Under the pieces are notes generated by a model, which was not told where the DNA came from, ran no database searches, and was given only the letters and a program-made list of their open reading frames with translations. A stretch of DNA of 64,000 nt from Hyphomonadaceae bacterium (GTDB taxonomy: Bacteria; Pseudomonadota; Alphaproteobacteria; Caulobacterales; Maricaulaceae): positions 1 to 64,000 of the forward strand of contig JABDMW010000038.1 of the NCBI GenBank assembly GCA_013001295.1. The letters run 5' to 3'. Of the stretch, positions 1-64,000 are shown in pieces. Each line of letters starts with the position of its first letter. Positions within the stretch are counted from its first letter, which is position 1. The position numbers and the translations under genes were made by a program.

Positions 1-115
1 GATCATAATATCCTGGAAGAGGGGCATGGGCATGAAGGTCGATATGCATAACTGGAATCCTGAATCTGTTGTGTGCGCTATCTATGTCGCTAATTCACAT
101 ATTGACGCAAGAATA

Positions 116-150
116 GATTTTAGTCAATAATGTAAAAAGTGTCTAATAAA
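116..150. promoter_or_regulatory. Island operator, site A
   Basis: Inverted repeat with arms GATTTTAGTC (116-125) and GTCTAATAAA (141-150), separated by exactly 15 nt. It fits the consensus TTTATTARAC-N15-GTYTAATAAA derived here from seven sites in the left 18 kb. The right arm is perfect and the left matches 6 of 10. It lies 24 bp before the TTG start of the flavin monooxygenase, where a repressor could block the promoter. The binding protein is unknown. Confidence 0.6.
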
Positions 151-174
151 TAATATGCGCGGGGATGACGGCTT

Positions 175-1506
175 TTGGATAATAAATCGGATTTGCGAGG
201 GGAAAGAGCGCTGGTAGCAGGTGCCGGAATAGCGGGGCTCGCCGCGGCGGCAGCTTTATCACCATATTTTCGCGAGGTAATCGTTTTTGAAAAGGATGCA
301 CTCGCTGATGAGCCGCAAGTCCGTATGGGGGCCGTGCAGGGCGGACATATTCATACCATGTTACGCGGTGGCGAGGCGGGGCTGGAAGTATTACTGCCCG
401 GTATTCGCCAACAATTTCTCGACAATGGCGCGGTTGAGCTCGATATGGGCGGCGATTATCGGGGGCATGACGGCGGCGAATGGCGCGAGCAAGCTTTTCT
501 GGACATGCCGATTTTGATGATGAGCCGCCCGGGGTATGAGCAGGTAATTCGAAATCGCGTCACTGCATTGAGTAATGTTGAGATTAGATCTGGCTGCCGC
601 GTGAGCGAAATCTTATATCAAAATGGTGCAGCCATTTCTGTTCGATTTTTAAATGGTGAAGACGAAGCCGTGGAAACTGGCGCTCTTATTGTAGATGCGC
701 GCGGGCGGGGCAGCCTGTTACCGGTCGAACTTGAAAAGGCTGGATTTGCAAAAGTACCTGAGACAACTCTTGGCATAGTCATGACTTATGTGTCCGGAAG
801 GTTTAAACAAGGACCGGATTGCGAAAACCCAAATTTGGCGATGTTGGTCCGGCCAACCGCCCCCGAACCCCGCTATGGGATTCTCTGTCCCATTGAAGGC
901 GGTGACTGGATGGTGACCCTGGGCGGGCGGGCTGATACGGTTCCACCGACCGACTATGAAGGATTTTGTGACTATGCGCGCCAATTGGCAGTGCCTGATT
1001 TTTACAATGTGTTCAAAGACTGCGAATTGGTTGGACCTTTACGCAGATATAAGAAGCCTACAGCCGATTGGCGGCACTATGACCGCATGGAAAACTTTCC
1101 AGCGCGGCTGATCCCGCTCGGCGATACGATTACGTCGATTAATCCGACATTTGGCCAGGGCATGACGTTGGCCGTCTTGCATGCGCTTGCTTTAAAGGCT
1201 GCACTGGACGCTTTTGATATTGATGAGCCTGCCTTTGCAAACGTTTATTTCGAAGGGGCAATGAAAGTCAGCGGGGCTGCCTGGCAAATGGCCGGCGCCA
1301 GTGACCTGGAATACGATTTTGTCACCGGCGAGCGCCCACAGGGATTTGAACAAATGCAGCAGTTTTCCAAAGGACTAAAGCTGTTGGCCAATAACGATAA
1401 GGACGTGCTTCGGACATTGATGGAAGTATTCCATATGGAACGCCCGGCTGCGGATTTGCGTTCGCCGGAATTAGCGGCGCGGGTTATGCAGGCACTTGGC
1501 AGCTAG
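175..1506 (+). CDS. FAD-dependent monooxygenase/oxidoreductase
   Basis: This is a 443-residue single-component flavoprotein. A Rossmann FAD motif GAGIAGLAAAAAL lies near residues 17-29, and the second FAD motif of the hydroxylase family, GDTITSINPTFGQGMTLA, lies near residues 318-335. Such enzymes hydroxylate or epoxidise aromatic or isoprenoid substrates with NAD(P)H and O2. The substrate here is not recognisable. It starts at TTG, because the upstream ATG at 165 hits a stop after five codons. The stop codon shares the palindrome CTAG with the convergent gene at 1503. Operator site A sits just upstream, tying the gene to the oxygenase genes to its right. It could also be a reductase of the geranylgeranyl-reductase type. 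Confidence 0.75.
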   Translation: MDNKSDLRGERALVAGAGIAGLAAAAALSPYFREVIVFEKDALADEPQVRMGAVQGGHIHTMLRGGEAGLEVLLPGIRQQFLDNGAVELDMGGDYRGHDGGEWREQAFLDMPILMMSRPGYEQVIRNRVTALSNVEIRSGCRVSEILYQNGAAISVRFLNGEDEAVETGALIVDARGRGSLLPVELEKAGFAKVPETTLGIVMTYVSGRFKQGPDCENPNLAMLVRPTAPEPRYGILCPIEGGDWMVTLGGRADTVPPTDYEGFCDYARQLAVPDFYNVFKDCELVGPLRRYKKPTADWRHYDRMENFPARLIPLGDTITSINPTFGQGMTLAVLHALALKAALDAFDIDEPAFANVYFEGAMKVSGAAWQMAGASDLEYDFVTGERPQGFEQMQQFSKGLKLLANNDKDVLRTLMEVFHMERPAADLRSPELAARVMQALGS

Positions 1507-2567
1507 TTGTCCGGGCGAGTTCCTATGCCGAGCGGTGTCGCACAGCCTTGTTCGAAATAGGCTGTTGTGTCGTCGAAAATAATTCGGTCGCCATCAGATG
1601 AAGTGAACGAACCACTACACCGACCAAGGGCCCCATGGTGTGATGTGAAACCATCCCGCTGGTGAAAACCGAACATGCAGCGCGACCAGGTCTGAACATC
1701 CAGTTCAAGCATGCCCTCGGCACTATTCATCCGTATCTTCCAGGCGGTGGCGTGAGTTTTTAGCGTCAATGGATCCGTCCAATGCGCGAGCTCTTCGATC
1801 ATATTTTCGGGCTCTGTCATGTCTACGACTCGACCATCCAAGAATACACGCGCTGCAAAGCCGCCACCATTGCGTTGAGCGTAACAGAATACGCTGGCCT
1901 GTTCGGTGAAACACCAACCCCAAATATAACTCGATACGGCACCAAGGAGTGCCATCACGTCTTTCCCCGCACCAAGGCATGAACGTTCGCGCACGGCCCA
2001 GCCTTGGGTGATCTCATAGGTTTTGCCGTTATGGGTAAAACTACCTTCGGCGCGGCCCAATTGTTCATTCCCGCCAATGCCGGTTTCCGGCAAGTTTTCC
2101 CAAAGACCGTGATAGGGCATGGATTTCCCGGTTCCGGTAATGCGTATATTAATATCGACACCCATATGCTCGCCTTTGAGTTCCCAAAAGGGAGGGCGGC
2201 AGATGATCTTCCGATTACCAACGGCCCATACTACCTCATCGTCGTTATGAGTGACTTTTAGATCAGTGTAGACATTGGCCGGATCCATGCGGTTACCGAC
2301 AAATGAATTGTCGCGCATCACGCGGTCTCCGGGCAGGCTTGCCAACATATTGGTTTGCAAAAGACAGCCGTCTTTTATTCCCCAGACGTCGCCGCCGACA
2401 CGGTAAATTGTACCGACGACCAATACGTCCATATCTCCGGCCCGGCCAAATATGCCGATGCCGATATGGTCCTGGAAATGCTCTTTGAGCTGTTCCGGTG
2501 GTAGCTCTTGCACATGGCTGAATTCATCTTTTGCCTTAACGTCCGTATCCGGTTTAAATTTTGCCAT
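1503..2567 (-). CDS. Conserved hypothetical protein, possibly CrtC/AttH-like beta-barrel
   Basis: 354 residues, no signal peptide or membrane segment. I do not recognise the family with certainty. The Trp/Gly-rich pattern (for example WGWCFTEQASVFCYAQ near residue 220) and the alternating beta-strand look recall the two-lipocalin CrtC/AttH superfamily and the DUF7064/7065-type proteins encoded in oxygenase clusters. That placement is a guess. It is the third gene of an operon led by the two oxygenase subunits, 17 nt after the Rieske-less subunit, so a role with the oxygenase product (hydratase, or substrate handling) is plausible. Its stop codon overlaps that of the convergent flavin monooxygenase by four bases. 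Confidence 0.6.
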   Translation of the reverse strand: MAKFKPDTDVKAKDEFSHVQELPPEQLKEHFQDHIGIGIFGRAGDMDVLVVGTIYRVGGDVWGIKDGCLLQTNMLASLPGDRVMRDNSFVGNRMDPANVYTDLKVTHNDDEVVWAVGNRKIICRPPFWELKGEHMGVDINIRITGTGKSMPYHGLWENLPETGIGGNEQLGRAEGSFTHNGKTYEITQGWAVRERSCLGAGKDVMALLGAVSSYIWGWCFTEQASVFCYAQRNGGGFAARVFLDGRVVDMTEPENMIEELAHWTDPLTLKTHATAWKIRMNSAEGMLELDVQTWSRCMFGFHQRDGFTSHHGALGRCSGSFTSSDGDRIIFDDTTAYFEQGCATPLGIGTRPDN

Positions 2568-2584
2568 GCTTGAGCCTTTAGCTT

Positions 2585-3607
2585 TCAGTCGATTGATTTT
2601 TCCATGCCCAGGATTTCGGTAATATCGGCCCCCGTATCGGCGTCGGAACCGTAACTGTAATCACCCTTGCTTTGGCGCTCATGCAAAGCCTGCATCAAGA
2701 AACGGTATCTGTTGCCGGGCGCATCAAACCGTGAATGCATGTCGCGTACAGGGCTTGGCTCCAGATAGCGCGGATTTTGCGGGCGCATAACATAATTGTC
2801 CTGTGGGCCGACCTTATAGGCCAGCTTTGGCATGATCCGGCGAAATATCAGAGGGGCATCGGTCAGATTGAATATCTGGTCAACGCGCGAACGGTGGCTG
2901 CCATTTGGCACAAAGGGTTGAACATTTGGAATATCGAAGCCGGGCCTAAACCGGGGATAGGAGATGCAAAACCCGCTACGCAAATGAACGTGAAGCGTAG
3001 AGCGAAATTCCTGATGTGTCGCGCGAACACCGCCGAGCCATTTCATAACGGGAGCTACCGGTTTGCCGACGACCATCCGGACGCGGGTAAGTGTTTCGGA
3101 CGTATAGTCGAAGGTAATTTCATCGGATTCGGACTCGCCTTCACCGCCGATGACTTCGCCGTGCAAGAAATCCGCATGGGTAAGATCAAGCAGATTTTCG
3201 ACAGACAGAGCTGAACAGGCATCAAAGCGGATCGTCGTGCGCATATATTTCGGAATATCACCGTTTTTGGGGAGGAATGGAATATGCGGCAGCAAGGCCA
3301 TATCCGCATTGCCGGGATTGCCATACCAGGCCCAGATATATCCATATTGCTCACAGACAGGATAGTAATACGATCCGCCTGTAAAAGCCGTCGCAGATGG
3401 TTTATTCGCCGCGGTGAACGCGTGAGGGTGGATTTCGGCAGCGTTGGCGGTTCCATTGTCCCGCCATAAATAATAGGGCTGCGAATGCACCATGCGCCGG
3501 ACGGGATTAGCGGACACATCGGTCGCATGAGCAACAGGAAACCAGGTATCGCGCAGGTCGTAATTAGTCGGGATCCAGTCCTGTTGTTTTTTTGCTACTT
3601 TAGCCAT
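2585..3607 (-). CDS. Rieske-type oxygenase catalytic subunit lacking the Rieske cluster ligands
   Basis: 340 residues of the VanA/KshA-like aromatic-ring/terpenoid oxygenase fold. The mononuclear iron motif is intact as N-L-L-D-L-T-H-A-D-F-L-H, with D141, H144 and H149 the expected Asp-x2-His-x4-His set. The N-terminal half keeps the fold signposts (TWFPVAHATD, then YYPVCEQYGYIWAWYGNP), but the stretch between them (residues 40-80) has no CxH or CxxH pair, so no [2Fe-2S] centre can bind there. The preceding gene has the Rieske ligands. The two are linked by a one-base TAATG overlap, which suggests coupled translation and a hetero-oligomer. A Rieske-less oxygenase supplied by a Rieske partner is known from the NdmC/NdmD caffeine demethylase. 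The substrate is unknown. Confidence 0.8.
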   Translation of the reverse strand: MAKVAKKQQDWIPTNYDLRDTWFPVAHATDVSANPVRRMVHSQPYYLWRDNGTANAAEIHPHAFTAANKPSATAFTGGSYYYPVCEQYGYIWAWYGNPGNADMALLPHIPFLPKNGDIPKYMRTTIRFDACSALSVENLLDLTHADFLHGEVIGGEGESESDEITFDYTSETLTRVRMVVGKPVAPVMKWLGGVRATHQEFRSTLHVHLRSGFCISYPRFRPGFDIPNVQPFVPNGSHRSRVDQIFNLTDAPLIFRRIMPKLAYKVGPQDNYVMRPQNPRYLEPSPVRDMHSRFDAPGNRYRFLMQALHERQSKGDYSYGSDADTGADITEILGMEKSID

Positions 3608-4512
3608 TATACGGCCTCCTGAAACTGACTTGACGGCCCGACGAGAAGATTGGCAATGGCCTCACCGTCCAAATGGGAAAAGATATCGATCGGAGCTTTC
3701 GTGCGACTAATTTTGCCTGCGTCTTTATGATTGAAATTCACATTTCCCCGCCAGACAATATTGGTCGTGCTGCGCGTGCCGGGGAAAATGCTCATATAAA
3801 TCTGCGCGACTATTTGTTCCTTATCATCGAATAATTGGTGGATTATGGTTCCGTCTTCAAACGAGGAGATTGTGCGCAGGATAAACGGGTAATCAGTTGC
3901 CCATTTACTGGGCGGTTTGCCGCGTCGTATCCATCCTGCATTGCGCTCGACTTGGATGATTCCATCTCGCGTGACGGGATCGCCTAAGAAGAAATCAGTG
4001 AAGCCTATATTATGAATTCCGATCAATGTCTCCGGCCCATCCAGCATGGCAAGCCGATAGGCGCTGGTTGCAAGCGGAACAATGACATTCCCGTATAGCG
4101 GTAAGTCCTCATTCGCCGCGAAGACCGGCTTATCACCATCCTTGCTAGGTGGGTTTTGACCTGACCACAAAAACACAAATCCGTTGTCTTCATGAACTGA
4201 ATAGGCGTCAACCTTGTAGCGGCTCGGTACTTTTTCTTCATCTGACAGATTTGGAATTTGCGTACAGGCCCCGCTGGAACCGTCGAAAGTCCAGCCATGA
4301 TAAGCACACCGCAATTCGCCCTCAATGACTTTACCTAGTGATAGCGGTACGCGGCGATGCGGACAACGATCTTTCAAGGCGCGTACTTTTCCGATACCGT
4401 CTCGAAACAGTGCGACTTCTTTGGCTTCATAGCAGACTCGGATAGGCACTTCAGAACCGATGCTTTCACTAAGCGCAATTGGTTGCCATATACCTTTGGA
4501 AGCTGTCTTCAT
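3607..4512 (-). CDS. Rieske [2Fe-2S] oxygenase-like subunit with degenerate catalytic iron site
   Basis: 301 residues. The Rieske motif is complete: C50-P-H52 and C69-A-Y-H72 (RCPHRRVPLSLG then LRCAYHGWTFDG). In the catalytic half, where D-x2-H-x4-H is expected, the sequence reads ETLIGIHNIGFTDFF. Only one His (H167) fits and the first Asp and second His are not in place, so the mononuclear iron is probably not bound in the normal way. At 301 residues it is also shorter than the usual 330-360. I infer that it is the electron-donating partner of the subunit encoded by the overlapping gene at 2585-3607. No ferredoxin or reductase is encoded nearby. Operator site B lies just upstream of the ATG. 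Confidence 0.8.
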   Translation of the reverse strand: MKTASKGIWQPIALSESIGSEVPIRVCYEAKEVALFRDGIGKVRALKDRCPHRRVPLSLGKVIEGELRCAYHGWTFDGSSGACTQIPNLSDEEKVPSRYKVDAYSVHEDNGFVFLWSGQNPPSKDGDKPVFAANEDLPLYGNVIVPLATSAYRLAMLDGPETLIGIHNIGFTDFFLGDPVTRDGIIQVERNAGWIRRGKPPSKWATDYPFILRTISSFEDGTIIHQLFDDKEQIVAQIYMSIFPGTRSTTNIVWRGNVNFNHKDAGKISRTKAPIDIFSHLDGEAIANLLVGPSSQFQEAV

Positions 4513-4541
4513 TTTATCCCGTTAATTTGCGAGGTAGATTT

Positions 4542-4576
4542 TTAATTATACATTTAATGCAAATGTGTCTAATAAA
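4542..4576. promoter_or_regulatory. Island operator, site B
   Basis: Arms TTAATTATAC (4542-4551) and GTCTAATAAA (4567-4576), 15 nt apart. It lies in the 130-bp divergent promoter region between the Rieske operon (leftward) and the VOC-SDR-MFS operon (rightward), so one site could control both. The right arm matches the consensus in all ten positions and the left in eight. Confidence 0.65.
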
Positions 4577-4642
4577 TATTTGTGCGTTAGGCGACAAAGA
4601 AAAAAGTGGTAGATTTTTTCAGCGTAAACAGGGGACTTGATA

Positions 4643-5044
4643 ATGCAGGTCAAATCACTCGATCATGTCAACATCATCACAGATGATCTGCATGGCACGG
4701 CGCAATTCTATGCCGATCTCCTGGAATTGGATGTTAGAGACGGACCGCCGCCCATGAAACATGATCATGCCCAATGGTTGTTCGATGTACGCGGTCGCGC
4801 CGTGATACACGTCAATGCAGTCGGTGCTTATCAGGTTTTCCCAAAAGATACGACGCCGGGCGAGACCACAGGTGCCTTGCATCATGTCGCATTTGATTGC
4901 GATGGCTATGACGATTTGCTTGAACGTGTCAACGCATTGGAGCTGGAATATAAAACCAATGCGGTCAGCTCGATCGGTCTGCGACAAGTGTTTGTCTACG
5001 ATCCGAACGGGGTTTTGCTCGAACTTAATTTTCGAAATACTTAA
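4643..5044 (+). CDS. VOC-family (glyoxalase/dioxygenase fold) protein
   Basis: 133 residues with the beta-alpha-beta-beta-beta vicinal-oxygen-chelate pattern: SLDHVNIITDDLHGTAQFYADLL at the N-terminus, ALHHVAFDCDGYDDLLERV in the middle, and RQVFVYDPNGVLLELNF at the C-terminus. Metal-ligand positions H9, H80 and E129 look present (read by eye). Such small proteins act as lyases, isomerases or dioxygenases on catabolic intermediates. The substrate is unknown. I chose the ATG at 4643, behind a GGGGAC ribosome site, over a TTG six bases upstream. It is the first gene of a VOC-SDR-MFS operon divergent from the Rieske genes. Confidence 0.75.
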   Translation: MQVKSLDHVNIITDDLHGTAQFYADLLELDVRDGPPPMKHDHAQWLFDVRGRAVIHVNAVGAYQVFPKDTTPGETTGALHHVAFDCDGYDDLLERVNALELEYKTNAVSSIGLRQVFVYDPNGVLLELNFRNT

Positions 5045-5055
5045 GGACGGATGCA

Positions 5056-5835
5056 ATGGATCTTGGCCTAAGGGGAAAGAATGCGATCGTTATGGCGTCG
5101 AGCAAAGGTCTGGGCTTCGCTTGCGCCAATGCCCTGGCACGCGAGGGTGCAAATGTCGCAATCAACGGACGTGGGGAAGAGGCCGTCAAAGCCGCTGCTG
5201 CCTCGATTAAAAAAAACCATGATGTCAACGTGATCGAAATTGTCGCCGACCTTACAACCGATAACGGTCGCGAGGCGTTGCTGGCGGCATTCTCTGAGCC
5301 CGATATTTTGATCCTGAATGGCGGCGGGCCGCCGCCGACGCCATTTGGCAAAACCGATGAGGCAGCATGGGAAAAAACACTGCACGACACACTGACGTCT
5401 CCGCTCTTGATGGTGCAAGGTGTGCTTGACGGAATGCGCGCCCGCAAGTTCGGTCGTATTGTCGCGATTACCTCTGCCATGGTCAAAACCCCGCATCCGG
5501 TGATGGTACTGTCGCACGCGCCGCGCACGGGACTGACGAGCGTGCTTAAATCGATCTCCCGCGAGACAGTCAAAGACAATGTGACGATAAACCAACTTCT
5601 GCCCGAACGATTCGAGACGGATCGACATCGATTTCTGGCCCAGGCCACAGCCGATGCAAAAGGCATCAGTTTGGAAGAAGTAAATGCAGCCATAAAAACC
5701 GGACTTGCAGCAGGACGACTCGGCCAACCGGAAGAGTTTGGCGATGCGTGTGCGTATTTATGTGCGGCCCAATCCGGGTATATTTGCGGCCAGAACCTGA
5801 TGCTCGATGGCGGCAATTATCGGGGGCAGGCCTAG
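5056..5835 (+). CDS. SDR-family oxidoreductase lacking the canonical YxxxK
   Basis: 259 residues. The N-terminal Rossmann region reads VMASSKGLGFACANALAREGA, an SDR TGxxxGxG variant, and NGGGPPP replaces the usual NNAG. Where classical SDRs have Tyr-x3-Lys, this protein reads VLSHAPRTGL. The Tyr and Lys are therefore replaced by Leu and Arg, although the preceding Ser (ITSAM) is present. A divergent SDR branch of this type exists, often annotated as 3-oxoacyl-ACP reductase-like. Whether it reduces ketones by the usual proton relay is doubtful. It begins 11 nt after the VOC gene behind AAGGACGG, and the MFS gene starts 10 nt after its stop. Confidence 0.8.
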   Translation: MDLGLRGKNAIVMASSKGLGFACANALAREGANVAINGRGEEAVKAAAASIKKNHDVNVIEIVADLTTDNGREALLAAFSEPDILILNGGGPPPTPFGKTDEAAWEKTLHDTLTSPLLMVQGVLDGMRARKFGRIVAITSAMVKTPHPVMVLSHAPRTGLTSVLKSISRETVKDNVTINQLLPERFETDRHRFLAQATADAKGISLEEVNAAIKTGLAAGRLGQPEEFGDACAYLCAAQSGYICGQNLMLDGGNYRGQA

Positions 5836-5845
5836 TGACAAATCC

Positions 5846-7066
5846 ATGAGTACTTTTCGCGGCTGGCACGTCTTGGGCGGCAGTTTCCTGAACGCCATGA
5901 TGGTTGCCGGGGCCAGCGTTTATTCCTTTGGGTTATTTGTCAAACCGGTTGAAGACACCTTTGGCCTCAGCCGCGAGCAAGCCTATCTTGGCATCGAGGT
6001 ATTCTTCCTGAGTACGGCCTTTTGGGCAATTGCGACAGGTATATTGCTCGAACGTTTTTCGGCTCGCGCCATTTCTATCGCCGGTGGTCTTAGTTTCGGG
6101 CTCGGTTTCGCGCTTATTGGAACGGCTGTCCACCCTGCCATCATGCTGCTCGCCATATTCGGACCGATCGGATTTGCCTTTACCGCCGCTGGGTCATTTA
6201 CCGCGAACGTGTTGGTGACGCGCTGGTTTTCGCGCATGCGCGGCCGGGCGCTCGGGATTGCCGCTGTTTCCACGTCTGCGGGCGGATTTTTGATTGTGCC
6301 GTTGTTCGCCGCTCTGATCGAGGCAACAGATTGGCGGCAGGCTTGCCTGATCGTCGCAATTATTGTCCCTGTCATTATTCTTGTCGCGAGCCTTTTAACA
6401 ATTATTCCTAAACCTGAAGACGTTGGACAGATTCCGGATGGGGAAAAAATTGAAACCGTCGAACGCGACCCTGAACCCTTACAAATAGAGCCGAGAAAAA
6501 ACCTCGCTCGTGATCCCAATACATGGTTGATCGGGGCGGCAATCGGATTGTTGCTCGGTAGCGACCAGGCCATTTTGACGTCTTTGGTACCTTACGGTAT
6601 AGGACGTGGGTTTACGCTGCAGGAATCCTCACTCTTGGTAACGGCCGTCGCAGGATCGGCGATCCTGGGTAAATTATTTATCGGCTGGCTGTCCGAACGT
6701 GTCGACAAACGCTTATTGTTCCTGCTGGTGGCCGGCCTGAATATTACCTTTCTGACGACATTACTGCTCTCACCCGGCTATTTCGGATTATTGCTCGTGG
6801 CAGCCTGCGTGGGCCTCGCTGTGGGCGGCGCTGTCCCGATCTGGACAACATTGACGGCCCATTGCTTCGGACGCGACAATTTTGGACGCGCCCTCGGAGC
6901 CATGAATGCCATTACCGTGCCGATCATGCTGTTTTCGTTGTGGATGGCGGCTCGAACCCATGACATGACGGGCGATTATCAATTGGCTTTTAAACTGTTC
7001 ATCCCGCAGGTGCTTGTTGCCATTGTTATTATCGCTTTCGTCCGGATGAAAAAGGCAGAGATTTAA
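5846..7066 (+). CDS. MFS transporter (OFA/monocarboxylate-type)
   Basis: 406 residues with about 12 hydrophobic segments in two blocks, split by a charged loop near residues 185-215 (KPEDVGQIPDGEKIETVERD). The first cytoplasmic loop region and the pattern resemble the oxalate-formate/monocarboxylate branch of the major facilitator superfamily. As the last gene of the VOC-SDR-MFS operon it probably imports the acid degraded by this island. I used the ATG at 5846 rather than one inside the SDR gene at 5807, because the downstream start gives a normal cytoplasmic N-terminus (MSTFRGWHVLGG). Specificity cannot be read from the sequence. Confidence 0.85.
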   Translation: MSTFRGWHVLGGSFLNAMMVAGASVYSFGLFVKPVEDTFGLSREQAYLGIEVFFLSTAFWAIATGILLERFSARAISIAGGLSFGLGFALIGTAVHPAIMLLAIFGPIGFAFTAAGSFTANVLVTRWFSRMRGRALGIAAVSTSAGGFLIVPLFAALIEATDWRQACLIVAIIVPVIILVASLLTIIPKPEDVGQIPDGEKIETVERDPEPLQIEPRKNLARDPNTWLIGAAIGLLLGSDQAILTSLVPYGIGRGFTLQESSLLVTAVAGSAILGKLFIGWLSERVDKRLLFLLVAGLNITFLTTLLLSPGYFGLLLVAACVGLAVGGAVPIWTTLTAHCFGRDNFGRALGAMNAITVPIMLFSLWMAARTHDMTGDYQLAFKLFIPQVLVAIVIIAFVRMKKAEI

Positions 7067-7086
7067 AATACTGCCACCGCAAAACG

Positions 7087-7614
7087 CTAACTAATATTGT
7101 TCACATAGGTCATGCGTCCACCGGCTAACATCATCGCACAATACATACTGATCTCAACAATTTGTGCGTCATTATAATGAGCCCGAAGAGCCTCAAATTC
7201 AGCCAGTCCGATATCTTGAAAGTCAGATGCGAATAAATGGGCATAAGTCATGGCGGCGTGCTCGGCGGGTGAGAATCTGGAGTCGTCAGTCGCAAGACAG
7301 GCGATATCGTCTTCGGTGACGCTATCTGTTTTTCGCGCGATCTGGCAGGTGTTGCAATTGGTTGCAGCCGCGATTTTGAGCCGCATCAATTCACGCGTGC
7401 GGTCGTCCAGTACACTGTCTTGATGAAAGGCAGTGAGCAAGGATAACCATCGCGTGGCAAGTTCAGGCCGATGGGCCCAGACTTGGACAGGTAGGGGCGT
7501 GCTGAGCACGCCGTTGGTGCGAGCATTGGTAATATCTGCTCGCAGGCTTGTGGAAAGCTCGTCCAGCGGAACCGGTTTGATCATTGGGTTGGTTTCCTGA
7601 ATTGGGGTGGACAT
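7087..7614 (-). CDS. Carboxymuconolactone decarboxylase/AhpD-family protein
   Basis: 175 residues, all-alpha, with the family CxxC motif (NCNTCQIARK) preceded by a run typical of the CMD/AhpD helix (ELMRLKIAAATNC). Members are either true decarboxylases of the protocatechuate pathway or thiol-dependent peroxidase partners. The CxxC here fits the redox-active branch, though the family His position is not clear. The ATG at 7614 has an AGGAG site five bases upstream and is preferred over an in-frame start at 7695, which lies inside the divergent promoter. It is divergent from the VOC gene at 7712, with a weak operator copy between them. Confidence 0.75.
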   Translation of the reverse strand: MSTPIQETNPMIKPVPLDELSTSLRADITNARTNGVLSTPLPVQVWAHRPELATRWLSLLTAFHQDSVLDDRTRELMRLKIAAATNCNTCQIARKTDSVTEDDIACLATDDSRFSPAEHAAMTYAHLFASDFQDIGLAEFEALRAHYNDAQIVEISMYCAMMLAGGRMTYVNNIS

Positions 7615-7637
7615 ATAGGCTCCTGGACGTATTGCTA

Positions 7638-7672
7638 TTTTCTTGACACTTTTGGCATAATTGTTCAGTTTA
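7638..7672. promoter_or_regulatory. Island operator, degenerate site
   Basis: Arms TTTTCTTGAC (7638-7647) and GTTCAGTTTA (7663-7672) with the same 15-nt spacer as the other sites. The match is only 7/10 and 6/10, so it is a weak copy supported mainly by its position in the divergent promoter between the CMD and VOC genes. An overlapping imperfect dyad, GCATAA...TTTATGC, is also present. Confidence 0.3.
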
Positions 7673-7711
7673 TGCAAAACACGATTTCGACGCATTTACC
7701 GGAGCCCGCCC

Positions 7712-8680
7712 ATGTATGATTTGCTTTTGACCGCCGATATGATGGTGCCCGACCCGGACGGCATGGCGGATTTGTTGACTGAAAAACTTGGCATATATCA
7801 GCATAAAAACTGGCGGCAGGCTTTTGATAATCACCCCTATATTGCGCATTTCCTGCGTGTGCATAAATCGCTCGCCATGTCACCGACCCGGGTTGAGCCG
7901 CAATGGCATCTGGACAAACCCAATCCAGGGGATCCATTCTTCCATGATCATCTGGAGGCGCTACTGGATTATCAGGGGCGGCATCGACCAATGGTCACCC
8001 ATGCTGTTGTCCTGACAATGACGACTGAAAATTTAGGCGTCTTGATTAACCGGTTACACAGGAATAAACAGCCGTTCCGGCTGGCGCAACGAACCAAGGA
8101 AATGCCGTTTGACCGCCTCTGGGTGGGTATGACACCCGAAGCAATTGGCTATCAGCCCAGTGTCGATGGCGGACTATGCATTGAAATTATTCCGACAGAA
8201 CCACCTCGCTTTCCGCCGGAAATCTTCACTGACCCGCCTCAACCTGTAGACTTTAGCGACGGCGAAATGGTGAGAGTCACGCGGCGCGGTTTTTTGGTGC
8301 GCGACCTCGACTATACGCTGCGATGCTGTGCTGAAAATATGGATTTGCATACGGAAGGACCCATCTCCGAATACCGTGAAGAAGGCTATAAGATGGGAAG
8401 GTTTTCGTTCCGGGCCAGGACGAGCGCAACACTTGATGTGATTGAGCCGACGCAATGGGACAGTCCGGCCGGATTATATCTCAACAATTGGGGGGCGGGC
8501 CTCTATTATATCAGGATATCCGTTGTCAATCTCGCGGCCAAAGCCGAAATGCTTCGCAATAAGGGCGTCGCATTTGAATGGATCGAATCCAGCGAGGCCG
8601 TTGAAGGACGTTCACTGATCCGGGTCGATCCGGCCGAGCTTGAGGGCCAGATGTTCGAATTCGAAGAACATGTTGAGTAG
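7712..8680 (+). CDS. VOC-superfamily protein (two-domain, dioxygenase-like)
   Basis: 322 residues. It is long enough for two vicinal-oxygen-chelate modules: one near residues 1-150 (LLLTADMMVPDPDGMADLLTE, later THAVVLTMTTENLGVLINRL) and one near 185-320 (TRRGFLVRDLDYTLRCCAEN, ending in DPAELEGQMFEFEEH). The last Glu is a plausible metal ligand, as in extradiol dioxygenases and glyoxalase-like lyases. The similarity is weak and the substrate unknown. The start at 7712 has GGAG seven bases upstream. It is transcribed alone and ends 3 nt from the convergent FAH gene. Confidence 0.6.
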   Translation: MYDLLLTADMMVPDPDGMADLLTEKLGIYQHKNWRQAFDNHPYIAHFLRVHKSLAMSPTRVEPQWHLDKPNPGDPFFHDHLEALLDYQGRHRPMVTHAVVLTMTTENLGVLINRLHRNKQPFRLAQRTKEMPFDRLWVGMTPEAIGYQPSVDGGLCIEIIPTEPPRFPPEIFTDPPQPVDFSDGEMVRVTRRGFLVRDLDYTLRCCAENMDLHTEGPISEYREEGYKMGRFSFRARTSATLDVIEPTQWDSPAGLYLNNWGAGLYYIRISVVNLAAKAEMLRNKGVAFEWIESSEAVEGRSLIRVDPAELEGQMFEFEEHVE

Positions 8681-8683
8681 AAA

Positions 8684-9670
8684 TTAGGGCTTGATAACTT
8701 TCGTTCGAAGTATGCCGATTTTGGCGACTTCCAATTCGATCACATCATTTGGTTTCAGGAATTCCAACCGCTCAAGACCGCTGCCATTGCCAACCGTGCC
8801 CGAACCCAGAAACTCGCCCGGGTGCAGGGTTTCTGATTGCGAGACGTGTGCAATAACGTCATCAAATTTCCAGAGCATTTCCCCGGTATTGCCGCGCCCG
8901 AATTCCTTGCCATTAACCCGCACGCTCATATCGAGATCATAAGGATCGCCGAGCTCGTCCGGTGTGACCAGGCATGGGCCCATGACATTTGCGGTATCAA
9001 AATCTTTTCCCTTGGCCGGACCAAGCTGTCCGCCCATTTCACGACCCTGCGCGTCGCGGGCACTGATATCGTTGAAGATCGTATATCCGAGAATGTGATC
9101 GCCCGCCGTTTCTTTGGAAATATCTTTACCCGGGCGGCCGATATAACAGCCCCATTCCAGCTCAAAGTCGAGCATTCTGGAATAAGCGGGCCAGATCACA
9201 TGATCATCTGCGCCGATCACCGCAAACCGGTTGGCCTTATAATAAATCGGTTGGCGACGAACTGTTTTCAGCACCAGATCGTCAACCGTGGTGTCTGATT
9301 CTGCAAATGCTTTCTCCGGGTCCGGTTCGCGGGCTGTCCGCATCCGCCGCGCAGCCGCAAAGCTTTGCTCCAGATGAAGCTCGAAGCACGAGAAATCGCG
9401 CATTTGGGCAGGGGGTTGGATTGGCGCGCGTAAATGAACGTCCGACCGTTTGAGGACGGCTTCGCTCGCGGGATCTTTGAGAATATCTGAGGCGAGGGCC
9501 AGAGCTTCGTCACAGTGATCGGCGATTGTCTGCACACTGGTCAGCAGAGGTGAAATTTCACCATATCGTGCTTGAAATGCCTGGCCCAGGTCAACGACAC
9601 TTTGGTCATTGTTGATCAGCGCACCGGCACGTTCATCATTATTTTTTGATTTGAATGTTACGAGCCGCAT
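8684..9670 (-). CDS. Fumarylacetoacetate hydrolase (FAH)-family protein, copy 1
   Basis: 328 residues. The C-terminal FAH catalytic domain begins near residue 95 and contains LDFELEWGCYIGRPGKDIS, GYTIFNDISARDAQ and KGKDFDTANVMGPCLVTPDEL. These hold the acidic residues (E-x-E, then D) that bind Mg2+ or Ca2+ in this family. Members hydrolyse or decarboxylate the 2,4-diketo or enol acids produced by ring cleavage. It is the first gene left of a divergent promoter shared with the DUF35-thiolase pair. GGAGATGACGCC precedes the ATG. A second FAH gene lies at 11386-12222, suggesting two successive ring-opening steps or two branches. Confidence 0.85.
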   Translation of the reverse strand: MRLVTFKSKNNDERAGALINNDQSVVDLGQAFQARYGEISPLLTSVQTIADHCDEALALASDILKDPASEAVLKRSDVHLRAPIQPPAQMRDFSCFELHLEQSFAAARRMRTAREPDPEKAFAESDTTVDDLVLKTVRRQPIYYKANRFAVIGADDHVIWPAYSRMLDFELEWGCYIGRPGKDISKETAGDHILGYTIFNDISARDAQGREMGGQLGPAKGKDFDTANVMGPCLVTPDELGDPYDLDMSVRVNGKEFGRGNTGEMLWKFDDVIAHVSQSETLHPGEFLGSGTVGNGSGLERLEFLKPNDVIELEVAKIGILRTKVIKP

Positions 9671-9690
9671 GGCGTCATCTCCAGTCAGAT

Positions 9691-9725
9691 TTTATTAAAC
9701 GATAATGACATTAATGTTTAAAATA
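9691..9725. promoter_or_regulatory. Island operator, FAH/DUF35 site
   Basis: Arms TTTATTAAAC (9691-9700) and GTTTAAAATA (9716-9725) around a 15-nt spacer. The left arm fits the consensus at all ten positions (counting R as A) and the right at eight. It lies in the divergent promoter between the FAH gene (leftward from 9670) and the DUF35-thiolase operon (rightward from 9792). Confidence 0.65.
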
Positions 9726-9791
9726 TACAATGACGCGTTTGTATTCTTGTGTGTATAATAGTGGCATCAAATCTAAACCGTAGCGGAAATC

Positions 9792-10205
9792 ATGTCTCAA
9801 ATTCTCCCCGAAATCACTGACGAAAACGCCGCGTTCTGGCAGGGGGGCGAGGACGGAAAACTGATGATCACCCAGTGCGACGATTGCGCGTTTTACATCC
9901 ATCCACCTTCGGGGTTTTGCGTCAAATGCCGATCGAAAAATGTGTCACCCAAACCGGTGTCCGGTAAAGGTAAAGTCGCCAGTTTTACCATAAATCATCA
10001 ACAATGGCTGCCGGACTTGAAAACGCCCTATACGGTCGCGATCGTCGAACTTGTTGAGCAAAAGGGTTTGCGCTTCGTTACGAATATTACGGGCTGCGAT
10101 CCGGAAACCGTCCATATTGATATGCCTGTTGAAGTAAATTTTCAAAACCACGAAGATGTTTGGTTGCCGCTTTTTTCACCGGTCACAGGTCGTACAGCTT
10201 CGTGA
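9792..10205 (+). CDS. DUF35 Zn-ribbon/OB-fold acyl-CoA-associated protein
   Basis: 137 residues. An N-terminal helix is followed by a rubredoxin-like zinc ribbon, with CDDC and CVKC at about residues 29-32 and 44-47, and then an OB-fold (GKGKVASFTINHQQW, DMPVEVNFQ). DUF35 proteins dock on thiolase-like partners and hold the CoA moiety, as ChsH2 does with Ltp2 in steroid side-chain degradation. The gene overlaps the thiolase gene by four bases (GTGA), as expected for subunits of one enzyme. Confidence 0.88.
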   Translation: MSQILPEITDENAAFWQGGEDGKLMITQCDDCAFYIHPPSGFCVKCRSKNVSPKPVSGKGKVASFTINHQQWLPDLKTPYTVAIVELVEQKGLRFVTNITGCDPETVHIDMPVEVNFQNHEDVWLPLFSPVTGRTAS

Positions 10206-11389
10206 AAAAAATTGTCTACATAACCGGTGTTGGCCAATCTGAGGTCAAGCGCCCCAGTTTAAAGTCGGGCGCCGAATTGACGATAGATGCCTGTCTTGAA
10301 GCTGTCGCGGACGCCGGTTTGCAGCTGGATGATATTGACGGTGTGGCTTGCTGGCCGGGCGACAATAATAATGGTGCCCCTTTCTCGCCAATCGGTCCGG
10401 TTGGTCTTAAAACTTTATTGGGACTGGATGTGAAATGGTTTGGCGGCGGATATGAAGGTCCGGGGCCGATCGCCGGAATCATCAACGGTGCAATGGCGAT
10501 AGAGGCGGGACTGTGCCGGCATGTATTGGTATTTCGCACAATTACGGAATCAAGTGCACGCTTGAAAGATAAAACGGTCAGTACATTGGGGAAAATCGGC
10601 GGTAAAAGCGGACGCGATTCAAACCCGCTCTGGATGAACTACACGCCCTTCAATGTGCATTCGGCGACTATCCTCATCGCCATGTATGCCCAAAAACACT
10701 TCCACGATTATGGGCTGACATCCGAACAACTTGGCCAGATCGCCATGACCTGCCGCGCCAATGCGGCCGACAATCCAAAGGCGATTTACAAATCCCCGAT
10801 GAGCCTGGACGACTATATGAGCAGTCGGGTGATTGCCTCGCCATTGCGTTTGTTTGATTGCGACGTGCACTGTGACGCATCAACCGCCATTATTTTGTCG
10901 CGTAAGGATTGCGCCAAAGATACACGCCGAGACCCGGTTTTAATCGAGGCCGTGGGCGCCGGTAATTCACAACCCTGGTCTTGGGACCAGATATCTCTCA
11001 CCCATATGATCACAAGGGACGTGGCCAAAAATATGTGGTCCAATACCGATCTCAAGCCCAAAGACGTTGATTGCGCTCAGCTCTACGACGGATTCTCGAT
11101 CCTGACCTTGATCTGGATGGAGGCTTTGGGATTATGCGGCATAGGTGAGGGCGGCGCTTTTATTGAAGGCGGCCAGCGTATCTCCCGCACAGGTGAAATG
11201 CCGATCAATACAAATGGCGGACAATTGTCGGGTGGCCGAACCCATGGGCTTGGTTATGTTCATGAAGCATGCCAGCAAATTTGGGGACGGGCCGGTGACC
11301 GTCAACTGACCAAATGCGATACGGCTGTCGTTGCGGCAGGCGGCGGCCCATTGGGCGGGAGTACACTGCTAAGGCGGGCTGATCTTTAA
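10202..11389 (+). CDS. Thiolase-like (SCP2/Ltp2-type) acyl-CoA enzyme
   Basis: 395 residues of the thiolase fold in the lipid-transfer-protein branch. It keeps the NxNGG...GHxxG region (NTNGGQLSGGRTHGLG) near residue 340 and the YDGF motif near residue 300. The usual nucleophilic Cys site is replaced (VLVFRTITESS), and the C-terminal Cys-x-Gly is replaced by Gly residues (AAGGGPLGG). Such Cys-less homologues, when paired with DUF35, act as retro-aldolases (Ltp2-ChsH2) rather than true thiolases, so an acyl-CoA aldol cleavage is a reasonable inference. I start it at GTG 10202, overlapping the DUF35 stop. An upstream ATG at 10160 would lie inside the DUF35 gene. Confidence 0.82.
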   Translation: MKKIVYITGVGQSEVKRPSLKSGAELTIDACLEAVADAGLQLDDIDGVACWPGDNNNGAPFSPIGPVGLKTLLGLDVKWFGGGYEGPGPIAGIINGAMAIEAGLCRHVLVFRTITESSARLKDKTVSTLGKIGGKSGRDSNPLWMNYTPFNVHSATILIAMYAQKHFHDYGLTSEQLGQIAMTCRANAADNPKAIYKSPMSLDDYMSSRVIASPLRLFDCDVHCDASTAIILSRKDCAKDTRRDPVLIEAVGAGNSQPWSWDQISLTHMITRDVAKNMWSNTDLKPKDVDCAQLYDGFSILTLIWMEALGLCGIGEGGAFIEGGQRISRTGEMPINTNGGQLSGGRTHGLGYVHEACQQIWGRAGDRQLTKCDTAVVAAGGGPLGGSTLLRRADL

Positions 11390-12222
11390 TCGGATACGCG
11401 GTTACGCAAGACGCCAATATTCTCGACCTCGGCTTCGATGAGGTCACCGCGCTGAATATATTTACCCGTACTGTCCCCAACCCCGTCGGGTGATCCGGTG
11501 AAGAGAACATCGCCGGCGCGGAAGCTGGATATTTGCTGGACATATTTTATCAGCTCCCCCACACCCCATGTCATATCCCCTGACGTCGCATCCTGACGAA
11601 CATCGCCATTGACTTTCAAGGTCAGTTTCAGAGTCGGTGATCCGTTTGGGAACTCGTCTTTGGTTACAATCCAGGGGCCGAGGCCGGTGGTGCGGTCCTG
11701 GCTTTTGGCGGCAAATAAATCCATGCCGATTTTGGGAGATCCGTTACGTTGTAGATCCCTGGCGCTGACATCGTTTCCAGCCGTATAACCCAGGACGCAA
11801 TCATAAGGATTGTCGAGGTCAACATTGTCACTGCCGATCACGACAACCAGCTCAACTTCATGGTCGAGTTTCTCCGTGAGAGGGGGATACCGAATGTCGT
11901 CATTTGCGCCAATCAGGGCGCCATAGGCCTTGAGAAATGCAACCGGTTTTGAGACCGGGTCGACGCCAAATTCCTCCAAATGTTTTGAATAATTAGCCCC
12001 TGCGACAACAACACGGTTCACCGGCTCAACAGGAGGGAGAAACCGGACGGCATTAACGCTTACAAAATCGTCGGATAATTCCAAAGCGGACTTGCCTTCG
12101 CCCTTGGTCAAGCGGGGAGCCCATTCGTGAAAACTGCCTTTGATTTCGCGTACTGTACGTTGATCATCCGAGCCTAATGCCCAAAAGATCCGTCCGTCTT
12201 TTTCCAGTCTTGCCAGTCGCAT
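11386..12222 (-). CDS. Fumarylacetoacetate hydrolase (FAH)-family protein, copy 2
   Basis: 278 residues, a complete FAH-domain protein with DHEVELVVVIGSDN, LGYTAGNDVSARDLQ and GPWIVTKDEF. The catalytic domain starts near residue 70, giving the short bacterial form (2-hydroxyhepta-2,4-diene-1,7-dioate isomerase/acylpyruvase-like). It follows the ferredoxin oxidoreductase gene by only 12 nt and is likely co-transcribed with it. A GGGGGACGAC ribosome site precedes the ATG. Its stop codon shares the TTAA tetranucleotide with the convergent thiolase gene. It is clearly a distinct family member from the copy at 8684. Confidence 0.87.
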   Translation of the reverse strand: MRLARLEKDGRIFWALGSDDQRTVREIKGSFHEWAPRLTKGEGKSALELSDDFVSVNAVRFLPPVEPVNRVVVAGANYSKHLEEFGVDPVSKPVAFLKAYGALIGANDDIRYPPLTEKLDHEVELVVVIGSDNVDLDNPYDCVLGYTAGNDVSARDLQRNGSPKIGMDLFAAKSQDRTTGLGPWIVTKDEFPNGSPTLKLTLKVNGDVRQDATSGDMTWGVGELIKYVQQISSFRAGDVLFTGSPDGVGDSTGKYIQRGDLIEAEVENIGVLRNRVSD

Positions 12223-12234
12223 GTCGTCCCCCGA

Positions 12235-15200
12235 TTATTCCGCTGCTGCAGCTGAATGCGGCGCCAATTCTATTGCGCCAATTTTTTGCCGCAGCCGTGC
12301 GAGTTGGCGCTCATAGCCTTTTACCGATTGTGATTTGATATGACCATAGCCTTTGACCAGGTGCGGCGCTTTAAATAATTCCAGCACGAGGTCTTTGTTT
12401 TTAAGCGTGAGCTGTTCCGCGCCCCATTTTACGAGGTCTTCAAATTCGTCGCGCAGGGCGCGCTCCATTATTCTTTCCGCCGTCATGCCGAAAATATCAA
12501 GCCGGCTACCGCGTAAAAATTTAAGTTTCGCCAACGGGCCGAACGATTTCAAAAACCAAGCCGGGAACTTGGTCTTTACGGGATAACCGTTGGCATTTTT
12601 GCGGGCAAATATCGGCGGTGCCAAATGCACGCGTATTTTCATATTTCCTTCAAATTGGGCTTTTATGTCTTTCATAAACTCAGGGTCCGAATACAAACGG
12701 GCAACTTCGTATTCGTCTTTATACGCCATCAATTTATACAGCGATTGAGCTGCGGCACGACTGATATCGCCTGCTTGACCGGTAACTTTGTTCTCTCGTT
12801 TCATAATATGTGCGAGGACTACTTTGTATCGATCAGCATAGGCTTTGTTTTGATACAAAACCAAATCGGCATACCGGCGCTCTATCAATGCCGGGACAGA
12901 AATTTGACCATCCGGCTTTTCGAGAAGCGTTGGGTTCTCGCCGGCAGCCATACGACGTCCAAGCTCAAATGCGGTCTTATTGGCGTCGACCTTGGCCCCG
13001 ATGATTTCAATGGCCGAAAAAATCGAATTTCGGCTCAACGGGAGATGACCTTTTTGCCACGCCATACCGAGCAAAACGAGATTGTTATAAATTGTGTCGC
13101 CTAATTCCTTCAACACGGCATCCGTCGTATCCGCTTCAAGATATGATTTGGATGATCTGCGCAGATCATCGCTCATGCCTTTTTTGTCATAGGAAAAGTC
13201 GCGAATGCCGACAACTTCGGCGCTTGCGGAAATTTTGGTGTTAGCAATAACCGCAGTTTTGTCGGAACCGGCATGCGGACGAATAATCGGGCCATGCGCG
13301 ACGATCATATCATTGACCAATATGAGATCTGCCGCCCCGCGCCCGATCCGGGCGTTGACGATTTTGGCCGCGTTTTTGGACATCTTAAAATGCGTAAATA
13401 CCGCGCCGCCCTTTTGTGCCATGCCAAGGGCGTCAACGGCGTTGACAGACAGGCCCTCCAGATGGGCCGCCGTGCTGAGCATGGCGCTTAGCGATGTCAC
13501 GCCCTGACCACCAACACCAGCGAGCACCAGTTCATAGACGTCGTCTTTTTTTAAACTTTCAATTACGGGATCGGTGATGACGGGATGAGCATTGCGCGCT
13601 GGCTCAGGTCGCTTGAGTTTAGCACCTCGCAAGGTAACAAAACTCGGGCAAAATCCTTCGATGCAGGATTTGTCTTTGTTGCAAGCGAGTTGATCAATCC
13701 GCCGTTTCTGCCCGTATTCGGTCTCAATTGTTTCGACCGCGATGCAATTGGATTTTACCGAGCAGTCGGCGCAACCCTCGCACACGCGCTCATTGATAAA
13801 AATACGCTCTTGTGGATCGGGTACAAGCCCCCGTTTGCGTTTGCGCCGCAATTCAGTCGCGCAGGTCTGAACGTAAATAATTGCGGTCACTCCTTTTATA
13901 AACCGCAATTCCTTTTGCACCGTTTCCATATCAATTCGGTCATAAAACTGTGTGCCGGACGGGTAGCGCCCCAGAGACTGCATGGCGGCGACATCGTCTC
14001 CGACAAGCACCGTTTTCCCCACACCCTCTGCCTTCAATTGATTTGCAATCATAACCGGCGTCAGCGGGCCATCGACGATTTGCCCGCCGGTCATCGCAAC
14101 CGCGTCATTGAACAGGATTTTATAGGTGACATTGACACTAGCCGCGACGGCTTGGCGGATCGCCAGCAGGCCAGAATGATGATAGGTGCCGTCGCCCAGA
14201 TTGACGAATATATGCTCTTCATTGGTAAAGGGTGCCTGTCCAATCCAGGAAGCACCTTCGCCGCCCATTTGCGTAAAGGTTGTTGTGTTGCGGGGCATGT
14301 ATTGCGCAAGGTAGTGGCAGCCAATACCGGCGGTAGCGCGGCTGCCATCAGGGACTTTAGTCGAAGAATTGTGCGGACATCCGGGGCAGAAATACGGCGT
14401 CCGTTTGTGGCGTTCGCCAACCGGATTGTCTTGCGAAGCCAAGCGTTTGATCATTTTTTTCATCGTCGGGGTTTTCTGGTTTGTCGTCAAAAACCCATAG
14501 ATAATTTTCGTGACCAGATCGCCGTTCAGCTCTCCAAAATCCGGAACGAGTGTTTTCCCGTCGCGATCTGTTTTACCAAAAATCTTTGGTCGGTGAGCAC
14601 CGGGTAAATCACATAGATATTCACGCAGTTGGGTTTCAACCAAGGACCGGCGCTCTTCGATCACAAGAACTTCAGAAACATTCTGCATCGCCGCCGTCGC
14701 CCGCCGTTTCTCCAACGGCCAGACGAGACCGGGTTTATACAGACGAATGCCAAGCTTATTGGCTTTTTCTTTATCAATGCCGAGATTTTGCAAGGCCTGC
14801 ATGACATCGCGGTAAGCCTTACCCTGCGTGACAATGCACAGGGACGCCTTTTTTGTATCAAAGACAAATTTGTCAAAATCATTGTGGTAGGCGAAATCTT
14901 CGACGGCCGGCCGACGTTTTTGGCGCAGGCGCGCCTCCTGGTCAATTGGCGTATCATTGAGGCGAATGTGTAAATCATCAAACTTTTCTTCCGGAGTCAC
15001 GCATTCAAAACCTTCCGGATCGATTGTTATATTGACCGTTGAATCCATGAGCTCGGCGACGACGGTCATAGCCGACCACAGCCCGCTGAAGCGGGACATA
15101 TCAAAGGCTTTGACACCGAAATAAAGGACTTCCTCGACCGTTGAGGGCGCCAGGACGGGGATTTCCGCATCAACAAAATTATACTCGCTTTGGCCCGGAA

Positions 15201-15672
15201 TGGAGGACGATTTGCAACCGTGATCATCGCCGGCTATGGCGAGTACACCGCCGCGCGCCGACGTGCCGGCGTAGTTTGCATGTTTCAGGGCGTCTCCGGA
15301 TCGATCTACGCCCGGTGTCTTGCCGTACCAGATTCCGAATACACCTTCATATTTGGCACCTTGGTACAAGCCCACTTGCTGTGTTCCCCAGACGGCGGTG
15401 GCCGCCAGGTCTTCATTGATCCCCGGCTGGAATACAATGTCGTGTTTATCAAGGCGCGCCTTTTCCTTTTCGAGGCGCATGTCCAGACCCCCCAAGGGTG
15501 ATCCCCGATACCCTGAAATGAATCCTGCCGTGTTCCAGCCCTTGGCGGTGTCGATCCGTTTGCGTTCCAGTCCAATACGGACGAGCGCGTCAATCCCGGA
15601 CAGCAGGATTTTTCCCGTAGGAGCATCGAATCGGGCAGTGCGCAGATCAGGTTTTGTTGGTGTATCCAGCAT
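12235..15672 (-). CDS. Fused indolepyruvate-type ferredoxin oxidoreductase
   Basis: 1145 residues, a single-chain 2-oxoacid:ferredoxin oxidoreductase that oxidatively decarboxylates aryl- or alkyl-pyruvates to acyl-CoA. In order, it has the pyrimidine-binding domain (about 20-410); the TPP-diphosphate site GDGTYHHSG near residue 494 with the following N-D-A-V-A-M-T-G-G-Q; a ferredoxin-like cysteine cluster CEGCADCSVKSNC near residue 630; and the gamma-type domain starting AGVGGQGVTSL near residue 717. The length is normal for alpha- and betaproteobacterial fused forms. Pairing with a divergent Lrp regulator is a common arrangement for aromatic amino-acid catabolism. Here the pair lies inside a degradation island and shares its operator. 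The start follows GAGAGGAACA. Confidence 0.9.
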   Translation of the reverse strand: MLDTPTKPDLRTARFDAPTGKILLSGIDALVRIGLERKRIDTAKGWNTAGFISGYRGSPLGGLDMRLEKEKARLDKHDIVFQPGINEDLAATAVWGTQQVGLYQGAKYEGVFGIWYGKTPGVDRSGDALKHANYAGTSARGGVLAIAGDDHGCKSSSIPGQSEYNFVDAEIPVLAPSTVEEVLYFGVKAFDMSRFSGLWSAMTVVAELMDSTVNITIDPEGFECVTPEEKFDDLHIRLNDTPIDQEARLRQKRRPAVEDFAYHNDFDKFVFDTKKASLCIVTQGKAYRDVMQALQNLGIDKEKANKLGIRLYKPGLVWPLEKRRATAAMQNVSEVLVIEERRSLVETQLREYLCDLPGAHRPKIFGKTDRDGKTLVPDFGELNGDLVTKIIYGFLTTNQKTPTMKKMIKRLASQDNPVGERHKRTPYFCPGCPHNSSTKVPDGSRATAGIGCHYLAQYMPRNTTTFTQMGGEGASWIGQAPFTNEEHIFVNLGDGTYHHSGLLAIRQAVAASVNVTYKILFNDAVAMTGGQIVDGPLTPVMIANQLKAEGVGKTVLVGDDVAAMQSLGRYPSGTQFYDRIDMETVQKELRFIKGVTAIIYVQTCATELRRKRKRGLVPDPQERIFINERVCEGCADCSVKSNCIAVETIETEYGQKRRIDQLACNKDKSCIEGFCPSFVTLRGAKLKRPEPARNAHPVITDPVIESLKKDDVYELVLAGVGGQGVTSLSAMLSTAAHLEGLSVNAVDALGMAQKGGAVFTHFKMSKNAAKIVNARIGRGAADLILVNDMIVAHGPIIRPHAGSDKTAVIANTKISASAEVVGIRDFSYDKKGMSDDLRRSSKSYLEADTTDAVLKELGDTIYNNLVLLGMAWQKGHLPLSRNSIFSAIEIIGAKVDANKTAFELGRRMAAGENPTLLEKPDGQISVPALIERRYADLVLYQNKAYADRYKVVLAHIMKRENKVTGQAGDISRAAAQSLYKLMAYKDEYEVARLYSDPEFMKDIKAQFEGNMKIRVHLAPPIFARKNANGYPVKTKFPAWFLKSFGPLAKLKFLRGSRLDIFGMTAERIMERALRDEFEDLVKWGAEQLTLKNKDLVLELFKAPHLVKGYGHIKSQSVKGYERQLARLRQKIGAIELAPHSAAAAE

Positions 15673-15798
15673 TGTTCCTCTCAGAGAGGGGAAAAATAAG
15701 CGACAGTGCCCGCATTTTCTGTCTTAAAGTTCGCACCAAACCGGTGCTTTGTGCATTAATCATCGCATTTATCGATGGTAATATGCATAAAACAATGC

Positions 15799-15833
15799 TT
15801 TATTAGACAGTATGGACAAAAGTGACCTGAAAA
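15799..15833. promoter_or_regulatory. Island operator, lrp site
   Basis: The left arm TTTATTAGAC (15799-15808) is a perfect consensus arm. The right arm at the fixed 15-nt spacing, GACCTGAAAA (15824-15833), is poor (5/10). The site straddles the lrp start codon at 15812, so binding would directly affect lrp and perhaps also the divergent ferredoxin oxidoreductase gene. A separate dyad, GCACC-AAACC-GGTGC near 15733-15747, may be an Lrp operator. Confidence 0.45.
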
Positions 15834-16276
15834 TACTGGATGAGCTTCAACGCGACGCGGGACTTTCTACAGCCGAAATCGCTGAACGTGTCGGGCTTTC
15901 CCAATCACAATGCTGGCGCCGATTGGCAAGCCTCAAAGAAACAGGCGTGATCCGCGACCAGGTCACCCGAATGAATCGCCGTAAACTCGGTTTTGACGCC
16001 ATGGTTTTTGCACACGTAAAGGTCACGGCACACGGGCGCGCCAATCTCGATGAATTCACAACAGCGGTAATGAAATACCCGGAAATCACCGAGTGCCATG
16101 CTATTATGGGGCCGTTTGATTTCTTGCTGCGGATCGTCACAAAGGACATGGATGCCTATGAAAAATTTGTCTTTGGCAAACTCTCGCGCGTGCCGGGTGT
16201 CCAAGAAATCAACTCAACCATGGCCCTGTCGGAAATAAAATCGACATCAGCATTGCCGATTGAAACGCTGATGTGA
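15812..16276 (+). CDS. Lrp/AsnC-family transcriptional regulator
   Basis: 154 residues. An N-terminal winged helix (residues 3-55, DLKILDELQRDAGLSTAEIA then LSQSQCWRRLASLKETGVI) is followed by the RAM ligand-binding domain (about 65-145). It is divergent from the indolepyruvate-type oxidoreductase gene, which Lrp-type neighbours usually control in response to an aromatic amino acid or its keto acid. The ATG has no clear ribosome site. Instead the operator arm TTTATTAGAC ends four bases before it, so translation may be weak or the message may have a very short leader. It is the only recognisable DNA-binding regulator in the left 18 kb. Confidence 0.92.
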   Translation: MDKSDLKILDELQRDAGLSTAEIAERVGLSQSQCWRRLASLKETGVIRDQVTRMNRRKLGFDAMVFAHVKVTAHGRANLDEFTTAVMKYPEITECHAIMGPFDFLLRIVTKDMDAYEKFVFGKLSRVPGVQEINSTMALSEIKSTSALPIETLM

Positions 16277-16317
16277 GATTGGCAGAGATTAGACTAGCCA
16301 AATCTCGCCAAATGGGT

Positions 16318-16352
16318 ATTATTAAACATATATTCAAAATATGTCTAAAAAA
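16318..16352. promoter_or_regulatory. Island operator, P450 site
   Basis: Arms ATTATTAAAC (16318-16327) and GTCTAAAAAA (16343-16352), each 9/10, with a 15-nt spacer. The inner bases extend the dyad (ACATAT...ATATGT). It ends just before the GAGGTGAT ribosome site of the P450 gene, so a bound protein would block transcription of that gene. Confidence 0.7.
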
Positions 16353-16360
16353 GAGGTGAT

Positions 16361-17641
16361 ATGTCAAAATCCGTGAATGCTGAACTCAAAGAGGCCTTTC
16401 AGGGGGTCAGTGATAATTTTCGCGGCACAGTTGATGACCCTTATCCGCTTTACAAAAAAATGCGGGAAACTTCGCCTGTCTATACCGGAAATTTTATGGC
16501 CGAGTTGGGGGTGCCCAATATAGCGGGGTCGAGCAAGGATCGCCCGACATTTACACTGTTTAAACACGCCGATGTCATGCGCGTGATGCGAGATGCCAAG
16601 ACCTTTACCAGCGGTTTTATCGCCGAAGGTCTGGGCGCCTTTTTTGACGGTCTCATTCTAACGGGGATGGACGGCGAAGCGCATAAACGGGCAAGGGCGC
16701 TTCTGGCACCCGTGTTTACGCCCTCCACAATTCGTCAATGGCAGGAAGAAAAAATCACGCCGGTGCTCGAAGATGAATTCGTCAAGCCGCTAGCCGCGTC
16801 GGGAAAATCGGCCGAACTGATAGACGATATGGGCATGTTTTTTCCGATACGCGTGATTTACGCTCTAATCGGATTTCCCGAGGATAACCCCGATGAAATC
16901 AAGCGGTTCGCGGGGTGGGCTATGGATATCTTAGTCGGACCTCAAGAAGATCCGGAAAAAGCTAAAATCGCCGGGATGAAAGCCATGGCGGCGGCGCAGG
17001 CGCTCTACGATGCGATGTTGCCTATCGTGCAGAAGCGGCGTGAAGACGGTGCAAAGGGCACCGATTTGATTTCACGTCTCATTCGACTCGAAGAGGACGG
17101 AACCAAACTTGATGATCATGAGATTACAACATTTGTGCGTTCGCTCTTGCCGGCGGCCGCCGAGACAACAACCCGAACCTTTGGTTCAGCCATGGCCTTG
17201 TTGCTGACCAACCGGGAAAATCTGGAAAAAGTCAAAGCGGATCGCAGCCTGATTTTAAAAGTAATAGACGAAGCCGTCCGTCTGGAACCGACAGCAACGT
17301 TTAAAATACGCCAGGCCGCGGAAGATATAGAGATAGGCGGTGTGGCCATTCCGAAGGACGCCATGGTGTCATGTGTTGTCTCTTCGGCCAATCGCGACGA
17401 GGATGTGTTTGACAATGCAGACCAATTCAATCCATTCCGCAAACAGAAGCCGTCCTTCGGCTTCGGATTTGGTACCCATATGTGTATCGGTCTCTTTGTC
17501 GCCAAAGCGGAAATTGAAAGTGCGATGAATGCGCTGTTCGATCATATGCCAAATATCCGATTGGATCCTGCCTACCCCGCACCGGTGATGACAGGATTGC
17601 AATTGCGCGGGCCCCGGGCCGTACATGTTATCTGGGACTGA
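16361..17641 (+). CDS. Cytochrome P450
   Basis: 426 residues, a soluble class I bacterial P450. The K-helix ExxR is EAVR near residue 307. The haem-binding loop is FGFGTHMCIG (FGxGxHxCxG) near residues 366-375 with the axial Cys. The I-helix region reads LLPAAAETTTRTFG, carrying the usual Thr for O2 activation. It hydroxylates an unknown substrate with electrons from ferredoxin. No ferredoxin or ferredoxin reductase is encoded in the island, so electrons must come from elsewhere. GAGGTGAT precedes the ATG, an operator copy lies immediately upstream, and the stop abuts the convergent enoyl-CoA hydratase stop without a gap. Confidence 0.93.
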   Translation: MSKSVNAELKEAFQGVSDNFRGTVDDPYPLYKKMRETSPVYTGNFMAELGVPNIAGSSKDRPTFTLFKHADVMRVMRDAKTFTSGFIAEGLGAFFDGLILTGMDGEAHKRARALLAPVFTPSTIRQWQEEKITPVLEDEFVKPLAASGKSAELIDDMGMFFPIRVIYALIGFPEDNPDEIKRFAGWAMDILVGPQEDPEKAKIAGMKAMAAAQALYDAMLPIVQKRREDGAKGTDLISRLIRLEEDGTKLDDHEITTFVRSLLPAAAETTTRTFGSAMALLLTNRENLEKVKADRSLILKVIDEAVRLEPTATFKIRQAAEDIEIGGVAIPKDAMVSCVVSSANRDEDVFDNADQFNPFRKQKPSFGFGFGTHMCIGLFVAKAEIESAMNALFDHMPNIRLDPAYPAPVMTGLQLRGPRAVHVIWD

Positions 17642-18427
17642 TTATTTTCCCTTCCAGCGCGGTTTTCTTTTTTCAGCGAAAGCCAGGGGACCTTCCTTCG
17701 CGTCGTCAGAAGCAAACATCTCCACCATCGAAGAATAGCTTTTTTGGGCTTCAACGGCATGCTTTAGATCGGCTTCATTCAGGCCTTTTTGAACGGTTTC
17801 TTTGGAGGCGCGAATTGACATGGGGCTCGCTTCACAAATTATAAGGGCCAGTTTCAAAGCTTTCGTAAGCACTTTGTCGTTTTTCACGACATAATTTACG
17901 AAGCCCAGTTTTTTGCCTTCTGTTGCGCTTACCCGCCGGGAGGTCAGTATCATATCCATTGCCCGCTTCTCTCCGATGAGGCGAGGTAAACGCAATAGTC
18001 CGCCTTCATAGGCGGCTAATCCGACTTTAGGTTCGGGAAGGCCAAAGCTTGCTGATTTCGACGCGACAATAAGATCGCAGGCCAGAGCAATTTCAAATCC
18101 ACCACCCAGGGCAAGCCCGTTAACGGCGGCAATCACCGGTTTGTTCAGCGTCCATCGTCTCGTCAGTCCTGCGGCACCTGTATCCGGAAGTTCTGTCGGG
18201 TCATCAGCACCCGGTTTGGTTTTTAAATCCTTGCCGACGCAAAAGGCTCGGTCGCCCGAACCCGTCAGGATGGCCACCCAGACCTCCGGGTCTTGTTCAA
18301 AATCATCAAAGATGGCGGCAAGCTCGGCATGCGCCGCAGGGGTCAGGGCATTAAGTACCTTCGGACGATTAATAGTGATCAGGGATATCCGACCCCTGGT
18401 CTCGACTTTGCAATATTTATTAGACAT
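17642..18427 (-). CDS. Enoyl-CoA hydratase/isomerase family protein
   Basis: 261 residues of the crotonase fold. The oxyanion-hole segments are WVAILTGSGDRAFCVGKDLK and NGLALGGGFEIALACD, and the acidic catalytic region is PEPKVGLAAYEGG near residues 130-142. Probable reaction: hydration or isomerisation of an acyl-CoA during beta-oxidation of the opened substrate. AAGG lies six bases before the ATG. Unusually, codons 1-4 (ATG TCT AAT AAA) are the operator arm GTCTAATAAA read on this strand, so the regulatory site and the coding start overlap. It forms the right edge of the catabolic island. Confidence 0.88.
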   Translation of the reverse strand: MSNKYCKVETRGRISLITINRPKVLNALTPAAHAELAAIFDDFEQDPEVWVAILTGSGDRAFCVGKDLKTKPGADDPTELPDTGAAGLTRRWTLNKPVIAAVNGLALGGGFEIALACDLIVASKSASFGLPEPKVGLAAYEGGLLRLPRLIGEKRAMDMILTSRRVSATEGKKLGFVNYVVKNDKVLTKALKLALIICEASPMSIRASKETVQKGLNEADLKHAVEAQKSYSSMVEMFASDDAKEGPLAFAEKRKPRWKGK

Positions 18428-18450
18428 ATATACCTTATGTGTTTAAAAAT
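18416..18450. promoter_or_regulatory. Island operator, enoyl-CoA hydratase site
   Basis: Arms TTTATTAGAC (18416-18425, perfect) and GTTTAAAAAT (18441-18450, 8/10) with the 15-nt spacer. The left arm lies inside codons 1-4 of the leftward enoyl-CoA hydratase gene and the spacer covers its ribosome site. Binding would block both transcript start and early elongation. Confidence 0.68.
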
Positions 18451-18865
18451 AATCTCGCGGTTTCTTCGGGCCTTTGCAAGCAGAAAATTAGGAAGGATTT
18501 CATAGATCGGAGGATGCTATGCTCATCAAGAATGATGATACGCTTTGACATCGATCACCGACGACATCTGACCATGTAACGTCAACGAGTGAGAATTATT
18601 GCTAAATTAGTCGCAGGTCAAAACCGGATATACTCCAGATTTCCCTGAGGTTGTTTGTGATTTCCCTGTTCCAGAGATCAAATTCCCTGTTAAATTTTTA
18701 GGGAATTTCGCGAAAACTGCAGTGTTTTCATAACGTTGAGACGAGTAAATTCTAAATACTGGCGCAAAAAAGCAAAAATTCCCTGTAAATTCCCTATTAT
18801 TCAGGGAAATCGGGCGAGAGCCCGGTTAGCGCCAGACTGCGTCCACCACCAATGGTTATTGTCGA
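18451..18865. other. 415-bp non-coding gap at the island edge
   Basis: No open frame with coding character lies between the enoyl-CoA hydratase start and the stop of the next leftward gene. The left half (to about 18,630) shows no recognisable element. The right half is the TTCCCTG repeat region described separately, whose end comes within about 25 bases of the stop of the gene at 18866. Confidence 0.7.
18641..18824. repeat. TTCCCTG-rich repeat/hairpin element
   Basis: Five TTCCCT(G/A) copies on the top strand (18641, 18662, 18683, 18779, 18790) and inverse AGGGAA copies (18700, 18803) fall within 170 bp. AAATTCCCT (18680-18688) pairs with AGGGAATTT (18700-18708), a 9-bp stem. TTCCCT (18790-18795) pairs with AGGGAA (18803-18808). 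CGGGC-GAGA-GCCCG forms a third hairpin at 18811-18824. It looks like a dispersed intergenic repeat or the scar of an integrated element. No transposase or integrase gene accompanies it. Identity not established. Confidence 0.6.
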
Positions 18866-19909
18866 TTACGCCAGCAAGATGGATCCGTGCGTGAGTTTGT
18901 TAAAAAATGCGGGTCCGGTCGGAACAGAGCTTATTGCGGTTCTTGTATGATTGATTTGCCCCTCATTCATAAACGTATTGGCGACAAATATCTCGGAATT
19001 CGACGCGCCATTAAATGACAGTTTGGTGTCGTGTAATTTATGCGACAAAACCGCAAGCGGTGAGTCCTGCTGATCCGTCTTTTCAAAAATCGGAACACCA
19101 TTTTTGAATTCCTGGGCGAATGCATTGCCGCCGATAGACTGGATCAACCAGTTGATAACGATATATGCGTGATATTCGTCAACCGGGGGGAGGGCCTGAC
19201 TGTTGTCGGCGTCCACAAATCTTATTTTTATTGTGGCGATCGAGTTGGCGCATTTGGATTTCCAAATTTCCGGTGCGGGTGTTTTTAAATAGGAAAAGCA
19301 CAAACATACTTCTGAAAGCAAATCGGTGTCGTCGTCAAGAAACGCAATCAGCCCGACATTTGTCAGTGTTTTGATCAGGGCTTCACAGTCTTCAAAATCC
19401 CGTTTACCGAAGTCGGTTAGAAAGAATACAATATGGGTGAGTTCATAAAAAAGCGGTTTGTTGAATTTTACGAATTGGTTCGGATTGCTAAAAAATGTCC
19501 GGACGCGGTTTACCAACGCGTCTTTTGGATCTGAATGATAGTTGGGTTCCTTGCCTTTCATGGCGAGCATATTGATGATTTCCAGCCTGCGTGTGTCTGA
19601 TGTTTCTTGGCTGTATAAATCACGATCCAAAACATATTTCACAAGATTGTCGCCCATGTTTCCTTGCATGCCCAGGGTTTCCAAATCCAAAGTAATGCCT
19701 AAAAAGAAGCGGAAAAACTGCGGATAAATTTCGCATAGGTTCAGGGCATTATTATATAGGTCGCGATAGAGGTCGAGTGAGGCTGGCGAGAACGCCAGCC
19801 CGCTTTTTGCCGAGATGGAGAGCAACTCCCCGTTTTCTTTCAAAAACGGGAAGCTTAATCCTTGATGTCGCGTTTGCGCGAAGGCCTCGATAATTTTATG
19901 ATTTAACAT
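18866..19909 (-). CDS. Protein of unknown function (347 aa)
   Basis: I do not recognise this protein with confidence. It may belong to a DUF family restricted to alphaproteobacteria (DUF6902 is a candidate). It has no signal peptide or clear membrane segment and is mostly alpha-helical by eye, with DLYRDLYNNALNLCEIYPQF and RRLEIINMLAMKGKEP as typical stretches. It is the third gene of a leftward group that includes a small exported protein and a TM-anchored regulator-like protein. The gene ends beside the TTCCCTG repeat element, so its C-terminus may have been altered by that element's arrival. Confidence 0.6.
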   Translation of the reverse strand: MLNHKIIEAFAQTRHQGLSFPFLKENGELLSISAKSGLAFSPASLDLYRDLYNNALNLCEIYPQFFRFFLGITLDLETLGMQGNMGDNLVKYVLDRDLYSQETSDTRRLEIINMLAMKGKEPNYHSDPKDALVNRVRTFFSNPNQFVKFNKPLFYELTHIVFFLTDFGKRDFEDCEALIKTLTNVGLIAFLDDDTDLLSEVCLCFSYLKTPAPEIWKSKCANSIATIKIRFVDADNSQALPPVDEYHAYIVINWLIQSIGGNAFAQEFKNGVPIFEKTDQQDSPLAVLSHKLHDTKLSFNGASNSEIFVANTFMNEGQINHTRTAISSVPTGPAFFNKLTHGSILLA

Positions 19910-19937
19910 TCAAGTGACCTCCGAGCAAAATTACGAG

Positions 19938-20222
19938 CTAGTCAGTGACATTGCGAATGGTTGGAACCTCAGCGCCACCCGTGCCATTGTAAAGATCGCT
20001 TTGGGTCAATGTCTTCAATTTGGCATTTGAAACACTGAGAAAATCACCTCGATAAAAGCTTTTGGTGTCAGCGACCAGGTTGAGGGTTTCAGGCGCTTGC
20101 GATGCCAAGGTGATATCGATGGCATACACAGAGTTGGACTCTGTAAAGTCTACTGATGCGACTGCTGGATTGGCAAGACAGGTGGCGACAGCAATGGCTG
20201 TTGTGGTAAGTAGTAGTTTCAT
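19938..20222 (-). CDS. Small exported protein of unknown function
   Basis: 94 residues from the ATG at 20222, which has a strong AAGGAG site six bases upstream. A start eleven codons earlier is less likely. A signal peptide (MKLLLTTTAIAVATCLANPAVAS, cleavage after AVA) is followed by about 70 residues of polar, beta-like sequence without Cys pairs or a known motif. It is therefore probably periplasmic or secreted. A TTAA-N7-TTAAC CtrA-type box lies 54 bp upstream in the right orientation, so expression may follow the cell cycle and motility programme. Its neighbours on both sides are also of unknown function. Confidence 0.65.
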   Translation of the reverse strand: MKLLLTTTAIAVATCLANPAVASVDFTESNSVYAIDITLASQAPETLNLVADTKSFYRGDFLSVSNAKLKTLTQSDLYNGTGGAEVPTIRNVTD

Positions 20223-20275
20223 TGGGGTTCTCCTTATGATTGTTTTTCCAATCATTAAGGGAGACCACCGTATGG

Positions 20276-20290
20276 TTAACTAAAGATTAA
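20276..20290 (-). promoter_or_regulatory. CtrA-type box upstream of small exported protein
   Basis: Read on the minus strand the site is TTAA-TCTTTAG-TTAAC, the full CtrA consensus TTAA-N7-TTAAC known from Caulobacter and relatives. It lies 54 bp before the ATG at 20222, a normal distance for an activator covering the -35 region. A chance match to TTAA-N7-TTAA is expected about once per 64 kb, so position matters more than the match itself. Confidence 0.45.
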
Positions 20291-20308
20291 TTTCATTGTA
20301 AATACCAC

Positions 20309-21973
20309 TTATAGTAGATTATTCCACGTGCTCGAAAGCAATTGTTTGAATACCTCATCATATTTTTGGTTATTGATAAATGAAACCCGTTGTTGGAGTG
20401 TAGTCAGTCCAAGTGTCGCTAAATTTTTTTCTGTTCGTGCCCGCCAAATGTCATTGTCAGCTTTTATGGCGCAGGCATTCACGAGTAAATTCGAAAGTTT
20501 CGAGTGTTCGGAATATGTTTTGACGCAGATCGCGAGGCCTTCTTTCGGATTTGAATGCATCAAGGCGTAACTTGCATCAATAAAAAATACGGAATTATCT
20601 CTCTCAGAGTGCAATTGCATAGCTCGATCGGATATTTGTTTGGCATATTCCCAATCACCCAGTCGAAAACCTGCATGTCTTGCGACTTCCAACATCACAA
20701 CGGGATGGGTGTTGAAGTTTTTTTCTGCCGTCATCAATGTATTGCGCATGCGTTGGGAGTTATATTGAGGATGTTCGGCTTCAAAATATATTTTCGCGAC
20801 GGCGGTTTCGACGTTGTTACTCCAAGAGTCGCCTATCTCGGCCATTAACTGTTCAATTTTTACCAACGGTTCATCAACTGTTTTCGGCCTGAAGTTTTTA
20901 GTCTGATCGAAATAACTTGCGACGAGGCCGCCCAAATTATCCATGTTCCCGGTATTTTCGTGATATGCGTTTTCTAAGCAATTTAGAGACTCAAAATAAT
21001 CTTCATCCGAATCCGATACGAACGAGCTGTACATAATCGGTATACATTCGAAGTCTATGGAGCCGCGTTTGTTTCTCCACGTCACAGACAGCGCATGCAT
21101 TGCGACGATGCCGTTTGGTTTCAATATGTCGTTGACAGGTTTAATAATATCAAAAAATAATTCATCAGATTGAATAGTACCAATTTCTTCACTGTGTGAC
21201 ACGAGCGTGCTCGTGAAGTTTTCCGATGCTATAATTTTCTTTGTGTCATCCGAAATTGCTGAAATTGAAATAAGATAGTCGCGTTCATTTTCAATCACAG
21301 CATATTGCAACTCGTATCCCGGCGTTCCCGTGTAACGGCATAATTTGGTGTCAGGGACAATATTTAAATGACTAAATTGCGATGCTGCGCCCTTAATGGT
21401 TTGTTCGATATAAACATCCAAATCAAAAGCGTTTGAGTGATCAGCGACGGAGACATTGGGTAATATATTTGAACAATGTGACCGATCTTTCGGCCCTTGC
21501 AGTGCGTACCCGGTGTAAAACGCCAATACCATTCCCGACGCCGCCGCTGCCATACCTGCAAACTTTCTCGATCTCGGTTTACCCGAAGTGCCAGACGGTG
21601 ATTTTTTGCCGTCATCGTCATCAATGCGAATATCGACCGTTTCTGAAACATCAGATTGATCTTCAATCTGAATGTTGTAGCTGGCTTTCTTGAGCTCAAG
21701 ACGAAATTTCTGGCTGTCTTGATTGAAGGTTTTCAGATTGGCTCGCAACCTGAACATTTCAACCCTCACAATGCTGTCGACGCTGCTGTCAAAGTCGGAA
21801 TTTCTTCCGAATACGTCTACAGCGATTGAGTAGGCCTTTATTTCATGAGTCCGGCCGTCAAATTTTGCATCCAATAGATATTTAAATAGCGCAATTTGGT
21901 GGTTGGATGATCCGAGCGCACCACTTTCCAATACTTCAGATAAAATCGCTTCTTTGGTTATATTTTTATTCAT
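20309..21973 (-). CDS. Membrane-anchored protein with cyclase/TPR-type N-terminal module
   Basis: 554 residues. Residues 20-105 carry a pattern found at the N-terminus of many alphaproteobacterial adenylate-cyclase-like and TPR proteins: LFKYLLDAKFDGRTHEIKAY, then IAVDVFGR, then SSVDSIVRVEMFRLRANL. This resembles a winged-helix DNA-binding module. One membrane segment follows (about 137-157, FAGMAAAASGMVLAFYTGYAL). The rest (about 160-554) is probably periplasmic, with helical TPR-like repeats toward the end (NTHPVVMLEVARHAGFRLGD). It may be a CadC-like one-component sensor or a scaffold. No cyclase catalytic domain is present. Target and signal are unknown. Confidence 0.65.
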   Translation of the reverse strand: MNKNITKEAILSEVLESGALGSSNHQIALFKYLLDAKFDGRTHEIKAYSIAVDVFGRNSDFDSSVDSIVRVEMFRLRANLKTFNQDSQKFRLELKKASYNIQIEDQSDVSETVDIRIDDDDGKKSPSGTSGKPRSRKFAGMAAAASGMVLAFYTGYALQGPKDRSHCSNILPNVSVADHSNAFDLDVYIEQTIKGAASQFSHLNIVPDTKLCRYTGTPGYELQYAVIENERDYLISISAISDDTKKIIASENFTSTLVSHSEEIGTIQSDELFFDIIKPVNDILKPNGIVAMHALSVTWRNKRGSIDFECIPIMYSSFVSDSDEDYFESLNCLENAYHENTGNMDNLGGLVASYFDQTKNFRPKTVDEPLVKIEQLMAEIGDSWSNNVETAVAKIYFEAEHPQYNSQRMRNTLMTAEKNFNTHPVVMLEVARHAGFRLGDWEYAKQISDRAMQLHSERDNSVFFIDASYALMHSNPKEGLAICVKTYSEHSKLSNLLVNACAIKADNDIWRARTEKNLATLGLTTLQQRVSFINNQKYDEVFKQLLSSTWNNLL

Positions 21974-22014
21974 TGTCTCGGATTCTGCAGATGATATCCG
22001 TCAGTAGCACGCCG

Positions 22015-22030
22015 TTAACACTTTGTTAAC
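22015..22030. promoter_or_regulatory. CtrA-type box, luxR/orphan terminator promoter region
   Basis: TTAA-CACTTTG-TTAAC, an exact TTAA-N7-TTAAC match, embedded in a GTTAAC...GTTAAC repeat. It lies 41 bp upstream of the membrane protein gene (leftward) and upstream of the orphan terminator and luxR gene (rightward), so either direction could be controlled. Confidence 0.5.
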
Positions 22031-22094
22031 ACTTTAAAACACGTTCGTACTTTTTATTGAAGAAAATATTAGCCAGATTGATTGTGTACTCAGT

Positions 22095-22144
22095 CTCACT
22101 TCCGGCCCCCCTACGAACACTGGCCGGAAGTGAGGCGCTTTTTT
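22095..22144 (+). terminator. Strong intrinsic terminator with no upstream coding gene
   Basis: A perfect 13-bp stem, CTCACTTCCGGCC (22095-22107) with GGCCGGAAGTGAG (22122-22134), has a 14-nt loop and is followed by GCGC and six T residues (22139-22144). Its orientation is rightward, yet the nearest rightward gene upstream is the P450 at 16361-17641, with only leftward genes between. It therefore ends either a small RNA or a luxR leader (attenuator). Confidence 0.8.
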
Positions 22145-22279
22145 GGAAGGCTCATGGGGGGCGGGTATATTCAGGTAAGCAGGATTCGTGCTGCAAGCGG
22201 ATCGGAAACAGGAGACATATCCTTTTAAATCAGCACTTCGCCAAAGTGTGCTTAGTTGGCTTGAAGGATTCGACTACTC

Positions 22280-22972
22280 ATGAATCACATGATTTCTTTT
22301 CCACCTATATCTATCAATAACGATTCAAGTTGGTCCACGGCGCTTGGATATATAAATGAAATTTCGAACCAGTCCGAAACCCACAAAATTCTCGACCTTG
22401 TTTGGAAACTAATCCGTGCATTGGGAGCCTCCGGATGCGCCTATTTTCTACCGTCTCATTCAAACAAGTTTGAAAACTCATCCGATGTCAAAGTCTACCA
22501 GTATGGCACGGCGTTTCAGAAAAGTTCAGAAATGCGCCACAAATACAAACAGGTAAGTGAGGCAAACGAAACCAATATTGAAATTGAAGCGGCCGATGAT
22601 CGAAAAGGGTCGATAATTTCGATCCCTGTTTTCGGTCCATACAACAGTAAAGCAATTTTCATTATTCACAGCTGGAAGTCGCCCGATCTCATACACGCGA
22701 CCGAAATTGAGAAGCTCAATTATGTTTTGCTGAAGACGCAGATTTATATTGCGGGAATTGAAGCAAAACAAAAACTTGATTCGGTGGCTTTATCCAAACG
22801 TGAAATTCAAGTTCTCGAACAGTTGATCAAGGGCAAGAGTAACAAAGAGATTGCGCACATTCTTGGCGTATCCGTTCATACGGTGAACGGGTATGTACGT
22901 TTTTTGATGTTGAAATTAGACGTCAAAGATCGGGTAAGCGCCTGCATGGCCGGCTTGTCAATACTCCAATAA
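22280..22972 (+). CDS. LuxR-family transcriptional regulator 1
   Basis: 230 residues. An N-terminal domain (1-160) resembles the autoinducer-binding fold (SISINNDSSWSTALGYINEI, IISIPVFGPYNSKAIFIIHS). A GerE/LuxR helix-turn-helix follows at about 168-228 (LSKREIQVLEQLIKGKSNKE, then GVSVHTVNGYVRFLMLKLDV). No luxI synthase is in the window, so it is a LuxR solo. The recognition helix SxHTVNGYxR is nearly the same as in the convergent regulator at 23189, suggesting shared targets. The long leader contains a terminator hairpin, a possible attenuation point. It lies between genes of unknown role and the flagellar locus. Confidence 0.85.
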   Translation: MNHMISFPPISINNDSSWSTALGYINEISNQSETHKILDLVWKLIRALGASGCAYFLPSHSNKFENSSDVKVYQYGTAFQKSSEMRHKYKQVSEANETNIEIEAADDRKGSIISIPVFGPYNSKAIFIIHSWKSPDLIHATEIEKLNYVLLKTQIYIAGIEAKQKLDSVALSKREIQVLEQLIKGKSNKEIAHILGVSVHTVNGYVRFLMLKLDVKDRVSACMAGLSILQ

Positions 22973-23040
22973 AACACAATTGTAGGGCCTGGGTGCAAAA
23001 ATAAAGCAATATAGCGCTCTTTGATGAATTTGTGTGCTCG

Positions 23041-23065
23041 GCCTTAAGCGCGCTCGGCTTAAGGC
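23041..23065. terminator. Hairpin between convergent luxR genes
   Basis: GCCTTAAG (23041-23048) pairs with CTTAAGGC (23058-23065), an 8-bp stem with a 9-nt loop between two convergent luxR genes. There is no real T-run on either side, so it could be a weak bidirectional terminator or simply an mRNA-end hairpin. Confidence 0.35.
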
Positions 23066-23188
23066 TATTGTTTACGGTGGTTTGCAAAGCCCGAGGAAAC
23101 GTATCAGGTCGCATTGGAAAGCGTGAAAGCTTCAATCCTATGCGGCATGACTAAAAACCCTTCCAGAACGCCTCAGGGTCGCGTTTGG

Positions 23189-23917
23189 TTATACTTGGAT
23201 CAGTGCAGTCCTGACGCCCACCAATGCCGCCGAGGTGCGATCTGAAACGCCGGTCTTTAGATAAACGGAGCGAAGGTAGCCGTTTACGGTATGTGGTGAA
23301 ATACCAATTATGTCAGCTATGCTGGAATTGCTTTTTCCACGGGCAACCCAGGTTAAAATTTCGGTCTCACGCGCCGTTAGCGAAATTGATTTGCGTGTAT
23401 CTTTTAGAACAATGTCGCAAATCTTTAAGTGTGCTTCCCGACACGCCCACTTAATAAGCCGTAACTCTATGGGCGAATGGGTTCGGTCTTCGCGGTCGGC
23501 TGTCAGGACAAATACGCCGTTTCTACCTTTACGGCCAAAAACGGGTGCGACGAATCCGGTCGCGTGTTCAGGCATAAAAAAACGCGCATAGAACTTTTTC
23601 TGTTTTGAAGAGAAGTTCAGGATCCGGCAGGCTTCTTTAATCGTGAGCGTTTCGCCCGACGCGTTTACGTGCATTGAAATCGGACACGTGAAGATTTTGT
23701 GGTCTCTCTTATAGGCCTCCACTGACTGTTCGTTATATCCACGCGCAAAAAAACGTTTCTCGTCAAAGTCATTTGTTTGGTGAGGGGGGAGATGGTGATA
23801 GGCGAGCCTTTCCATATTGAAAAACTTGGCGAATTTGTAGAGTGAATCGATGGTTTCATCTTCTGTTTCACATCTTAGTAATTCATGTGAGTAACTATCG
23901 AGTTTTTGATCTTTCAT
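23189..23917 (-). CDS. LuxR-family transcriptional regulator 2
   Basis: 242 residues from the ATG at 23917, which has GGGGGAC directly upstream. An earlier in-frame start at 23938 lacks such a site. The autoinducer-binding-like domain covers about 10-165 (FFMPEHATGFVAPVFGRKGR is a typical core stretch). The LuxR-type helix-turn-helix is at about 178-238 (LTARETEILTWVARGKSNSS, then GISPHTVNGYLRSVYLK). The ligand is unknown and no synthase is nearby. Its recognition helix matches that of the regulator at 22280. It is followed upstream by a short HTH-only LuxR gene, giving three luxR genes in 2 kb. Confidence 0.87.
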   Translation of the reverse strand: MKDQKLDSYSHELLRCETEDETIDSLYKFAKFFNMERLAYHHLPPHQTNDFDEKRFFARGYNEQSVEAYKRDHKIFTCPISMHVNASGETLTIKEACRILNFSSKQKKFYARFFMPEHATGFVAPVFGRKGRNGVFVLTADREDRTHSPIELRLIKWACREAHLKICDIVLKDTRKSISLTARETEILTWVARGKSNSSIADIIGISPHTVNGYLRSVYLKTGVSDRTSAALVGVRTALIQV

Positions 23918-23949
23918 GTTGTCCCCCAGGCGCAGCATTTGTTCAATTT

Positions 23950-24207
23950 TTATACGTTGGAAATTAATCCCATTTGAGAAGCTTTGACAGCCGCCGTTAC
24001 CCGACTACTGGTTTTAAATTTCAGTAAAATGCGTCGGCAATAAGCGTCCACGGTATGTTTGGAAAGGTCGAGCTCTTCTGCGATCTGAACGTTTGTGCGT
24101 CCCTGGGCAATGAGATGCAGGATTTGCATCTGTCTTGATGAAAGAGATAGCGTATTTTCTGTGTCGCCTTTTAAGGGGCGGTCGACGGACCTATTTGAGT
24201 GTGTCAT
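23950..24207 (-). CDS. Short LuxR-type HTH protein (regulator 3)
   Basis: 85 residues from the ATG at 24207, consisting almost entirely of a GerE/LuxR helix-turn-helix (LSLSSRQMQILHLIAQGRTN, then DLSKHTVDAYCRRILLKFKT). An upstream extension of the frame to 24456 exists, but its sequence (Arg/Tyr-rich, no domain pattern) looks non-coding, so I use the shorter start. The ribosome site is weak (AAAGG, 11 bases away). HTH-only LuxR proteins occur in alphaproteobacterial motility and envelope regulation. It sits beside the leftward fliL-motE group, so control of flagellar genes is possible but unproven. Confidence 0.65.
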   Translation of the reverse strand: MTHSNRSVDRPLKGDTENTLSLSSRQMQILHLIAQGRTNVQIAEELDLSKHTVDAYCRRILLKFKTSSRVTAAVKASQMGLISNV

Positions 24208-24538
24208 TTCAATACAGCCTTTCAGGCTATTGCGTGTTTTTTCTTCCCTAACTTCTTTCCCACAATAAGAATGACCAAAATATTGTGAATGAGGGGCCCA
24301 TCCCCGACTCGCAATACCAACAACACTATAGCGTGTATTTAGAAAATCATACCTAATTAACGACTTAAATTGAACAAAACGCAGTTCAATGACTCTTTTC
24401 ACACGTAAATACGTTACCAAAATCGAACTGTTTACTAATAAATCCGATCTGTTCACAGGAATTTATCTCCGATTTACAAACTATTTAAACTTACCTCTCC
24501 AAAAAACGAATCACTTACAGAAATTCGTTTATTAGAAT

Positions 24539-25123
24539 TTATCGATACTTTGCGTTTTTTTGCGCGATGAGCACACTGATGGTGTAGGATTTTTTGGCAT
24601 TCATATTCGCCATAATCAATCCTGCGGCGTTACTATTCATTTCGCGTAAAAAGCCTGCGGCGAATGCGGGGTCCATGGAATCGAAAATTGTCGCCGCTTG
24701 CTTGGGTTTCATCGTCTGATACATGGCCACCAAATGCGCCAGATCCTCATTGGCGCCGGCTTTGAGGGTCGCGATCTTTTTATCGAGCTCTGCATTCGCA
24801 GATTCTATTCCAGTCAGTTGCACTTTTAAGGTCTTTTCAAGCTCTTGGAGTGCTGCTTGACGTTCGTTCATTTCCGTCGTTCTCAGTTCAAGGCGTGCGC
24901 TATCCGCCATCAAGATGTCATGGATGTCGCTGCTCACACATATGTCGTTGCTCCCGCTTTCTTGCGTTTGCATACCATTTGCCTCACTTTGGACGGCTTC
25001 CAACTCATGATCTGCGGGGAGTTGGTCATCAGTTGACGATATGTCCGTCGATACAGCGTAAGCCCGGCTAAATACCAACAAAGCAAAGGTAAGGCTTATG
25101 ATCGATAGAGCCCGGTTTCTCAT
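24539..25123 (-). CDS. motE: MotE-like flagellar chaperone (MgtE_N-type)
   Basis: 194 residues. A signal peptide (MRNRALSIISLTFALLVFSRAYA) is followed by a coiled coil (about 75-125, LRTTEMNERQAALQELEKTL) and a C-terminal MgtE_N-type helical domain (AMYQTMKPKQAATIFDSMDP, then GFLREMNSNAAGLIMANM). This architecture matches MotE of rhizobia, a periplasmic chaperone for MotC that supports stator function, and related FlbB-type proteins. It overlaps the stop of the DUF6468-type gene by four bases and is the last gene of a fliL-DUF6468-motE operon. The exported 610-residue protein after motA could be its partner. Confidence 0.8.
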   Translation of the reverse strand: MRNRALSIISLTFALLVFSRAYAVSTDISSTDDQLPADHELEAVQSEANGMQTQESGSNDICVSSDIHDILMADSARLELRTTEMNERQAALQELEKTLKVQLTGIESANAELDKKIATLKAGANEDLAHLVAMYQTMKPKQAATIFDSMDPAFAAGFLREMNSNAAGLIMANMNAKKSYTISVLIAQKNAKYR

Positions 25124-25659
25124 AACGAAACAACAGAGAATATGTCGAGTTTTTGCTCACGGGCTTCATCGAGAGAGGTCACGTTTTCAGTTGTTTGAAT
25201 ATCGACTGTCCGTTTTACCCGCTCTACATATGACTCGACATCACTGACAGCAGTTAACAAGCTCGCCGCTGTGAACTGCGCTTTTTCAACGGCGGTCGTG
25301 AGCTCTTCTTCTATTTGTGTCCCTATTCGTTCGTGCTGGGCCATTGCGGCATCCGTACTGTTGGCAAGTTCGGCAATAAGCGCATCGATTTTTGGCGCTG
25401 CTGATTCAGCCTTTGCCAGAAGATGCCGCAAAGTTGTAACTGTTTCCAAAGTTGTGCTTTGAGCATCTTTTGCAGCTTTATTTGTCTGGGTAATTGCATC
25501 GGTCAACGACACGATTGACGCGCCAACGCCGGTTTTCAGGCTTTGTAGTTTTTTAAGGCGGCGATTGAGCATGCCGCAATAAAGGCAGGCTAATCCCGAT
25601 ATCAGGATAAGCGTTAGGTCTTGCAGAAGGTCGGTATCTATCATTGTCAAATCTATCAT
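25120..25659 (-). CDS. DUF6468-type membrane/coiled-coil flagellar protein
   Basis: 179 residues. One N-terminal membrane segment (about 12-30, LQDLTLILISGLACLYCGML) is followed by a basic stretch (NRRLKKLQSLK) and a long amphipathic coiled coil to the C-terminus. Proteins of this type are found between fliL/fliM and motE in alphaproteobacterial flagellar loci. Their molecular role is not defined. It is coupled to fliL by a TAATG overlap and to the motE-like gene by a four-base overlap, so the three products are probably made together at the motor. Confidence 0.75.
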   Translation of the reverse strand: MIDLTMIDTDLLQDLTLILISGLACLYCGMLNRRLKKLQSLKTGVGASIVSLTDAITQTNKAAKDAQSTTLETVTTLRHLLAKAESAAPKIDALIAELANSTDAAMAQHERIGTQIEEELTTAVEKAQFTAASLLTAVSDVESYVERVKRTVDIQTTENVTSLDEAREQKLDIFSVVSL

Positions 25660-26183
25660 TATCGCACCAAAAAATCAGTTATTAAAACGCCTTGTATTGC
25701 ATCCGTCCCAATCACCAGTTGGGCGCGGCGCAAAAGTTGTTTTCGTAGTTGAACCATAAAAGTGACATCTTCGATCTGTTCTGTTCGGAGTGATCTGAGA
25801 TATCCTGTAAATGCATCACGCAGTACCGGGTCGGAGGGATCGATATACAAGTCCTCGCTGTCAATTGCTTCGAGGGTGATTCCAATCTTCAGCATCCGGT
25901 CCAAACTAGCTAATGTTAAAGCTATGTCGTCGAGTTTTACGTAGATGAGTTCGTCCTTTGACGGGAACACGCCCTCCAAAGGATCCGGTGCGTGTTCGGC
26001 CTCCGCATATTCTGCGACAGGTGCCGGGGCCCGGTTGGGTAACATATAAACTGTACCAAACGATGCCGCTCCCAATGCAACTGCAATCGCCATTTGAGAA
26101 ATAAACCCCGGGCCCGTTTTTCCAGGCTCGGGTGCAGTGTCATCTGCCGCCGATTTGACCTTTTTATCTTTCTTTTTTGCCAT
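25659..26183 (-). CDS. fliL: Flagellar basal body-associated protein FliL
   Basis: 174 residues. A short Lys-rich cytoplasmic tail precedes one membrane helix (about 28-47, ISQMAIAVALGAASFGTVYM) and a periplasmic FliL domain (YVKLDDIALTLASLDRMLKI, DPVLRDAFTGYLRSLRTEQI, and the C-terminal QGVLITDFLVR). FliL surrounds the stator units and supports torque. It is the first gene of the leftward fliL-DUF6468-motE operon, divergent from fliF across about 150 bp. A second FliL-family protein is encoded at 43363, so this flagellum seems to use two. Confidence 0.88.
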   Translation of the reverse strand: MAKKKDKKVKSAADDTAPEPGKTGPGFISQMAIAVALGAASFGTVYMLPNRAPAPVAEYAEAEHAPDPLEGVFPSKDELIYVKLDDIALTLASLDRMLKIGITLEAIDSEDLYIDPSDPVLRDAFTGYLRSLRTEQIEDVTFMVQLRKQLLRRAQLVIGTDAIQGVLITDFLVR

Positions 26184-26335
26184 ACTAGCACAATATCCTA
26201 AAACATCATCACCACTGATGCGTGTAAAAAAATATTACACTATTAAGTAAACGCTCTGTTAATGATTTGTATAATAATAATTTACCCTCAATGGTAGTAT
26301 TTAACTGCGATTGAAAAAACGATTGTAGGATGCAA

Positions 26336-27886
26336 ATGTTGAAGATATGGCAGGCGATGCCCGTGCAAAAGCGCGTGGCCACAGTACTTAGTGTAGTTGC
26401 GACAATTGCAGCGATGTACGTCCTGGTCAGCGTGACTCTCAAACCGAAACTGGACTTACTTTATGCTGGACTCGATCCGGCTGCGGCGGGTGAAGTCATT
26501 GCGCAACTCGACGCTGTTGGTGCTGTTTATGAGGTCCGAGGCAACGCCATTTATACCGAGATCGGACGACGGGACTCCTTACGACTTGAATTGGCGCGTG
26601 AAGGCTTACCCCGGCAAAGTGTTGTCGGATATGAAGTTTTTGACGATGTGAACAGTTTCGCCATGACATCTGAAATGTTTGATACGGCCTATTGGCGCGC
26701 AAAAGAAGGTGAGCTTGCCCGCACATTGTTGGCCTGGCCCACAATTAAAACGGCTCGTGTACATCTGGGAACGCGCAAGAGCTCGGGATTTTCTCGCAAT
26801 GCGGGCGCCCAATCCGCATCGGTGACTGTATCGACTGCAGCTGGCGTATCACCAAAACAAGCCAAAGCTATTCAATATCTTACAGCACTTGCAGTTTCCG
26901 GACTTGAACCGGACGATGTTGCTGTGATCGATACTGTAAAAGGCCTGGTCGCTGGGCCCGGCATGGAACCCAACGCGTCAGAGGTCGGGACAGGTGAGAT
27001 TGAACGGGCTGCCAACATAAAACGTGATTTGCTGAGCATGCTGGAAGCCCGTGTCGGCCTTGGGAATGCGCGTGTAAATGTTTCTCTCGACATTGACCGA
27101 CAGCATGAAACAACGGCTGAACGATCATTTGACCCGGATTCCCGCGTCGTCAAATCGCAAACCTCGAGTGAAATAACCGATACAAGTACCGGATCCGACG
27201 GAGCAGTGACCGTTGCCAGCAATCTACCCGAAGGGGCAGCCGGTGGCGGCGATCGGACAGCTGATCGAAACGAATCCAGTGAAACTGTGACCTACGAGAT
27301 TTCGGAGCTTGTTAAAAACACAGAAAAACTACCCGGAGCCATCACACGCATGACCGTAGCTGTCCTGGTCAATGATGCGATCAGTTTCGGCGATGATGGT
27401 GAAGTCATCCGCGAGCCGCGAACCGAACAGGAATTGCAGGCCTTACAGGACCTTGTGTCTATGGCAGCTGGCCTGAATACGGAACGTGGCGACCAGTTAA
27501 CTGTCAAAAACCTATCCTTTGATGTGCCGGTTGCTGCAGATGCCGTGGCCAAACCGAGCCTTCTGGATACATTTTTGCAGCGATACCTCTGGGCCATGGT
27601 GCAATCGGTTATTCTGGCCGTTGTTGTTCTGATCCTGGGCCTTTTTGTTGTCCGGCCTCTTTTACGACCGCAATCTGGCGAACAGGAGCTGGGGCTGCTT
27701 CCAATGAGTCTCGACACGGAAGGAAACTCCATGGGCTTGCCGGCCGGTGGGCCTGCAGGGCACTTGGCAGCTCCGGAGCCTACAGATCCAATTGAAGTTT
27801 TGAAAGCAATGGCGTCCGAGAAGCCTGAAGATGCTGCGGATATTCTATCGAAATGGCTCGGTCAAGAAGAGCAGGTGGCCAACTGA
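26336..27886 (+). CDS. fliF: Flagellar MS-ring protein FliF
   Basis: 516 residues, normal length. Membrane helix 1 (about 19-40, VATVLSVVATIAAMYVLVSV) is followed by the periplasmic ring-building domain (YAGLDPAAAGEVIAQLDAVG, ARVHLGTRKSSGF), a second helix (about 423-445, MVQSVILAVVVLILGLFVV), and a C-terminal FliG-binding tail ending in ILSKWLGQEEQVAN. The ATG at 26336 is five bases after AGGA, whereas the ATG at 26330 overlaps that site. It is the first gene of fliF-fliH-fliN-fliP-fliG, with all junctions overlapping. Confidence 0.96.
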   Translation: MLKIWQAMPVQKRVATVLSVVATIAAMYVLVSVTLKPKLDLLYAGLDPAAAGEVIAQLDAVGAVYEVRGNAIYTEIGRRDSLRLELAREGLPRQSVVGYEVFDDVNSFAMTSEMFDTAYWRAKEGELARTLLAWPTIKTARVHLGTRKSSGFSRNAGAQSASVTVSTAAGVSPKQAKAIQYLTALAVSGLEPDDVAVIDTVKGLVAGPGMEPNASEVGTGEIERAANIKRDLLSMLEARVGLGNARVNVSLDIDRQHETTAERSFDPDSRVVKSQTSSEITDTSTGSDGAVTVASNLPEGAAGGGDRTADRNESSETVTYEISELVKNTEKLPGAITRMTVAVLVNDAISFGDDGEVIREPRTEQELQALQDLVSMAAGLNTERGDQLTVKNLSFDVPVAADAVAKPSLLDTFLQRYLWAMVQSVILAVVVLILGLFVVRPLLRPQSGEQELGLLPMSLDTEGNSMGLPAGGPAGHLAAPEPTDPIEVLKAMASEKPEDAADILSKWLGQEEQVAN

Positions 27887-28602
27887 TGTCCGCGTCTCAG
27901 TTTAAAAAAATCGAGCGAGTTGCCGAAGCTGCGCCTGACCAAATAGACAGCATTATTGAAGATGCCACACTCAATGGATCGCTTGTGACGCCCAGTGTTT
28001 CGCTGTTTCATCGCTTGCCGAAAATAACTCAAAAATCCGAATACCTTACCGATGCAGCGTATAAACCATCAAATGGCCAAATATCAGACGATATCGAGGG
28101 GACCAGCTATGAAGATGGATTGCGAGATGGTCGGAAAGAAGCGTCATTGGTCTATTTGGATACGATCAAATTATTAGAAACATCTCTGCAATCACTCAAC
28201 GACCAATATCAGTTGATTAGGTCGGAAATTGAAATGAGCCACTTCAAAGCCGTTGCGACGACACTGAAAGCTATTCTACCACAATTGGCAGAGCGTAGCG
28301 CGGTCAGTCAAATTCAGGCACTTGTAAAAGACCTCTGCTCTGGATCGATTGATGTCAGTATTCGGCTACACATCAATCCAGGCCAGGTTGACCAAATCAA
28401 TATGCTTGTAAACAGCGACCAAGAGAGGGAAAGCCTCGTCAAAATCATCCCGGATCACAAGATCGATCTAGGCAATATTCGATGTGACTGGGAGGGTGGC
28501 GGTGTGGAAATTGACACGAATTCTGTCGTCCAGCAGTGCCTCGCTATCCTTGACTCCGCACTGGTTAATGAAATCCAAAACGAAGGGCAAGACCATGGTT
28601 AA
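27886..28602 (+). CDS. fliH: FliH-like flagellar export regulator
   Basis: 238 residues, weakly conserved as is normal for FliH, the stator-like partner of the FliI ATPase. It is acidic and helical. EGTSYEDGLRDGRKEASLVY near residue 78 resembles the GxxxG-containing helix of FliH, and the C-terminal half has the V-ATPase E-subunit-like pattern (LKDLCSGSIDVSIRLHINPG, then IRCDWEGGGVEI). The ATG overlaps the fliF stop (TGATG). The assignment rests on position between fliF and fliN together with these features. Confidence 0.75.
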   Translation: MSASQFKKIERVAEAAPDQIDSIIEDATLNGSLVTPSVSLFHRLPKITQKSEYLTDAAYKPSNGQISDDIEGTSYEDGLRDGRKEASLVYLDTIKLLETSLQSLNDQYQLIRSEIEMSHFKAVATTLKAILPQLAERSAVSQIQALVKDLCSGSIDVSIRLHINPGQVDQINMLVNSDQERESLVKIIPDHKIDLGNIRCDWEGGGVEIDTNSVVQQCLAILDSALVNEIQNEGQDHG

Positions 28603-28936
28603 AGCTGCAGAGAAAACCACCAAAAAAGATAAGGATATCCCGGTCACAGAGCGACGGGAAACCAATGACGGGAATACCTATAAACGTTCGATTTATGCCC
28701 TGAATGTCCCCGTCAAAGTTGTTATCGGCACCGCTCGTCCAACGATTGCCGAGCTTCTGAAGTTAAAGAGAGATTCCTTGGTGAAATTGGATAGCAAGAT
28801 TGAAGATCCGGTTGATTTGTGCATCAACAATCGTGTCATCGCTCGCGGTGAATTGATCGAAACCGATCCTGCAACGGGTGAGATCGGCGTTCGTTTGACA
28901 GAGATCGTAGATATTTCCGAAGACATGCTGCAGTGA
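28595..28936 (+). CDS. fliN: Flagellar motor switch protein FliN
   Basis: 113 residues. A Lys-rich N-terminus is followed by the SpoA/FliMN_C domain (about 35-110: ALNVPVKVVIGTARPTIAEL, LVKLDSKIEDPVDLCINNRV, IARGELIETDPATGEIGVRL). FliN forms the lower C-ring and holds FliH-FliI. The start ATG lies 8 bp inside the fliH gene, and its stop overlaps the fliP start. The short form without a long N-terminal extension is common in alphaproteobacteria. Confidence 0.93.
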   Translation: MVKAAEKTTKKDKDIPVTERRETNDGNTYKRSIYALNVPVKVVIGTARPTIAELLKLKRDSLVKLDSKIEDPVDLCINNRVIARGELIETDPATGEIGVRLTEIVDISEDMLQ

Positions 28937-29733
28937 CGTTTATGAACGCCCGTTCATTTCAAATTCTGGTGCGTACCTTTGCCGCAGTCATCGTTTTGTT
29001 CGGGCTGGGAATAGCGGGTATTGATGCAGTTGCGCAAGTTCCATCCGGCGATGACACAGCTGGTCTCTTGGAGCAATTGAGCGGGGCAGATGGTACGCCA
29101 TTCAGTGCCGAGATCATCAAACTTTTTATTATCGTCACAGTGTTAAGCCTTTCCCCGGGTATTGCAATGATGATCACATGTTTACCGTTTATGGTGATCG
29201 TTTTTTCGTTTTTACGACAGGCGATCGGACTGCAGCAATCGCCGCCGAATATGATGATCATGGCATTGGCGATGTTTTTGACATTCTTTGTTATGGAGCC
29301 GGTTTTCACCGATGCCTGGGATAATGGTCTGACCCCGTTCATGGATGGTGAAATTACTGAAACGCAGGCAGTGGAACGCACTTTGGCGCCCTTTAAAGTG
29401 TTTATGCAATCTCGCGTAGAGCCTGAAACCACACAACGGCTGGCCGCCACAATGCCGGAGCGGGGTTTTAATCTGGAAGGGGAGACACCGTTTACGCTTC
29501 TGGTGACGGCTTTTATGTTGTCTGAAATCAAACACGCTTTTCAAATAGGGTTCGTCATTTTTCTTCCCTTCTTGATCATCGACCTCATAGTCGCGTCGAT
29601 ACTGATGGCGATGGGGATGATGATGGTGCCACCTGCGGTCGTTTCTCTCCCCTTTAAACTGGCGTTTTTTGTCATGGCCGACGGCTGGATGAAGATTACT
29701 GAAGCACTTTTACAAGGATATGGTGGCGTATGA
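28933..29733 (+). CDS. fliP: Flagellar export gate protein FliP
   Basis: 266 residues. A cleavable signal sequence (ending near VDAVAQ, about residue 35) is followed by the conserved FliP core: LSLSPGIAMMITCLPFMVIV near residues 75-94, FFVMEPVFTDAWDNGLTPFM, and the C-terminal hairpin FLPFLIIDLIVASILMAMGM. FliP forms the five-subunit export pore with FliQ and FliR, which are encoded at 52-55 kb. The start is GTG 28933 (GTGA overlap with fliN) or ATG 28942. I keep the former for coupling. Confidence 0.95.
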   Translation: MTFMNARSFQILVRTFAAVIVLFGLGIAGIDAVAQVPSGDDTAGLLEQLSGADGTPFSAEIIKLFIIVTVLSLSPGIAMMITCLPFMVIVFSFLRQAIGLQQSPPNMMIMALAMFLTFFVMEPVFTDAWDNGLTPFMDGEITETQAVERTLAPFKVFMQSRVEPETTQRLAATMPERGFNLEGETPFTLLVTAFMLSEIKHAFQIGFVIFLPFLIIDLIVASILMAMGMMMVPPAVVSLPFKLAFFVMADGWMKITEALLQGYGGV

Positions 29734-30818
29734 CGACCCGAGCAAACACCGCAATGCCGAGCATTGAATTGTCGGTCCCACAGACTTCGCCGATGAGCAC
29801 ACTAAGTCATCCGGAAAAAGCTGCGATCGTAATAGCGCTACTGGGCGTCGATAGCGCGGGTCCGATTGTCGAGAAAATGAATGATATGCATTTGCGCCGT
29901 TTCGTTAATACGCTGGGCGACATAAACCAAATTCCACGTCGGGAAATGTTAAGTGCAGTTGCCGATTTTTTATCCGATCTCAAAGCTCAAAGTGGTGGAT
30001 TTAAAGGTGGCGCGGACACGGCGCGTCAACTTGCCGAAAATCTATTTGAGACAGAGAGGGCCGCGAATTTATTTGATGATTTACCGGCCGTCGTCGTCAG
30101 AACGAATGATAGTCAAAGTGATGTGTGGAGTAGTTTTAGTCAAAAAAAGACTGCGCAGATAGTCAGTTATTTATCCAAGCAGAGAAACGAATTTGTTGCC
30201 ATTGTGTTGGCGCAAATGTCTACGGATAAGGCGGGTGAAGTCCTTTCTGAACTTCCTGAAGAAATGAGCGTGGTCTGCATTGATAAATTGTCACGCAAAC
30301 AAGAAATCGATCCAAGAACCCTTTCAGCGATTTCCGCGGTGATCAAGGCCGAGTTTTTGGAAATAAGTCAGGTTGATGAAGGCAGCAAAGCCGTTTCTCT
30401 GGTCAGTGAAATTTTGAGTATCGTTCCGAAAGACCGGCGCGAAGCTGTGCTCAATCATTTGAAAAAAACAGACCCCGACCAGGCCAAGAAGATCGAACAG
30501 GGTATGATGACATTCGAAGATTTTCCGGATCGGCTCCCCAGTACAGCAATTCCGATTATTTTCCGTGACTTTGATCAGGAGATGCTCATCAAGGCTTTAA
30601 AAGCCGGACAGGATTTGGAGCCGAAAACAACCGAATTTATGTTTGCGAACATATCCCAGAGAATGGCCGAACAATATAAAGAGCAAGTCGAAGAGCTTGC
30701 CGATTTGCCTCAGAAAGAGGCAGACGGCGCCATCACAGCAATTATGGGGTTTGTCAGTAAGCTCGAGAAAGAGGGCCGGATCACTTTGATCAAACCAAAA
30801 CCGGCGGACGTGGACTAG
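29730..30818 (+). CDS. fliG: Flagellar motor switch protein FliG
   Basis: 362 residues with three armadillo-like parts: the FliF-binding N-terminal domain (LSHPEKAAIVIALLGVDSAG), the middle domain (FVAIVLAQMSTDKAGEVLSE), and the torque-generating C-terminal domain (about 255-350, FDQEMLIKALKAGQDLEPKT, with charged residues along the ridge helix). FliG connects the MS ring to the stators. It sits unusually behind fliP rather than directly after fliF. The ATGA overlap with fliP indicates translational coupling. It ends 7 bp from the convergent flgI stop. Confidence 0.95.
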   Translation: MTTRANTAMPSIELSVPQTSPMSTLSHPEKAAIVIALLGVDSAGPIVEKMNDMHLRRFVNTLGDINQIPRREMLSAVADFLSDLKAQSGGFKGGADTARQLAENLFETERAANLFDDLPAVVVRTNDSQSDVWSSFSQKKTAQIVSYLSKQRNEFVAIVLAQMSTDKAGEVLSELPEEMSVVCIDKLSRKQEIDPRTLSAISAVIKAEFLEISQVDEGSKAVSLVSEILSIVPKDRREAVLNHLKKTDPDQAKKIEQGMMTFEDFPDRLPSTAIPIIFRDFDQEMLIKALKAGQDLEPKTTEFMFANISQRMAEQYKEQVEELADLPQKEADGAITAIMGFVSKLEKEGRITLIKPKPADVD

Positions 30819-30825
30819 TCTAAAA

Positions 30826-31950
30826 TTATTGGAGGACGAGTTCGGCGTGAAGTGCGCCTGCTGTTTTCATTGTTTTCAAAATATCGATCATTTCCCGCGG
30901 CGAGACGCCCAATGCGTTCAGCCCTGCAACAAGATCCGGCAATGTCACATTGCTCTCAACCAAGGCAATATTTCCCGGTTCGCCGTCTTGCACCTCAACA
31001 TTGGTTCGGGGCAGGATAATACTTTGACCGCCGCCAAATGGGTTGGGTTGAGAGACCACAGGGGCCTCCGCGATTTTTATCGATAAGTTACCTTGCGCAA
31101 TTGCCACTGATGATACTTTGACGTTTTGACCCAGGACGATTGTACCGGAGCGCTGGTCAATCACGACACGTGCTTTCTGGGCGGGAACAAGATCAATATT
31201 TTCGATCTTGCTGATCAGACGAGCAGGCGATTGAGAAACGCTGGAAAGATTTAGTTCGACAGTGCCCGAATCCAGCAGTTCGGCAATTTTACTTCCCATC
31301 GCAGTATTGATTGCCGTTTCGATCCGCTCAGCGGTCGTGAAATCCGGCGAGCGTAGCGCCAACCGTATACTTTTCATTTTTCCAAATTCGAAATTCACTT
31401 CGCGCTCTATTCGGGCGCCGTTTGGAATGGTTCCGGCAGTCGGGACGCCTTGTTTAATTGATGCGGCGTCTCCTTCGGCTTCAAAACCACTGATCAGAAC
31501 GCTGCCCTGGGCTACGCCATATACTTCACCGTCCGCGGCATTCAAGGGCGTCATAACGAGAGTGCCGCCCGAGAGGCTTTTCGCGTCGCCGATGGAGGAT
31601 ACATTAACGTCGATCCGTGAGCCCGAGCGTGAGAATGGGGGAAGTGTTGCGGTAACCAGAACTGCAGCGACATTGTTGGGTCTAAAGTCGCTGCCTTGAA
31701 TATTCACGCCCAACCGTTCTAACAAGTTGGAGAGAGCTTCTTCTGTGTATGGCGAGTTGCGGATCGTATCGCCGCTACCGTCCAATCCGATGACCAGTCC
31801 ATATCCAACAAGGTCATTACCGCGAACGCCTTCGACATCGACAAGGTCCTTAATCTTTACTTCCGCGGTCGCCGTCCCGAGGAGACCGAAAAACAGTCCA
31901 AAAAATACGAAGCATATCTGAAGGCAATACTTGCCAAATTTCATCATCAT
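30826..31950 (-). CDS. flgI: Flagellar P-ring protein FlgI
   Basis: 374 residues. A signal peptide (ICFVFFGLFFGLLGTATAE) is followed by the mature P-ring protein, beginning VKIKDLVDVEGVRGNDLVGY and ending in LPDLVAGLNALGVSPREMID. FlgI polymerises in the periplasm around the rod, with FlgA as chaperone. I start at the ATG at 31950. A TTG at 31965 would overlap flgL by 11 bases, and the AT-rich upstream stretch gives no clear ribosome site for either. It is the last gene of a leftward flgE-flgK-flgL-flgI group. Confidence 0.95.
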   Translation of the reverse strand: MMMKFGKYCLQICFVFFGLFFGLLGTATAEVKIKDLVDVEGVRGNDLVGYGLVIGLDGSGDTIRNSPYTEEALSNLLERLGVNIQGSDFRPNNVAAVLVTATLPPFSRSGSRIDVNVSSIGDAKSLSGGTLVMTPLNAADGEVYGVAQGSVLISGFEAEGDAASIKQGVPTAGTIPNGARIEREVNFEFGKMKSIRLALRSPDFTTAERIETAINTAMGSKIAELLDSGTVELNLSSVSQSPARLISKIENIDLVPAQKARVVIDQRSGTIVLGQNVKVSSVAIAQGNLSIKIAEAPVVSQPNPFGGGQSIILPRTNVEVQDGEPGNIALVESNVTLPDLVAGLNALGVSPREMIDILKTMKTAGALHAELVLQ

Positions 31951-31954
31951 TGAA

Positions 31955-32965
31955 TTACCGTACAAAGTTAGTGAGTGTGAGGCTCGCTAAACGCGACGTG
32001 ATCACATAGGAGGCTTCCAGTTGGACTTGCAGTTGTTGCAATTCGGCGGCGGCCTCAAACTGATCACGTCCAATGATCGCCTGATAGGCCGCGGTAAGGG
32101 TTAGGTTTTCGAACTGATCGCGCGCATTGGCCTTGTCGATCGTTTCAGAATATACGCCCATGTCACCTTGCATTGCAATTAAACCAGCCACACCGTCGGC
32201 GGTTGAGGTGATCCCGTTTTGGTAAATTTCCATGAACCCTGGGGAATCGGATGGAAATCCGCTGTCTGCAGCTGTTGCTATAACGGCCAAACCGCGAAGA
32301 GCGTCCTTTATGACCTGATTGTCTCCGCGAATATCAACTTGAATAACACTACCATCACTGAGTCGAAGCGGTGGCGCCGCATTGGTTCCGCCGAGATATT
32401 GCGTGGTTTGAAAGCCGCCGAGCGGGTCGTCAAAATAGTTATCAAGCGCAGCATCAATTGTTGCGGGTGTTGTATTTGCTGTCATGATGGCGCGAATGTC
32501 TGAGAGCAAAGCATCCGCACCAGCAAAGGGTGCCGTGTCCGTTGCATCGCCGGATAACAAATTGCGACTGCCGTGCTTACTGCTCAGTGCCGTCATCGCG
32601 CTGCGCAGGCTGGCTTCGGCCTCATTTGAAACAGAGGTTATGAGGTCGGCATTGTCGGAATTCACTGCAATTAATGCTTTTGTATCTAAGCCATTGATTG
32701 CGTTCCGAGAGCCGTCCAGGGCCTGCGTGATCAGCTCTAGCCGTGTTCCGGATAATGAATTTAAGCGCTGGTTTTGTTCGATATCATTGAGGGCCTTTTG
32801 CATCAGGTGCGCGCCGCCCACATTGCCGCCTGTGACTTTGGTGATGTCATCGTGCAGCCCGGTCACCGCCTCATTTGAAACCGTTTGTAACCGTGCTTTT
32901 AGAGATGCTGTTATTCTTGTTTGCCGACTGTATGTCAAAAGATCTGGAAAACCTGTTAATTGCAT
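31955..32965 (-). CDS. flgL: Hook-filament junction protein FlgL
   Basis: 336 residues of the flagellin-like FlgL family. The N-terminal D0/D1 helices (TYSRQTRITASLKARLQTVS, then EAVTGLHDDITKVTGGNVGG) are matched by a C-terminal helix (AELQQLQVQLEASYVITSRL). FlgL joins FlgK to the flagellin filament. A strong AGGAGGAGG site lies directly before the ATG and overlaps the end of flgK, so the two are co-translated. It is shorter and more divergent than enteric FlgL, as is usual in this class. Confidence 0.88.
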   Translation of the reverse strand: MQLTGFPDLLTYSRQTRITASLKARLQTVSNEAVTGLHDDITKVTGGNVGGAHLMQKALNDIEQNQRLNSLSGTRLELITQALDGSRNAINGLDTKALIAVNSDNADLITSVSNEAEASLRSAMTALSSKHGSRNLLSGDATDTAPFAGADALLSDIRAIMTANTTPATIDAALDNYFDDPLGGFQTTQYLGGTNAAPPLRLSDGSVIQVDIRGDNQVIKDALRGLAVIATAADSGFPSDSPGFMEIYQNGITSTADGVAGLIAMQGDMGVYSETIDKANARDQFENLTLTAAYQAIIGRDQFEAAAELQQLQVQLEASYVITSRLASLTLTNFVR

Positions 32966-32974
32966 TTCCTCCTC

Positions 32975-34441
32975 CTAAATCTGCATCAATCGATCGAGCA
33001 TATCGCTGACCGTTTGGATGACGCGAGCATTGGCCGCATAGGATTGTTCGATAAGGAGGAGAGATTGTAGTTCTTGATCTGTGTCGACCGCGGTTTTGGC
33101 GATTTCAGCTTCGTATAGCGTAACGCTTCGTGATGTAGAGCTGGCGGCCGTCGCATCTGCTCGCACGCGGTTTTCACCAACCAGTGATGAAACACCTGCA
33201 GCGAGTTCCGTAGATGTAAAATTGCCGACGAGGCCGGATGTACCCGGTGCTGAATTAGCGGATGTAAATGCGTCGAGTAAATTATTGAGAATATCGGCAT
33301 TTCCGCTGGCTCCAGGTGTCATTGCTCCCAAGCCATCGCGCAACCGCGTTATTTCGCCCCCTTGGGCCGGGTCGATGGTAGCATTTATCCGGAGCCTCGC
33401 CGCTGTTCCCGGCAAGTTAGCTGCATCCACGGGGCCGCCGGCATTTGTGAAAATACCAGGCGCCCCGGCTGTTTTGGTTGGATCCAGGGCATCGTCGGAA
33501 AAACGGGATATGAGATCGGCGGCAAGGCCATCAACCTGTCCCATAAATTCAGGGGCGATACTGTCGCGCACGGAAAAATATCCAGCGATCACACCGGAAT
33601 TGATTCCGAAATTACCGGCACCGGTTGTCAGTTCTTGGTCGCCGACCATCAAACCGGAGAGCCCGCCAATTCCGTCTGCGTAGGAAGCTCCGGCCGGGAT
33701 AGCGCCTGACGGCGTGAATTCTAGTTCATTTACGGATCCTGCGAGCAAAAAGACCCCGTTTTCCGTCATCACATCGATACGGCCGCCTTCACGCGGAAAA
33801 TCTTTGATGGGTATATATTGAGCAATTGTGTCAAGAAGGCGTTGACGCTCGTCCTCAAGCGCAGCTGTGTCACCAGCCTCCTGGTTCATACCGGATATAT
33901 CGCCATTTAGTTTTTGAATTTGATAAAGTGCATCGTTGACGATCTCAACGCCACGGGCAATGCCTGCGTCAGCATTGGTTCGCAATGAATTGCCCATCTG
34001 CGAAAGATCGTTAAATTGGTTCACCAAAGATGTTGCCGCGCTCAACACGCTGTTCTGGAGCGCCGTTGACTCAGGGGTTAGTGAAAGTTCTCGCAATGAG
34101 CTTTCGAAGCTCTCATAAGATGCAAATAGTCCATATTCATCGCCCGGCGCACCCATTTCGCGGTTTAAATCATTGTAGGCTTGCGCAATGATGTCGGTGC
34201 GACCCGAAGCAGAATCTGCGTCCCGGCGTAACCGTGTCAGTTGATAATCCTGCTGTCGGTTAACACCGCTAATCGACACACCATTGCCCTGACCACCGAC
34301 AATGCTCTCACTCAAATTAGCCGTACGCCGGACATATCCGGCCGTCCCGGCATTGGAGATATTCCCGGCCGATACATCGGCGCGAAACGCCGATGCGGTC
34401 AATCCGCTATATGCACTGGAAAGGGCTCTGCTGAGTGTCAT
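32975..34441 (-). CDS. flgK: Hook-filament junction protein FlgK
   Basis: 488 residues. The N-terminal rod/hook-type segment (LSSAYSGLTASAFRADVSAG, NISNAGTAGYVRR) and the C-terminal helix (IEQSYAANARVIQTVSDMLD) are typical of HAP1. The middle is a variable, Gly/Asp-rich domain. FlgK caps the hook and starts the filament together with FlgL. It is located between flgE (34475) and flgL (32965) in the leftward hook group. Secretion is by the flagellar export system, so the lack of a signal peptide is expected. Confidence 0.93.
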   Translation of the reverse strand: MTLSRALSSAYSGLTASAFRADVSAGNISNAGTAGYVRRTANLSESIVGGQGNGVSISGVNRQQDYQLTRLRRDADSASGRTDIIAQAYNDLNREMGAPGDEYGLFASYESFESSLRELSLTPESTALQNSVLSAATSLVNQFNDLSQMGNSLRTNADAGIARGVEIVNDALYQIQKLNGDISGMNQEAGDTAALEDERQRLLDTIAQYIPIKDFPREGGRIDVMTENGVFLLAGSVNELEFTPSGAIPAGASYADGIGGLSGLMVGDQELTTGAGNFGINSGVIAGYFSVRDSIAPEFMGQVDGLAADLISRFSDDALDPTKTAGAPGIFTNAGGPVDAANLPGTAARLRINATIDPAQGGEITRLRDGLGAMTPGASGNADILNNLLDAFTSANSAPGTSGLVGNFTSTELAAGVSSLVGENRVRADATAASSTSRSVTLYEAEIAKTAVDTDQELQSLLLIEQSYAANARVIQTVSDMLDRLMQI

Positions 34442-34474
34442 GACAAACTCATTTAGGTTACTTTACGATCTCTA

Positions 34475-35779
34475 CTAACGCTTGATATTTGTAGTTTCTT
34501 GCAACATTTCATCAACGGTTTGGATGATCTTAGCGTTGGAAGAGTAGGCGCGTTGAGTTTCAATTAGGCTGGTGAGTTCTGACGCAATATCTGTTGTCGA
34601 TTCCATCAAAGCATATCCGGTCAAATCGCCCGCGGGCCCCGTCCCTGCATCCCATAAATAGACATCTCCGCTACTTGATGAGATGGCAAAGGCTTGATCA
34701 TTCAGCGCGTCAAGACCGTTCATATTGGGGACGTCCGCGACCGGAATTTGGTATAAGGTACGACGGAAACCTGAGTTGTACACTGCCTGCAAGAACCCTT
34801 GCTCTGTAATATCAACCGATTGGAGATCCCCGATCGGTGCTCCGTCTTTAGTGACATTATAAGGTGAAAATGGGGCCGCCAATTGCGTGATACCGGAACT
34901 GCTGTTCGGGCGTCCCAGAAATGATGTCATCGGTCCACTAACAACGGCAAAACTAAGTTCTCCGGTGACCGGATCATAGGTGGCGCCAGCACCCGGTGTG
35001 ATCGTATCAATGGATCCACCTGAACCAGCTGTGTCATTGAAGCTGATATCGAAAGTCGCAACCGGTGTGAGCGGGTCGCCAGCACCGTCGATAACTTCAA
35101 CAGACCACTGATTGCGTGGACCTGCGGCACTGACATTGGGTGTGAATGTGTAGGTGAGTGTTTGCCCGCGTCCGAGATTATCGAAATACTCAACCGGCAA
35201 AGAGAAAGGGTCGCCCGAAGCACCGGCAAGGGATGCTTCAGCCGGCAGATTAATACCCAAGCTCATGCTGCGGGTCGGTGATGCAGTAAACTGGCTGACG
35301 TCAATATTTACCGGTACCAAAGCAGAGCTGTTATCGCGGCTTATATTTCCAATTTCGCCATTAGTATCGGCCGGCCACCCCAGTAGAAACAGACCGCTCA
35401 ATGTGCGTAGGTTTCCGCGTTCATCTGCGGAAAAAGATCCGGTCGGAACTAACATAAAGTCACGTTCTGTTGCGCTTTGATCGACGCCGAATGTATTCGT
35501 CACTGGGATCATGCCGCCACCATTGACGGAAATGTCTGTAGAATTACCGGTCGATATCAAAGATCCGGCGTCCGAAATGTTCTTGTAAGATGTGGCGCGG
35601 ACACCACCGGCGGAATAAACACTAGGACGCTGGTTTATGACCATGCTGGAGAAGTCTACGTCGCTTCTTTTGTACCCGTAAGTCGCTGAATTTGCTATAT
35701 TATCGGAAATAGTTGCTAGGCGTGTCGCATTGACACTCAAACCCATAACGCCCGCATTTAGAGAAGATGATATCGTCAT
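34475..35779 (-). CDS. flgE: Flagellar hook protein FlgE
   Basis: 434 residues. The N-terminal Flg_bb_rod motif (NATRLATISDNIANSATYGY) and the C-terminal helix (LIETQRAYSSNAKIIQTVDE) frame the D1/D2 domains, which include the hook-typical GRGQTLTYTFTPNVSA stretch near residue 210. AAGGA precedes the ATG. It is the first gene of the leftward hook and junction group, with motB about 110 bp upstream in the same direction. FlgD and FliK, which assemble and measure the hook, are encoded at 44-45.5 kb. Confidence 0.93.
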   Translation of the reverse strand: MTISSSLNAGVMGLSVNATRLATISDNIANSATYGYKRSDVDFSSMVINQRPSVYSAGGVRATSYKNISDAGSLISTGNSTDISVNGGGMIPVTNTFGVDQSATERDFMLVPTGSFSADERGNLRTLSGLFLLGWPADTNGEIGNISRDNSSALVPVNIDVSQFTASPTRSMSLGINLPAEASLAGASGDPFSLPVEYFDNLGRGQTLTYTFTPNVSAAGPRNQWSVEVIDGAGDPLTPVATFDISFNDTAGSGGSIDTITPGAGATYDPVTGELSFAVVSGPMTSFLGRPNSSSGITQLAAPFSPYNVTKDGAPIGDLQSVDITEQGFLQAVYNSGFRRTLYQIPVADVPNMNGLDALNDQAFAISSSSGDVYLWDAGTGPAGDLTGYALMESTTDIASELTSLIETQRAYSSNAKIIQTVDEMLQETTNIKR

Positions 35780-35887
35780 TTTTAATCCTTAAAGTTGCCG
35801 ATTGCAACTAAAAAGGGTAAATAGACTCTCTTAATAAATGTATAATTATAGAATTGCACTAAAAGGTTGTGAATCTCCCTTGCATCT

Positions 35888-36697
35888 TTAAGTGCTGCTT
35901 TTCAGAATTGTAATTGATATCCGCCGGTTTTGCGCTGCCATGCCGTCTTCTATTACGTGATCGGTGTCCGCTTTACCTGAAATTTCTGCGATCTGGTAAA
36001 TCGGGAACCCTTTCGCGACTAGAAGGCGTCTCGCCGTGTTCGCCCGATCGGCAGATAATTCCCAATTTGAGTAGGTCGCGCCGCTCACATAGGCGCGGCT
36101 ATCCGTATGCCCAACGATTTTCAGGCTGTTTTGCACAGAAGAAAATGATTCCGCAACGATTTCAAGAAGATGGTTTAACAGATCCGAGGGTTGTGCATTG
36201 CCAACATCAAACAACGGCTTGTCATTCCCTTCGATCAATTCAATGACCAGGCCGTCGGGACTCATTTTCAGCTGGATATGCTCAGCGATACCCGGGGCTT
36301 CCTGGGCCAATGCTGCATTTAATTTATTGATCTCTTCCGTCGGGCCATTATCCGTTTTTCTTGCCGTCGCTTTCTTCTTGTTGTGTCCGGCAGCCTTTAC
36401 GCCGCTCGCACCTGTCCCATCGCGCGCCAAAGTTTCTTGAGCGAATACAGAATCGCCATTAAGCGCTCCTGAACCGCCGCCTGAAACGGCTGCAATTGGA
36501 ATGTTGGGATTGAAATAATCAGCAATTCCTTTGCGCTGCTCTTCTGTCGTCGCATTTAACAACCACATCAGCAAAAAGAATGCCATCATAGCCGTCACAA
36601 AGTCGGCGTAAGCGACCTTCCAAGCGCCCCCATGGTGTCCATCCGCCGCATAAACCTTCTTACGACGCAAGATTATTGGTCTTACTTCTTCACCCAT
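35888..36697 (-). CDS. motB: Stator protein MotB
   Basis: 269 residues. A single membrane helix (about 30-50, YADFVTAMMAFFLLMWLLNA) holds the proton-binding Asp32. A Lys/Thr-rich linker (about 110-135) and a C-terminal OmpA-type peptidoglycan-binding domain follow (about 150-265, SLKIVGHTDSRAYVSGATYS, NWELSADRANTARRLL). MotB anchors the stator and, with MotA, conducts ions. It is not adjacent to motA (37927, opposite strand). A CtrA-type box is 75 bp upstream in the correct orientation, suggesting that stator synthesis follows the motility programme. Confidence 0.95.
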   Translation of the reverse strand: MGEEVRPIILRRKKVYAADGHHGGAWKVAYADFVTAMMAFFLLMWLLNATTEEQRKGIADYFNPNIPIAAVSGGGSGALNGDSVFAQETLARDGTGASGVKAAGHNKKKATARKTDNGPTEEINKLNAALAQEAPGIAEHIQLKMSPDGLVIELIEGNDKPLFDVGNAQPSDLLNHLLEIVAESFSSVQNSLKIVGHTDSRAYVSGATYSNWELSADRANTARRLLVAKGFPIYQIAEISGKADTDHVIEDGMAAQNRRISITILKSST

Positions 36698-36771
36698 TAC
36701 CCAGCCCTTGAAAATGTATCTTGAGTTGTATGTTTAGGGAATGAAGCTGAATATCTGCGTAAGAATTGTAG

Positions 36772-36786
36772 TTAAAAACCCCTTAA
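36772..36786 (-). promoter_or_regulatory. CtrA-type box between motB and fliM-like gene
   Basis: On the minus strand the site is TTAA-GGGGTTT-TTAAC, an exact TTAA-N7-TTAAC match 75 bp before motB. It lies in the 166-bp divergent promoter region shared with the fliM-like, motA and following genes, so it may serve both directions. Confidence 0.5.
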
Positions 36787-36863
36787 TTGTTAAAGGTTTT
36801 GAAAGACTACGCTATATATCAGTTGTTTTAGTATAATAATATACAACAATAACGGGTATCCTG

Positions 36864-37868
36864 ATGAATGTGATACAAAAGAAGTCCAAACTCGGTCTTG
36901 AAGCAAACGCCAGCTCGCCGGGCGCGTTTGCGCCGTGGGAAGGTGTTCATCATTCGCTTTGCGAATACGTGTCGAAGGAAATAGGTGCCGACGTAATACC
37001 TAAAGGGATTGAAATTGATTCAGGGAGCTTCAAAAACCTAGCCAAGGACATGACGGAAGATCTATTGTCATTTAGTTTTGGCGATGCAGATCGTCCAACG
37101 ATGAGTTTTGCATGTGTTGCACCGACAATTGCCAAAGCGCTAACGGATAAAAGCCTTGGAGTGGATGACCAAGTGAAACCGGCGTCTAAAACCGAACCCA
37201 AAGTAGGTCTTTTAGAACTCTTGTTAATGGCGCCGTGCGCAGAAATTATTTCAGAAGCGATCAATGCTCATATTGCATTGTTAGCTGATGATATGTCCTT
37301 GCCGGCCATTGCACAGACGTCCCAAAGAGTTGGGCTTACAGATTTCGAAGTCGACCGAGAGATGGGCGATTGGGTTAAACTTGTTTTCCCTTTTGAAATT
37401 GAGGAGCAAGGTCAAAAAAGCGACGGTCAGAAGCAAGCAAAAAAACAGGCGGCAAAAGATCAACCGGAGCCTAAAGCAAAAACCGCCTTTTATATATTTC
37501 TGCCTAAAAACTTAATGGAAGCGATATCCATAAAGCATAATCTGTCACTTGAAACGACGGAGTTTGATCCAACGGAACCTTGGGCCATTCATATGCGAGA
37601 AGCCGTGGACGGTGCAGGCGTTAGTATCAAAGCTGTTCTGGAAACTTGCGATATGAGTGTTGCGGAATGCACACGACTGTGCATCGGCCAGGTGATCCCT
37701 TTGCCTGGCGTTGCTTTGCAAGCCATTTCGCTTGAAACAGACACCCAAGGTGGCGCGGTAGAATTGGCTGCCTCTACGCTCGGGACCTACAAGGCGAACC
37801 GAGCTGTTCAACTCACTGATGATATACGCGCCGAATTCATATCCGATCTCAGCACGCTCACAATTTAA
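36864..37868 (+). CDS. fliM: Divergent FliM-like motor switch protein
   Basis: 334 residues. Only the C-terminal 90 residues are clearly recognisable, as a SpoA/FliMN_C domain: VSIKAVLETCDMSVAECTRL, IGQVIPLPGVALQAISLE, then LGTYKANRAVQLTDDI. The middle could be the CheC-like FliM domain but is strongly diverged, with a low-complexity Lys/Gln insert near 188-208 (QKSDGQKQAKKQAAKDQPEP). The N-terminus lacks the LSQxEIDxLL CheY-binding motif. No other fliM is present in an otherwise complete C-ring set, so it most likely fills that role. It precedes motA by 58 bp. Confidence 0.7.
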   Translation: MNVIQKKSKLGLEANASSPGAFAPWEGVHHSLCEYVSKEIGADVIPKGIEIDSGSFKNLAKDMTEDLLSFSFGDADRPTMSFACVAPTIAKALTDKSLGVDDQVKPASKTEPKVGLLELLLMAPCAEIISEAINAHIALLADDMSLPAIAQTSQRVGLTDFEVDREMGDWVKLVFPFEIEEQGQKSDGQKQAKKQAAKDQPEPKAKTAFYIFLPKNLMEAISIKHNLSLETTEFDPTEPWAIHMREAVDGAGVSIKAVLETCDMSVAECTRLCIGQVIPLPGVALQAISLETDTQGGAVELAASTLGTYKANRAVQLTDDIRAEFISDLSTLTI

Positions 37869-37926
37869 ATACACGATATAAGTGTATATTAATCAAAGAT
37901 AAACCATTGGTGGTATAACCGAGGGT

Positions 37927-38793
37927 ATGAGTTCTATTCTTGGCATGATAATTACTATAATTTGCGTGTTTGGCGGCTATTTATTAGCGGGCGGTAAACT
38001 CGATATCATCATGCATGCCCTTCCGTTTGAAATGATGATTATCGGCGGCGCTGCAATAGGCGCATTTGCGGCTGGCAATGACATTACCACAATCAAGCAT
38101 ACTATGGGTGATTTGGCAGCAGTGTTCAAAGGCGCTAAATGGAAGAAGTCCGACTACAATGATTTATTGTGCCTCATGCATGAATTGGTGCGTATTACGC
38201 GGGAAAGTCCCGTTGAAATTGAGGCTCATATTGAGAACCCCAGCGAATCTGCGCTGTTTCAGCAATATCCGAAAATTTTGAAAAACGCCGGTTTTGTTGA
38301 GCTTATTTGCGACACCATTCGCTCAATGATCATGAACTTCGACGACGTTTATCAAGTGGAAGAACTACTCGATAAACAATTGGACGGCATGAAAGAAGAA
38401 AGTCTTCACGGATCGCACGCATTACAGAACATGGCCGATGCCTTGCCAGCACTTGGGATTGTCGCGGCGGTTTTGGGTGTGATTAAAACCATGGCGTCGA
38501 TTGACAAGCCGCCGGAAGTTCTGGGCCAAATGATTGGCGGCGCATTAGTGGGTACATTCCTTGGAGTCTTCCTGGCTTATTCTCTCGTAGGACCCTTTGC
38601 CAACAAGGTAAAAAGTATTCGAGAACAAGAACATTATTTTTACGCATTGATCCGCGAAGTCCTCGTATCGAGCCTGCATAAAAATCCGACGAATATCTGT
38701 ATAGAAGTTGCTCGACGTAATGCGCCAAAGCATCAACGTCCAAGTTTTACGGAAGTTGAAGAATCGCTCAAGGCGCTGAAGAAGGCCGCGTGA
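37927..38793 (+). CDS. motA: Stator protein MotA
   Basis: 288 residues with four membrane segments (near 5-22, 32-50, 170-190 and 203-222) and the large cytoplasmic loop between helices 2 and 3. The conserved ADALPALGIVAAVLGVIKTM lies at the start of helix 3, with the Pro residues needed for torque generation, and GGALVGTFLGVFLAYSLVGP forms helix 4. It works with MotB, encoded 1.2 kb away on the opposite strand. Its stop overlaps the start of the next gene (TGATG), linking stator production to the exported 610-residue protein. Confidence 0.95.
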   Translation: MSSILGMIITIICVFGGYLLAGGKLDIIMHALPFEMMIIGGAAIGAFAAGNDITTIKHTMGDLAAVFKGAKWKKSDYNDLLCLMHELVRITRESPVEIEAHIENPSESALFQQYPKILKNAGFVELICDTIRSMIMNFDDVYQVEELLDKQLDGMKEESLHGSHALQNMADALPALGIVAAVLGVIKTMASIDKPPEVLGQMIGGALVGTFLGVFLAYSLVGPFANKVKSIREQEHYFYALIREVLVSSLHKNPTNICIEVARRNAPKHQRPSFTEVEESLKALKKAA

Positions 38794-40625
38794 TGAGAGT
38801 AGGGGGGAACGACAATTCAGTCTCAAAAACAAGGTGGTTTAAAACGACCCTTCTTTCCGCCCTCCTAATTGGAGTAGCAGGCAATACGGCGCTCGCAGAT
38901 GAGACGAAAGCAAAGCAAAATGCTGACGTCGCAAAGTCGATTGAAAACATTTTGCAAAAAGCCAGTGAGCAAGGATTTGTCGATCTAAAAGAAACGAACC
39001 AAGACCCCGAACCCGTAAAACAACCCGAACCGCACACTCCAGAAATTATCATTGAACAGTTGTCAGCGAGTCCACAAGACGGGATTTCGTGTGCGGTGGC
39101 AGATCTTGTTGAACTCACAGACTATTTTGATGTCGCAGCTTACAGCGATATTTCTACAGCTAAAGCAAAAATGCGGTCGATCGATTCGCTGGACGACCGT
39201 ATCGCTCTTATCAAAACCTATTGGAGTTTAGGGTTAGGGGCCGAAGCTCTGGCTTTGGTGCATTCCGTTGAGGATCAAAGGGTCCCCCTTTTGAAGTCCG
39301 TAAGCAAAGTTCTCTCTGGAGACTTCAGCGAAAATAATAAGTTCATATTGAAGCAATATGCGGCCTGCAATGGAAGCGCAAAAATATGGTATAAAACAGC
39401 ACTTTCGGACTCAAATAGCAAAACACCAGATGAGGCTAAAGTCCTTCCCGATAGTTCGGACTTAGCAGTGTTGGAAGAAATGCCCGTAGAAATTCGGAAG
39501 ATTTTGACAAGGCGTTTGGGAGTTTTGGCCGCTGAAACCGGCGATCTGCAACTGGCCAAAAAAATGCTAAGATCTATCGAGCCAGACACCAAAACCGGCG
39601 ACCTTCCAGCTAGTCGCGATGACCATACAATGTATCTGTTCGCATTGATCGACGCGTCTCAAAAAGGTCAAAAAGGTATTCGTATTCTAGAGCGGCTCAG
39701 CAAGTTTGATGGCCCCCTGAGAACCCGTTCAATTTTTCAGTTGTCCAATAAATATTCTGCGGATGGACTCTCACCATATCCTGGATTTTCTGATGATCTC
39801 AATTCGGTTGCGCAGCAATATAGCGGCAAGGACGAAAGCCGAATGGCAAGTCTGGAGACAATTAAACTTTATCTCAAAAATGGCTCAGCAACTGAATCGA
39901 TAAAACTTGCTAAGCGCGAGTTGAGTATCGACGACCCGGAACGGGTTGCTGTGGTCACCCTGATTGCAGACCAAATTTTAATCGGGTTAAATGACAAGAA
40001 AAACAGCAAACGTATAGGCGCGTTAAACGCATATCTATTTGATTCCGGTTTTTTCAATCCGCTTAAAACCCATGCCGAATTAAAACATGCTGCGCTTGAG
40101 GCGGCGCTGGCGCTAAACCTTCCCGAATTGGGGGGGCAGATCTATCTAGATGAAGAGATTGAGAGCCTTGATCAAAATAGTATAAAGCGCCTCACTTTGG
40201 CAAAAATGAAAGCCGCTCGTAAAAGCGGTGATGTCGAAAAAGTAATAGTGTTCGCATCGGGCTATAAAGACGATATCGAGTTTAGCGGTCTCCTCATTGA
40301 AAGCCTGGTTGAAACCGGGCGCTCGCAAGATGCAATTCAGATCGTTAAAGCGATGCCGCATGGTCCTGAGCGATTTAAAAAACTTGCTGATCTCGAATGG
40401 CAAGCTGGTGATTTCAAATCTGCCCATTCAAACCTTCAGTCACTTGACTACGCCATGGGCGGGAAACTTGGCAATAAAAAGCTACAGCTTTCTGGACTGC
40501 TAACATCAGTCGAGACCACCTATTCAAACATGATCGTGCCCAACTCGTCTGAAGACCTGGGCGAATTCCAATCCGACATCTCTGACGATATCAACATTGC
40601 AAAGGCCTATTTGACCGGTGGATAA
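38793..40625 (+). CDS. Large exported protein between motA and flgF, possible MotC-like factor
   Basis: 610 residues. An N-terminal signal sequence (TTLLSALLIGVAGNTALA) is followed by a Lys/Glu/Pro-rich linker and then mostly helical sequence with TPR/HEAT-like periodicity (ALALVHSVEDQRVPLLKSVS, FASGYKDDIEFSGLLIESLV). It is therefore probably periplasmic. I do not recognise a family by sequence. Position is informative: its start overlaps the motA stop by one base and its stop overlaps flgF by eight, so it belongs to the flagellar operon. Rhizobial MotC, a periplasmic stator factor that needs MotE, is a functional analogue to consider, since a MotE-like protein is encoded at 24539. Confidence 0.65.
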   Translation: MRVGGNDNSVSKTRWFKTTLLSALLIGVAGNTALADETKAKQNADVAKSIENILQKASEQGFVDLKETNQDPEPVKQPEPHTPEIIIEQLSASPQDGISCAVADLVELTDYFDVAAYSDISTAKAKMRSIDSLDDRIALIKTYWSLGLGAEALALVHSVEDQRVPLLKSVSKVLSGDFSENNKFILKQYAACNGSAKIWYKTALSDSNSKTPDEAKVLPDSSDLAVLEEMPVEIRKILTRRLGVLAAETGDLQLAKKMLRSIEPDTKTGDLPASRDDHTMYLFALIDASQKGQKGIRILERLSKFDGPLRTRSIFQLSNKYSADGLSPYPGFSDDLNSVAQQYSGKDESRMASLETIKLYLKNGSATESIKLAKRELSIDDPERVAVVTLIADQILIGLNDKKNSKRIGALNAYLFDSGFFNPLKTHAELKHAALEAALALNLPELGGQIYLDEEIESLDQNSIKRLTLAKMKAARKSGDVEKVIVFASGYKDDIEFSGLLIESLVETGRSQDAIQIVKAMPHGPERFKKLADLEWQAGDFKSAHSNLQSLDYAMGGKLGNKKLQLSGLLTSVETTYSNMIVPNSSEDLGEFQSDISDDINIAKAYLTGG

Positions 40626-41355
40626 TGCAACTTACATAAGCCTTTCGCGCCAATCCGGCCTCATGAAAGAATTGAGCGTAATCGCCAATAATATGGCGAA
40701 CGCCAATACCATTGGCTTTAAACGCGAAGGAGCTATTTTTACCGAGTTTATCAATGCTGCCAACGGCGATATACCGGATAAAGGGCCGCGTCACAGCATG
40801 TCAATGGGACGGCTAGGTGCCCATTTCAGCCATTTCAGTTATGGCGAGTTGCGCCGAACAGGTGGTGAGCTTGACGTGGCTATTGACGGAGAAGGTTTCT
40901 TCACCGTGGAGGCCCCAGGCGGCGAACGCCTGACCCGTGCAGGGCATTTTCTAACCAATCAAGAAGGGACACTTGTCACGCCGGACGGTATGCCGGTGCT
41001 GGATCAGGCCGGAGGTCAAATCCAAATTCCCCAGGAAGTGAACCGTCTCGCGATCGGAGGTGACGGCACAATTAGCGCAGATGGCATAGAGCTAGCGAAA
41101 CTGGGGATCGTCAATGCAGCGCCAGAGACCATGTCACGCGACGGCGGTAATTTATGGATTGCCCGGGAAGGGACTGAGGTGCTCGAAGAGCCCAGGGTAC
41201 TGCAGGGATTTACAGAAGACTCTAACGTTCAGCCGGTAGCTGAAATTGCCAGAATGATCGAAGTGCAACGGTACTATGATGCTGGCCAAAAATTACTTGA
41301 AATGGAAGACGAACGCATTCGTCAAGTAATCACAACTATCCGACAGATCGGATAA
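40618..41355 (+). CDS. flgF: Flagellar proximal rod protein FlgF
   Basis: 245 residues. The N-terminal rod motif reads VIANNMANANTIGFKREG. The central Flg_hook-type domain (GELDVAIDGEGFFTVEAPGG) is followed by the C-terminal helix (VAEIARMIEVQRYYDAGQKL). GTG start overlapping the preceding gene by eight bases. FlgF and FlgG form the rod, and the order flgF-flgG-flgA-flgH is standard for alphaproteobacteria. Confidence 0.94.
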   Translation: MDNATYISLSRQSGLMKELSVIANNMANANTIGFKREGAIFTEFINAANGDIPDKGPRHSMSMGRLGAHFSHFSYGELRRTGGELDVAIDGEGFFTVEAPGGERLTRAGHFLTNQEGTLVTPDGMPVLDQAGGQIQIPQEVNRLAIGGDGTISADGIELAKLGIVNAAPETMSRDGGNLWIAREGTEVLEEPRVLQGFTEDSNVQPVAEIARMIEVQRYYDAGQKLLEMEDERIRQVITTIRQIG

Positions 41356-41397
41356 CAAACCGGGACAAGACGTCCCTCAAAAAGTAGGAGGTTTAGG

Positions 41398-42183
41398 ATG
41401 AACGCTCTCAAAATCGCAGCGACCGGCATGTCGGCGCAACAAATGCGAGTCGACGTTATATCAAACAATATTGCCAATATGAGTACGACAGCTTATCAGC
41501 CACGTGTCGCTGAATTTGCGGACTTGTTATATCAACAGCACTTACCGCCCGGTGCAATTTCTTCACAAACCGGAACCATTGTACCCGCGGGTATTCAAAT
41601 GGGTATGGGTGTGCGTCCATCAACTGTTTCTATGGAAATCGTGCAGGGCGCACTTAGTCCCACCGGCGGCGATCTTGATATTGCGATCGAAGGCCGCGGG
41701 TTTTTCGAAATTACGCTGCCGAGTGGCGACGCTGCGTACACCCGTGATGGAAAGTTCAATAGAAACGCTGAAGGCCTGGTCGTGACCGCAGATGGGTTTG
41801 AGCTGGCCGACAATATCACCATTCCAAACGATACACGGCGACTATCGATAAGTCGCGACGGCGAAGTTACAGCGTTCTTTGATAACGCAACGGCCGGGCA
41901 AACCATTGGGACAATCACAATGACAGTATTCGCCAATGTGAAGGGACTCGAAGCGATGGGCGGAAATCTATACCGTGAAACCGAAGCCTCAGGTGCGCCC
42001 ATTGTAGGCGAACCCGGTACCGAAGGCATTGGTTTAATGCGCCAGGGATATCTGGAAGATTCCGGTGTCGATGTTGTTGAAGAAATTTCGGAATTAATTG
42101 AGGCACAGCGCGGCTATGAGTTAAATTCCAAAATTATTACAGCGGCAGATGAAATGTACGCAGCTACAACCCGGATCCGTTAG
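41398..42183 (+). CDS. flgG: Flagellar distal rod protein FlgG
   Basis: 261 residues, normal length. It carries the N-terminal DVISNNIANMSTTAYQPRVA, the central GDLDIAIEGRGFFEITLPSG, and the C-terminal ELIEAQRGYELNSKIITAAD followed by EMYAATTRIR. A very strong TAGGAGG site lies before the ATG, fitting the need for about 26 copies per rod. FlgA starts immediately after the stop codon with no gap. Confidence 0.96.
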   Translation: MNALKIAATGMSAQQMRVDVISNNIANMSTTAYQPRVAEFADLLYQQHLPPGAISSQTGTIVPAGIQMGMGVRPSTVSMEIVQGALSPTGGDLDIAIEGRGFFEITLPSGDAAYTRDGKFNRNAEGLVVTADGFELADNITIPNDTRRLSISRDGEVTAFFDNATAGQTIGTITMTVFANVKGLEAMGGNLYRETEASGAPIVGEPGTEGIGLMRQGYLEDSGVDVVEEISELIEAQRGYELNSKIITAADEMYAATTRIR

Positions 42184-42606
42184 ATGCGCAGCCTGGTCAT
42201 ATCTATTGCCCTGGCTTTGGTGTCGGCTCCGGCGTTCGGCGCGGAAATTATTGCTAAATCAACATTGCTTCGCGGGACAATAATTTCTGCATCTGATGTG
42301 ACCACTGAGCCCTCCAGCGGGGCTGAAGCGCATTCGCAATTGGCCGCTTTCGTGGGAAAAGAAGTGAAGCGTACCATTTATGCGGGACAAAAAGTCAATC
42401 CAAGTTTTGTAGGGTCACCCATTTTGGTGAAGCGAAATAGTCGTGTGACGATGATCTACAAATTCGGCCCGATGGAAATTACTGCATTTGGACGTGCTCT
42501 TGATGAAGGTGGCGTTGGCGACACCGTCACGATCATGAATTTAGATTCGCGAAACCGGGTCAATGGCATCGTCAATTCTGCTGGATATGTGGAGGTCAAC
42601 CTGTGA
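42184..42606 (+). CDS. flgA: P-ring assembly chaperone FlgA
   Basis: 140 residues, shorter than enteric FlgA but typical for alphaproteobacteria. A signal peptide (LVISIALALVSAPAFGAE) is followed by a SAF domain (STLLRGTIISASDVTTEP, KRTIYAGQKVNPSFVGSP) and the C-terminal beta domain (VGDTVTIMNLDSRNRVNGIV). It helps FlgI polymerise into the P ring. It abuts flgG and overlaps flgH by four bases (GTGA). Confidence 0.93.
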   Translation: MRSLVISIALALVSAPAFGAEIIAKSTLLRGTIISASDVTTEPSSGAEAHSQLAAFVGKEVKRTIYAGQKVNPSFVGSPILVKRNSRVTMIYKFGPMEITAFGRALDEGGVGDTVTIMNLDSRNRVNGIVNSAGYVEVNL

Positions 42607-43346
42607 AACAATCAATCGTCATAGCTAGCACATCTGTCTTCTTGCTTGCGGCTTGTGCATCAACGGACGCAGTCATGGAGCCAAAATCGCTTCCTGACAA
42701 TTGGGTGTATAACACGCCGCAGTCATCCAGCGAATCCGGGGCATACCAACCGACACCGGCAGTTGACCGCACACAGAGCGGGTCGAAATCGACATCGTTG
42801 TGGAGCAGTAGTCCGCAATCTCTTTTTGGTGACCGGCGGGCCAGTGACACAGGCGATATTTTAACCGTAGTGATTGAGATAGATGACGAAGCTGAGCTCC
42901 AAAACTCAATTGCGGAAAATCGGCAGATGGCTGAAAATTTTGGTGCCAACGCATTTTTGGGGCTACCGGAATTGGCGTCTCGCATATTGCCCGACGGCGC
43001 GACTTTATCGCCCGCAGTTGACTTGGACAAAACGAGCTCGCGTACGGGAAATGGCAATATTAGTCGCCAGGAGAAAATCACATTGCGTCTAGCCGCCCGT
43101 GTCGTATCGGTTAATCGTAATGGCTACATGCAATTGGCGGGTCGCCAGGAGATCATGGTCAACAATGAAATCCGGTATTTGCAAGTTACCGGACTTGTAC
43201 GCAAGCAAGACATTTCACGTCTAAACACCATTACGTATGACAAGATTGCTGAGGCCCGGATTTATTACGGTGGGCAGGGCACGCTCACGGAATCCACACG
43301 TCCGAAAGCCGGCAATAAAATTCTTGGAAAAATTCTACCGTTTTAA
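42603..43346 (+). CDS. flgH: Flagellar L-ring lipoprotein FlgH
   Basis: 247 residues. The lipoprotein signal ends in the lipobox L-A-A-C with Cys18 as the lipidated residue. The FlgH core follows: SLFGDRRASDTGDILTVVIE, then GNGNISRQEKITLRLAARVV, and the C-terminal LTESTRPKAGNKILGKILPF. FlgH forms the outer-membrane ring around the rod. GTG start overlapping flgA. A FliL-family gene follows after 16 bp. Confidence 0.95.
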   Translation: MKQSIVIASTSVFLLAACASTDAVMEPKSLPDNWVYNTPQSSSESGAYQPTPAVDRTQSGSKSTSLWSSSPQSLFGDRRASDTGDILTVVIEIDDEAELQNSIAENRQMAENFGANAFLGLPELASRILPDGATLSPAVDLDKTSSRTGNGNISRQEKITLRLAARVVSVNRNGYMQLAGRQEIMVNNEIRYLQVTGLVRKQDISRLNTITYDKIAEARIYYGGQGTLTESTRPKAGNKILGKILPF

Positions 43347-43362
43347 TTGAAAGCCTGGCGTC

Positions 43363-43956
43363 ATGAAAAAAATATTGTTCCCGGTTCTAATGATTGTATT
43401 CGTAGTCGTCGGTGGTTTGGCCGGAGACTTCTTGCGCAATGGAAGTTCCGGTGAAGAAGCGGACAATCAGGCTCGTAAATCCGATCATACAAAAAGCAAG
43501 AAAAAAGATGATGGTCACAGTAAAAAGGATGATGGCGATAAAAAGAAAAAGTCGGACAAAAAGAGCAAAGACAAGAAAAAGAAGGATGGTAAGGACGCCA
43601 AAGGTGATGATGGTTCCTCTTATGCCGGTGGTGAAAATGTCTATTTAAAATTCAAAAGACAATTCGTTGTCCCGGTCATGCAAGAGGGTGCAATCGAGGC
43701 TCTGGTAATTATGAATTTGAATTTGGAAATGAACGATAACGCCCCGGAAAATGCGTATAGCTATGAACCAAAATTACGGGACGCTATCATGCGCGAACTG
43801 TTAGCGCTTTCAAATGCCGGTGTCTTCGGTGCCGACCTGACAAGTGCAGAAAGCTACGAAAAGATTCGCGAAAACCTGCTCACAGCGTGTCAGGATGTCA
43901 TTAAAGAAGGAATCGACAATATTCTAATATTGGACGTCGCGCGTCAGGAGCAATAA
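43363..43956 (+). CDS. Second FliL-family protein with Lys-rich linker
   Basis: 197 residues. One N-terminal membrane helix (about 4-22, ILFPVLMIVFVVVGGLAG) is followed by a 50-residue highly charged Lys/Asp linker (about 37-85) and a C-terminal domain with the FliL pattern (ENVYLKFKRQFVVPVMQEGA, EPKLRDAIMRELLALSNAGV, and the final DNILILDVARQEQ). FliL proteins encircle stator units, and the flgH-fliL order is conserved in alphaproteobacteria. It is clearly different from the FliL at 25659, which has a short linker. The linker could span the periplasm or contact peptidoglycan. Confidence 0.75.
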   Translation: MKKILFPVLMIVFVVVGGLAGDFLRNGSSGEEADNQARKSDHTKSKKKDDGHSKKDDGDKKKKSDKKSKDKKKKDGKDAKGDDGSSYAGGENVYLKFKRQFVVPVMQEGAIEALVIMNLNLEMNDNAPENAYSYEPKLRDAIMRELLALSNAGVFGADLTSAESYEKIRENLLTACQDVIKEGIDNILILDVARQEQ

Positions 43957-43973
43957 AGGCGCAGCCTTCGCGA

Positions 43974-44294
43974 TTAACCAGCTTCAGATGTATTCGAATA
44001 CAATTGTTGGGCTAGCATAGACGCAATATCTTCCAAAACATTGTTGGCTTTAGCCTGCAATTCCAACCCGGAAAAAGTCGCTAATTGCTCAACAAACTGC
44101 GTTGATTCCAGAGGTTCCAAAGGATCCTGGTTTCGGATCTGTGCCGTCAATAGTGTAAGAAATGTGTTAAACTCCTCGCCAGTGGTTTGTTCGGCCGGCG
44201 TTTGCGCGGCATCTGTAGCGGTCGCATTTTCATCTTCGGAAAAAGTCGGGCTGGCTTGTCCCGTTGTGATGGCCATTAAGTCCGTAACATTCAT
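43974..44294 (-). CDS. flgD: Short FlgD-type hook scaffolding protein
   Basis: 106 residues. It carries the FlgD core FLTLLTAQIRNQDPLEPLES followed by FVEQLATFSGLELQAKANN. The C-terminal Tudor/FnIII-like half of enteric FlgD (about 230 residues) is absent. The frame is intact and ends normally, so this looks like a minimal FlgD rather than a fragment. Short FlgD proteins are known in this class. It follows fliK by 9 bp in a two-gene leftward operon. Confidence 0.88.
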   Translation of the reverse strand: MNVTDLMAITTGQASPTFSEDENATATDAAQTPAEQTTGEEFNTFLTLLTAQIRNQDPLEPLESTQFVEQLATFSGLELQAKANNVLEDIASMLAQQLYSNTSEAG

Positions 44295-44303
44295 AATTAT
44301 CTC

Positions 44304-45557
44304 CTATAATAGAATGTTCAAATTATCTTCAGGTACAGACAAGAGTTGTCGCGTGACTGTGCCATCTCCGTCCAATTCAATCATTTGATTGTCTGTCTCA
44401 TATATAGCAATTGCATGGCTTTCTTTGTCCTTACTAAGATCGCTACCGTTTTGTGCAAGATTTGATTGAGTGTCGAAGCTCAGATCAATATTTCCGAAGC
44501 CCGCCAATCTTAAAGATTTCAGCAAAAACTCGGATCGATCACGAAGTTGGGAACCAATATCAGCATTCTCCGCCGAAATGACGGCAGTCACGCCGCGGTT
44601 GCCGTCAAATTGAAACTCTACGGTGACGCGTCCGAGCTCCGGCGGGTCCAAACGAACTTGAAGTTTGTTCTGATCTTGCGTGACCGTCGCCAGCGCTTGC
44701 GCAAGTTGTTGGCTTGGCGCCGATTTTTGCGTGTGCTGTGCGATATCGACCTGCATAGCGATCGGCGTGCTTATATCAGGCGCGTTCGAAACCAAAGGTG
44801 CGATCTGCATGCCGGTAATCGGTGTTATTAAGACAGGCGCAGGACTTTTGCCATTGGATGAAGCAGATTTTACTTCTGCTGTTTCCAAACCACGTCGCTC
44901 TAAATTCTCCGGAATTTTAGTCGATGCGTTATCCCATTTGATTTGTGCCGCTGGGTTGGCTCCATCCGTGTTGGCTTTGATGTCCAATCCCGGGCGCTTG
45001 TTACCAATTGTATGATCTGGTGTTTCACCGTCCGAATGATTGCCTACTTGCCTTGACGCAATATTGAACAGAATATCATCTGGATTGGCAGTATCATTTG
45101 CAGGTGTGGTAATTTCTACCGGTGTAGCGATATTCTGCGCATTGGGTTGGACTGGATGCGGGGTCGAAGGGGATGTGACGGCAATAGGGGCCGAGGTTTT
45201 TCCTGTTTTCTCGGTATGAGGAATTGCTGACGACGGGGTGTCTTTGATGAGCTTGTCCAGAGCAGAAATTGGAGCGGCCGTTCCGACATCCGTGCCGAGG
45301 ATCAAGGCTTGTTCATATTCGGGGTCAATTGTGTTTTCCGGATGTACTGTTTCGGCTTCTGTAAAATCCCATCCCTCAGAGGAAGATAGCTCATCTATCG
45401 CCAAAGCATCGAACGCCGAAAAAAACTGTTCCGCATCTTCGTTTGGATTGGCTGTCAAATTGACGGCAATGTCACCTGGTGACGCTGGATCAATTTCCGG
45501 ATCTTTTGTTTTATTCTTTGCACTCGTAGAGGCGGGAATTTCTATGGGAAATAGCAT
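44304..45557 (-). CDS. fliK: Hook-length control protein FliK
   Basis: 417 residues. A long, disordered, Pro/Thr/Ser/Asp-rich N-terminal part (about 1-265) precedes the Flg_hook/FliK C-terminal domain (about 280-370: KLQVRLDPPELGRVTVEFQF, then LRDRSEFLLKSLRLAGFGNI). FliK measures the hook and switches FlhB specificity. No clear ribosome site precedes the ATG. It is co-directional with flgD and divergent from flgJ. Confidence 0.9.
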   Translation of the reverse strand: MLFPIEIPASTSAKNKTKDPEIDPASPGDIAVNLTANPNEDAEQFFSAFDALAIDELSSSEGWDFTEAETVHPENTIDPEYEQALILGTDVGTAAPISALDKLIKDTPSSAIPHTEKTGKTSAPIAVTSPSTPHPVQPNAQNIATPVEITTPANDTANPDDILFNIASRQVGNHSDGETPDHTIGNKRPGLDIKANTDGANPAAQIKWDNASTKIPENLERRGLETAEVKSASSNGKSPAPVLITPITGMQIAPLVSNAPDISTPIAMQVDIAQHTQKSAPSQQLAQALATVTQDQNKLQVRLDPPELGRVTVEFQFDGNRGVTAVISAENADIGSQLRDRSEFLLKSLRLAGFGNIDLSFDTQSNLAQNGSDLSKDKESHAIAIYETDNQMIELDGDGTVTRQLLSVPEDNLNILL

Positions 45558-45642
45558 GCAACTATAAATATGTTATAAAGATTAACTAATCTTTTACGAG
45601 TAATTTAATATTAACAATAAATATCAAAAAAAGACATGTCCT

Positions 45643-46002
45643 ATGCTTTCAACCACAATGCCGTTTTCCAATTTATCGATCGCCCGGGAAGCCGACCAAT
45701 TGTCTGGAGCAATCGACGATAAAAAGGACCAAATCCTTCGTGAAAAAGCAAGGGAGTTTGAGGCCGTATTCATCGGGCAAATGTTGAAATTTTCAGGATT
45801 TGACAAAGCTTTGACCATGGGTGGTGGAAAAGATGCCTCTGCTTTTAGTGGAATGTATATTCAGGAATTTGCAGAAAAGATTGCTGACGATGGCGGATTT
45901 GGACTGGCGGAAAAAATATATACTCAAATGTCACGTCGCAATGCTGACGCAGCCGTAATTGGTGAGCAAGGAGGTGAAATTGTCTTCTCTGACAGATTGT
46001 AA
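45643..46002 (+). CDS. flgJ: Rod-binding protein FlgJ (no muramidase domain)
   Basis: 119 residues, equal to the N-terminal rod-binding half of enteric FlgJ: REFEAVFIGQMLKFSGFDKA (residues about 44-64), then FSGMYIQEFAEKIADDGGFG. The peptidoglycan hydrolase half is absent, which is usual in alphaproteobacteria, where a separate enzyme opens the wall. The stop overlaps the FlgN-type gene, whose ribosome site lies within the flgJ coding end. Confidence 0.9.
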   Translation: MLSTTMPFSNLSIAREADQLSGAIDDKKDQILREKAREFEAVFIGQMLKFSGFDKALTMGGGKDASAFSGMYIQEFAEKIADDGGFGLAEKIYTQMSRRNADAAVIGEQGGEIVFSDRL

Positions 46003-46366
46003 CGCTAAAATTTCTGAGATTATCTACATTCTAAAGGAAGAGAGTAAGTTGATCAAAAAGGGGACTTTTTCGGAACTTGATAGAACGCTGCAACTCAAGA
46101 GCAAATGCCTTACTGAATTTGATGCCTTGGTATCAACGCTGGATTCAGCCGAAAATATCGAATACATCGCGCCCCAAATCGAGACACTGAAACGATTGGC
46201 CAATGAAAACGCGCAGCTCCTCCAAGGCGCTTTTCACGGAATTAAAGCGGCGCAAATGCGACTACGTTCACTGGCCACACAAGAGGCTCAACTAGGCGCC
46301 TATAATCGCACAGGCGATACCATCGTATTAATTGAAAACACTGTAAATTCTGAAAAACGTGTGTGA
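45980..46366 (+). CDS. flgN: FlgN-like flagellar export chaperone
   Basis: 128 residues, helical throughout (SEIIYILKEESKLIKKGTFS, ENAQLLQGAFHGIKAAQMRL). Length, composition and position beside flgJ and the flagellin fit FlgN, the chaperone for FlgK and FlgL. The start is TTG at 45980, five bases after a perfect AAGGAGG site at 45968-45974. An earlier in-frame codon at 45959 would place that site inside the gene. It overlaps flgJ by 23 bp. Sequence similarity among FlgN proteins is low, so the name is positional. Confidence 0.7.
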   Translation: MSSLTDCNAKISEIIYILKEESKLIKKGTFSELDRTLQLKSKCLTEFDALVSTLDSAENIEYIAPQIETLKRLANENAQLLQGAFHGIKAAQMRLRSLATQEAQLGAYNRTGDTIVLIENTVNSEKRV

Positions 46367-46550
46367 CGTTAAGAGTTAAATAACATTTCGTGTATAACAG
46401 ACAAATACAACTCAGGAGAGTTAATTTGCTCATTAATTTATTGGGGGGCAAATCCGTCAGGACGACGTAGGCGGTCAATGGTGGCCAGATGGAACTCAAA
46501 TTCCGTCATTTTTCAAAAGCGTATAAAACGCACCTAAAAGGAAAAGACCT
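46367..46550 (+). promoter_or_regulatory. Flagellin promoter and long 5' leader
   Basis: This 184-bp non-coding stretch precedes the flagellin gene. TTAATTTGCTCATTAA is a TTAA-N8-TTAA near-miss of a CtrA box. GCGT-ATAAA-ACGC, close to the ribosome site AAAAGGAAAAGACCT, can form a small hairpin. In Caulobacter, FlbT acts on the flagellin mRNA leader, and flbT lies just downstream here, so the leader is the likely target. No sigma-28 consensus was seen. Confidence 0.45.
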
Positions 46551-47771
46551 ATGTCAAGTATTTTAACAAACAGTAGTGCCATGGTAGCCCTCGAAACTCT
46601 TCGCGGGATCAACAAAAACCTCGGAATGGTACAAAGCGAAATTTCAACAGGTAAATCGATTTCGAACGCCAAAGACAATGCGGCGATTTGGGCGATTTCA
46701 ACAGTCATGTCGACTGACGTTGAAAGCTTCGACCAGATTTCAAACTCATTGAACTTAGGTTCAGCGACTGTCGGTGTTGCGCGCGCTTCATCTGAACAAG
46801 TCACAGATCTTCTACAAGACATGAAACAATTGATTGTTTCAGCTCAGGAAGAAAACGTTGACCGTACCAAAATCCAGACCGACGTTGCTGAACTCGTAAC
46901 CCAAATCGGTTCTATTGTGGCTGCTGCGCAATTCAACGGCCAGAACCTGCTGAATTCTACAGGTAGCATTTCAATCCTGTCCTCACTTGACCGTGCGGCG
47001 GACGGAACTGTGACAGCCTCAAGCATCTCCGTTTCACGTGTGAATCTGGGTACAGGTGCTGAAGTTGTAGCAGCTACCGCTCTGGCTGCTGCCGATGGTG
47101 CTAATGCAACAGCCACCGGTGCTGCAATTCCTGTAAACGACGGAACGAATGACGGAACGCAGACAGTGACGTTGAGCGAAGGCGTTGTTGAGACCGGGAC
47201 GGTTGCAAGCGTTACCGTTGACGGCACCGAGTTCACGTATACGTCGGTAGCAGGCGATACTAATACGGACGTCGCGAATGGATTGAAGGCCGCTTATGAT
47301 GCTGCACCTTCAAACGCCAATATCTCTGTAGCCGTTACGGCAGCCGCTGATCCATTGGTCGATGATGCAGTTCTTACATTTTCAAATACGAGTACAACAG
47401 TCGCTGGCACATTGGCCGCAGGTTCACTGAAAGGTGGCGTAGCTGCCGGTGCCCTTGAAGGTATAACGTCATTTGACGTCACGACTGATGCAGGTGCTGC
47501 ATCTGCTTTGGCTGAAATCGAAGGGTTTTTACAAACAGCTATTGATGCGTCAGCTGCCTTTGGTTCAAAGCAAAAGCGTATTGAAAATCAGGTTGAATTT
47601 GTCGCGACCCTGACTGACTCGTTAAAAGTTGGCATTGGCGCCTTGACAGATGCAAACCTGGAAGAAGCATCTGCGCGTCTGCAATCTTTGCAGGTTCAGC
47701 AGCAGCTTGGCGTCCAGGCGTTGTCAATCGCCAACCAGGGCCCACAGCAGCTCTTGGCTCTCTTCCGATAG
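46551..47771 (+). CDS. fliC: Flagellin
   Basis: 406 residues. The N-terminal D0/D1 region (MSSILTNSSAMVALETLRGI, EISTGKSISNAKDNAAIWAI) and the C-terminal D1/D0 helices (LTDANLEEASARLQSLQVQQ, ALSIANQGPQQLLALFR) are clear. The central insert (about 165-310) is Ala/Thr/Gly-rich and contains EFTYTSVAGDTNTDVANGLK, a beta-alpha pattern seen in tail-tube and surface-protein domains. It is the only flagellin gene in the window, and the three helper genes flaF, flbT and DUF1217 follow. Export is by the flagellar system without a signal peptide. Confidence 0.96.
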   Translation: MSSILTNSSAMVALETLRGINKNLGMVQSEISTGKSISNAKDNAAIWAISTVMSTDVESFDQISNSLNLGSATVGVARASSEQVTDLLQDMKQLIVSAQEENVDRTKIQTDVAELVTQIGSIVAAAQFNGQNLLNSTGSISILSSLDRAADGTVTASSISVSRVNLGTGAEVVAATALAAADGANATATGAAIPVNDGTNDGTQTVTLSEGVVETGTVASVTVDGTEFTYTSVAGDTNTDVANGLKAAYDAAPSNANISVAVTAAADPLVDDAVLTFSNTSTTVAGTLAAGSLKGGVAAGALEGITSFDVTTDAGAASALAEIEGFLQTAIDASAAFGSKQKRIENQVEFVATLTDSLKVGIGALTDANLEEASARLQSLQVQQQLGVQALSIANQGPQQLLALFR

Positions 47772-47792
47772 GAAGCAAGGCGACAAAAAGTT

Positions 47793-47817
47793 TCCGAGAC
47801 GGGTTTCCCGTCTCGGA
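47793..47817. terminator. Perfect hairpin after flagellin
   Basis: TCCGAGACGGG (47793-47803) pairs with CCCGTCTCGGA (47807-47817), an 11-bp perfect stem closed by TTT. It starts 21 bp after the flagellin stop and ends 31 bp before flaF. No T-run follows, so it probably acts as a partial terminator or as a 3' stabiliser that lets flagellin mRNA exceed the downstream genes. Confidence 0.6.
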
Positions 47818-47848
47818 GATCAGATTTCTAGGATAGAACGGACGCAGG

Positions 47849-48271
47849 ATGACCGCACAACAAATAGCCCACAAAAAATATCTAAACTCACAACGTGAAC
47901 TCGCATCGGACAAGGCCGTCGAACTCAGAGTTTTCGCCTCAATTACATCTAAAATGCGCGCGGCCGACACAAATGAAATCGGTGGCATGTCAAAGCTAGC
48001 GGAAGCGCTTTACGATAATGTCAAGCTTTGGAATTTGCTTTTGATTGATTTAACAAATCCTGAAAACCCGCTTCCACTTGACCTTAAAACATCCATTATT
48101 TCTCTTTCTGAATTTACGCAAAAACACACCGTGAAAGTCATGGCCGGGAGAGCGACACATGATGTATTAATCGACATCAACCAGGCTATGATAGACGGAT
48201 TGCGACAAAGCCGAAGCATACAGGCGATGGCAAATAATCAGACGCACGAGCAAGAAATCGAGGCAGCATAA
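47849..48271 (+). CDS. flaF: Flagellin secretion/regulation protein FlaF
   Basis: 140 residues matching FlaF: HKKYLNSQRELASDKAVELR, then EALYDNVKLWNLLLIDLTNP and the C-terminal helix IDINQAMIDGLRQSRSIQAM. In Caulobacter, FlaF is needed for flagellin translation and secretion and works with FlbT. The order flagellin-flaF-flbT is characteristic of alphaproteobacteria. flbT starts 2 bp after the stop. Confidence 0.93.
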   Translation: MTAQQIAHKKYLNSQRELASDKAVELRVFASITSKMRAADTNEIGGMSKLAEALYDNVKLWNLLLIDLTNPENPLPLDLKTSIISLSEFTQKHTVKVMAGRATHDVLIDINQAMIDGLRQSRSIQAMANNQTHEQEIEAA

Positions 48272-48273
48272 TC

Positions 48274-48723
48274 ATGGCCGGTCTCGTTCTCAGTTTAAAA
48301 CCTAATGAAAAATTTCTCGTCAATGGAGCACTCCTTGAAAATGGTCCAAAACGCGGACAAATCCGTGTAGAGGCAGACGGCGTTAATGTTTTGCGCCTGA
48401 GCGATGTAATCCACCCTGATGATGTGAATACGCCGATCAAACGCGTATACTACAATGCCCAACTGGTCCTGTCCGGCGATATGACAATTGATGAAGTGGA
48501 GGCGCAGGTAAAAGACGGTCTCGTCGACCTTCTTAAAGTCTTTGCAGGCACGGAAATGATTAAAAATATTTTGAAAGCCGCAAATGCGGTTGAACATGGA
48601 CGCTACTATTCGGTACTGTGCGCTTTGAAACCTTTGCTCCATATCGAACAAGAGCTGCTCACGTTGTCACAGCATACGGATCAGAAAGATCAAGCCCAGC
48701 ACTCATTAGCAGCTGCTGGTTAA
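48274..48723 (+). CDS. flbT: Flagellin translation regulator FlbT
   Basis: 149 residues matching FlbT: MAGLVLSLKPNEKFLVNGAL, VEADGVNVLRLSDVIHPDD, RVYYNAQLVLSGDM. FlbT binds the flagellin mRNA leader and couples its stability to hook completion in Caulobacter. Two bases separate it from flaF, and the DUF1217 gene follows after 6 bp. The 5' leader at 46367-46550 is the predicted target. Confidence 0.94.
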   Translation: MAGLVLSLKPNEKFLVNGALLENGPKRGQIRVEADGVNVLRLSDVIHPDDVNTPIKRVYYNAQLVLSGDMTIDEVEAQVKDGLVDLLKVFAGTEMIKNILKAANAVEHGRYYSVLCALKPLLHIEQELLTLSQHTDQKDQAQHSLAAAG

Positions 48724-48729
48724 TAGCTC

Positions 48730-49560
48730 ATGCCATTTACGCCGATTATACCATTGTCAGGTCTCGGGGGATGGAATTTCCTTGAGCGCACACTCGATCG
48801 GCAAATGGAAATATATAATAAATCGCCTGATATTGCGCGCGATGTTGAGTACTATCTTGGAAATATAGACTCAATCTCCACGCTTGATGAGTTTATGGGC
48901 GACCGTAGAATTTTAAAGGTCGCCTTGGGAGCCTTCGGCTTGTCCGAAGAAATTGACAAAGGTGCTTTTGTCCGAAAAGTTCTGGAAGAGGGTACGCTTG
49001 AGGATGACAGTTTTGCCAATCGGTTGAACAATCCAAATTATATCTCATTTGCTCAGGCCTTTTCATTCGGAGACTTCGGGTTTGTGTCAAATGATGCGTC
49101 CAACCAACGCATTGTTGATCAATACCGGGATGAAAGTTTCGAAATTTCATTGGGCGAGGTGGACGACGATATGCGTCAGGCCCTCAATTTTAAACGGGAA
49201 ATCGGAACAATTGCTGAACGGGATTTAACCGAGGCAGGTGGATGGTTTCAAGTCATGGCTTCCCTGCCGCTCAGATCGGTCGTCGAAGCAGCGTTTAATT
49301 TGCCAAGTTCGTTTTCCCAGATTGACCTTGATCAGCAAGCCGAAGTGCTAGCCGATCGCGCTGATCAATATTTTGGTAGCCGCAGTGTCGATATCTTTAA
49401 AGACCCCGAAAATATTGATGTGGCCATTCGCCGTTTTCAATTGACACGTCAAATTGCCAACGGCCCGGCAAGTACGTCGCCGGCAGCATCTGCAATTACC
49501 ATTTTATCCGGCGGACTCGGAAGTTCGGGATTGGAAAACCTTATTTTGTCTAACGTCTAA
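48730..49560 (+). CDS. DUF1217-type flagellar protein
   Basis: 276 residues. The central part fits the DUF1217 pattern found beside flagellar genes in alphaproteobacteria: DVEYYLGNIDSISTLDEFMG, ALGAFGLSEEIDKGAFVRKV, NNPNYISFAQAFSFGDFG. It has no signal peptide or membrane helix. A Gln-rich C-terminal helical region is followed by SAITILSGGLGSSGLENLIL. Its function is not known; an export or assembly role is inferred from context. It is the last gene of the flagellin-flaF-flbT group, and its stop overlaps that of the convergent fliI by four bases. Confidence 0.82.
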   Translation: MPFTPIIPLSGLGGWNFLERTLDRQMEIYNKSPDIARDVEYYLGNIDSISTLDEFMGDRRILKVALGAFGLSEEIDKGAFVRKVLEEGTLEDDSFANRLNNPNYISFAQAFSFGDFGFVSNDASNQRIVDQYRDESFEISLGEVDDDMRQALNFKREIGTIAERDLTEAGGWFQVMASLPLRSVVEAAFNLPSSFSQIDLDQQAEVLADRADQYFGSRSVDIFKDPENIDVAIRRFQLTRQIANGPASTSPAASAITILSGGLGSSGLENLILSNV

Positions 49561-50936
49561 TCTGTGGCTTGATCAAGGTTTTCAACGTCGGCGACTGAGG
49601 TTGCCTTGATCGTCAATATCTCCGCAAGTTTGTCGAAAGCTTTTGTAGCATCGGCATCTCCGAGGGAGCCAACAAACCCGTCCAGTGATGGGTAAATTTC
49701 AATGGCATTATCGATAACGGGGTCCGAGCCGCTGGCATAAAGACCGGATTGGATCAGGGGGCGCGCATCTTCATATGCACCAATCAGGGCTCGACCTTTA
49801 TTCAATATCTCATTCTCTTCCGGGCTTGCCGCCTCGGGGAGAGAGCGTGAAACGCTACGTCTGACATCGATCGCCGGGTAGCGGCCGCGTTCGGCAATCT
49901 CACGGTCTAAAACAATATGACCATCCAGAATGCCGCGCACCATGTCCGCAATCGGTTCTTCCATATTGGAACCGGCGACAAGTACACTAAAGACGGCGGT
50001 AATATCACCGGAGCCGTCAATTCCGGGCCCGGTCCGTTCGCACAAAGCCGCCAGAGCCCTGAACGTTGAAGGCGGATATGCCCGAAGGGACGGAATTTCT
50101 CCGGCGGTCAAGGCCACATCACGGTGCGCTTCAGCAAACCGTGTAATCGAGTCAAACAAGACCAGTACTTGCTTTCCCTCGTCGCGGAAGCTTTCCGCCG
50201 TTGTCAATGCTAGGAGTGCTGTTCTCAATTTGAGGGCAGACGGGTCGTTCGATGTTGCAACGAAAACGATTGATTTCTCCATGCCTTCTTCGCCCAATGT
50301 GTTTTCCACAAATGAACGAACTTCCCGGCCACGCTCCCCGATCAAAGCAATGATAATGACATCGGCTTTCGTTCCGCGCGCTAGGGCAGCAAGGAGTGTC
50401 GACTTTCCAATACCGGAACCGGCAAATAGCCCCATTCTTTGTCCTTGGCACAGCGGTAGAAAGGTATCGATCGCGGCAATACCGGTATCGAGGCGTGATC
50501 CGAGCGGTTTTCTTAAAATTGCCGGGGGCGGTTTATTGCGGAGCGGTAATTTGGTAGGTCCCTCAAGCGGTGTTTGGCCATCCACAGTACGCGCAGAGTG
50601 ATCCAGAACCTTACCTATCCAGTCACTCGAAGGTGATACAAGACTTTCCGGTTTGAAATATGCGCGGCTTCCCACACGAATACCGAATGGGTCATTGTAC
50701 ATAATCGCAATCGCTTCATCAGGATTCAGGGCAATGATTTCACCTGTCATCATGGATCCGGTTGGTGTTTTAATCTCTATTTGATCGCCTAATCCTATGG
50801 CGATGCTCAGCCCCTGTATGTGGACTGATTGTGAAACGACGCGCGTAACTTGACCCCAGATTTTCTTCGAGGATTCTATCGAGGCGAGCGAGACGGCTTG
50901 TTCAAATTTTGTCGCGGCTGGATTGACAATCGTCAT
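49557..50936 (-). CDS. fliI: Flagellar export ATPase FliI
   Basis: 459 residues. It has an N-terminal beta-barrel (about 20-100), a Walker A loop GLFAGSGIGKSTLLAALARG near residues 165-185, a Walker B stretch KQVLVLFDSITRFAEAHRD near residue 255, and the VRGILDGHIVLDREIAERGR region near residue 335. FliI unfolds and delivers substrates to the FlhA-FlhB gate. It is transcribed alone, opposite to its neighbours, which is unusual given that fliH is 21 kb away. Two imperfect CtrA-type boxes lie between it and flgB. Confidence 0.96.
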   Translation of the reverse strand: MTIVNPAATKFEQAVSLASIESSKKIWGQVTRVVSQSVHIQGLSIAIGLGDQIEIKTPTGSMMTGEIIALNPDEAIAIMYNDPFGIRVGSRAYFKPESLVSPSSDWIGKVLDHSARTVDGQTPLEGPTKLPLRNKPPPAILRKPLGSRLDTGIAAIDTFLPLCQGQRMGLFAGSGIGKSTLLAALARGTKADVIIIALIGERGREVRSFVENTLGEEGMEKSIVFVATSNDPSALKLRTALLALTTAESFRDEGKQVLVLFDSITRFAEAHRDVALTAGEIPSLRAYPPSTFRALAALCERTGPGIDGSGDITAVFSVLVAGSNMEEPIADMVRGILDGHIVLDREIAERGRYPAIDVRRSVSRSLPEAASPEENEILNKGRALIGAYEDARPLIQSGLYASGSDPVIDNAIEIYPSLDGFVGSLGDADATKAFDKLAEILTIKATSVADVENLDQATD

Positions 50937-50964
50937 GCTTTCACTTTCAAATCAGAAGGTGTTA

Positions 50965-51012
50965 TTAATATTTTGTTCAACTTATAAGAGTAATCGTTAG
51001 ATATTCATTAAC
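50965..51012. promoter_or_regulatory. Imperfect CtrA-type boxes between fliI and flgB
   Basis: TTAA-TATTTTG-TTCA (50965-50979) and TTAG-ATATTCA-TTAAC (50997-51012) each match TTAA-N7-TTAA at seven of eight bases. They sit in the 99-bp divergent promoter region of fliI and the flgB operon. The matches are weak singly, and the pair in one short promoter is the main support. Confidence 0.3.
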
Positions 51013-51035
51013 CACAAGAAAATGAAGACACCTAT

Positions 51036-51398
51036 ATGTTCAACGATATAAAAATATTGCAAAACATGTCCGCGCTCGCGTCTCATGCGGAAAAGCGCCA
51101 CGCCTTGATCGCTGAAAATATCGCCAATGCAGATACGCCCGGTTTCAAGGCAAAAGATCTTCAGCCTTTTTCCGAAATTTACAAAAAAGCGGCACAGAAT
51201 GGCCAAAAGATCGGCGCGTTGGAAGCAAAAGTTCAATTGATGGAAGCCGGGGATATCGCATCGCCCAATGGAAACACTGTTTCATTGGAGCAACAGACAA
51301 TGTTGGCTGCACAAACCAAAGGCGAACATGAAATGGCGCTGGCTGTTTATCGCAAGACGCTTGAAATGATGAAAATGGCTATTGGGAAAAATATATAA
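51036..51398 (+). CDS. flgB: Flagellar proximal rod protein FlgB
   Basis: 120 residues of normal length. The rod motif IAENIANADTPGFKAKDLQP lies at about 29-48, and the C-terminal helix (MALAVYRKTLEMMKMAIGKN) completes the D0 coil. It is the first gene of the long rightward operon flgB-flgC-fliE-fliQ-flhA-fliR-flhB. FlgB sits at the base of the rod next to FliE. Confidence 0.95.
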   Translation: MFNDIKILQNMSALASHAEKRHALIAENIANADTPGFKAKDLQPFSEIYKKAAQNGQKIGALEAKVQLMEAGDIASPNGNTVSLEQQTMLAAQTKGEHEMALAVYRKTLEMMKMAIGKNI

Positions 51399-51470
51399 AG
51401 ATAGAATTCGAACATCTCAGGATTTTGATGTTCAACAAGCGAATTACTTAGGAAACGCAGGAGGCGTATA

Positions 51471-51869
51471 ATGAGTTTTAATCCGATAAAAAGCGCGATG
51501 CATGCCGCGAGCAGTGGCATGAATGCGCAGTCTTTCCGTATGCGGGTGGTTAGTGAAAACCTGTCCAATGCGGACACGCACGGGTATCAACGAAAACAGA
51601 TTTCTTTCAAAAATGAATTGGATCGCATTTCAGGTCAAAACAGTGTGCAGATCAAGAACGTTACCTTGGATCGATCATTGGGTGAGCAGTTGTATGATCC
51701 AGCGCATCCTCTGTCTGATGCGGACGGATATGTTGTTATGTCTAATGTCGACATGATGCTTGAACTTGCAGATGCCCGCGAAGCAGGTCGAAGCTACGAA
51801 GCCAATCTTTCAACGTTTAGACAGGCTGCGCAAATGTATAGCAGCCTGATCGGATTGCTACGGCGGTAG
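51471..51869 (+). CDS. flgC: Flagellar rod protein FlgC
   Basis: 132 residues. It has MHAASSGMNAQSFRMRVVSE, then NLSNADTHGYQRKQISFKN, and the C-terminal EAGRSYEANLSTFRQAAQMY. A strong CAGGAGG site lies before the ATG. Adjacent fliE follows after 9 bp. Together FlgB, FlgC and FliE make the proximal rod and its junction with the MS ring. Confidence 0.95.
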   Translation: MSFNPIKSAMHAASSGMNAQSFRMRVVSENLSNADTHGYQRKQISFKNELDRISGQNSVQIKNVTLDRSLGEQLYDPAHPLSDADGYVVMSNVDMMLELADAREAGRSYEANLSTFRQAAQMYSSLIGLLRR

Positions 51870-51878
51870 GGGAACAAA

Positions 51879-52193
51879 ATGGAATCTTCATCACTCGGGG
51901 CTCTCCGTCAATATGACATAGCCAAAAAGGCGCTCACGCCTGACATGAAATCCGGTCAGGCTAAAGCTGAAATCGGCGCAGACAAAACGAGCGCGATAGC
52001 CAAAGGTGCACAGGAATTTGCGCAGGTCTTTGAAAATGTCGATCAGGCAACAAATGCGATGAGCGCGGGAACAGCGGATCCACATTCTGTTGTCGAAGCA
52101 CTTGCAACTGCAGAAATTGCGCTTGAGACGGCGGTAACGATTCGCAATCGCGTTGTCGAAGCCTATCAAGAACTATTGCGAATGCCGGTCTAG
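51879..52193 (+). CDS. fliE: MS-ring/rod junction protein FliE
   Basis: 104 residues. The C-terminal half has the FliE signature: DPHSVVEALATAEIALETAV, TIRNRVVEAYQELLRMPV. It connects the rod to the MS ring and export gate and is one of the first export substrates. The N-terminal 40 residues are Lys/Ala-rich and poorly conserved, as usual. fliQ follows after 24 bp. Confidence 0.93.
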   Translation: MESSSLGALRQYDIAKKALTPDMKSGQAKAEIGADKTSAIAKGAQEFAQVFENVDQATNAMSAGTADPHSVVEALATAEIALETAVTIRNRVVEAYQELLRMPV

Positions 52194-52217
52194 TTCAGAC
52201 CTCATATCAGGATAATC

Positions 52218-52481
52218 ATGTCAGAATCTGAAATCCTCTCTGTACTCCGCGAATTTCTCTGGGGGGCTGTACAGATATCCATGCCGATCTTGGCAGCTGC
52301 CTTGATCGTTGGATTGATTATCGGTCTTTTGCAAGCACTGACTTCTATTCAGGAAATGACCCTGACTTTTGTACCTAAGCTCGCCGTGATGTTGATCGTT
52401 TTTTATATGTCCGCCGGATATATGGCTCGCGTTATTGTCGGGCTGTTTGATAGTCAAGTCATTCCCATGATTGCCAGGTAG
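52218..52481 (+). CDS. fliQ: Flagellar export gate protein FliQ
   Basis: 87 residues with two membrane helices (about 18-38 and 52-74) and the FliQ signature LIVGLIIGLLQALTSIQEMT, LTFVPKLAVMLIVFYMSAGY. Four FliQ subunits surround the FliP-FliR pore. flhA begins 10 bp later. Confidence 0.95.
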   Translation: MSESEILSVLREFLWGAVQISMPILAAALIVGLIIGLLQALTSIQEMTLTFVPKLAVMLIVFYMSAGYMARVIVGLFDSQVIPMIAR

Positions 52482-52491
52482 GAGCCGCCCT

Positions 52492-54573
52492 ATGCCAAAG
52501 CTCTCCTGGTCAGCTTTGAAAAACCCAACTGTCATGCTTTCAGTTGGCCTGATGATCATCATCATCATGATGGTTCTGCCTGTGCCCTCTTGGGTTCTCG
52601 ACGCCGGATTAACGGCTTCTTTTGCATTCGCAATCCTTATTTTTACGATCACGCTTTTTATCGAGCGGCCCCTGGATTTTTCATCCTTTCCCGCAGTATT
52701 GCTCGCGTCACTCCTGTTGCGGCTCTCGTTAAATATTTCTTCGACCAAACTGATCATTGGCAATGGCCATACAGGGTCGAGTGCCGCCGGGGGAGTTATT
52801 GAAGGATTCGCCATGTTTATCATGGGCGGAAACGTATTTATCGGTCTGATCGTGTTCTCCGTCCTTGTCATCGTAAATTTCATGGTGATTACCAAAGGCG
52901 CGGGCCGCATGGCCGAGGTGGGCGCGAGATTCGCTTTAGATGCCATGCCCGGCAAACAAATGGCCATTGATGCAGACGTGGCGGCTGGCGCAATCTCGCA
53001 TCAAGAAGCGCACGCAAGACGAAATTTGGAACAAGAAGAGACCGCGTTTTTGGGATCACTGGACGGCGTTTCGAAATTCATGAAAGGGGATGCAATTGCT
53101 GGGCTCTTGATAACATTTCTCAATCTCGTCGCCGGGATGGCCATTGGGATGGGCGTCCACAAAATCGGGTTTGGCGAGGCAATCAAAAATTACTCGATTC
53201 TGACCGTCGGTGACGGCATGGTTTCTCAAATTCCAGCGGTTATCATCTCTATCGCAGCGGGGTTATTGTTAGCGAAAGGCAAAGGTGAAGGCACGGTTGA
53301 TTTCGCTTTGTTCAGTCAGTTTACCAAATATCCTGCAGCCTTAATTGCAGTCGCAGCGATCATGCTCGTGTTTGCATTTCTTCCAGGATTACCGTTTGTG
53401 CCGTTTTTAGTCGGCGCAGCGCTGCTTGGCTTTGCTGCCTATCGCTCAATTCTGGCGCAGGCTAAAGAGACTGAAAAGGAAACGACAGAGAACATTGAAG
53501 ATAACCGGGACGTAAAACCACTCCTCGGAGACACACTCGATATTGACGAAATTCATGTGGAGCTGTCAAAGGAACTCGTCTCCATTGTAATGGGCGAAGA
53601 TATGGGCTTTGATCAACGGGTCGAAAAAATCCGCAAATATATCGCCGCAGAATTCGGATTCGTGCTACCCGCTATTCGCCTAACCGACAACTCACTCTTG
53701 GATGCGGATACATACAAAATAAAAATTCAAGGCGCAGAGGTGGCATCAAACCTTCTCAAGCCGGGACATGTAATGGCGCTTATTGAGGAAGGTGACCATC
53801 CCGAGATAAAAGGCGTCAATACGCGTGAGCCAGTTTACAATGCCTCAGCGCGTTGGGTGCCCAAGGTCGAACAAGACGAGCTTATGATGCTGGGTATTCC
53901 AACGGTAGAAGTTACGGAAGTCTTGGCAACGCATCTGCTTGAAATCGTACAGGCTAACTTTACGAAACTCCTGACCCGCCGCTCACTCCGCGAAACGCTG
54001 GATACATTTAAAAACGTAAGCGATGCGGAGCGGGCTGCGTCTAATAAAAAACTGCTTGAGGAGTTTTTGCCGGACAAAGTGCCATTGGAAACCCTGCAAG
54101 GCGTGATGCGTCTTCTTCTCGAGGAAAGGATATCAATCAGAAATATTCCGGTCATTCTGGAAACCATCGCCGAGGGCAAAGCCACTTTAAATGCGGTGGA
54201 GCAATTGGCCGATTTCGTTCGCCATCGGCTCAGCTATCAATTCGTGACAAAGTTAAGAGATGATCAAGGGCGACTGCCACTGGTGCAGATCGGCCCCGAT
54301 TGGGAAACATTGTTTAACGAACACGAAGTTCGAGATGACACCGGACGCAGCGATATAGCGCTTCCGCCAGAGACGTTTAACAAACTAGCAGACTCCGTGA
54401 GGTCGGAGCTGGATACGTCCGCGGTAAAAGGGTGTTATGCAGCGGTGGCAACAAGCGCAAAACGCCGCCGGTTTCTCAGCACTGTTCTGGCGGCCAAAGG
54501 CATCCGAAATCCGGTGTTGTCATATGATGAAATTACCGTCTCTGAACGTCCGGCGATCGTCGGCGTGGTTTGA
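52492..54573 (+). CDS. flhA: Flagellar export gate protein FlhA
   Basis: 693 residues. Eight membrane helices occupy about 1-325. The cytoplasmic FHIPEP motif region is seen in VMVITKGAGRMAEVGARFAL, DAMPGKQMAIDADVAAGAI, followed by the large ring-forming domain (about 360-690, including HLLEIVQANFTKLLTRRSLR). Nine FlhA subunits form the docking ring for export substrates. I start at the ATG at 52492 with a TAGGAG site. An in-frame start at 52471 would overlap fliQ and add a hydrophilic extension. fliR follows after 8 bp. Confidence 0.96.
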   Translation: MPKLSWSALKNPTVMLSVGLMIIIIMMVLPVPSWVLDAGLTASFAFAILIFTITLFIERPLDFSSFPAVLLASLLLRLSLNISSTKLIIGNGHTGSSAAGGVIEGFAMFIMGGNVFIGLIVFSVLVIVNFMVITKGAGRMAEVGARFALDAMPGKQMAIDADVAAGAISHQEAHARRNLEQEETAFLGSLDGVSKFMKGDAIAGLLITFLNLVAGMAIGMGVHKIGFGEAIKNYSILTVGDGMVSQIPAVIISIAAGLLLAKGKGEGTVDFALFSQFTKYPAALIAVAAIMLVFAFLPGLPFVPFLVGAALLGFAAYRSILAQAKETEKETTENIEDNRDVKPLLGDTLDIDEIHVELSKELVSIVMGEDMGFDQRVEKIRKYIAAEFGFVLPAIRLTDNSLLDADTYKIKIQGAEVASNLLKPGHVMALIEEGDHPEIKGVNTREPVYNASARWVPKVEQDELMMLGIPTVEVTEVLATHLLEIVQANFTKLLTRRSLRETLDTFKNVSDAERAASNKKLLEEFLPDKVPLETLQGVMRLLLEERISIRNIPVILETIAEGKATLNAVEQLADFVRHRLSYQFVTKLRDDQGRLPLVQIGPDWETLFNEHEVRDDTGRSDIALPPETFNKLADSVRSELDTSAVKGCYAAVATSAKRRRFLSTVLAAKGIRNPVLSYDEITVSERPAIVGVV

Positions 54574-54581
54574 CGCGCTAA

Positions 54582-55370
54582 ATGGACGCTTTGTCTCAAC
54601 TCGCCGAACTCATCCTCGAGAACGCTGAATTCGTTGTACCTGTAATTGCCATTTTTTCGAGAGTGTCTTTGTTTGTCTTTATGTTACCCGGTCTGGGGGA
54701 GGTCAACATACCGGTTCGCGTTCGTCTCTCAGTAGCTTTTTTGCTGACATGGATGTTGGTTCCCATGATCGCCCCGACCATTGACGCGCAATCTCTGACT
54801 TTGGCCAACTCGACCTTGTTGATCCTGAAAGAAAGTTTTTACGGATTTTTATTGGGGTTTGCGTTTCGCGTCATGGTGTTTGGTCTCCAGATCACCGGCA
54901 GCATTATTTCACAATCGATGTCGCTTTCCCAAATCTTTGGCGAAGGTATCACCACGGAACCGAATACGACCATGAGCACACTGTTCATGCTGGCCGGTAT
55001 TACACTGGCGATAACCATGGATTTACATATCATGGCGATTGGCGTTTTTGTTGGCAGCTTTGAGACCTTTCCGCTTGGAACCTCGCCTGCCGGCGACGAA
55101 ACAGCATATTGGGTCGCCCAAAGGTTTGCCGGCGTTTTTAGTTTCTCGCTCGCGCTCGCTTTGCCGTTTATGATTCTCAATTTTGTCTACAATCTCATTC
55201 TTGGATTTCTGAACCGGGCGATGCCACAGTTAATGGTATCCTTTGTCGGCATGCCTGCAATTACAGGCGCTGGTATTTTTCTCCTCGTTTTATCGGCGGG
55301 GTCGATTTTGATGCTCTGGATGTCAGAATATAACAGCGCCTTCAGTGAATTTCCGGGGATCATCCCGTGA
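54582..55370 (+). CDS. fliR: Flagellar export gate protein FliR
   Basis: 262 residues with about six hydrophobic helices. FliR signatures are FSRVSLFVFMLPGLGEVNIP near the N-terminus, ITGSIISQSMSLSQIFGEGI in the middle, and LILGFLNRAMPQLMVSFVGM near residue 210. One FliR completes the FliP5-FliQ4-FliR1 pore. Its stop overlaps the flhB GTG start by four bases (GTGA). Confidence 0.95.
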   Translation: MDALSQLAELILENAEFVVPVIAIFSRVSLFVFMLPGLGEVNIPVRVRLSVAFLLTWMLVPMIAPTIDAQSLTLANSTLLILKESFYGFLLGFAFRVMVFGLQITGSIISQSMSLSQIFGEGITTEPNTTMSTLFMLAGITLAITMDLHIMAIGVFVGSFETFPLGTSPAGDETAYWVAQRFAGVFSFSLALALPFMILNFVYNLILGFLNRAMPQLMVSFVGMPAITGAGIFLLVLSAGSILMLWMSEYNSAFSEFPGIIP

Positions 55371-56449
55371 GTAGCGAAGGTGCAAGCGACGGCCAGGAAA
55401 AGTCATTTGATGCGTCTGAGCAGAAAATCAAAAAATCGAGAGAGCAGGGCGATACAGCGCAGTCAACAGAAACAAGCACATTCGTCCTGTATCTAGGGTT
55501 TGCACTCACCGTTTTATTGGCTGGCGACGCGGTCGTTAAAGGTATCTATTCTTCTCTGCTCATTATTATCAGCCGACCTGGACAGGTTGCCAGTAATGTT
55601 CTGATTGAGAAACAGGGCTTTGTCTTGCAGGATGTGTTGGGGCAAATCGTTCTCTACGCGTTTCCCGTGCTCGTCATACCCGGAGTATTCATTATTTTAT
55701 CGCTGGTCATTCAACAATCAATCGTTGTTGCACCTGTGAAGATTAAGCCCAAGCTTTCCAAAATCGGATTAATCTCTAATGCGAAACAAAAATATGGCCC
55801 CGGCGGCTTGGCGGAATTTCTGAAACGACTGGCGAAGCTGTTATTTGTGGCAGCAATCGCTTTGTATTATTTTACGCAGGAATTTCCGACCCTCCCGGCG
55901 TTAAGCGGTGTTTCTCCAAATTACCTGATTACTGAACTCAAGGATGATGCGCTGAAGCTCTTGCTTTACATGTTAATCGCATCGGCATTTATTGCCGCAA
56001 TTGATCTGCCCTATAAGAGATTCTCTTATTTCAAAAAACTTCGCATGACATTGCAAGAAGTGCGCGATGAGATGAAAGACAGTGAAGGAGACCCATATTT
56101 AAAACGCGAACGTCGAGCGCGCGCTGCAGCACTGACCCAAAGCACAATGTTGCAAGATATCACATCGGCGGATGTGGTTATCGTCAACCCTACACATTAT
56201 GCTGTCGCGTTAAAGTGGGCCAGGGAGGAGGGTGGAGTGCCTGTTTGCGTGGCAAAAGGTGTAGATGAAATGGCGATGCGCATTCGGGGACGGGCAGATA
56301 TGCACGACGTGCCTATCCACTCAAATCCACCATGCGCGCGATCTTTATATGCCACGGTAGAAATCGGCGATGGCATACAGCCTGAACATTATGCTGCTGT
56401 CGCAGCAGCTATTCATTATGCTGATCAATTTAAGACTGCACCATATTAA
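55367..56449 (+). CDS. flhB: Flagellar export switch protein FlhB
   Basis: 360 residues. Four membrane helices (about 30-215) precede a cytoplasmic domain with the autocleavage motif NPTH near residue 272 (VVIVNPTHYAVALKWAREEG). Cleavage there switches export from rod/hook to filament substrates under FliK control. The linker YKRFSYFKKLRMTLQEVRDE and the following Lys/Arg-rich stretch are typical. GTG start coupled to fliR. Confidence 0.96.
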   Translation: MSSEGASDGQEKSFDASEQKIKKSREQGDTAQSTETSTFVLYLGFALTVLLAGDAVVKGIYSSLLIIISRPGQVASNVLIEKQGFVLQDVLGQIVLYAFPVLVIPGVFIILSLVIQQSIVVAPVKIKPKLSKIGLISNAKQKYGPGGLAEFLKRLAKLLFVAAIALYYFTQEFPTLPALSGVSPNYLITELKDDALKLLLYMLIASAFIAAIDLPYKRFSYFKKLRMTLQEVRDEMKDSEGDPYLKRERRARAAALTQSTMLQDITSADVVIVNPTHYAVALKWAREEGGVPVCVAKGVDEMAMRIRGRADMHDVPIHSNPPCARSLYATVEIGDGIQPEHYAAVAAAIHYADQFKTAPY

Positions 56450-56466
56450 GACGGAATAACTGGTTT

Positions 56467-56895
56467 ATGGAAGTGATTAGCCAAATTTTAAAACTAAAAA
56501 AGCAATCGGTTGAAAACTCGTTAGCTGATTTTGCAAAGCAACAGGTCGCATTAGACAAAGACATACTTAAGCTCGAGAAGGATCGCGATAAAGGGCGGAG
56601 AGCAGCTATTCAAATTGCAAAATCAAATAGTCAGTTAAGTGGCGTCGATCTTCAGATTGCCCAAAAATGGTGCGACCAGTTGACAAGGCGACTTGTCTTC
56701 CTTGACGAAAAGCGATCAGCGTTACAAGCTAAGTGTGAAAATTTAAAATCTGAACTTCGCGAACTTTTAGGCAAGGTCGAATTAAGTGAAAGGCAGATCA
56801 AGGTCTCTCAGCGCAAAATACAAAATGAGCACGTCGCAGCAGCAGGTGAACGACGGTTGGAAAATTGGCGGCTCAGCAATTTAAATAAAGATTGA
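56467..56895 (+). CDS. fliJ: FliJ-like coiled-coil protein
   Basis: 142 residues, almost wholly predicted coiled coil (LADFAKQQVALDKDILKLEK, LQAKCENLKSELRELLGKVE), rich in Lys, Glu, Gln and Leu. This is the look of FliJ/YscO, the central stalk of the FliI ATPase that contacts FlhA. No other fliJ candidate is present, and it closes the export-gate operon 17 bp after flhB. The name rests on architecture and position, because FliJ sequences are poorly conserved. Confidence 0.7.
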   Translation: MEVISQILKLKKQSVENSLADFAKQQVALDKDILKLEKDRDKGRRAAIQIAKSNSQLSGVDLQIAQKWCDQLTRRLVFLDEKRSALQAKCENLKSELRELLGKVELSERQIKVSQRKIQNEHVAAAGERRLENWRLSNLNKD

Positions 56896-57075
56896 TCGAT
56901 CATTTGCAGCTCACGCGTAACGCAAATAAGTGACCGCAAATGGCCCGGCATTACCAGGGTTACCGACTTCAGTCGCCTCGTACGCGCGGACCTGCGTGAG
57001 TCGTAGGCAAGCTTTCGCAAATCACTTTAGAAAATAAACACGCTTAAAGTGTGGCGAGCAGCAAAGGAAAAACAA

Positions 57076-57429
57076 ATGCAAAACCAACAATCAATGTCTG
57101 TTGAAAAATCCGCAATAAATGCACACGAGCATTTGCCGGATATTGTCGAGGAATACAAGGCTATTTCTCTCAAACTATTCGAATTTTCTGATATCTCCGA
57201 TGTGACCGCGGAAGAGCAGGCAAAAATAACTATTCGGGAAACAGCGCTGCTGGATCGACAATCCAGTTTGATGGAGACAGCCCTGTCTACACCGGTAACG
57301 TCCATAGAAGATGCCAAAGCATTATTAAGCCTATGGCATCTTGACGTTGTTCAGAGTGCCATGCCCGGCAGTCTGGATGCTTCCGATGAACTGGTTGCCG
57401 CAGCTTACCATTTTATTTCTAAAACTTAG
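57076..57429 (+). CDS. Small protein of unknown function (117 aa)
   Basis: 117 residues from the ATG at 57076, with AAAGGA eight bases upstream. A start at 57049 has no ribosome site. Acidic, helical, no signal peptide or membrane helix (HLPDIVEEYKAISLKLFEFS, SIEDAKALLSLWHLDVVQS). I do not recognise a family. It lies between the flagellar operon and an XRE regulator gene that follows after 36 bp, possibly forming a two-gene unit with that regulator. Confidence 0.6.
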   Translation: MQNQQSMSVEKSAINAHEHLPDIVEEYKAISLKLFEFSDISDVTAEEQAKITIRETALLDRQSSLMETALSTPVTSIEDAKALLSLWHLDVVQSAMPGSLDASDELVAAAYHFISKT

Positions 57430-57465
57430 GCCCAATACCGATTAACAAATAAACACGGAGGTCAA

Positions 57466-57762
57466 ATGAGAATTGCGAAGCCAAGATCTGCAACATATGT
57501 AGATATTCATGTTGGCATACGTTTGAAAGTGTTGCGAAAATCCAATCAACTCTCGCAAAGCAATTTGGGAGACGAAATAGGTGTTACATTTCAACAAATT
57601 CAGAAATACGAACGCGGGACTAATCGCATAAGTGTAAGTAGGTTATGGCAATTTTGTGAATTTTTCGAAGTGAATCCAGATTTTTTTTACCGCGGAATAA
57701 AGCGTCAACGCGCGCGTTCCCCTAATTCTGTAAATCAATCTCGGCACCCCGTTTCTCATTAA
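57466..57762 (+). CDS. XRE-family (Cro/CI-type) DNA-binding protein 1
   Basis: 98 residues. The helix-turn-helix spans about 17-72: VGIRLKVLRKSNQLSQSNLG, then VTFQQIQKYERGTNRISVSR, LWQFCEFFEVNPDFFY. There is no further domain, so it is a simple DNA-binding dimer. A strong GGAGG site precedes the ATG. Its recognition region is close to that of the convergent XRE protein at 58016 (FQQIQK-ERG-NR--RLWQFC), so the two are paralogues that may compete for the same operators. A structured RNA gene candidate follows. Confidence 0.88.
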   Translation: MRIAKPRSATYVDIHVGIRLKVLRKSNQLSQSNLGDEIGVTFQQIQKYERGTNRISVSRLWQFCEFFEVNPDFFYRGIKRQRARSPNSVNQSRHPVSH

Positions 57763-57773
57763 CTGATTGTTAG
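57759..57773 (+). promoter_or_regulatory. Near-match CtrA box with -10 element for ncRNA candidate
   Basis: TTAA-CTGATTG-TTAG (57759-57773) matches the CtrA half-sites at seven of eight bases and overlaps the XRE stop codon. TATAAT at 57776-57781 directly follows and would serve as the -10 element, leaving the box over the -35 region, as in CtrA-activated promoters. Predicted transcript start is near 57788. Confidence 0.35.
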
Positions 57774-57787
57774 TGTATAATAATTAA

Positions 57788-57969
57788 ATACACCAATAAG
57801 AGGTATTTCGCACACGTTTTTATCTCTTGACTTGGGAGTGGTTTTTTTCACCAAAGGAAATGCTCCCGCCTAATTCTTGGTTTAGCAATCTATTCCCAAC
57901 GATCAGTTGCTAAATCAAGATGTCTTTCTTGTGGATTTACCCGCTCGACCAAAGTCGAGCGGGTTTTTT
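57788..57969 (+). ncRNA. Candidate structured small RNA
   Basis: An intergenic transcript of about 180 nt is predicted from TATAAT at 57776 to a perfect terminator. Within it, GGGAG (57834-57838) can pair with CTCCC (57863-57867). CTTGGTTTAGCAA (57876-57888) pairs with TTGCTAAATCAAG (57907-57919) over 13 positions with one G-U pair. The terminator stem is at 57940-57963. No coding frame with a ribosome site is present. It lies between two convergent XRE paralogues. The family is not recognised, and the 5' end is inferred only from the -10-like sequence. Confidence 0.5.
57940..57969 (+). terminator. Intrinsic terminator
   Basis: CCCGCTCGAC (57940-57949) pairs with GTCGAGCGGG (57954-57963) around CAAA, followed by six T residues. 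It is rightward, and the reverse direction has no T-run. It ends the candidate small RNA, or otherwise the XRE 1 transcript 178 bp downstream of its stop. Confidence 0.88.
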
Positions 57970-58015
57970 CAAATGATTTGCAAATAACGTTGTGGGATGA
58001 TTGCTCGTATTTCGA

Positions 58016-58429
58016 TTAGTTCTTATTGTTCGATTCACTGGCCAGCTTTTCGCAAATGCGCAAAATCGAAACTTTGAGATTATAGTCTTTTATGCGCATG
58101 AAGTTTTTTACCAATTTGAAGTTCTGGCGCGATAACATAGTTGACCATTCTTGCTGTGTAGAGCTTGGCCTACGCTGATTGTTTTGAAGTTTTTCAATCT
58201 CATCAAAAAATTGATTAGGACTCGCGCCGAGAATTTGACAAAATTGCCAAAGACGACCGGCGCCAACACGGTTTTGGCCTCTTTCGCACTTTTGAATTTG
58301 CTGGAAAGAGATTCCTGCATGATGACCTAGTTCGGTCTGCGATAGGCCTTTGGCAATTCTTAAAGCTTTCAACCGTGTTCCAATAACCAGATCCAATTCT
58401 TTTTCTGAACTGTTATTTTTTTTTCGCAT
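58016..58429 (-). CDS. XRE-family (Cro/CI-type) DNA-binding protein 2
   Basis: 137 residues. The helix-turn-helix spans about 13-70: IGTRLKALRIAKGLSQTELG, then ISFQQIQKCERGQNRVGAGR, LWQFCQILGASPNQFFDE. A 60-residue helical C-terminal extension (LVKNFMRIKDYNLKVSILRI) is absent from the paralogue at 57466 and may serve in dimerisation or partner binding. It is transcribed toward that paralogue and the small RNA candidate. The upstream 364-bp gap probably contains its promoter. Confidence 0.88.
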   Translation of the reverse strand: MRKKNNSSEKELDLVIGTRLKALRIAKGLSQTELGHHAGISFQQIQKCERGQNRVGAGRLWQFCQILGASPNQFFDEIEKLQNNQRRPSSTQQEWSTMLSRQNFKLVKNFMRIKDYNLKVSILRICEKLASESNNKN

Positions 58430-58793
58430 AGCGATTTCCTAATTATGAAAAAATGCACTATTTGACTATCGATGAGGTTACAAACCAGTTCGGTTTATAT
58501 TAGATATTAGTGAATATCGCTCGCTTTAGTGGCGAGCGTTGAGCCTGTAAAACTATTATAAGTAGTGGCGACAGTTTCAAACATTCAATTTCATTTCAAA
58601 ATAAACTTCGGCAATAAGTTTGAAATATGCCGTATTGGCTCCGTTTTCGGCAAAATATCATTTATTCCACGGCAGCAACATTTGTTTTTCAAAATCAACT
58701 TTATATCAATACATGTGAAATAATAAATCACACGGTAAAGTATATAATAGAATGAAATAAGCATCAAGATCGCTAAACAAGGGGTGGGAGAAA
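58430..58793. other. AT-rich 364-bp gap between XRE 2 and sthA
   Basis: No coding frame is convincing. The one clear element is a hairpin CGCTCGC (58518-58524) with GCGAGCG (58532-58538), 7-bp stem and 7-nt loop, without a T-run. The rest is AT-rich and presumably holds the divergent promoters of the XRE gene and sthA. No CtrA box or operator of the catabolic island was seen. Confidence 0.6.
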
Positions 58794-60263
58794 ATGAAAA
58801 ACAAATACGATTTTATTGTTATAGGTGGAGGTCCAGCTGGGCGGCGTGGTGCAATCCAGGCAGCAAAGGCCGGGAAGTCCGTATTGATTGTAGACAAAGG
58901 TATTAGAATTGGGGGTGTATGTGTACATACGGGTACGCTGCCGAGCAAAACATTACGTGAAACGATTCTAAATCTCTCAGGATTGCGGGAACGCGGATTT
59001 TACGGGCGTTCCTACAAAGTGAAATCAGATATTACAGCCCATGATCTACAAATGCGTTTGCGTCAGACTATTCAAAAAGAAGTCGAGATACTGGAAAATC
59101 AGTTTTACAGAAATAACGTTACCTTGGTGAAGGGTGTTGCTAAATTTGTTGGAAAAAAAGAGATCAGTATTACAACTGTTGAAGGGGAAATCCATCGGGT
59201 TGTGTTTGACAAAATATTACTCAGCGTCGGCACAAAACCTTTCCGCCCGGACTATATTCCATTCGATGGACAAAGAATATTGGACAGCGATGAGATTCTG
59301 GATATTCGTGAATTGCCCCGGTCCCTTACGGTTATTGGTGCCGGCGTTATCGGCCTCGAATATGCGACCATTTTTACGGTCCTTGACATTCCAGTGACCA
59401 TTATTGAGCCGCGGAAAACCATCCTTGATTTTCTGGATAGAGAGATTGTTGAAGAGTTTATTTCAGACTTGAGGCGTAAGGGTGTCGAGATTTGCTTAAG
59501 CACCAAAGCCGAAGAAATTAGCAGCGACAGCAGCGGGTGTACAATTAAACTGGATAATGGACGGGTGATCCGTAACGATATGGTTTTGTTCGCTGCGGGA
59601 CGTATGGGATCGACAAATTCGCTTGGATTGGTGAGTTGCGGAATTGACGTCGATCATCGAGGACGAATAGAAGTCAATCGCAATACATTCGAGACGAAAG
59701 TGTCTGATATTTATGCTGCGGGTGATGTTATCGGTTTTCCGAGTCTTGCTTCTACCTCAATGGAACAGGGGCGAATTGCCGCCTGCCATGCTTTGGACAT
59801 TCCAATGGCCTCTCCGCCTGACTATTTTCCCTATGGAATTTATTCCGTTCCCGAAATCGCAACGATCGGATTGACGGAAAAAGAACTGAAAGAAAAAAAA
59901 ATACCGTATCAATGCGGGGTCGCCAGATTGCGAGAAACCTCGCGAGGTCAAATTATGGGCATCGATAACGGCATGATGAAAATGATATTCTCCATGAAAA
60001 CCCGGCAGCTTCTAGGCGTTCACATTATGGGCGAGGGGGCGACGGAACTTATACACACCGGGCAAGCTGTCCTAAATCTCAATGGTAAGTTGGATTATTT
60101 TATCAATAACATTTTCAATTATCCGACACTGACAGAGGCTTACAAAGTAGCGGCGCTCGATGCCTGGAACAAAATGCGACATAACGATCACGAAAATGAC
60201 ACAACCAAACAGGACGAGATCGATATTTGCGAGGGTCCGCACAATTATATGAAATCTGCTTAA
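58794..60263 (+). CDS. sthA: Soluble (Si-specific) pyridine nucleotide transhydrogenase
   Basis: 489 residues of the flavoprotein disulfide-reductase fold. The FAD motif is IVIGGGPAGRRGAIQAAKAG. The region that holds the redox CxxxxC in lipoamide dehydrogenase reads GGVCVHTGTLPSKTLRE with only one Cys, the mark of SthA. The NAD(P) motif is VIGAGVIGLEYA near residue 182, and AAGDVIGFPSLASTSMEQGR closes the FAD site. It interconverts NADPH and NADH. GGGAGAAA precedes the ATG. gdhA follows after 18 bp, so NADPH balance is linked to ammonium assimilation or glutamate breakdown. Confidence 0.9.
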   Translation: MKNKYDFIVIGGGPAGRRGAIQAAKAGKSVLIVDKGIRIGGVCVHTGTLPSKTLRETILNLSGLRERGFYGRSYKVKSDITAHDLQMRLRQTIQKEVEILENQFYRNNVTLVKGVAKFVGKKEISITTVEGEIHRVVFDKILLSVGTKPFRPDYIPFDGQRILDSDEILDIRELPRSLTVIGAGVIGLEYATIFTVLDIPVTIIEPRKTILDFLDREIVEEFISDLRRKGVEICLSTKAEEISSDSSGCTIKLDNGRVIRNDMVLFAAGRMGSTNSLGLVSCGIDVDHRGRIEVNRNTFETKVSDIYAAGDVIGFPSLASTSMEQGRIAACHALDIPMASPPDYFPYGIYSVPEIATIGLTEKELKEKKIPYQCGVARLRETSRGQIMGIDNGMMKMIFSMKTRQLLGVHIMGEGATELIHTGQAVLNLNGKLDYFINNIFNYPTLTEAYKVAALDAWNKMRHNDHENDTTKQDEIDICEGPHNYMKSA

Positions 60264-60281
60264 AATCTGGAGATCGCAACG

Positions 60282-61634
60282 ATGAGTATGATTAAAGACA
60301 TTGAATTGGATCATTTTATGAACGGCGTCATTCGACGCAATCCGGGAGAGACGGAATTTCACCAAGCCGTACAAGAAGTCGCAGTCGATATTATTCCGCA
60401 TATTCGACACAATGAAACTGTGAAGAAAATGCGTATTCTCGAGCGTATGACTGAACCGGATCGTATCGTTTCATTTCGCGTGATTTGGGAGGACGACAAA
60501 GGAAATATTCGCGTTAACCGTGGGTATCGGGTTCAACAAAACAATGCCATTGGTCCTTATAAAGGCGGCATTCGTTTTCACCCGACTGTGACACAAAGCG
60601 TCCTCAAATTCCTCGCGTTCGAACAGGTCTTTAAAAATAGCTTAACCGGATTGCCTTTGGGTGGCGGCAAAGGCGGGTCCGATTTTAATCCAAAGGGAAA
60701 ATCCGATCGGGAAATCATGAGATTTTGTCAAGCTTTCATGACAGAGCTTTCAAAATATATTGGACCCAATACTGACGTTCCCGCCGGCGATATCGGTGTT
60801 GGCGGGCGTGAAGTCGGATATATGTTTGGTCAGTACAAACGATTGATAGATCGTTTCGAGGGGGTATTGACAGGGAAAGGCGTTGAGTTCGGTGGGAGTA
60901 AAATCCGACCTGAAGCGACCGGTTATGGCGTTGTCTATATGATGCAAGCCATGCTGAAACAAAAAAGCCAAGAGATGGCGGGCAAAGTATGTGCCGTCTC
61001 CGGTTCAGGAAATGTTGCTCAATACTGTGTGGAAAAATTGCTCGAGCTCGGCGCGAAAGTGGTTTCCATGTCTGATTCAGGCGGTACAATTTATAAGGAA
61101 ACGGGCATTTCAAAAGATGACCTTTTGTGGATCATGAACCTTAAGAATGTGCGTGGAGGTCGTATCTCAGAAGCGGAAGCCGGGATTGGTGCCGAATATC
61201 TCGAAGGAAAACGTCCTTGGCAAATTGAGTGCGAGCTCGCATTTCCATGCGCAACACAAAATGAAATCGAAGCTGACGATGCAAAATCACTCATCAAAAA
61301 AGGCTGCAAGGCTATTTCAGAAGGAGCCAATATGCCAAGCACGCCTGCTGCAATCGAAATTTTTCGCGAGGGTAAAATTGTGCACGCCCCGTCCAAGGCC
61401 GCAAACGCAGGCGGCGTCGCAGTTTCCGGTTTAGAGATGAGTCAAAACAGTTTGCGCATGAGTTGGTCGCGTGAAGATGTCGACAATCACCTGCGCAATA
61501 TAATGGCAGATATCCATGACCAATGCGTCGCGAACGGGACAAATTCTAATGGTGATGTCGATTATTTTAAAGGCGCAAATATTGCCGGGTTTGAAAAAGT
61601 CTCTAGAGCAATGCTTGCCTATGGCGCAATTTAA
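60282..61634 (+). CDS. gdhA: NADP-dependent glutamate dehydrogenase
   Basis: 450 residues, normal for the hexameric bacterial/fungal type. Signatures are KGGIRFHPTV (near 108), PLGGGKGGSDFNPKGKSDRE (near 126) with the catalytic Lys, PAGDIGVGGREVGYMFGQYK, the dinucleotide fold VSGSGNVAQYCVEKLLELGA, and the NADP-type VSMSDSGG. It reductively aminates 2-oxoglutarate. A GGAGATCG site lies before the ATG. It forms an operon with sthA. Confidence 0.95.
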   Translation: MSMIKDIELDHFMNGVIRRNPGETEFHQAVQEVAVDIIPHIRHNETVKKMRILERMTEPDRIVSFRVIWEDDKGNIRVNRGYRVQQNNAIGPYKGGIRFHPTVTQSVLKFLAFEQVFKNSLTGLPLGGGKGGSDFNPKGKSDREIMRFCQAFMTELSKYIGPNTDVPAGDIGVGGREVGYMFGQYKRLIDRFEGVLTGKGVEFGGSKIRPEATGYGVVYMMQAMLKQKSQEMAGKVCAVSGSGNVAQYCVEKLLELGAKVVSMSDSGGTIYKETGISKDDLLWIMNLKNVRGGRISEAEAGIGAEYLEGKRPWQIECELAFPCATQNEIEADDAKSLIKKGCKAISEGANMPSTPAAIEIFREGKIVHAPSKAANAGGVAVSGLEMSQNSLRMSWSREDVDNHLRNIMADIHDQCVANGTNSNGDVDYFKGANIAGFEKVSRAMLAYGAI

Positions 61635-61889
61635 ACGGCAAACCTATGCATGAAAACATTCAACAAAAATGGCGGTCAGCTGTTGGAATATTGATAGCTG
61701 GATCGATGGGTTTCGTACACTTTTGCGCTTTACTTTGGTGCCGCGTAATTAAGACAGAAAATGCCACCACCTACGAGTGCCCGTATCAGGCGGATGAAGG
61801 CAAAGCAGGAACAAGCCGGGCGCTATCTGTCTGTCCCGTTTTTATACCTCATAAGGCCGTATAAATTTATTAATCGCTAAAGGTGAATG

Positions 61890-64000
61890 CTAACCCGCAT
61901 TTAACAATTGCGAACGGCGCTCAAGCCCGTCTTCGATACCCGCTTGTATCCAGTGTTCAAGCTTTGGTACCAAGATACTTCTCTTCACGGGCTTAAGCAT
62001 GTAGTCGTCCATATTCGCTTCCAAACAAAGTTCGCGCGTGTATTGATGTGAGTGCCCCGTGACGGCTATTATAGGCGTGTGCGGGAGTTTTCGGGCGGTC
62101 TCAAAAGATACTATTTTGTCGGTTGCTTCAATGCCGTCCATTACTGGCATTGAAATGTCCATGAGGATTGCGGCGTATCGTTTCGGATGTGCGTTGAACA
62201 TACGCACGGCCTCAGATCCATTTTTCGCGAATACAGGTGCAAATCGGGTTTCCGCCAGCATCAAGCTCATGACATTTCGGTTGAGTTCCTGATCTTCGGC
62301 CACAAGGATATCGACTTTTCCCATCTCATTAAATCGAGACGGGTTAGGGAAAGACCAACGATCATTTTCGGGACGACGGGGTACGTCAACTGATTGCGTT
62401 TTTTCGATAATTTGATTGTCTCGATTCGCTGGCTGCAATGGAAGAACAACTTTGAATTCAGACCCTTTGTTGAATACTGAATTGACATTGATCGTACCGC
62501 CCATGAGTTCAACAATTCTTTTTGTTATGCTCAGGCCCAATCCTGTACCACCATACTGCCTTGTTGTGGAATTATCGGCTTGAGAAAATTGTTCAAATAT
62601 ATTTGAAACGGTTTCTTCCTTCATACCTATTCCCGTGTCTACAATCGAGAGTGTCAATTCGGAATTTTTGTTGTCGCCCTGATTCCAATTGGCGCTTACT
62701 GTCACGCTCCCTTTTTCTGTAAACTTCAGGGCATTTCCAACAAGGTTTAAAACAACCTGGCGCAGTCTGAGATAATCACCGATAAAATACTGAGGTGTAT
62801 CTATCGGGATGACGAGCTTCAGATCGATATTTTTCTCGGCCGCAACTGTATTGAGTAAAGCAACAATGTCTGTAAGCATCATTTCAATATCGACACGAGA
62901 GGATTCTAATTCTAGTGCATCCGCCTCGATTTTGGAGAAATCTAAGATGTCGTTTATTATTTCCAGTAAAGATTGGGCAGATCGCGAGATTATTTCTACC
63001 ATTTTGAGCTCTTCAAGCCCCAAGTCTCTTCGCGCGAGCAACTCAGCCATCCCCATCACGCCGTTCATGGGCGTGCGAATTTCATGGCTCATATTGGCCA
63101 GGAACTGGGACTTGGCAATTGTAGCTGCTACCGCCTGGTTCTTGGCAATTTCCATTTCCTGCGCTTGTTTTCGAGCCTCTGTTACGTCTTCCAGAAATAT
63201 TCTAAAAACAGACCATTTTCCGTTTTCTTTTTCCGCCGTCCCTATTGCCTTGATCCACTTTCGGTTCAGTGTTTTGATTGTAATATCCAGATTCCCATTG
63301 TTTTTAGGCAAATCCTGGAACGCTTTTTTCAATTTCACTTTGGAGTGAGTATGAACGATTGCCCACAGTCCCTTTTTTAAGATTTTTTCGCGGATAGATT
63401 TCGGAACGGACTCGAGAATTGAATCGCTGACATCGTATTTTTTCGTCTTAAAGTCATAATTGCAATATCCGGCATTGCCCAAATACATCGCTTTTTGCAA
63501 CATACGGTTTTTGTGGAACAGCTTGCTGACATCGTAATTCAAGCAAATTTTTTGGCCATCTGGTAATTTCTTGACGACTACTTTTTGAATGCTGCCATTT
63601 GGATATTGGATGAGTGGTAGAGTGTGCTCAGATTGTTCAGGATTGTTGTGTGAGGATAAAGCGTGTTTTGGATTGTAAATTTCCAACTGTTCCAATGGTG
63701 TACCGAATCCATCATTGACCAATTTCATGCTTTTTTCAAAGCTGTCTCCGACGACCAAATCGTCAGGGGCAATCTGAAGTTGGTCGTAAACCAGCTTATT
63801 GATAAACTTATATCGATTGTTTTTGTCGAGAATGCTGATGCCAACATTCAAATGTGAGTCGATAATCTCGAGAATTTCTGAACCATCGCCGTCGGCTAGT
63901 CGTGTAGACGGTATACTTGTATGGCAGACGCCTTTAAGCAGATCGCAAACTTGGCTACTTTCAAGAGAGTCTTTAAAATTTGGAGTCACGCTGTCCAAAG
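61890..64000 (-). CDS. Hybrid sensor histidine kinase/response regulator (5' end outside window)
   Basis: At least 702 residues are in the window, and the frame is open to the right edge with only a TTG codon at 63998, so the true start is probably outside. The order is a PAS-like N-terminal sensor region (about 45-290, no membrane helix visible), HisKA with the phospho-His in ANMSHEIRTPMNGVMG near residue 305, an HATPase domain (NLVGNALKF, DTGIGM, GGTGLGLSI), and a C-terminal receiver with the phospho-Asp in ILMDISMPVMDG near residue 612. It resembles cytoplasmic BarA/ArcB-type hybrids and could feed a CtrA-type phosphorelay, but nothing in the sequence proves it. Confidence 0.9.
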   Translation of the reverse strand, partial: LDSVTPNFKDSLESSQVCDLLKGVCHTSIPSTRLADGDGSEILEIIDSHLNVGISILDKNNRYKFINKLVYDQLQIAPDDLVVGDSFEKSMKLVNDGFGTPLEQLEIYNPKHALSSHNNPEQSEHTLPLIQYPNGSIQKVVVKKLPDGQKICLNYDVSKLFHKNRMLQKAMYLGNAGYCNYDFKTKKYDVSDSILESVPKSIREKILKKGLWAIVHTHSKVKLKKAFQDLPKNNGNLDITIKTLNRKWIKAIGTAEKENGKWSVFRIFLEDVTEARKQAQEMEIAKNQAVAATIAKSQFLANMSHEIRTPMNGVMGMAELLARRDLGLEELKMVEIISRSAQSLLEIINDILDFSKIEADALELESSRVDIEMMLTDIVALLNTVAAEKNIDLKLVIPIDTPQYFIGDYLRLRQVVLNLVGNALKFTEKGSVTVSANWNQGDNKNSELTLSIVDTGIGMKEETVSNIFEQFSQADNSTTRQYGGTGLGLSITKRIVELMGGTINVNSVFNKGSEFKVVLPLQPANRDNQIIEKTQSVDVPRRPENDRWSFPNPSRFNEMGKVDILVAEDQELNRNVMSLMLAETRFAPVFAKNGSEAVRMFNAHPKRYAAILMDISMPVMDGIEATDKIVSFETARKLPHTPIIAVTGHSHQYTRELCLEANMDDYMLKPVKRSILVPKLEHWIQAGIEDGLERRSQLLNAG

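Follow-up and report, generated by a model that had tools for sequence, protein, structure and literature searches.

A long palindrome predicted to be the operator of a local TetR-family repressor in a catabolic island of a Hyphomonadaceae bacterium

The window, by which we mean the whole 64,000-nucleotide stretch of Hyphomonadaceae DNA analysed here, begins with part of a catabolic island whose gene identities were assigned from Pfam and whose gene order is collinear with that in genome G082 (Table). The remainder of the island is found on a second contig of the same genome (contig C9 of G000), and the link between the two pieces is the left end of the window, which recurs in reverse complement on that contig with 248 identical positions, 18 differences and 12 gap columns. 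The gene content suggests a terpenoid-type substrate. The dit clusters for abietane diterpenoids (resin acids), as described in PMC12628601 and PMC10710418, comprise ring-hydroxylating dioxygenase subunits, a cleavage dioxygenase, SDRs, a thiolase, an MFS protein and a CoA ligase; similar kinds of genes and domains are found by Pfam in the island, a likeness of description only.

Seven copies of a 35–39 bp palindrome with the core ACA-N13-TGT lie in this part of the window, and we predict that the palindrome is an operator that precedes most of the island's gene groups. A sequence-only reading of the window had pointed out seven such sites and an exact core arm at four of them; every site was found where it had been placed, and exact copies of GTCTAATAAA, in either orientation, stand at 141, 4567, 15799 and 18416, with one extra occurrence in the window at 54039. 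Operator 3 overlaps a start codon only when the first possible starts are taken, and the centre of operator 5 is 144 bp upstream of the IorAB gene on the opposite strand. A further six sites are present in the C9 portion of the island, and these include the near-copy of operator 1.

Table. Coordinates of the predicted operators and associated features; positions are those of the window unless preceded by a contig name (C9 of the same genome, C11 of G082), scores out of 20 are consensus scores, and matrix scores are from the G082 sites.
Feature	Location	Core	Strand	Placement or content	Basis
Window left end	1–267			Link to island remainder	Near-copy (reverse complement) of C9:1–278
Operator 1	114–152	116–150		Upstream of flavin monooxygenase (175, +) and divergent amidohydrolase continuing on C9	16/20; near-copy C9:117–151; G082 orthologue C11:56088
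Island genes, presumed regulon	175–18427			Oxygenases, P450, FAH-family, thiolase, IorAB, SDR, MFS, ECH	Pfam
Operator 2	4540–4578	4542–4576		Between divergent Rieske (3607–4512, −) and glyoxalase-SDR-MFS genes (from 4637, +)	18/20; whole-genome match
Operator 3 (weak)	7636–7674	7638–7672		Between CMD gene (−) and 339-aa glyoxalase-fold gene (+)	13/20; matrix 28.4; G082 orthologue C11:50078
Operator 4	9689–9727	9691–9725		Between FAH1 (8684–9670, −) and OB-fold/thiolase genes (from 9792, +)	18/20; whole-genome match; G082 orthologue C11:48005
Operator 5 (one arm weak)	15797–15835	15799–15833		Spans Lrp start codon	15/20; matrix 23.4; identical offset to Lrp start in G082 (C11:41900)
Lrp/AsnC-family gene	15812–16276		+	Presumed target, not presumed binder	Pfam
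Operator 6	16316–16354	16318–16352		Centre 26 bp upstream of P450 start (16361, +)	18/20; whole-genome match; G082 orthologue C11:41381
Operator 7	18414–18452	18416–18450		Spans start codon of enoyl-CoA hydratase (17642–18427, −)	18/20; whole-genome match; G082 orthologue C11:38687, likewise over start codon
Rest of island	C9:230–31700
TetR2	C9:9769–10458		−	About 10 kb past window left end	TetR_N (PF00440)

The consensus score counts matches to the 20 defined bases of the sequence-only reading at a 15-base spacing. At this spacing the best non-site positions of the window score 14 (n = 10), and because a score of 13 is reached at 36 positions, operator 3 among them, that site is at chance level by consensus alone; it was retained because an orthologous G082 site exists, with which it shares 17 of 20 arm bases. 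A matrix built from 13 G082 sites gave window peaks of at least 20 at exactly the seven sites, as compared to 16.1 for the best non-site and 18.8 for the top of 30 dinucleotide shuffles, with the qualification that the matrix partly depends on the window, the G082 sites having been found with matrices built from window sites. The strict motif (at most three mismatches) occurs at four places in the own genome, all among the window sites, with one match for the reversed-pattern control. A relaxed 31-base pattern with two mismatches proved too loose in A/T-rich genomes, and its excess over controls was modest (79 vs 59 in the own genome and 132 vs 105 in G013); with at most one mismatch it was found at 12 places in the own genome, seven in the island and five on five other contigs. 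A sweep of spacings in the A/T-rich window was not selective by counts alone (seven at the native gap, nine at gap 15 and eight at gap 9); in the G+C-rich islands the native spacing was prominent.

The same palindrome recurs, in arms and in spacing, in six more islands (G082, G013, G736, G788, a Caulobacter plasmid and a Massilia plasmid). The Caulobacter plasmid is p1 of Caulobacter sp. FWC26, where TetR2 (see below) is CSW63_RS00860. In G082, G736 and G788 most matches to the strict motif fall on the contig that bears the island, the strict pattern in G082 giving four matches vs a control count of three. With the matrix from G082 sites only, we found four sites in Caulobacter (14.8–27.0; highest of 30 shuffles 5.8), nine of at least 15 in Massilia (shuffles 3.4), 11 in G736 (17.6–32.0; next 10.1) and four in G788 (16.1–23.5). 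At 11 orthologous places the arms are identical at 189 of 220 positions vs 368 of 770 in the ungapped flanks; the conservation of operator 5 may partly reflect coding constraint because it overlaps the Lrp start codon. Two plasmid islands that share an amidohydrolase and lack a clear TetR2 had no site (best scores 4.8 and 8.1).

These seven long-site islands (the six and that of G000), together with those of Novosphingobium, Croceicoccus and G819, form the ten-island set used below; a second Croceicoccus record (NZ_CP060053.1) stands outside it. A search for the dioxygenase was positive in 1 of 385 cases class-wide (the own genome only) and in 8 of 398 order-wide. The contigs of G724 (12 kb) and G738 (3.8 kb) from the order-wide search are likewise outside the ten-island count, and neither carries a TetR2 homologue; on that of G724, which does encode the dioxygenase, the arms form an ambiguous pair (gaps 5, 7 and 14). 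Among open PMC papers we found none that deals with this operator or with a TetR protein regulating these islands, nor, for strain FWC26, any on the island.

The sequence-only reading had argued for one repressor of the whole island, and the confinement of the strict motif to the island in the own genome and the recurrence of arms and spacing in six others support this. We consider that the island operators are bound by a local TetR-family repressor, TetR2, which would itself be among the targets, and give this reading a probability of roughly 0.8. TetR2 has a TetR_N helix-turn-helix (E 1.9e-16, above the curated cut-off) and its best PDB relatives are TetR-family proteins; its C-terminal domain matched no Pfam family. 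Homologues are present in all ten island stretches, and TetR2 is the sole regulator common to all ten, which favours the earlier suggestion of a regulator encoded to the left of the window. A site lies directly upstream of TetR2 in G013, Caulobacter and G788 and upstream of the presumed TetR2 operon in the other seven, the operon link being uncertain in G082 (a 310-bp gap before TetR2) and G736 (a 114-bp gap); the Massilia site upstream of SDR-TetR2 is weak, at 11.7 under a background-like 12.3.

The candidate that the sequence-only reading had named, the Lrp/AsnC-family protein encoded at 15812, would control both the island and itself, as might be expected from its location within the island and from the site on its start codon, likewise present in G082; the G013 island also holds a distant Lrp (36–37%). 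However, a homologue is found in only three of the ten islands (G000, G082 and G013); none was found (E ≤ 1e-4) in the other seven stretches, although the long site is present in four of these, and the 34 loci of other Lrp relatives have no such site except for one isolated match 5.2 kb from the gene (L041). The start-codon site, too, may be partly a matter of coding constraint. Since the operator is retained in islands where no Lrp homologue was found, we rejected Lrp as the binder, a role we now regard as highly improbable.

Another regulator of the island, or one elsewhere in the genome, is a somewhat less remote candidate and is still unlikely. TetR1 adjoins TetR2 in G000 and G082, an IclR regulator, DitR, has been described for known dit clusters (PMC12628601), and a regulator beyond the examined stretches could exist. 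However, TetR1 is present in G000, G082, Massilia and G736, and IclR in G013, G788, Caulobacter and Massilia; because these are differing sets of only four in ten islands each, neither was retained as the general controller, and a search with the Caulobacter and Massilia IclR proteins for a dit-type IclR gave no match in the G000 and G082 stretches. In its passage between alpha- and betaproteobacteria the operator accompanies the islands, as would be expected of an island-borne regulator. An origin of the sites by chance, as A/T-rich stretches of promoters, might be argued from the A/T-rich arms and the weak consensus of operators 3 and 5, but this is contradicted by the whole-genome counts, the shuffles, the spacing in G+C-rich plasmids and the 11 orthologous places, and we give it next to no weight.

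If TetR2 is the binder, then without substrate or intermediate it would occupy the 35–39 bp palindromes at island promoters and start codons and block transcription, including that of its own unit, and a pathway compound (substrate or intermediate) would act as the ligand that releases it. Operators 5 and 7, at 15799 and 18416, cover start codons, as do their counterparts in G082, which is consistent with such blocking. The length of the site may mean a single dimer whose basic N-terminal arms reach the outer A/T tracts, or two dimers that bind side by side. What we infer in the TetR2 model is that the protein binds these sites and represses from them, that a ligand acts on it, and how it fits the long site.

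The TetR2 relatives of Novosphingobium, Croceicoccus and G819 form one clade (support 0.974) and have the same recognition-helix motif; their islands lack the long site and have one candidate site each, with the same arms and a spacer 8 bp shorter, which is clear in Novosphingobium and Croceicoccus and marginal in G819 (13.8 vs 13.2 and 13.1 at other gaps). All seven long-site TetR2 proteins have a basic N-terminal arm before the helix-turn-helix, a correlation only as regards its role. The basic arm is not specific to TetR2, as the corresponding stretch of TetR1 proteins carries a net charge of 0 to +2; the G736 TetR2 has a net charge of −2 over its whole N-terminus. We advance only tentatively, at somewhat less than even odds, that one TetR family with an unchanged recognition-helix motif reads long operators, many per island, and short ones, present once, accompanied by a basic vs an acidic N-terminal arm and maybe by two vs one dimer per site.

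Among TetR-family proteins, QacR reportedly shows two-dimer binding. DarR, of the same family, binds a 20-bp operator as a dimer of dimers (PMC10636190); the likeness of both to the present case, drawn by description, lies in long or overlapping palindromes, whereas the sites here are longer. In SimR, a TetR-family repressor, an N-terminal extension reportedly enters the minor groove (cited in PMC5812520), which resembles the basic arm of the long-site TetR2 proteins. For AtuR, a TetR-family local repressor from the atu cluster for acyclic terpenes, the reported target is two inverted repeats of 13 bp (PMC3511530) and, as with TetR2 here, its gene lies inside the cluster it presumably represses; in contrast, the island has many sites, each of 35–39 bp and built around a constant 15-base spacer, and the likeness is again one of description.

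The analysis provides a circuit with one regulator, predicted from sequence, for a catabolic island that totals ∼50 kb (18 kb in the window and ∼32 kb on C9), and argues against Lrp and IclR as its general controller. The circuit is met again on plasmids as well as chromosomal contigs, in both alpha- and betaproteobacteria, and would give a natural example of a single TetR lineage with two operator lengths, and the motif may be used for finding more pathway genes and for building a sensor.

All seven copies of the operator that the sequence-only reading had proposed for the catabolic island are present where it placed them, with 18 of the 20 defined bases matched at four sites and 16, 15 and 13 at one site each; at the 15-base spacing, non-site positions in the whole 64 kb score 14 at most. 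The motif is ACA-N13-TGT within a 39-bp palindrome, roughly TATTTATTARACAYWWWTGNCAWWWRTGTYTAATAAATA, and all 19 sites tabulated (window and G082; one G082 site is incomplete) carry both the C of ACA and the G of TGT. The island exceeds the window, which forms the start of contig C34, and about 32 kb of its genes lie on C9, a second contig of the same genome (G000), the start of which is a reverse-complement near-copy of the window's first bases (248 identical, 18 different, 12 gap columns). One joint, present in two copies or as strain variants, may account for this shared end. The related island of G082 (uncultured Hyphomonadaceae, CAJXPX010000011.1) holds 13 sites and keeps nearly the G000 gene order on a single contig, which supports the view that the two G000 contigs adjoin. 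For 11 G000 sites, the orthologous position in G082 also carries a site (identical bases: arms, 189/220; spacer, 117/165; ungapped 35-base flanks, 368/770).

Coordinates of features in G000 (window and contig C9) and in other islands
Feature	Location	Remark
Window sites over start codons	15799, 18416, 7638	7638 depending on the chosen start
C9 sites (n = 6)	C9:117, 1342, 1394, 12557, 20833, 26662	117 is the counterpart of window site 116
One divergent promoter region at both contig ends	window 1-267; G000 C9:1-278	18 differences, 12-base gap
TetR2 (TetR family)	G000 C9:9769-10458, minus strand	presumed repressor
TetR1 (TetR family)	G000 C9:8960-9766	adjoins TetR2; kept in G082, relatives in Massilia and G736
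Adjacent genes	window 2585-4512	one with a Rieske domain, one with a VanA-type C-terminal domain only
Similar gene pair	Massilia plasmid L086:4659-6604	by annotated name
Further pattern matches	G013 C41:8724, 23098, 37478, 41512	same contig, beyond the fetched stretch

A matrix built from the 13 G082 sites was applied to further islands. It gave nine peaks of at least 20 in G013 (60-kb stretch of a 230-kb contig; shuffle maximum, 19.9), scores of 27.0, 18.5, 18.4 and 14.8 on plasmid p1 of Caulobacter sp. FWC26 (80 kb, 66% G+C; shuffle maximum, 5.8), and nine peaks of at least 15 on a Massilia putida plasmid (95 kb, 65-69% G+C; shuffle maximum, 3.4; next scores, 12.3, 11.7, 10.3 and 9.1). The G736 and G788 islands, located later via a dioxygenase search, showed 11 peaks (17.6 to 32.0; next, 10.1) and four peaks (16.1 to 23.5). 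Because shuffles do not mimic A/T-rich promoters, two extra controls were used. When pairs of single-arm matches were counted at each gap, the native gap exceeded all others in Caulobacter (4 pairs vs ≤1), Massilia (7 vs ≤3), G736 (10 vs ≤6), G788 (2 vs ≤1), C9 (6 vs ≤5) and G013 (11 vs ≤9); in the window the count was unselective (native gap, 7; gap 15, 9; gap 9, 8; gap 2, 7) and the top score fell at the native gap (32 vs ≤23). In two plasmid islands that share an amidohydrolase and show no clear TetR2, scores peaked at 4.8 and 8.1, with zero native-gap pairs.

The sites were also largely confined to the islands. That they would concentrate here held in a scan of the own genome (59 contigs totalling 3.49 Mb), where the strict pattern with up to three mismatches returned four matches, all among the seven proposed sites (reversed control, 1); in G082 the same search placed 4/4 on the island contig (control, 3). 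With a 31-base pattern and at most one mismatch, the island contig held 6/6 matches in G736 (control, 0), 1/1 in G788 (control, 0) and 7/8 in G082 (control, 2). At up to two mismatches, the island stretch held 7/8 on the Massilia plasmid (control, 1) and 1/1 on the Caulobacter plasmid (control, 0); Novosphingobium and Croceicoccus each gave one match outside it (controls, 0 and 1), and G013 gave 132 matches (control, 105). Extra matches on C41 point to a G013 island that extends past the stretch fetched.

Among candidate regulators searched in ten island stretches of 40 to 115 kb (some islands may reach further), a TetR2 homologue occurred in 10/10, Lrp in three (G000, G082, G013), TetR1 in four (G000, G082, Massilia, G736) and IclR in four (Caulobacter, Massilia, G013, G788). 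A site directly precedes TetR2 in G013, Caulobacter and G788, and in the other seven precedes a presumed operon containing it: SDR, P450 and TetR2 in G000; SDR, a 310-bp gap and TetR2 in G082; SDR ahead of TetR2 in Massilia (weak upstream site, 11.7); one gene, a 114-bp gap and TetR2 in G736; and a dioxygenase operon holding TetR2 in Novosphingobium, Croceicoccus and G819. No site lies ahead of TetR1 in G000 or G082, and no close TetR2 paralogue was found in the own genome (next matches, 29% over 116 and 36% over 59 residues). Proteins related to the island Lrp (45-65%; loci L033-L066) often occur in Pandoraea and others where these sites are absent; an IorAB gene adjoins one at L064 only, and L041, a Pandoraea MAG locus, has a single isolated, high-scoring long palindrome (22.1) ∼5.2 kb past the Lrp match.

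No long site was found in the Novosphingobium, Croceicoccus and G819 stretches, whose TetR2 proteins form one group (0.974) in a FastTree of 10 TetR2 and three TetR1-type proteins. In all three, the best pair at gap 5 (same arms, spacer eight bases shorter) lies upstream of a ring-hydroxylating dioxygenase gene, scoring 16.5, 20.6 and 13.8, respectively (next at gap 5: 5.2, 6.7 and 10.0). The G819 case is marginal because other gaps elsewhere score 13.2 and 13.1, and the Croceicoccus place is also readable at gap 14 (18.5). A recognition-helix motif, SRGT(L/F/M)YRYF, is common to all ten TetR2. Net charge over the last ≤20 residues before helix 1 is +2 to +6 among the seven proteins from long-site islands and −1 to −3 among the three from short-site islands (the entire G736 N-terminus, −2), a correlation across few lineages.

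By Pfam, the island encodes P450s, Rieske and ring-hydroxylating oxygenases, a BphC-type dioxygenase, FAH-family proteins, thiolases, acyl-CoA dehydrogenases, a CoA ligase, a TonB-dependent receptor and an MFS transporter. These domain kinds resemble those given for dit clusters of abietane diterpenoid degradation, whose described regulator is an IclR (PMC12628601, PMC10710418). As the comparison covered domain kinds, the substrate class that it points to is a guess, about as likely right as wrong. The adjacent Rieske and VanA-type genes look like a split oxygenase.

Apart from the sites over start codons, those in the window and C9 have centres at most ∼120 bp upstream of a start. The placement of both kinds of site fits blocking better than activation. 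A central TG-N-CA occurred in 18/78 half-sites chosen by arms alone in islands other than G000 and G082 (shifted places, 0 to 9); this pattern is compatible with two TetR2 dimers per site, one way in which TetR2 might fit 35-39 bp of DNA. TetR2 would repress the island genes, and a pathway compound would release it.
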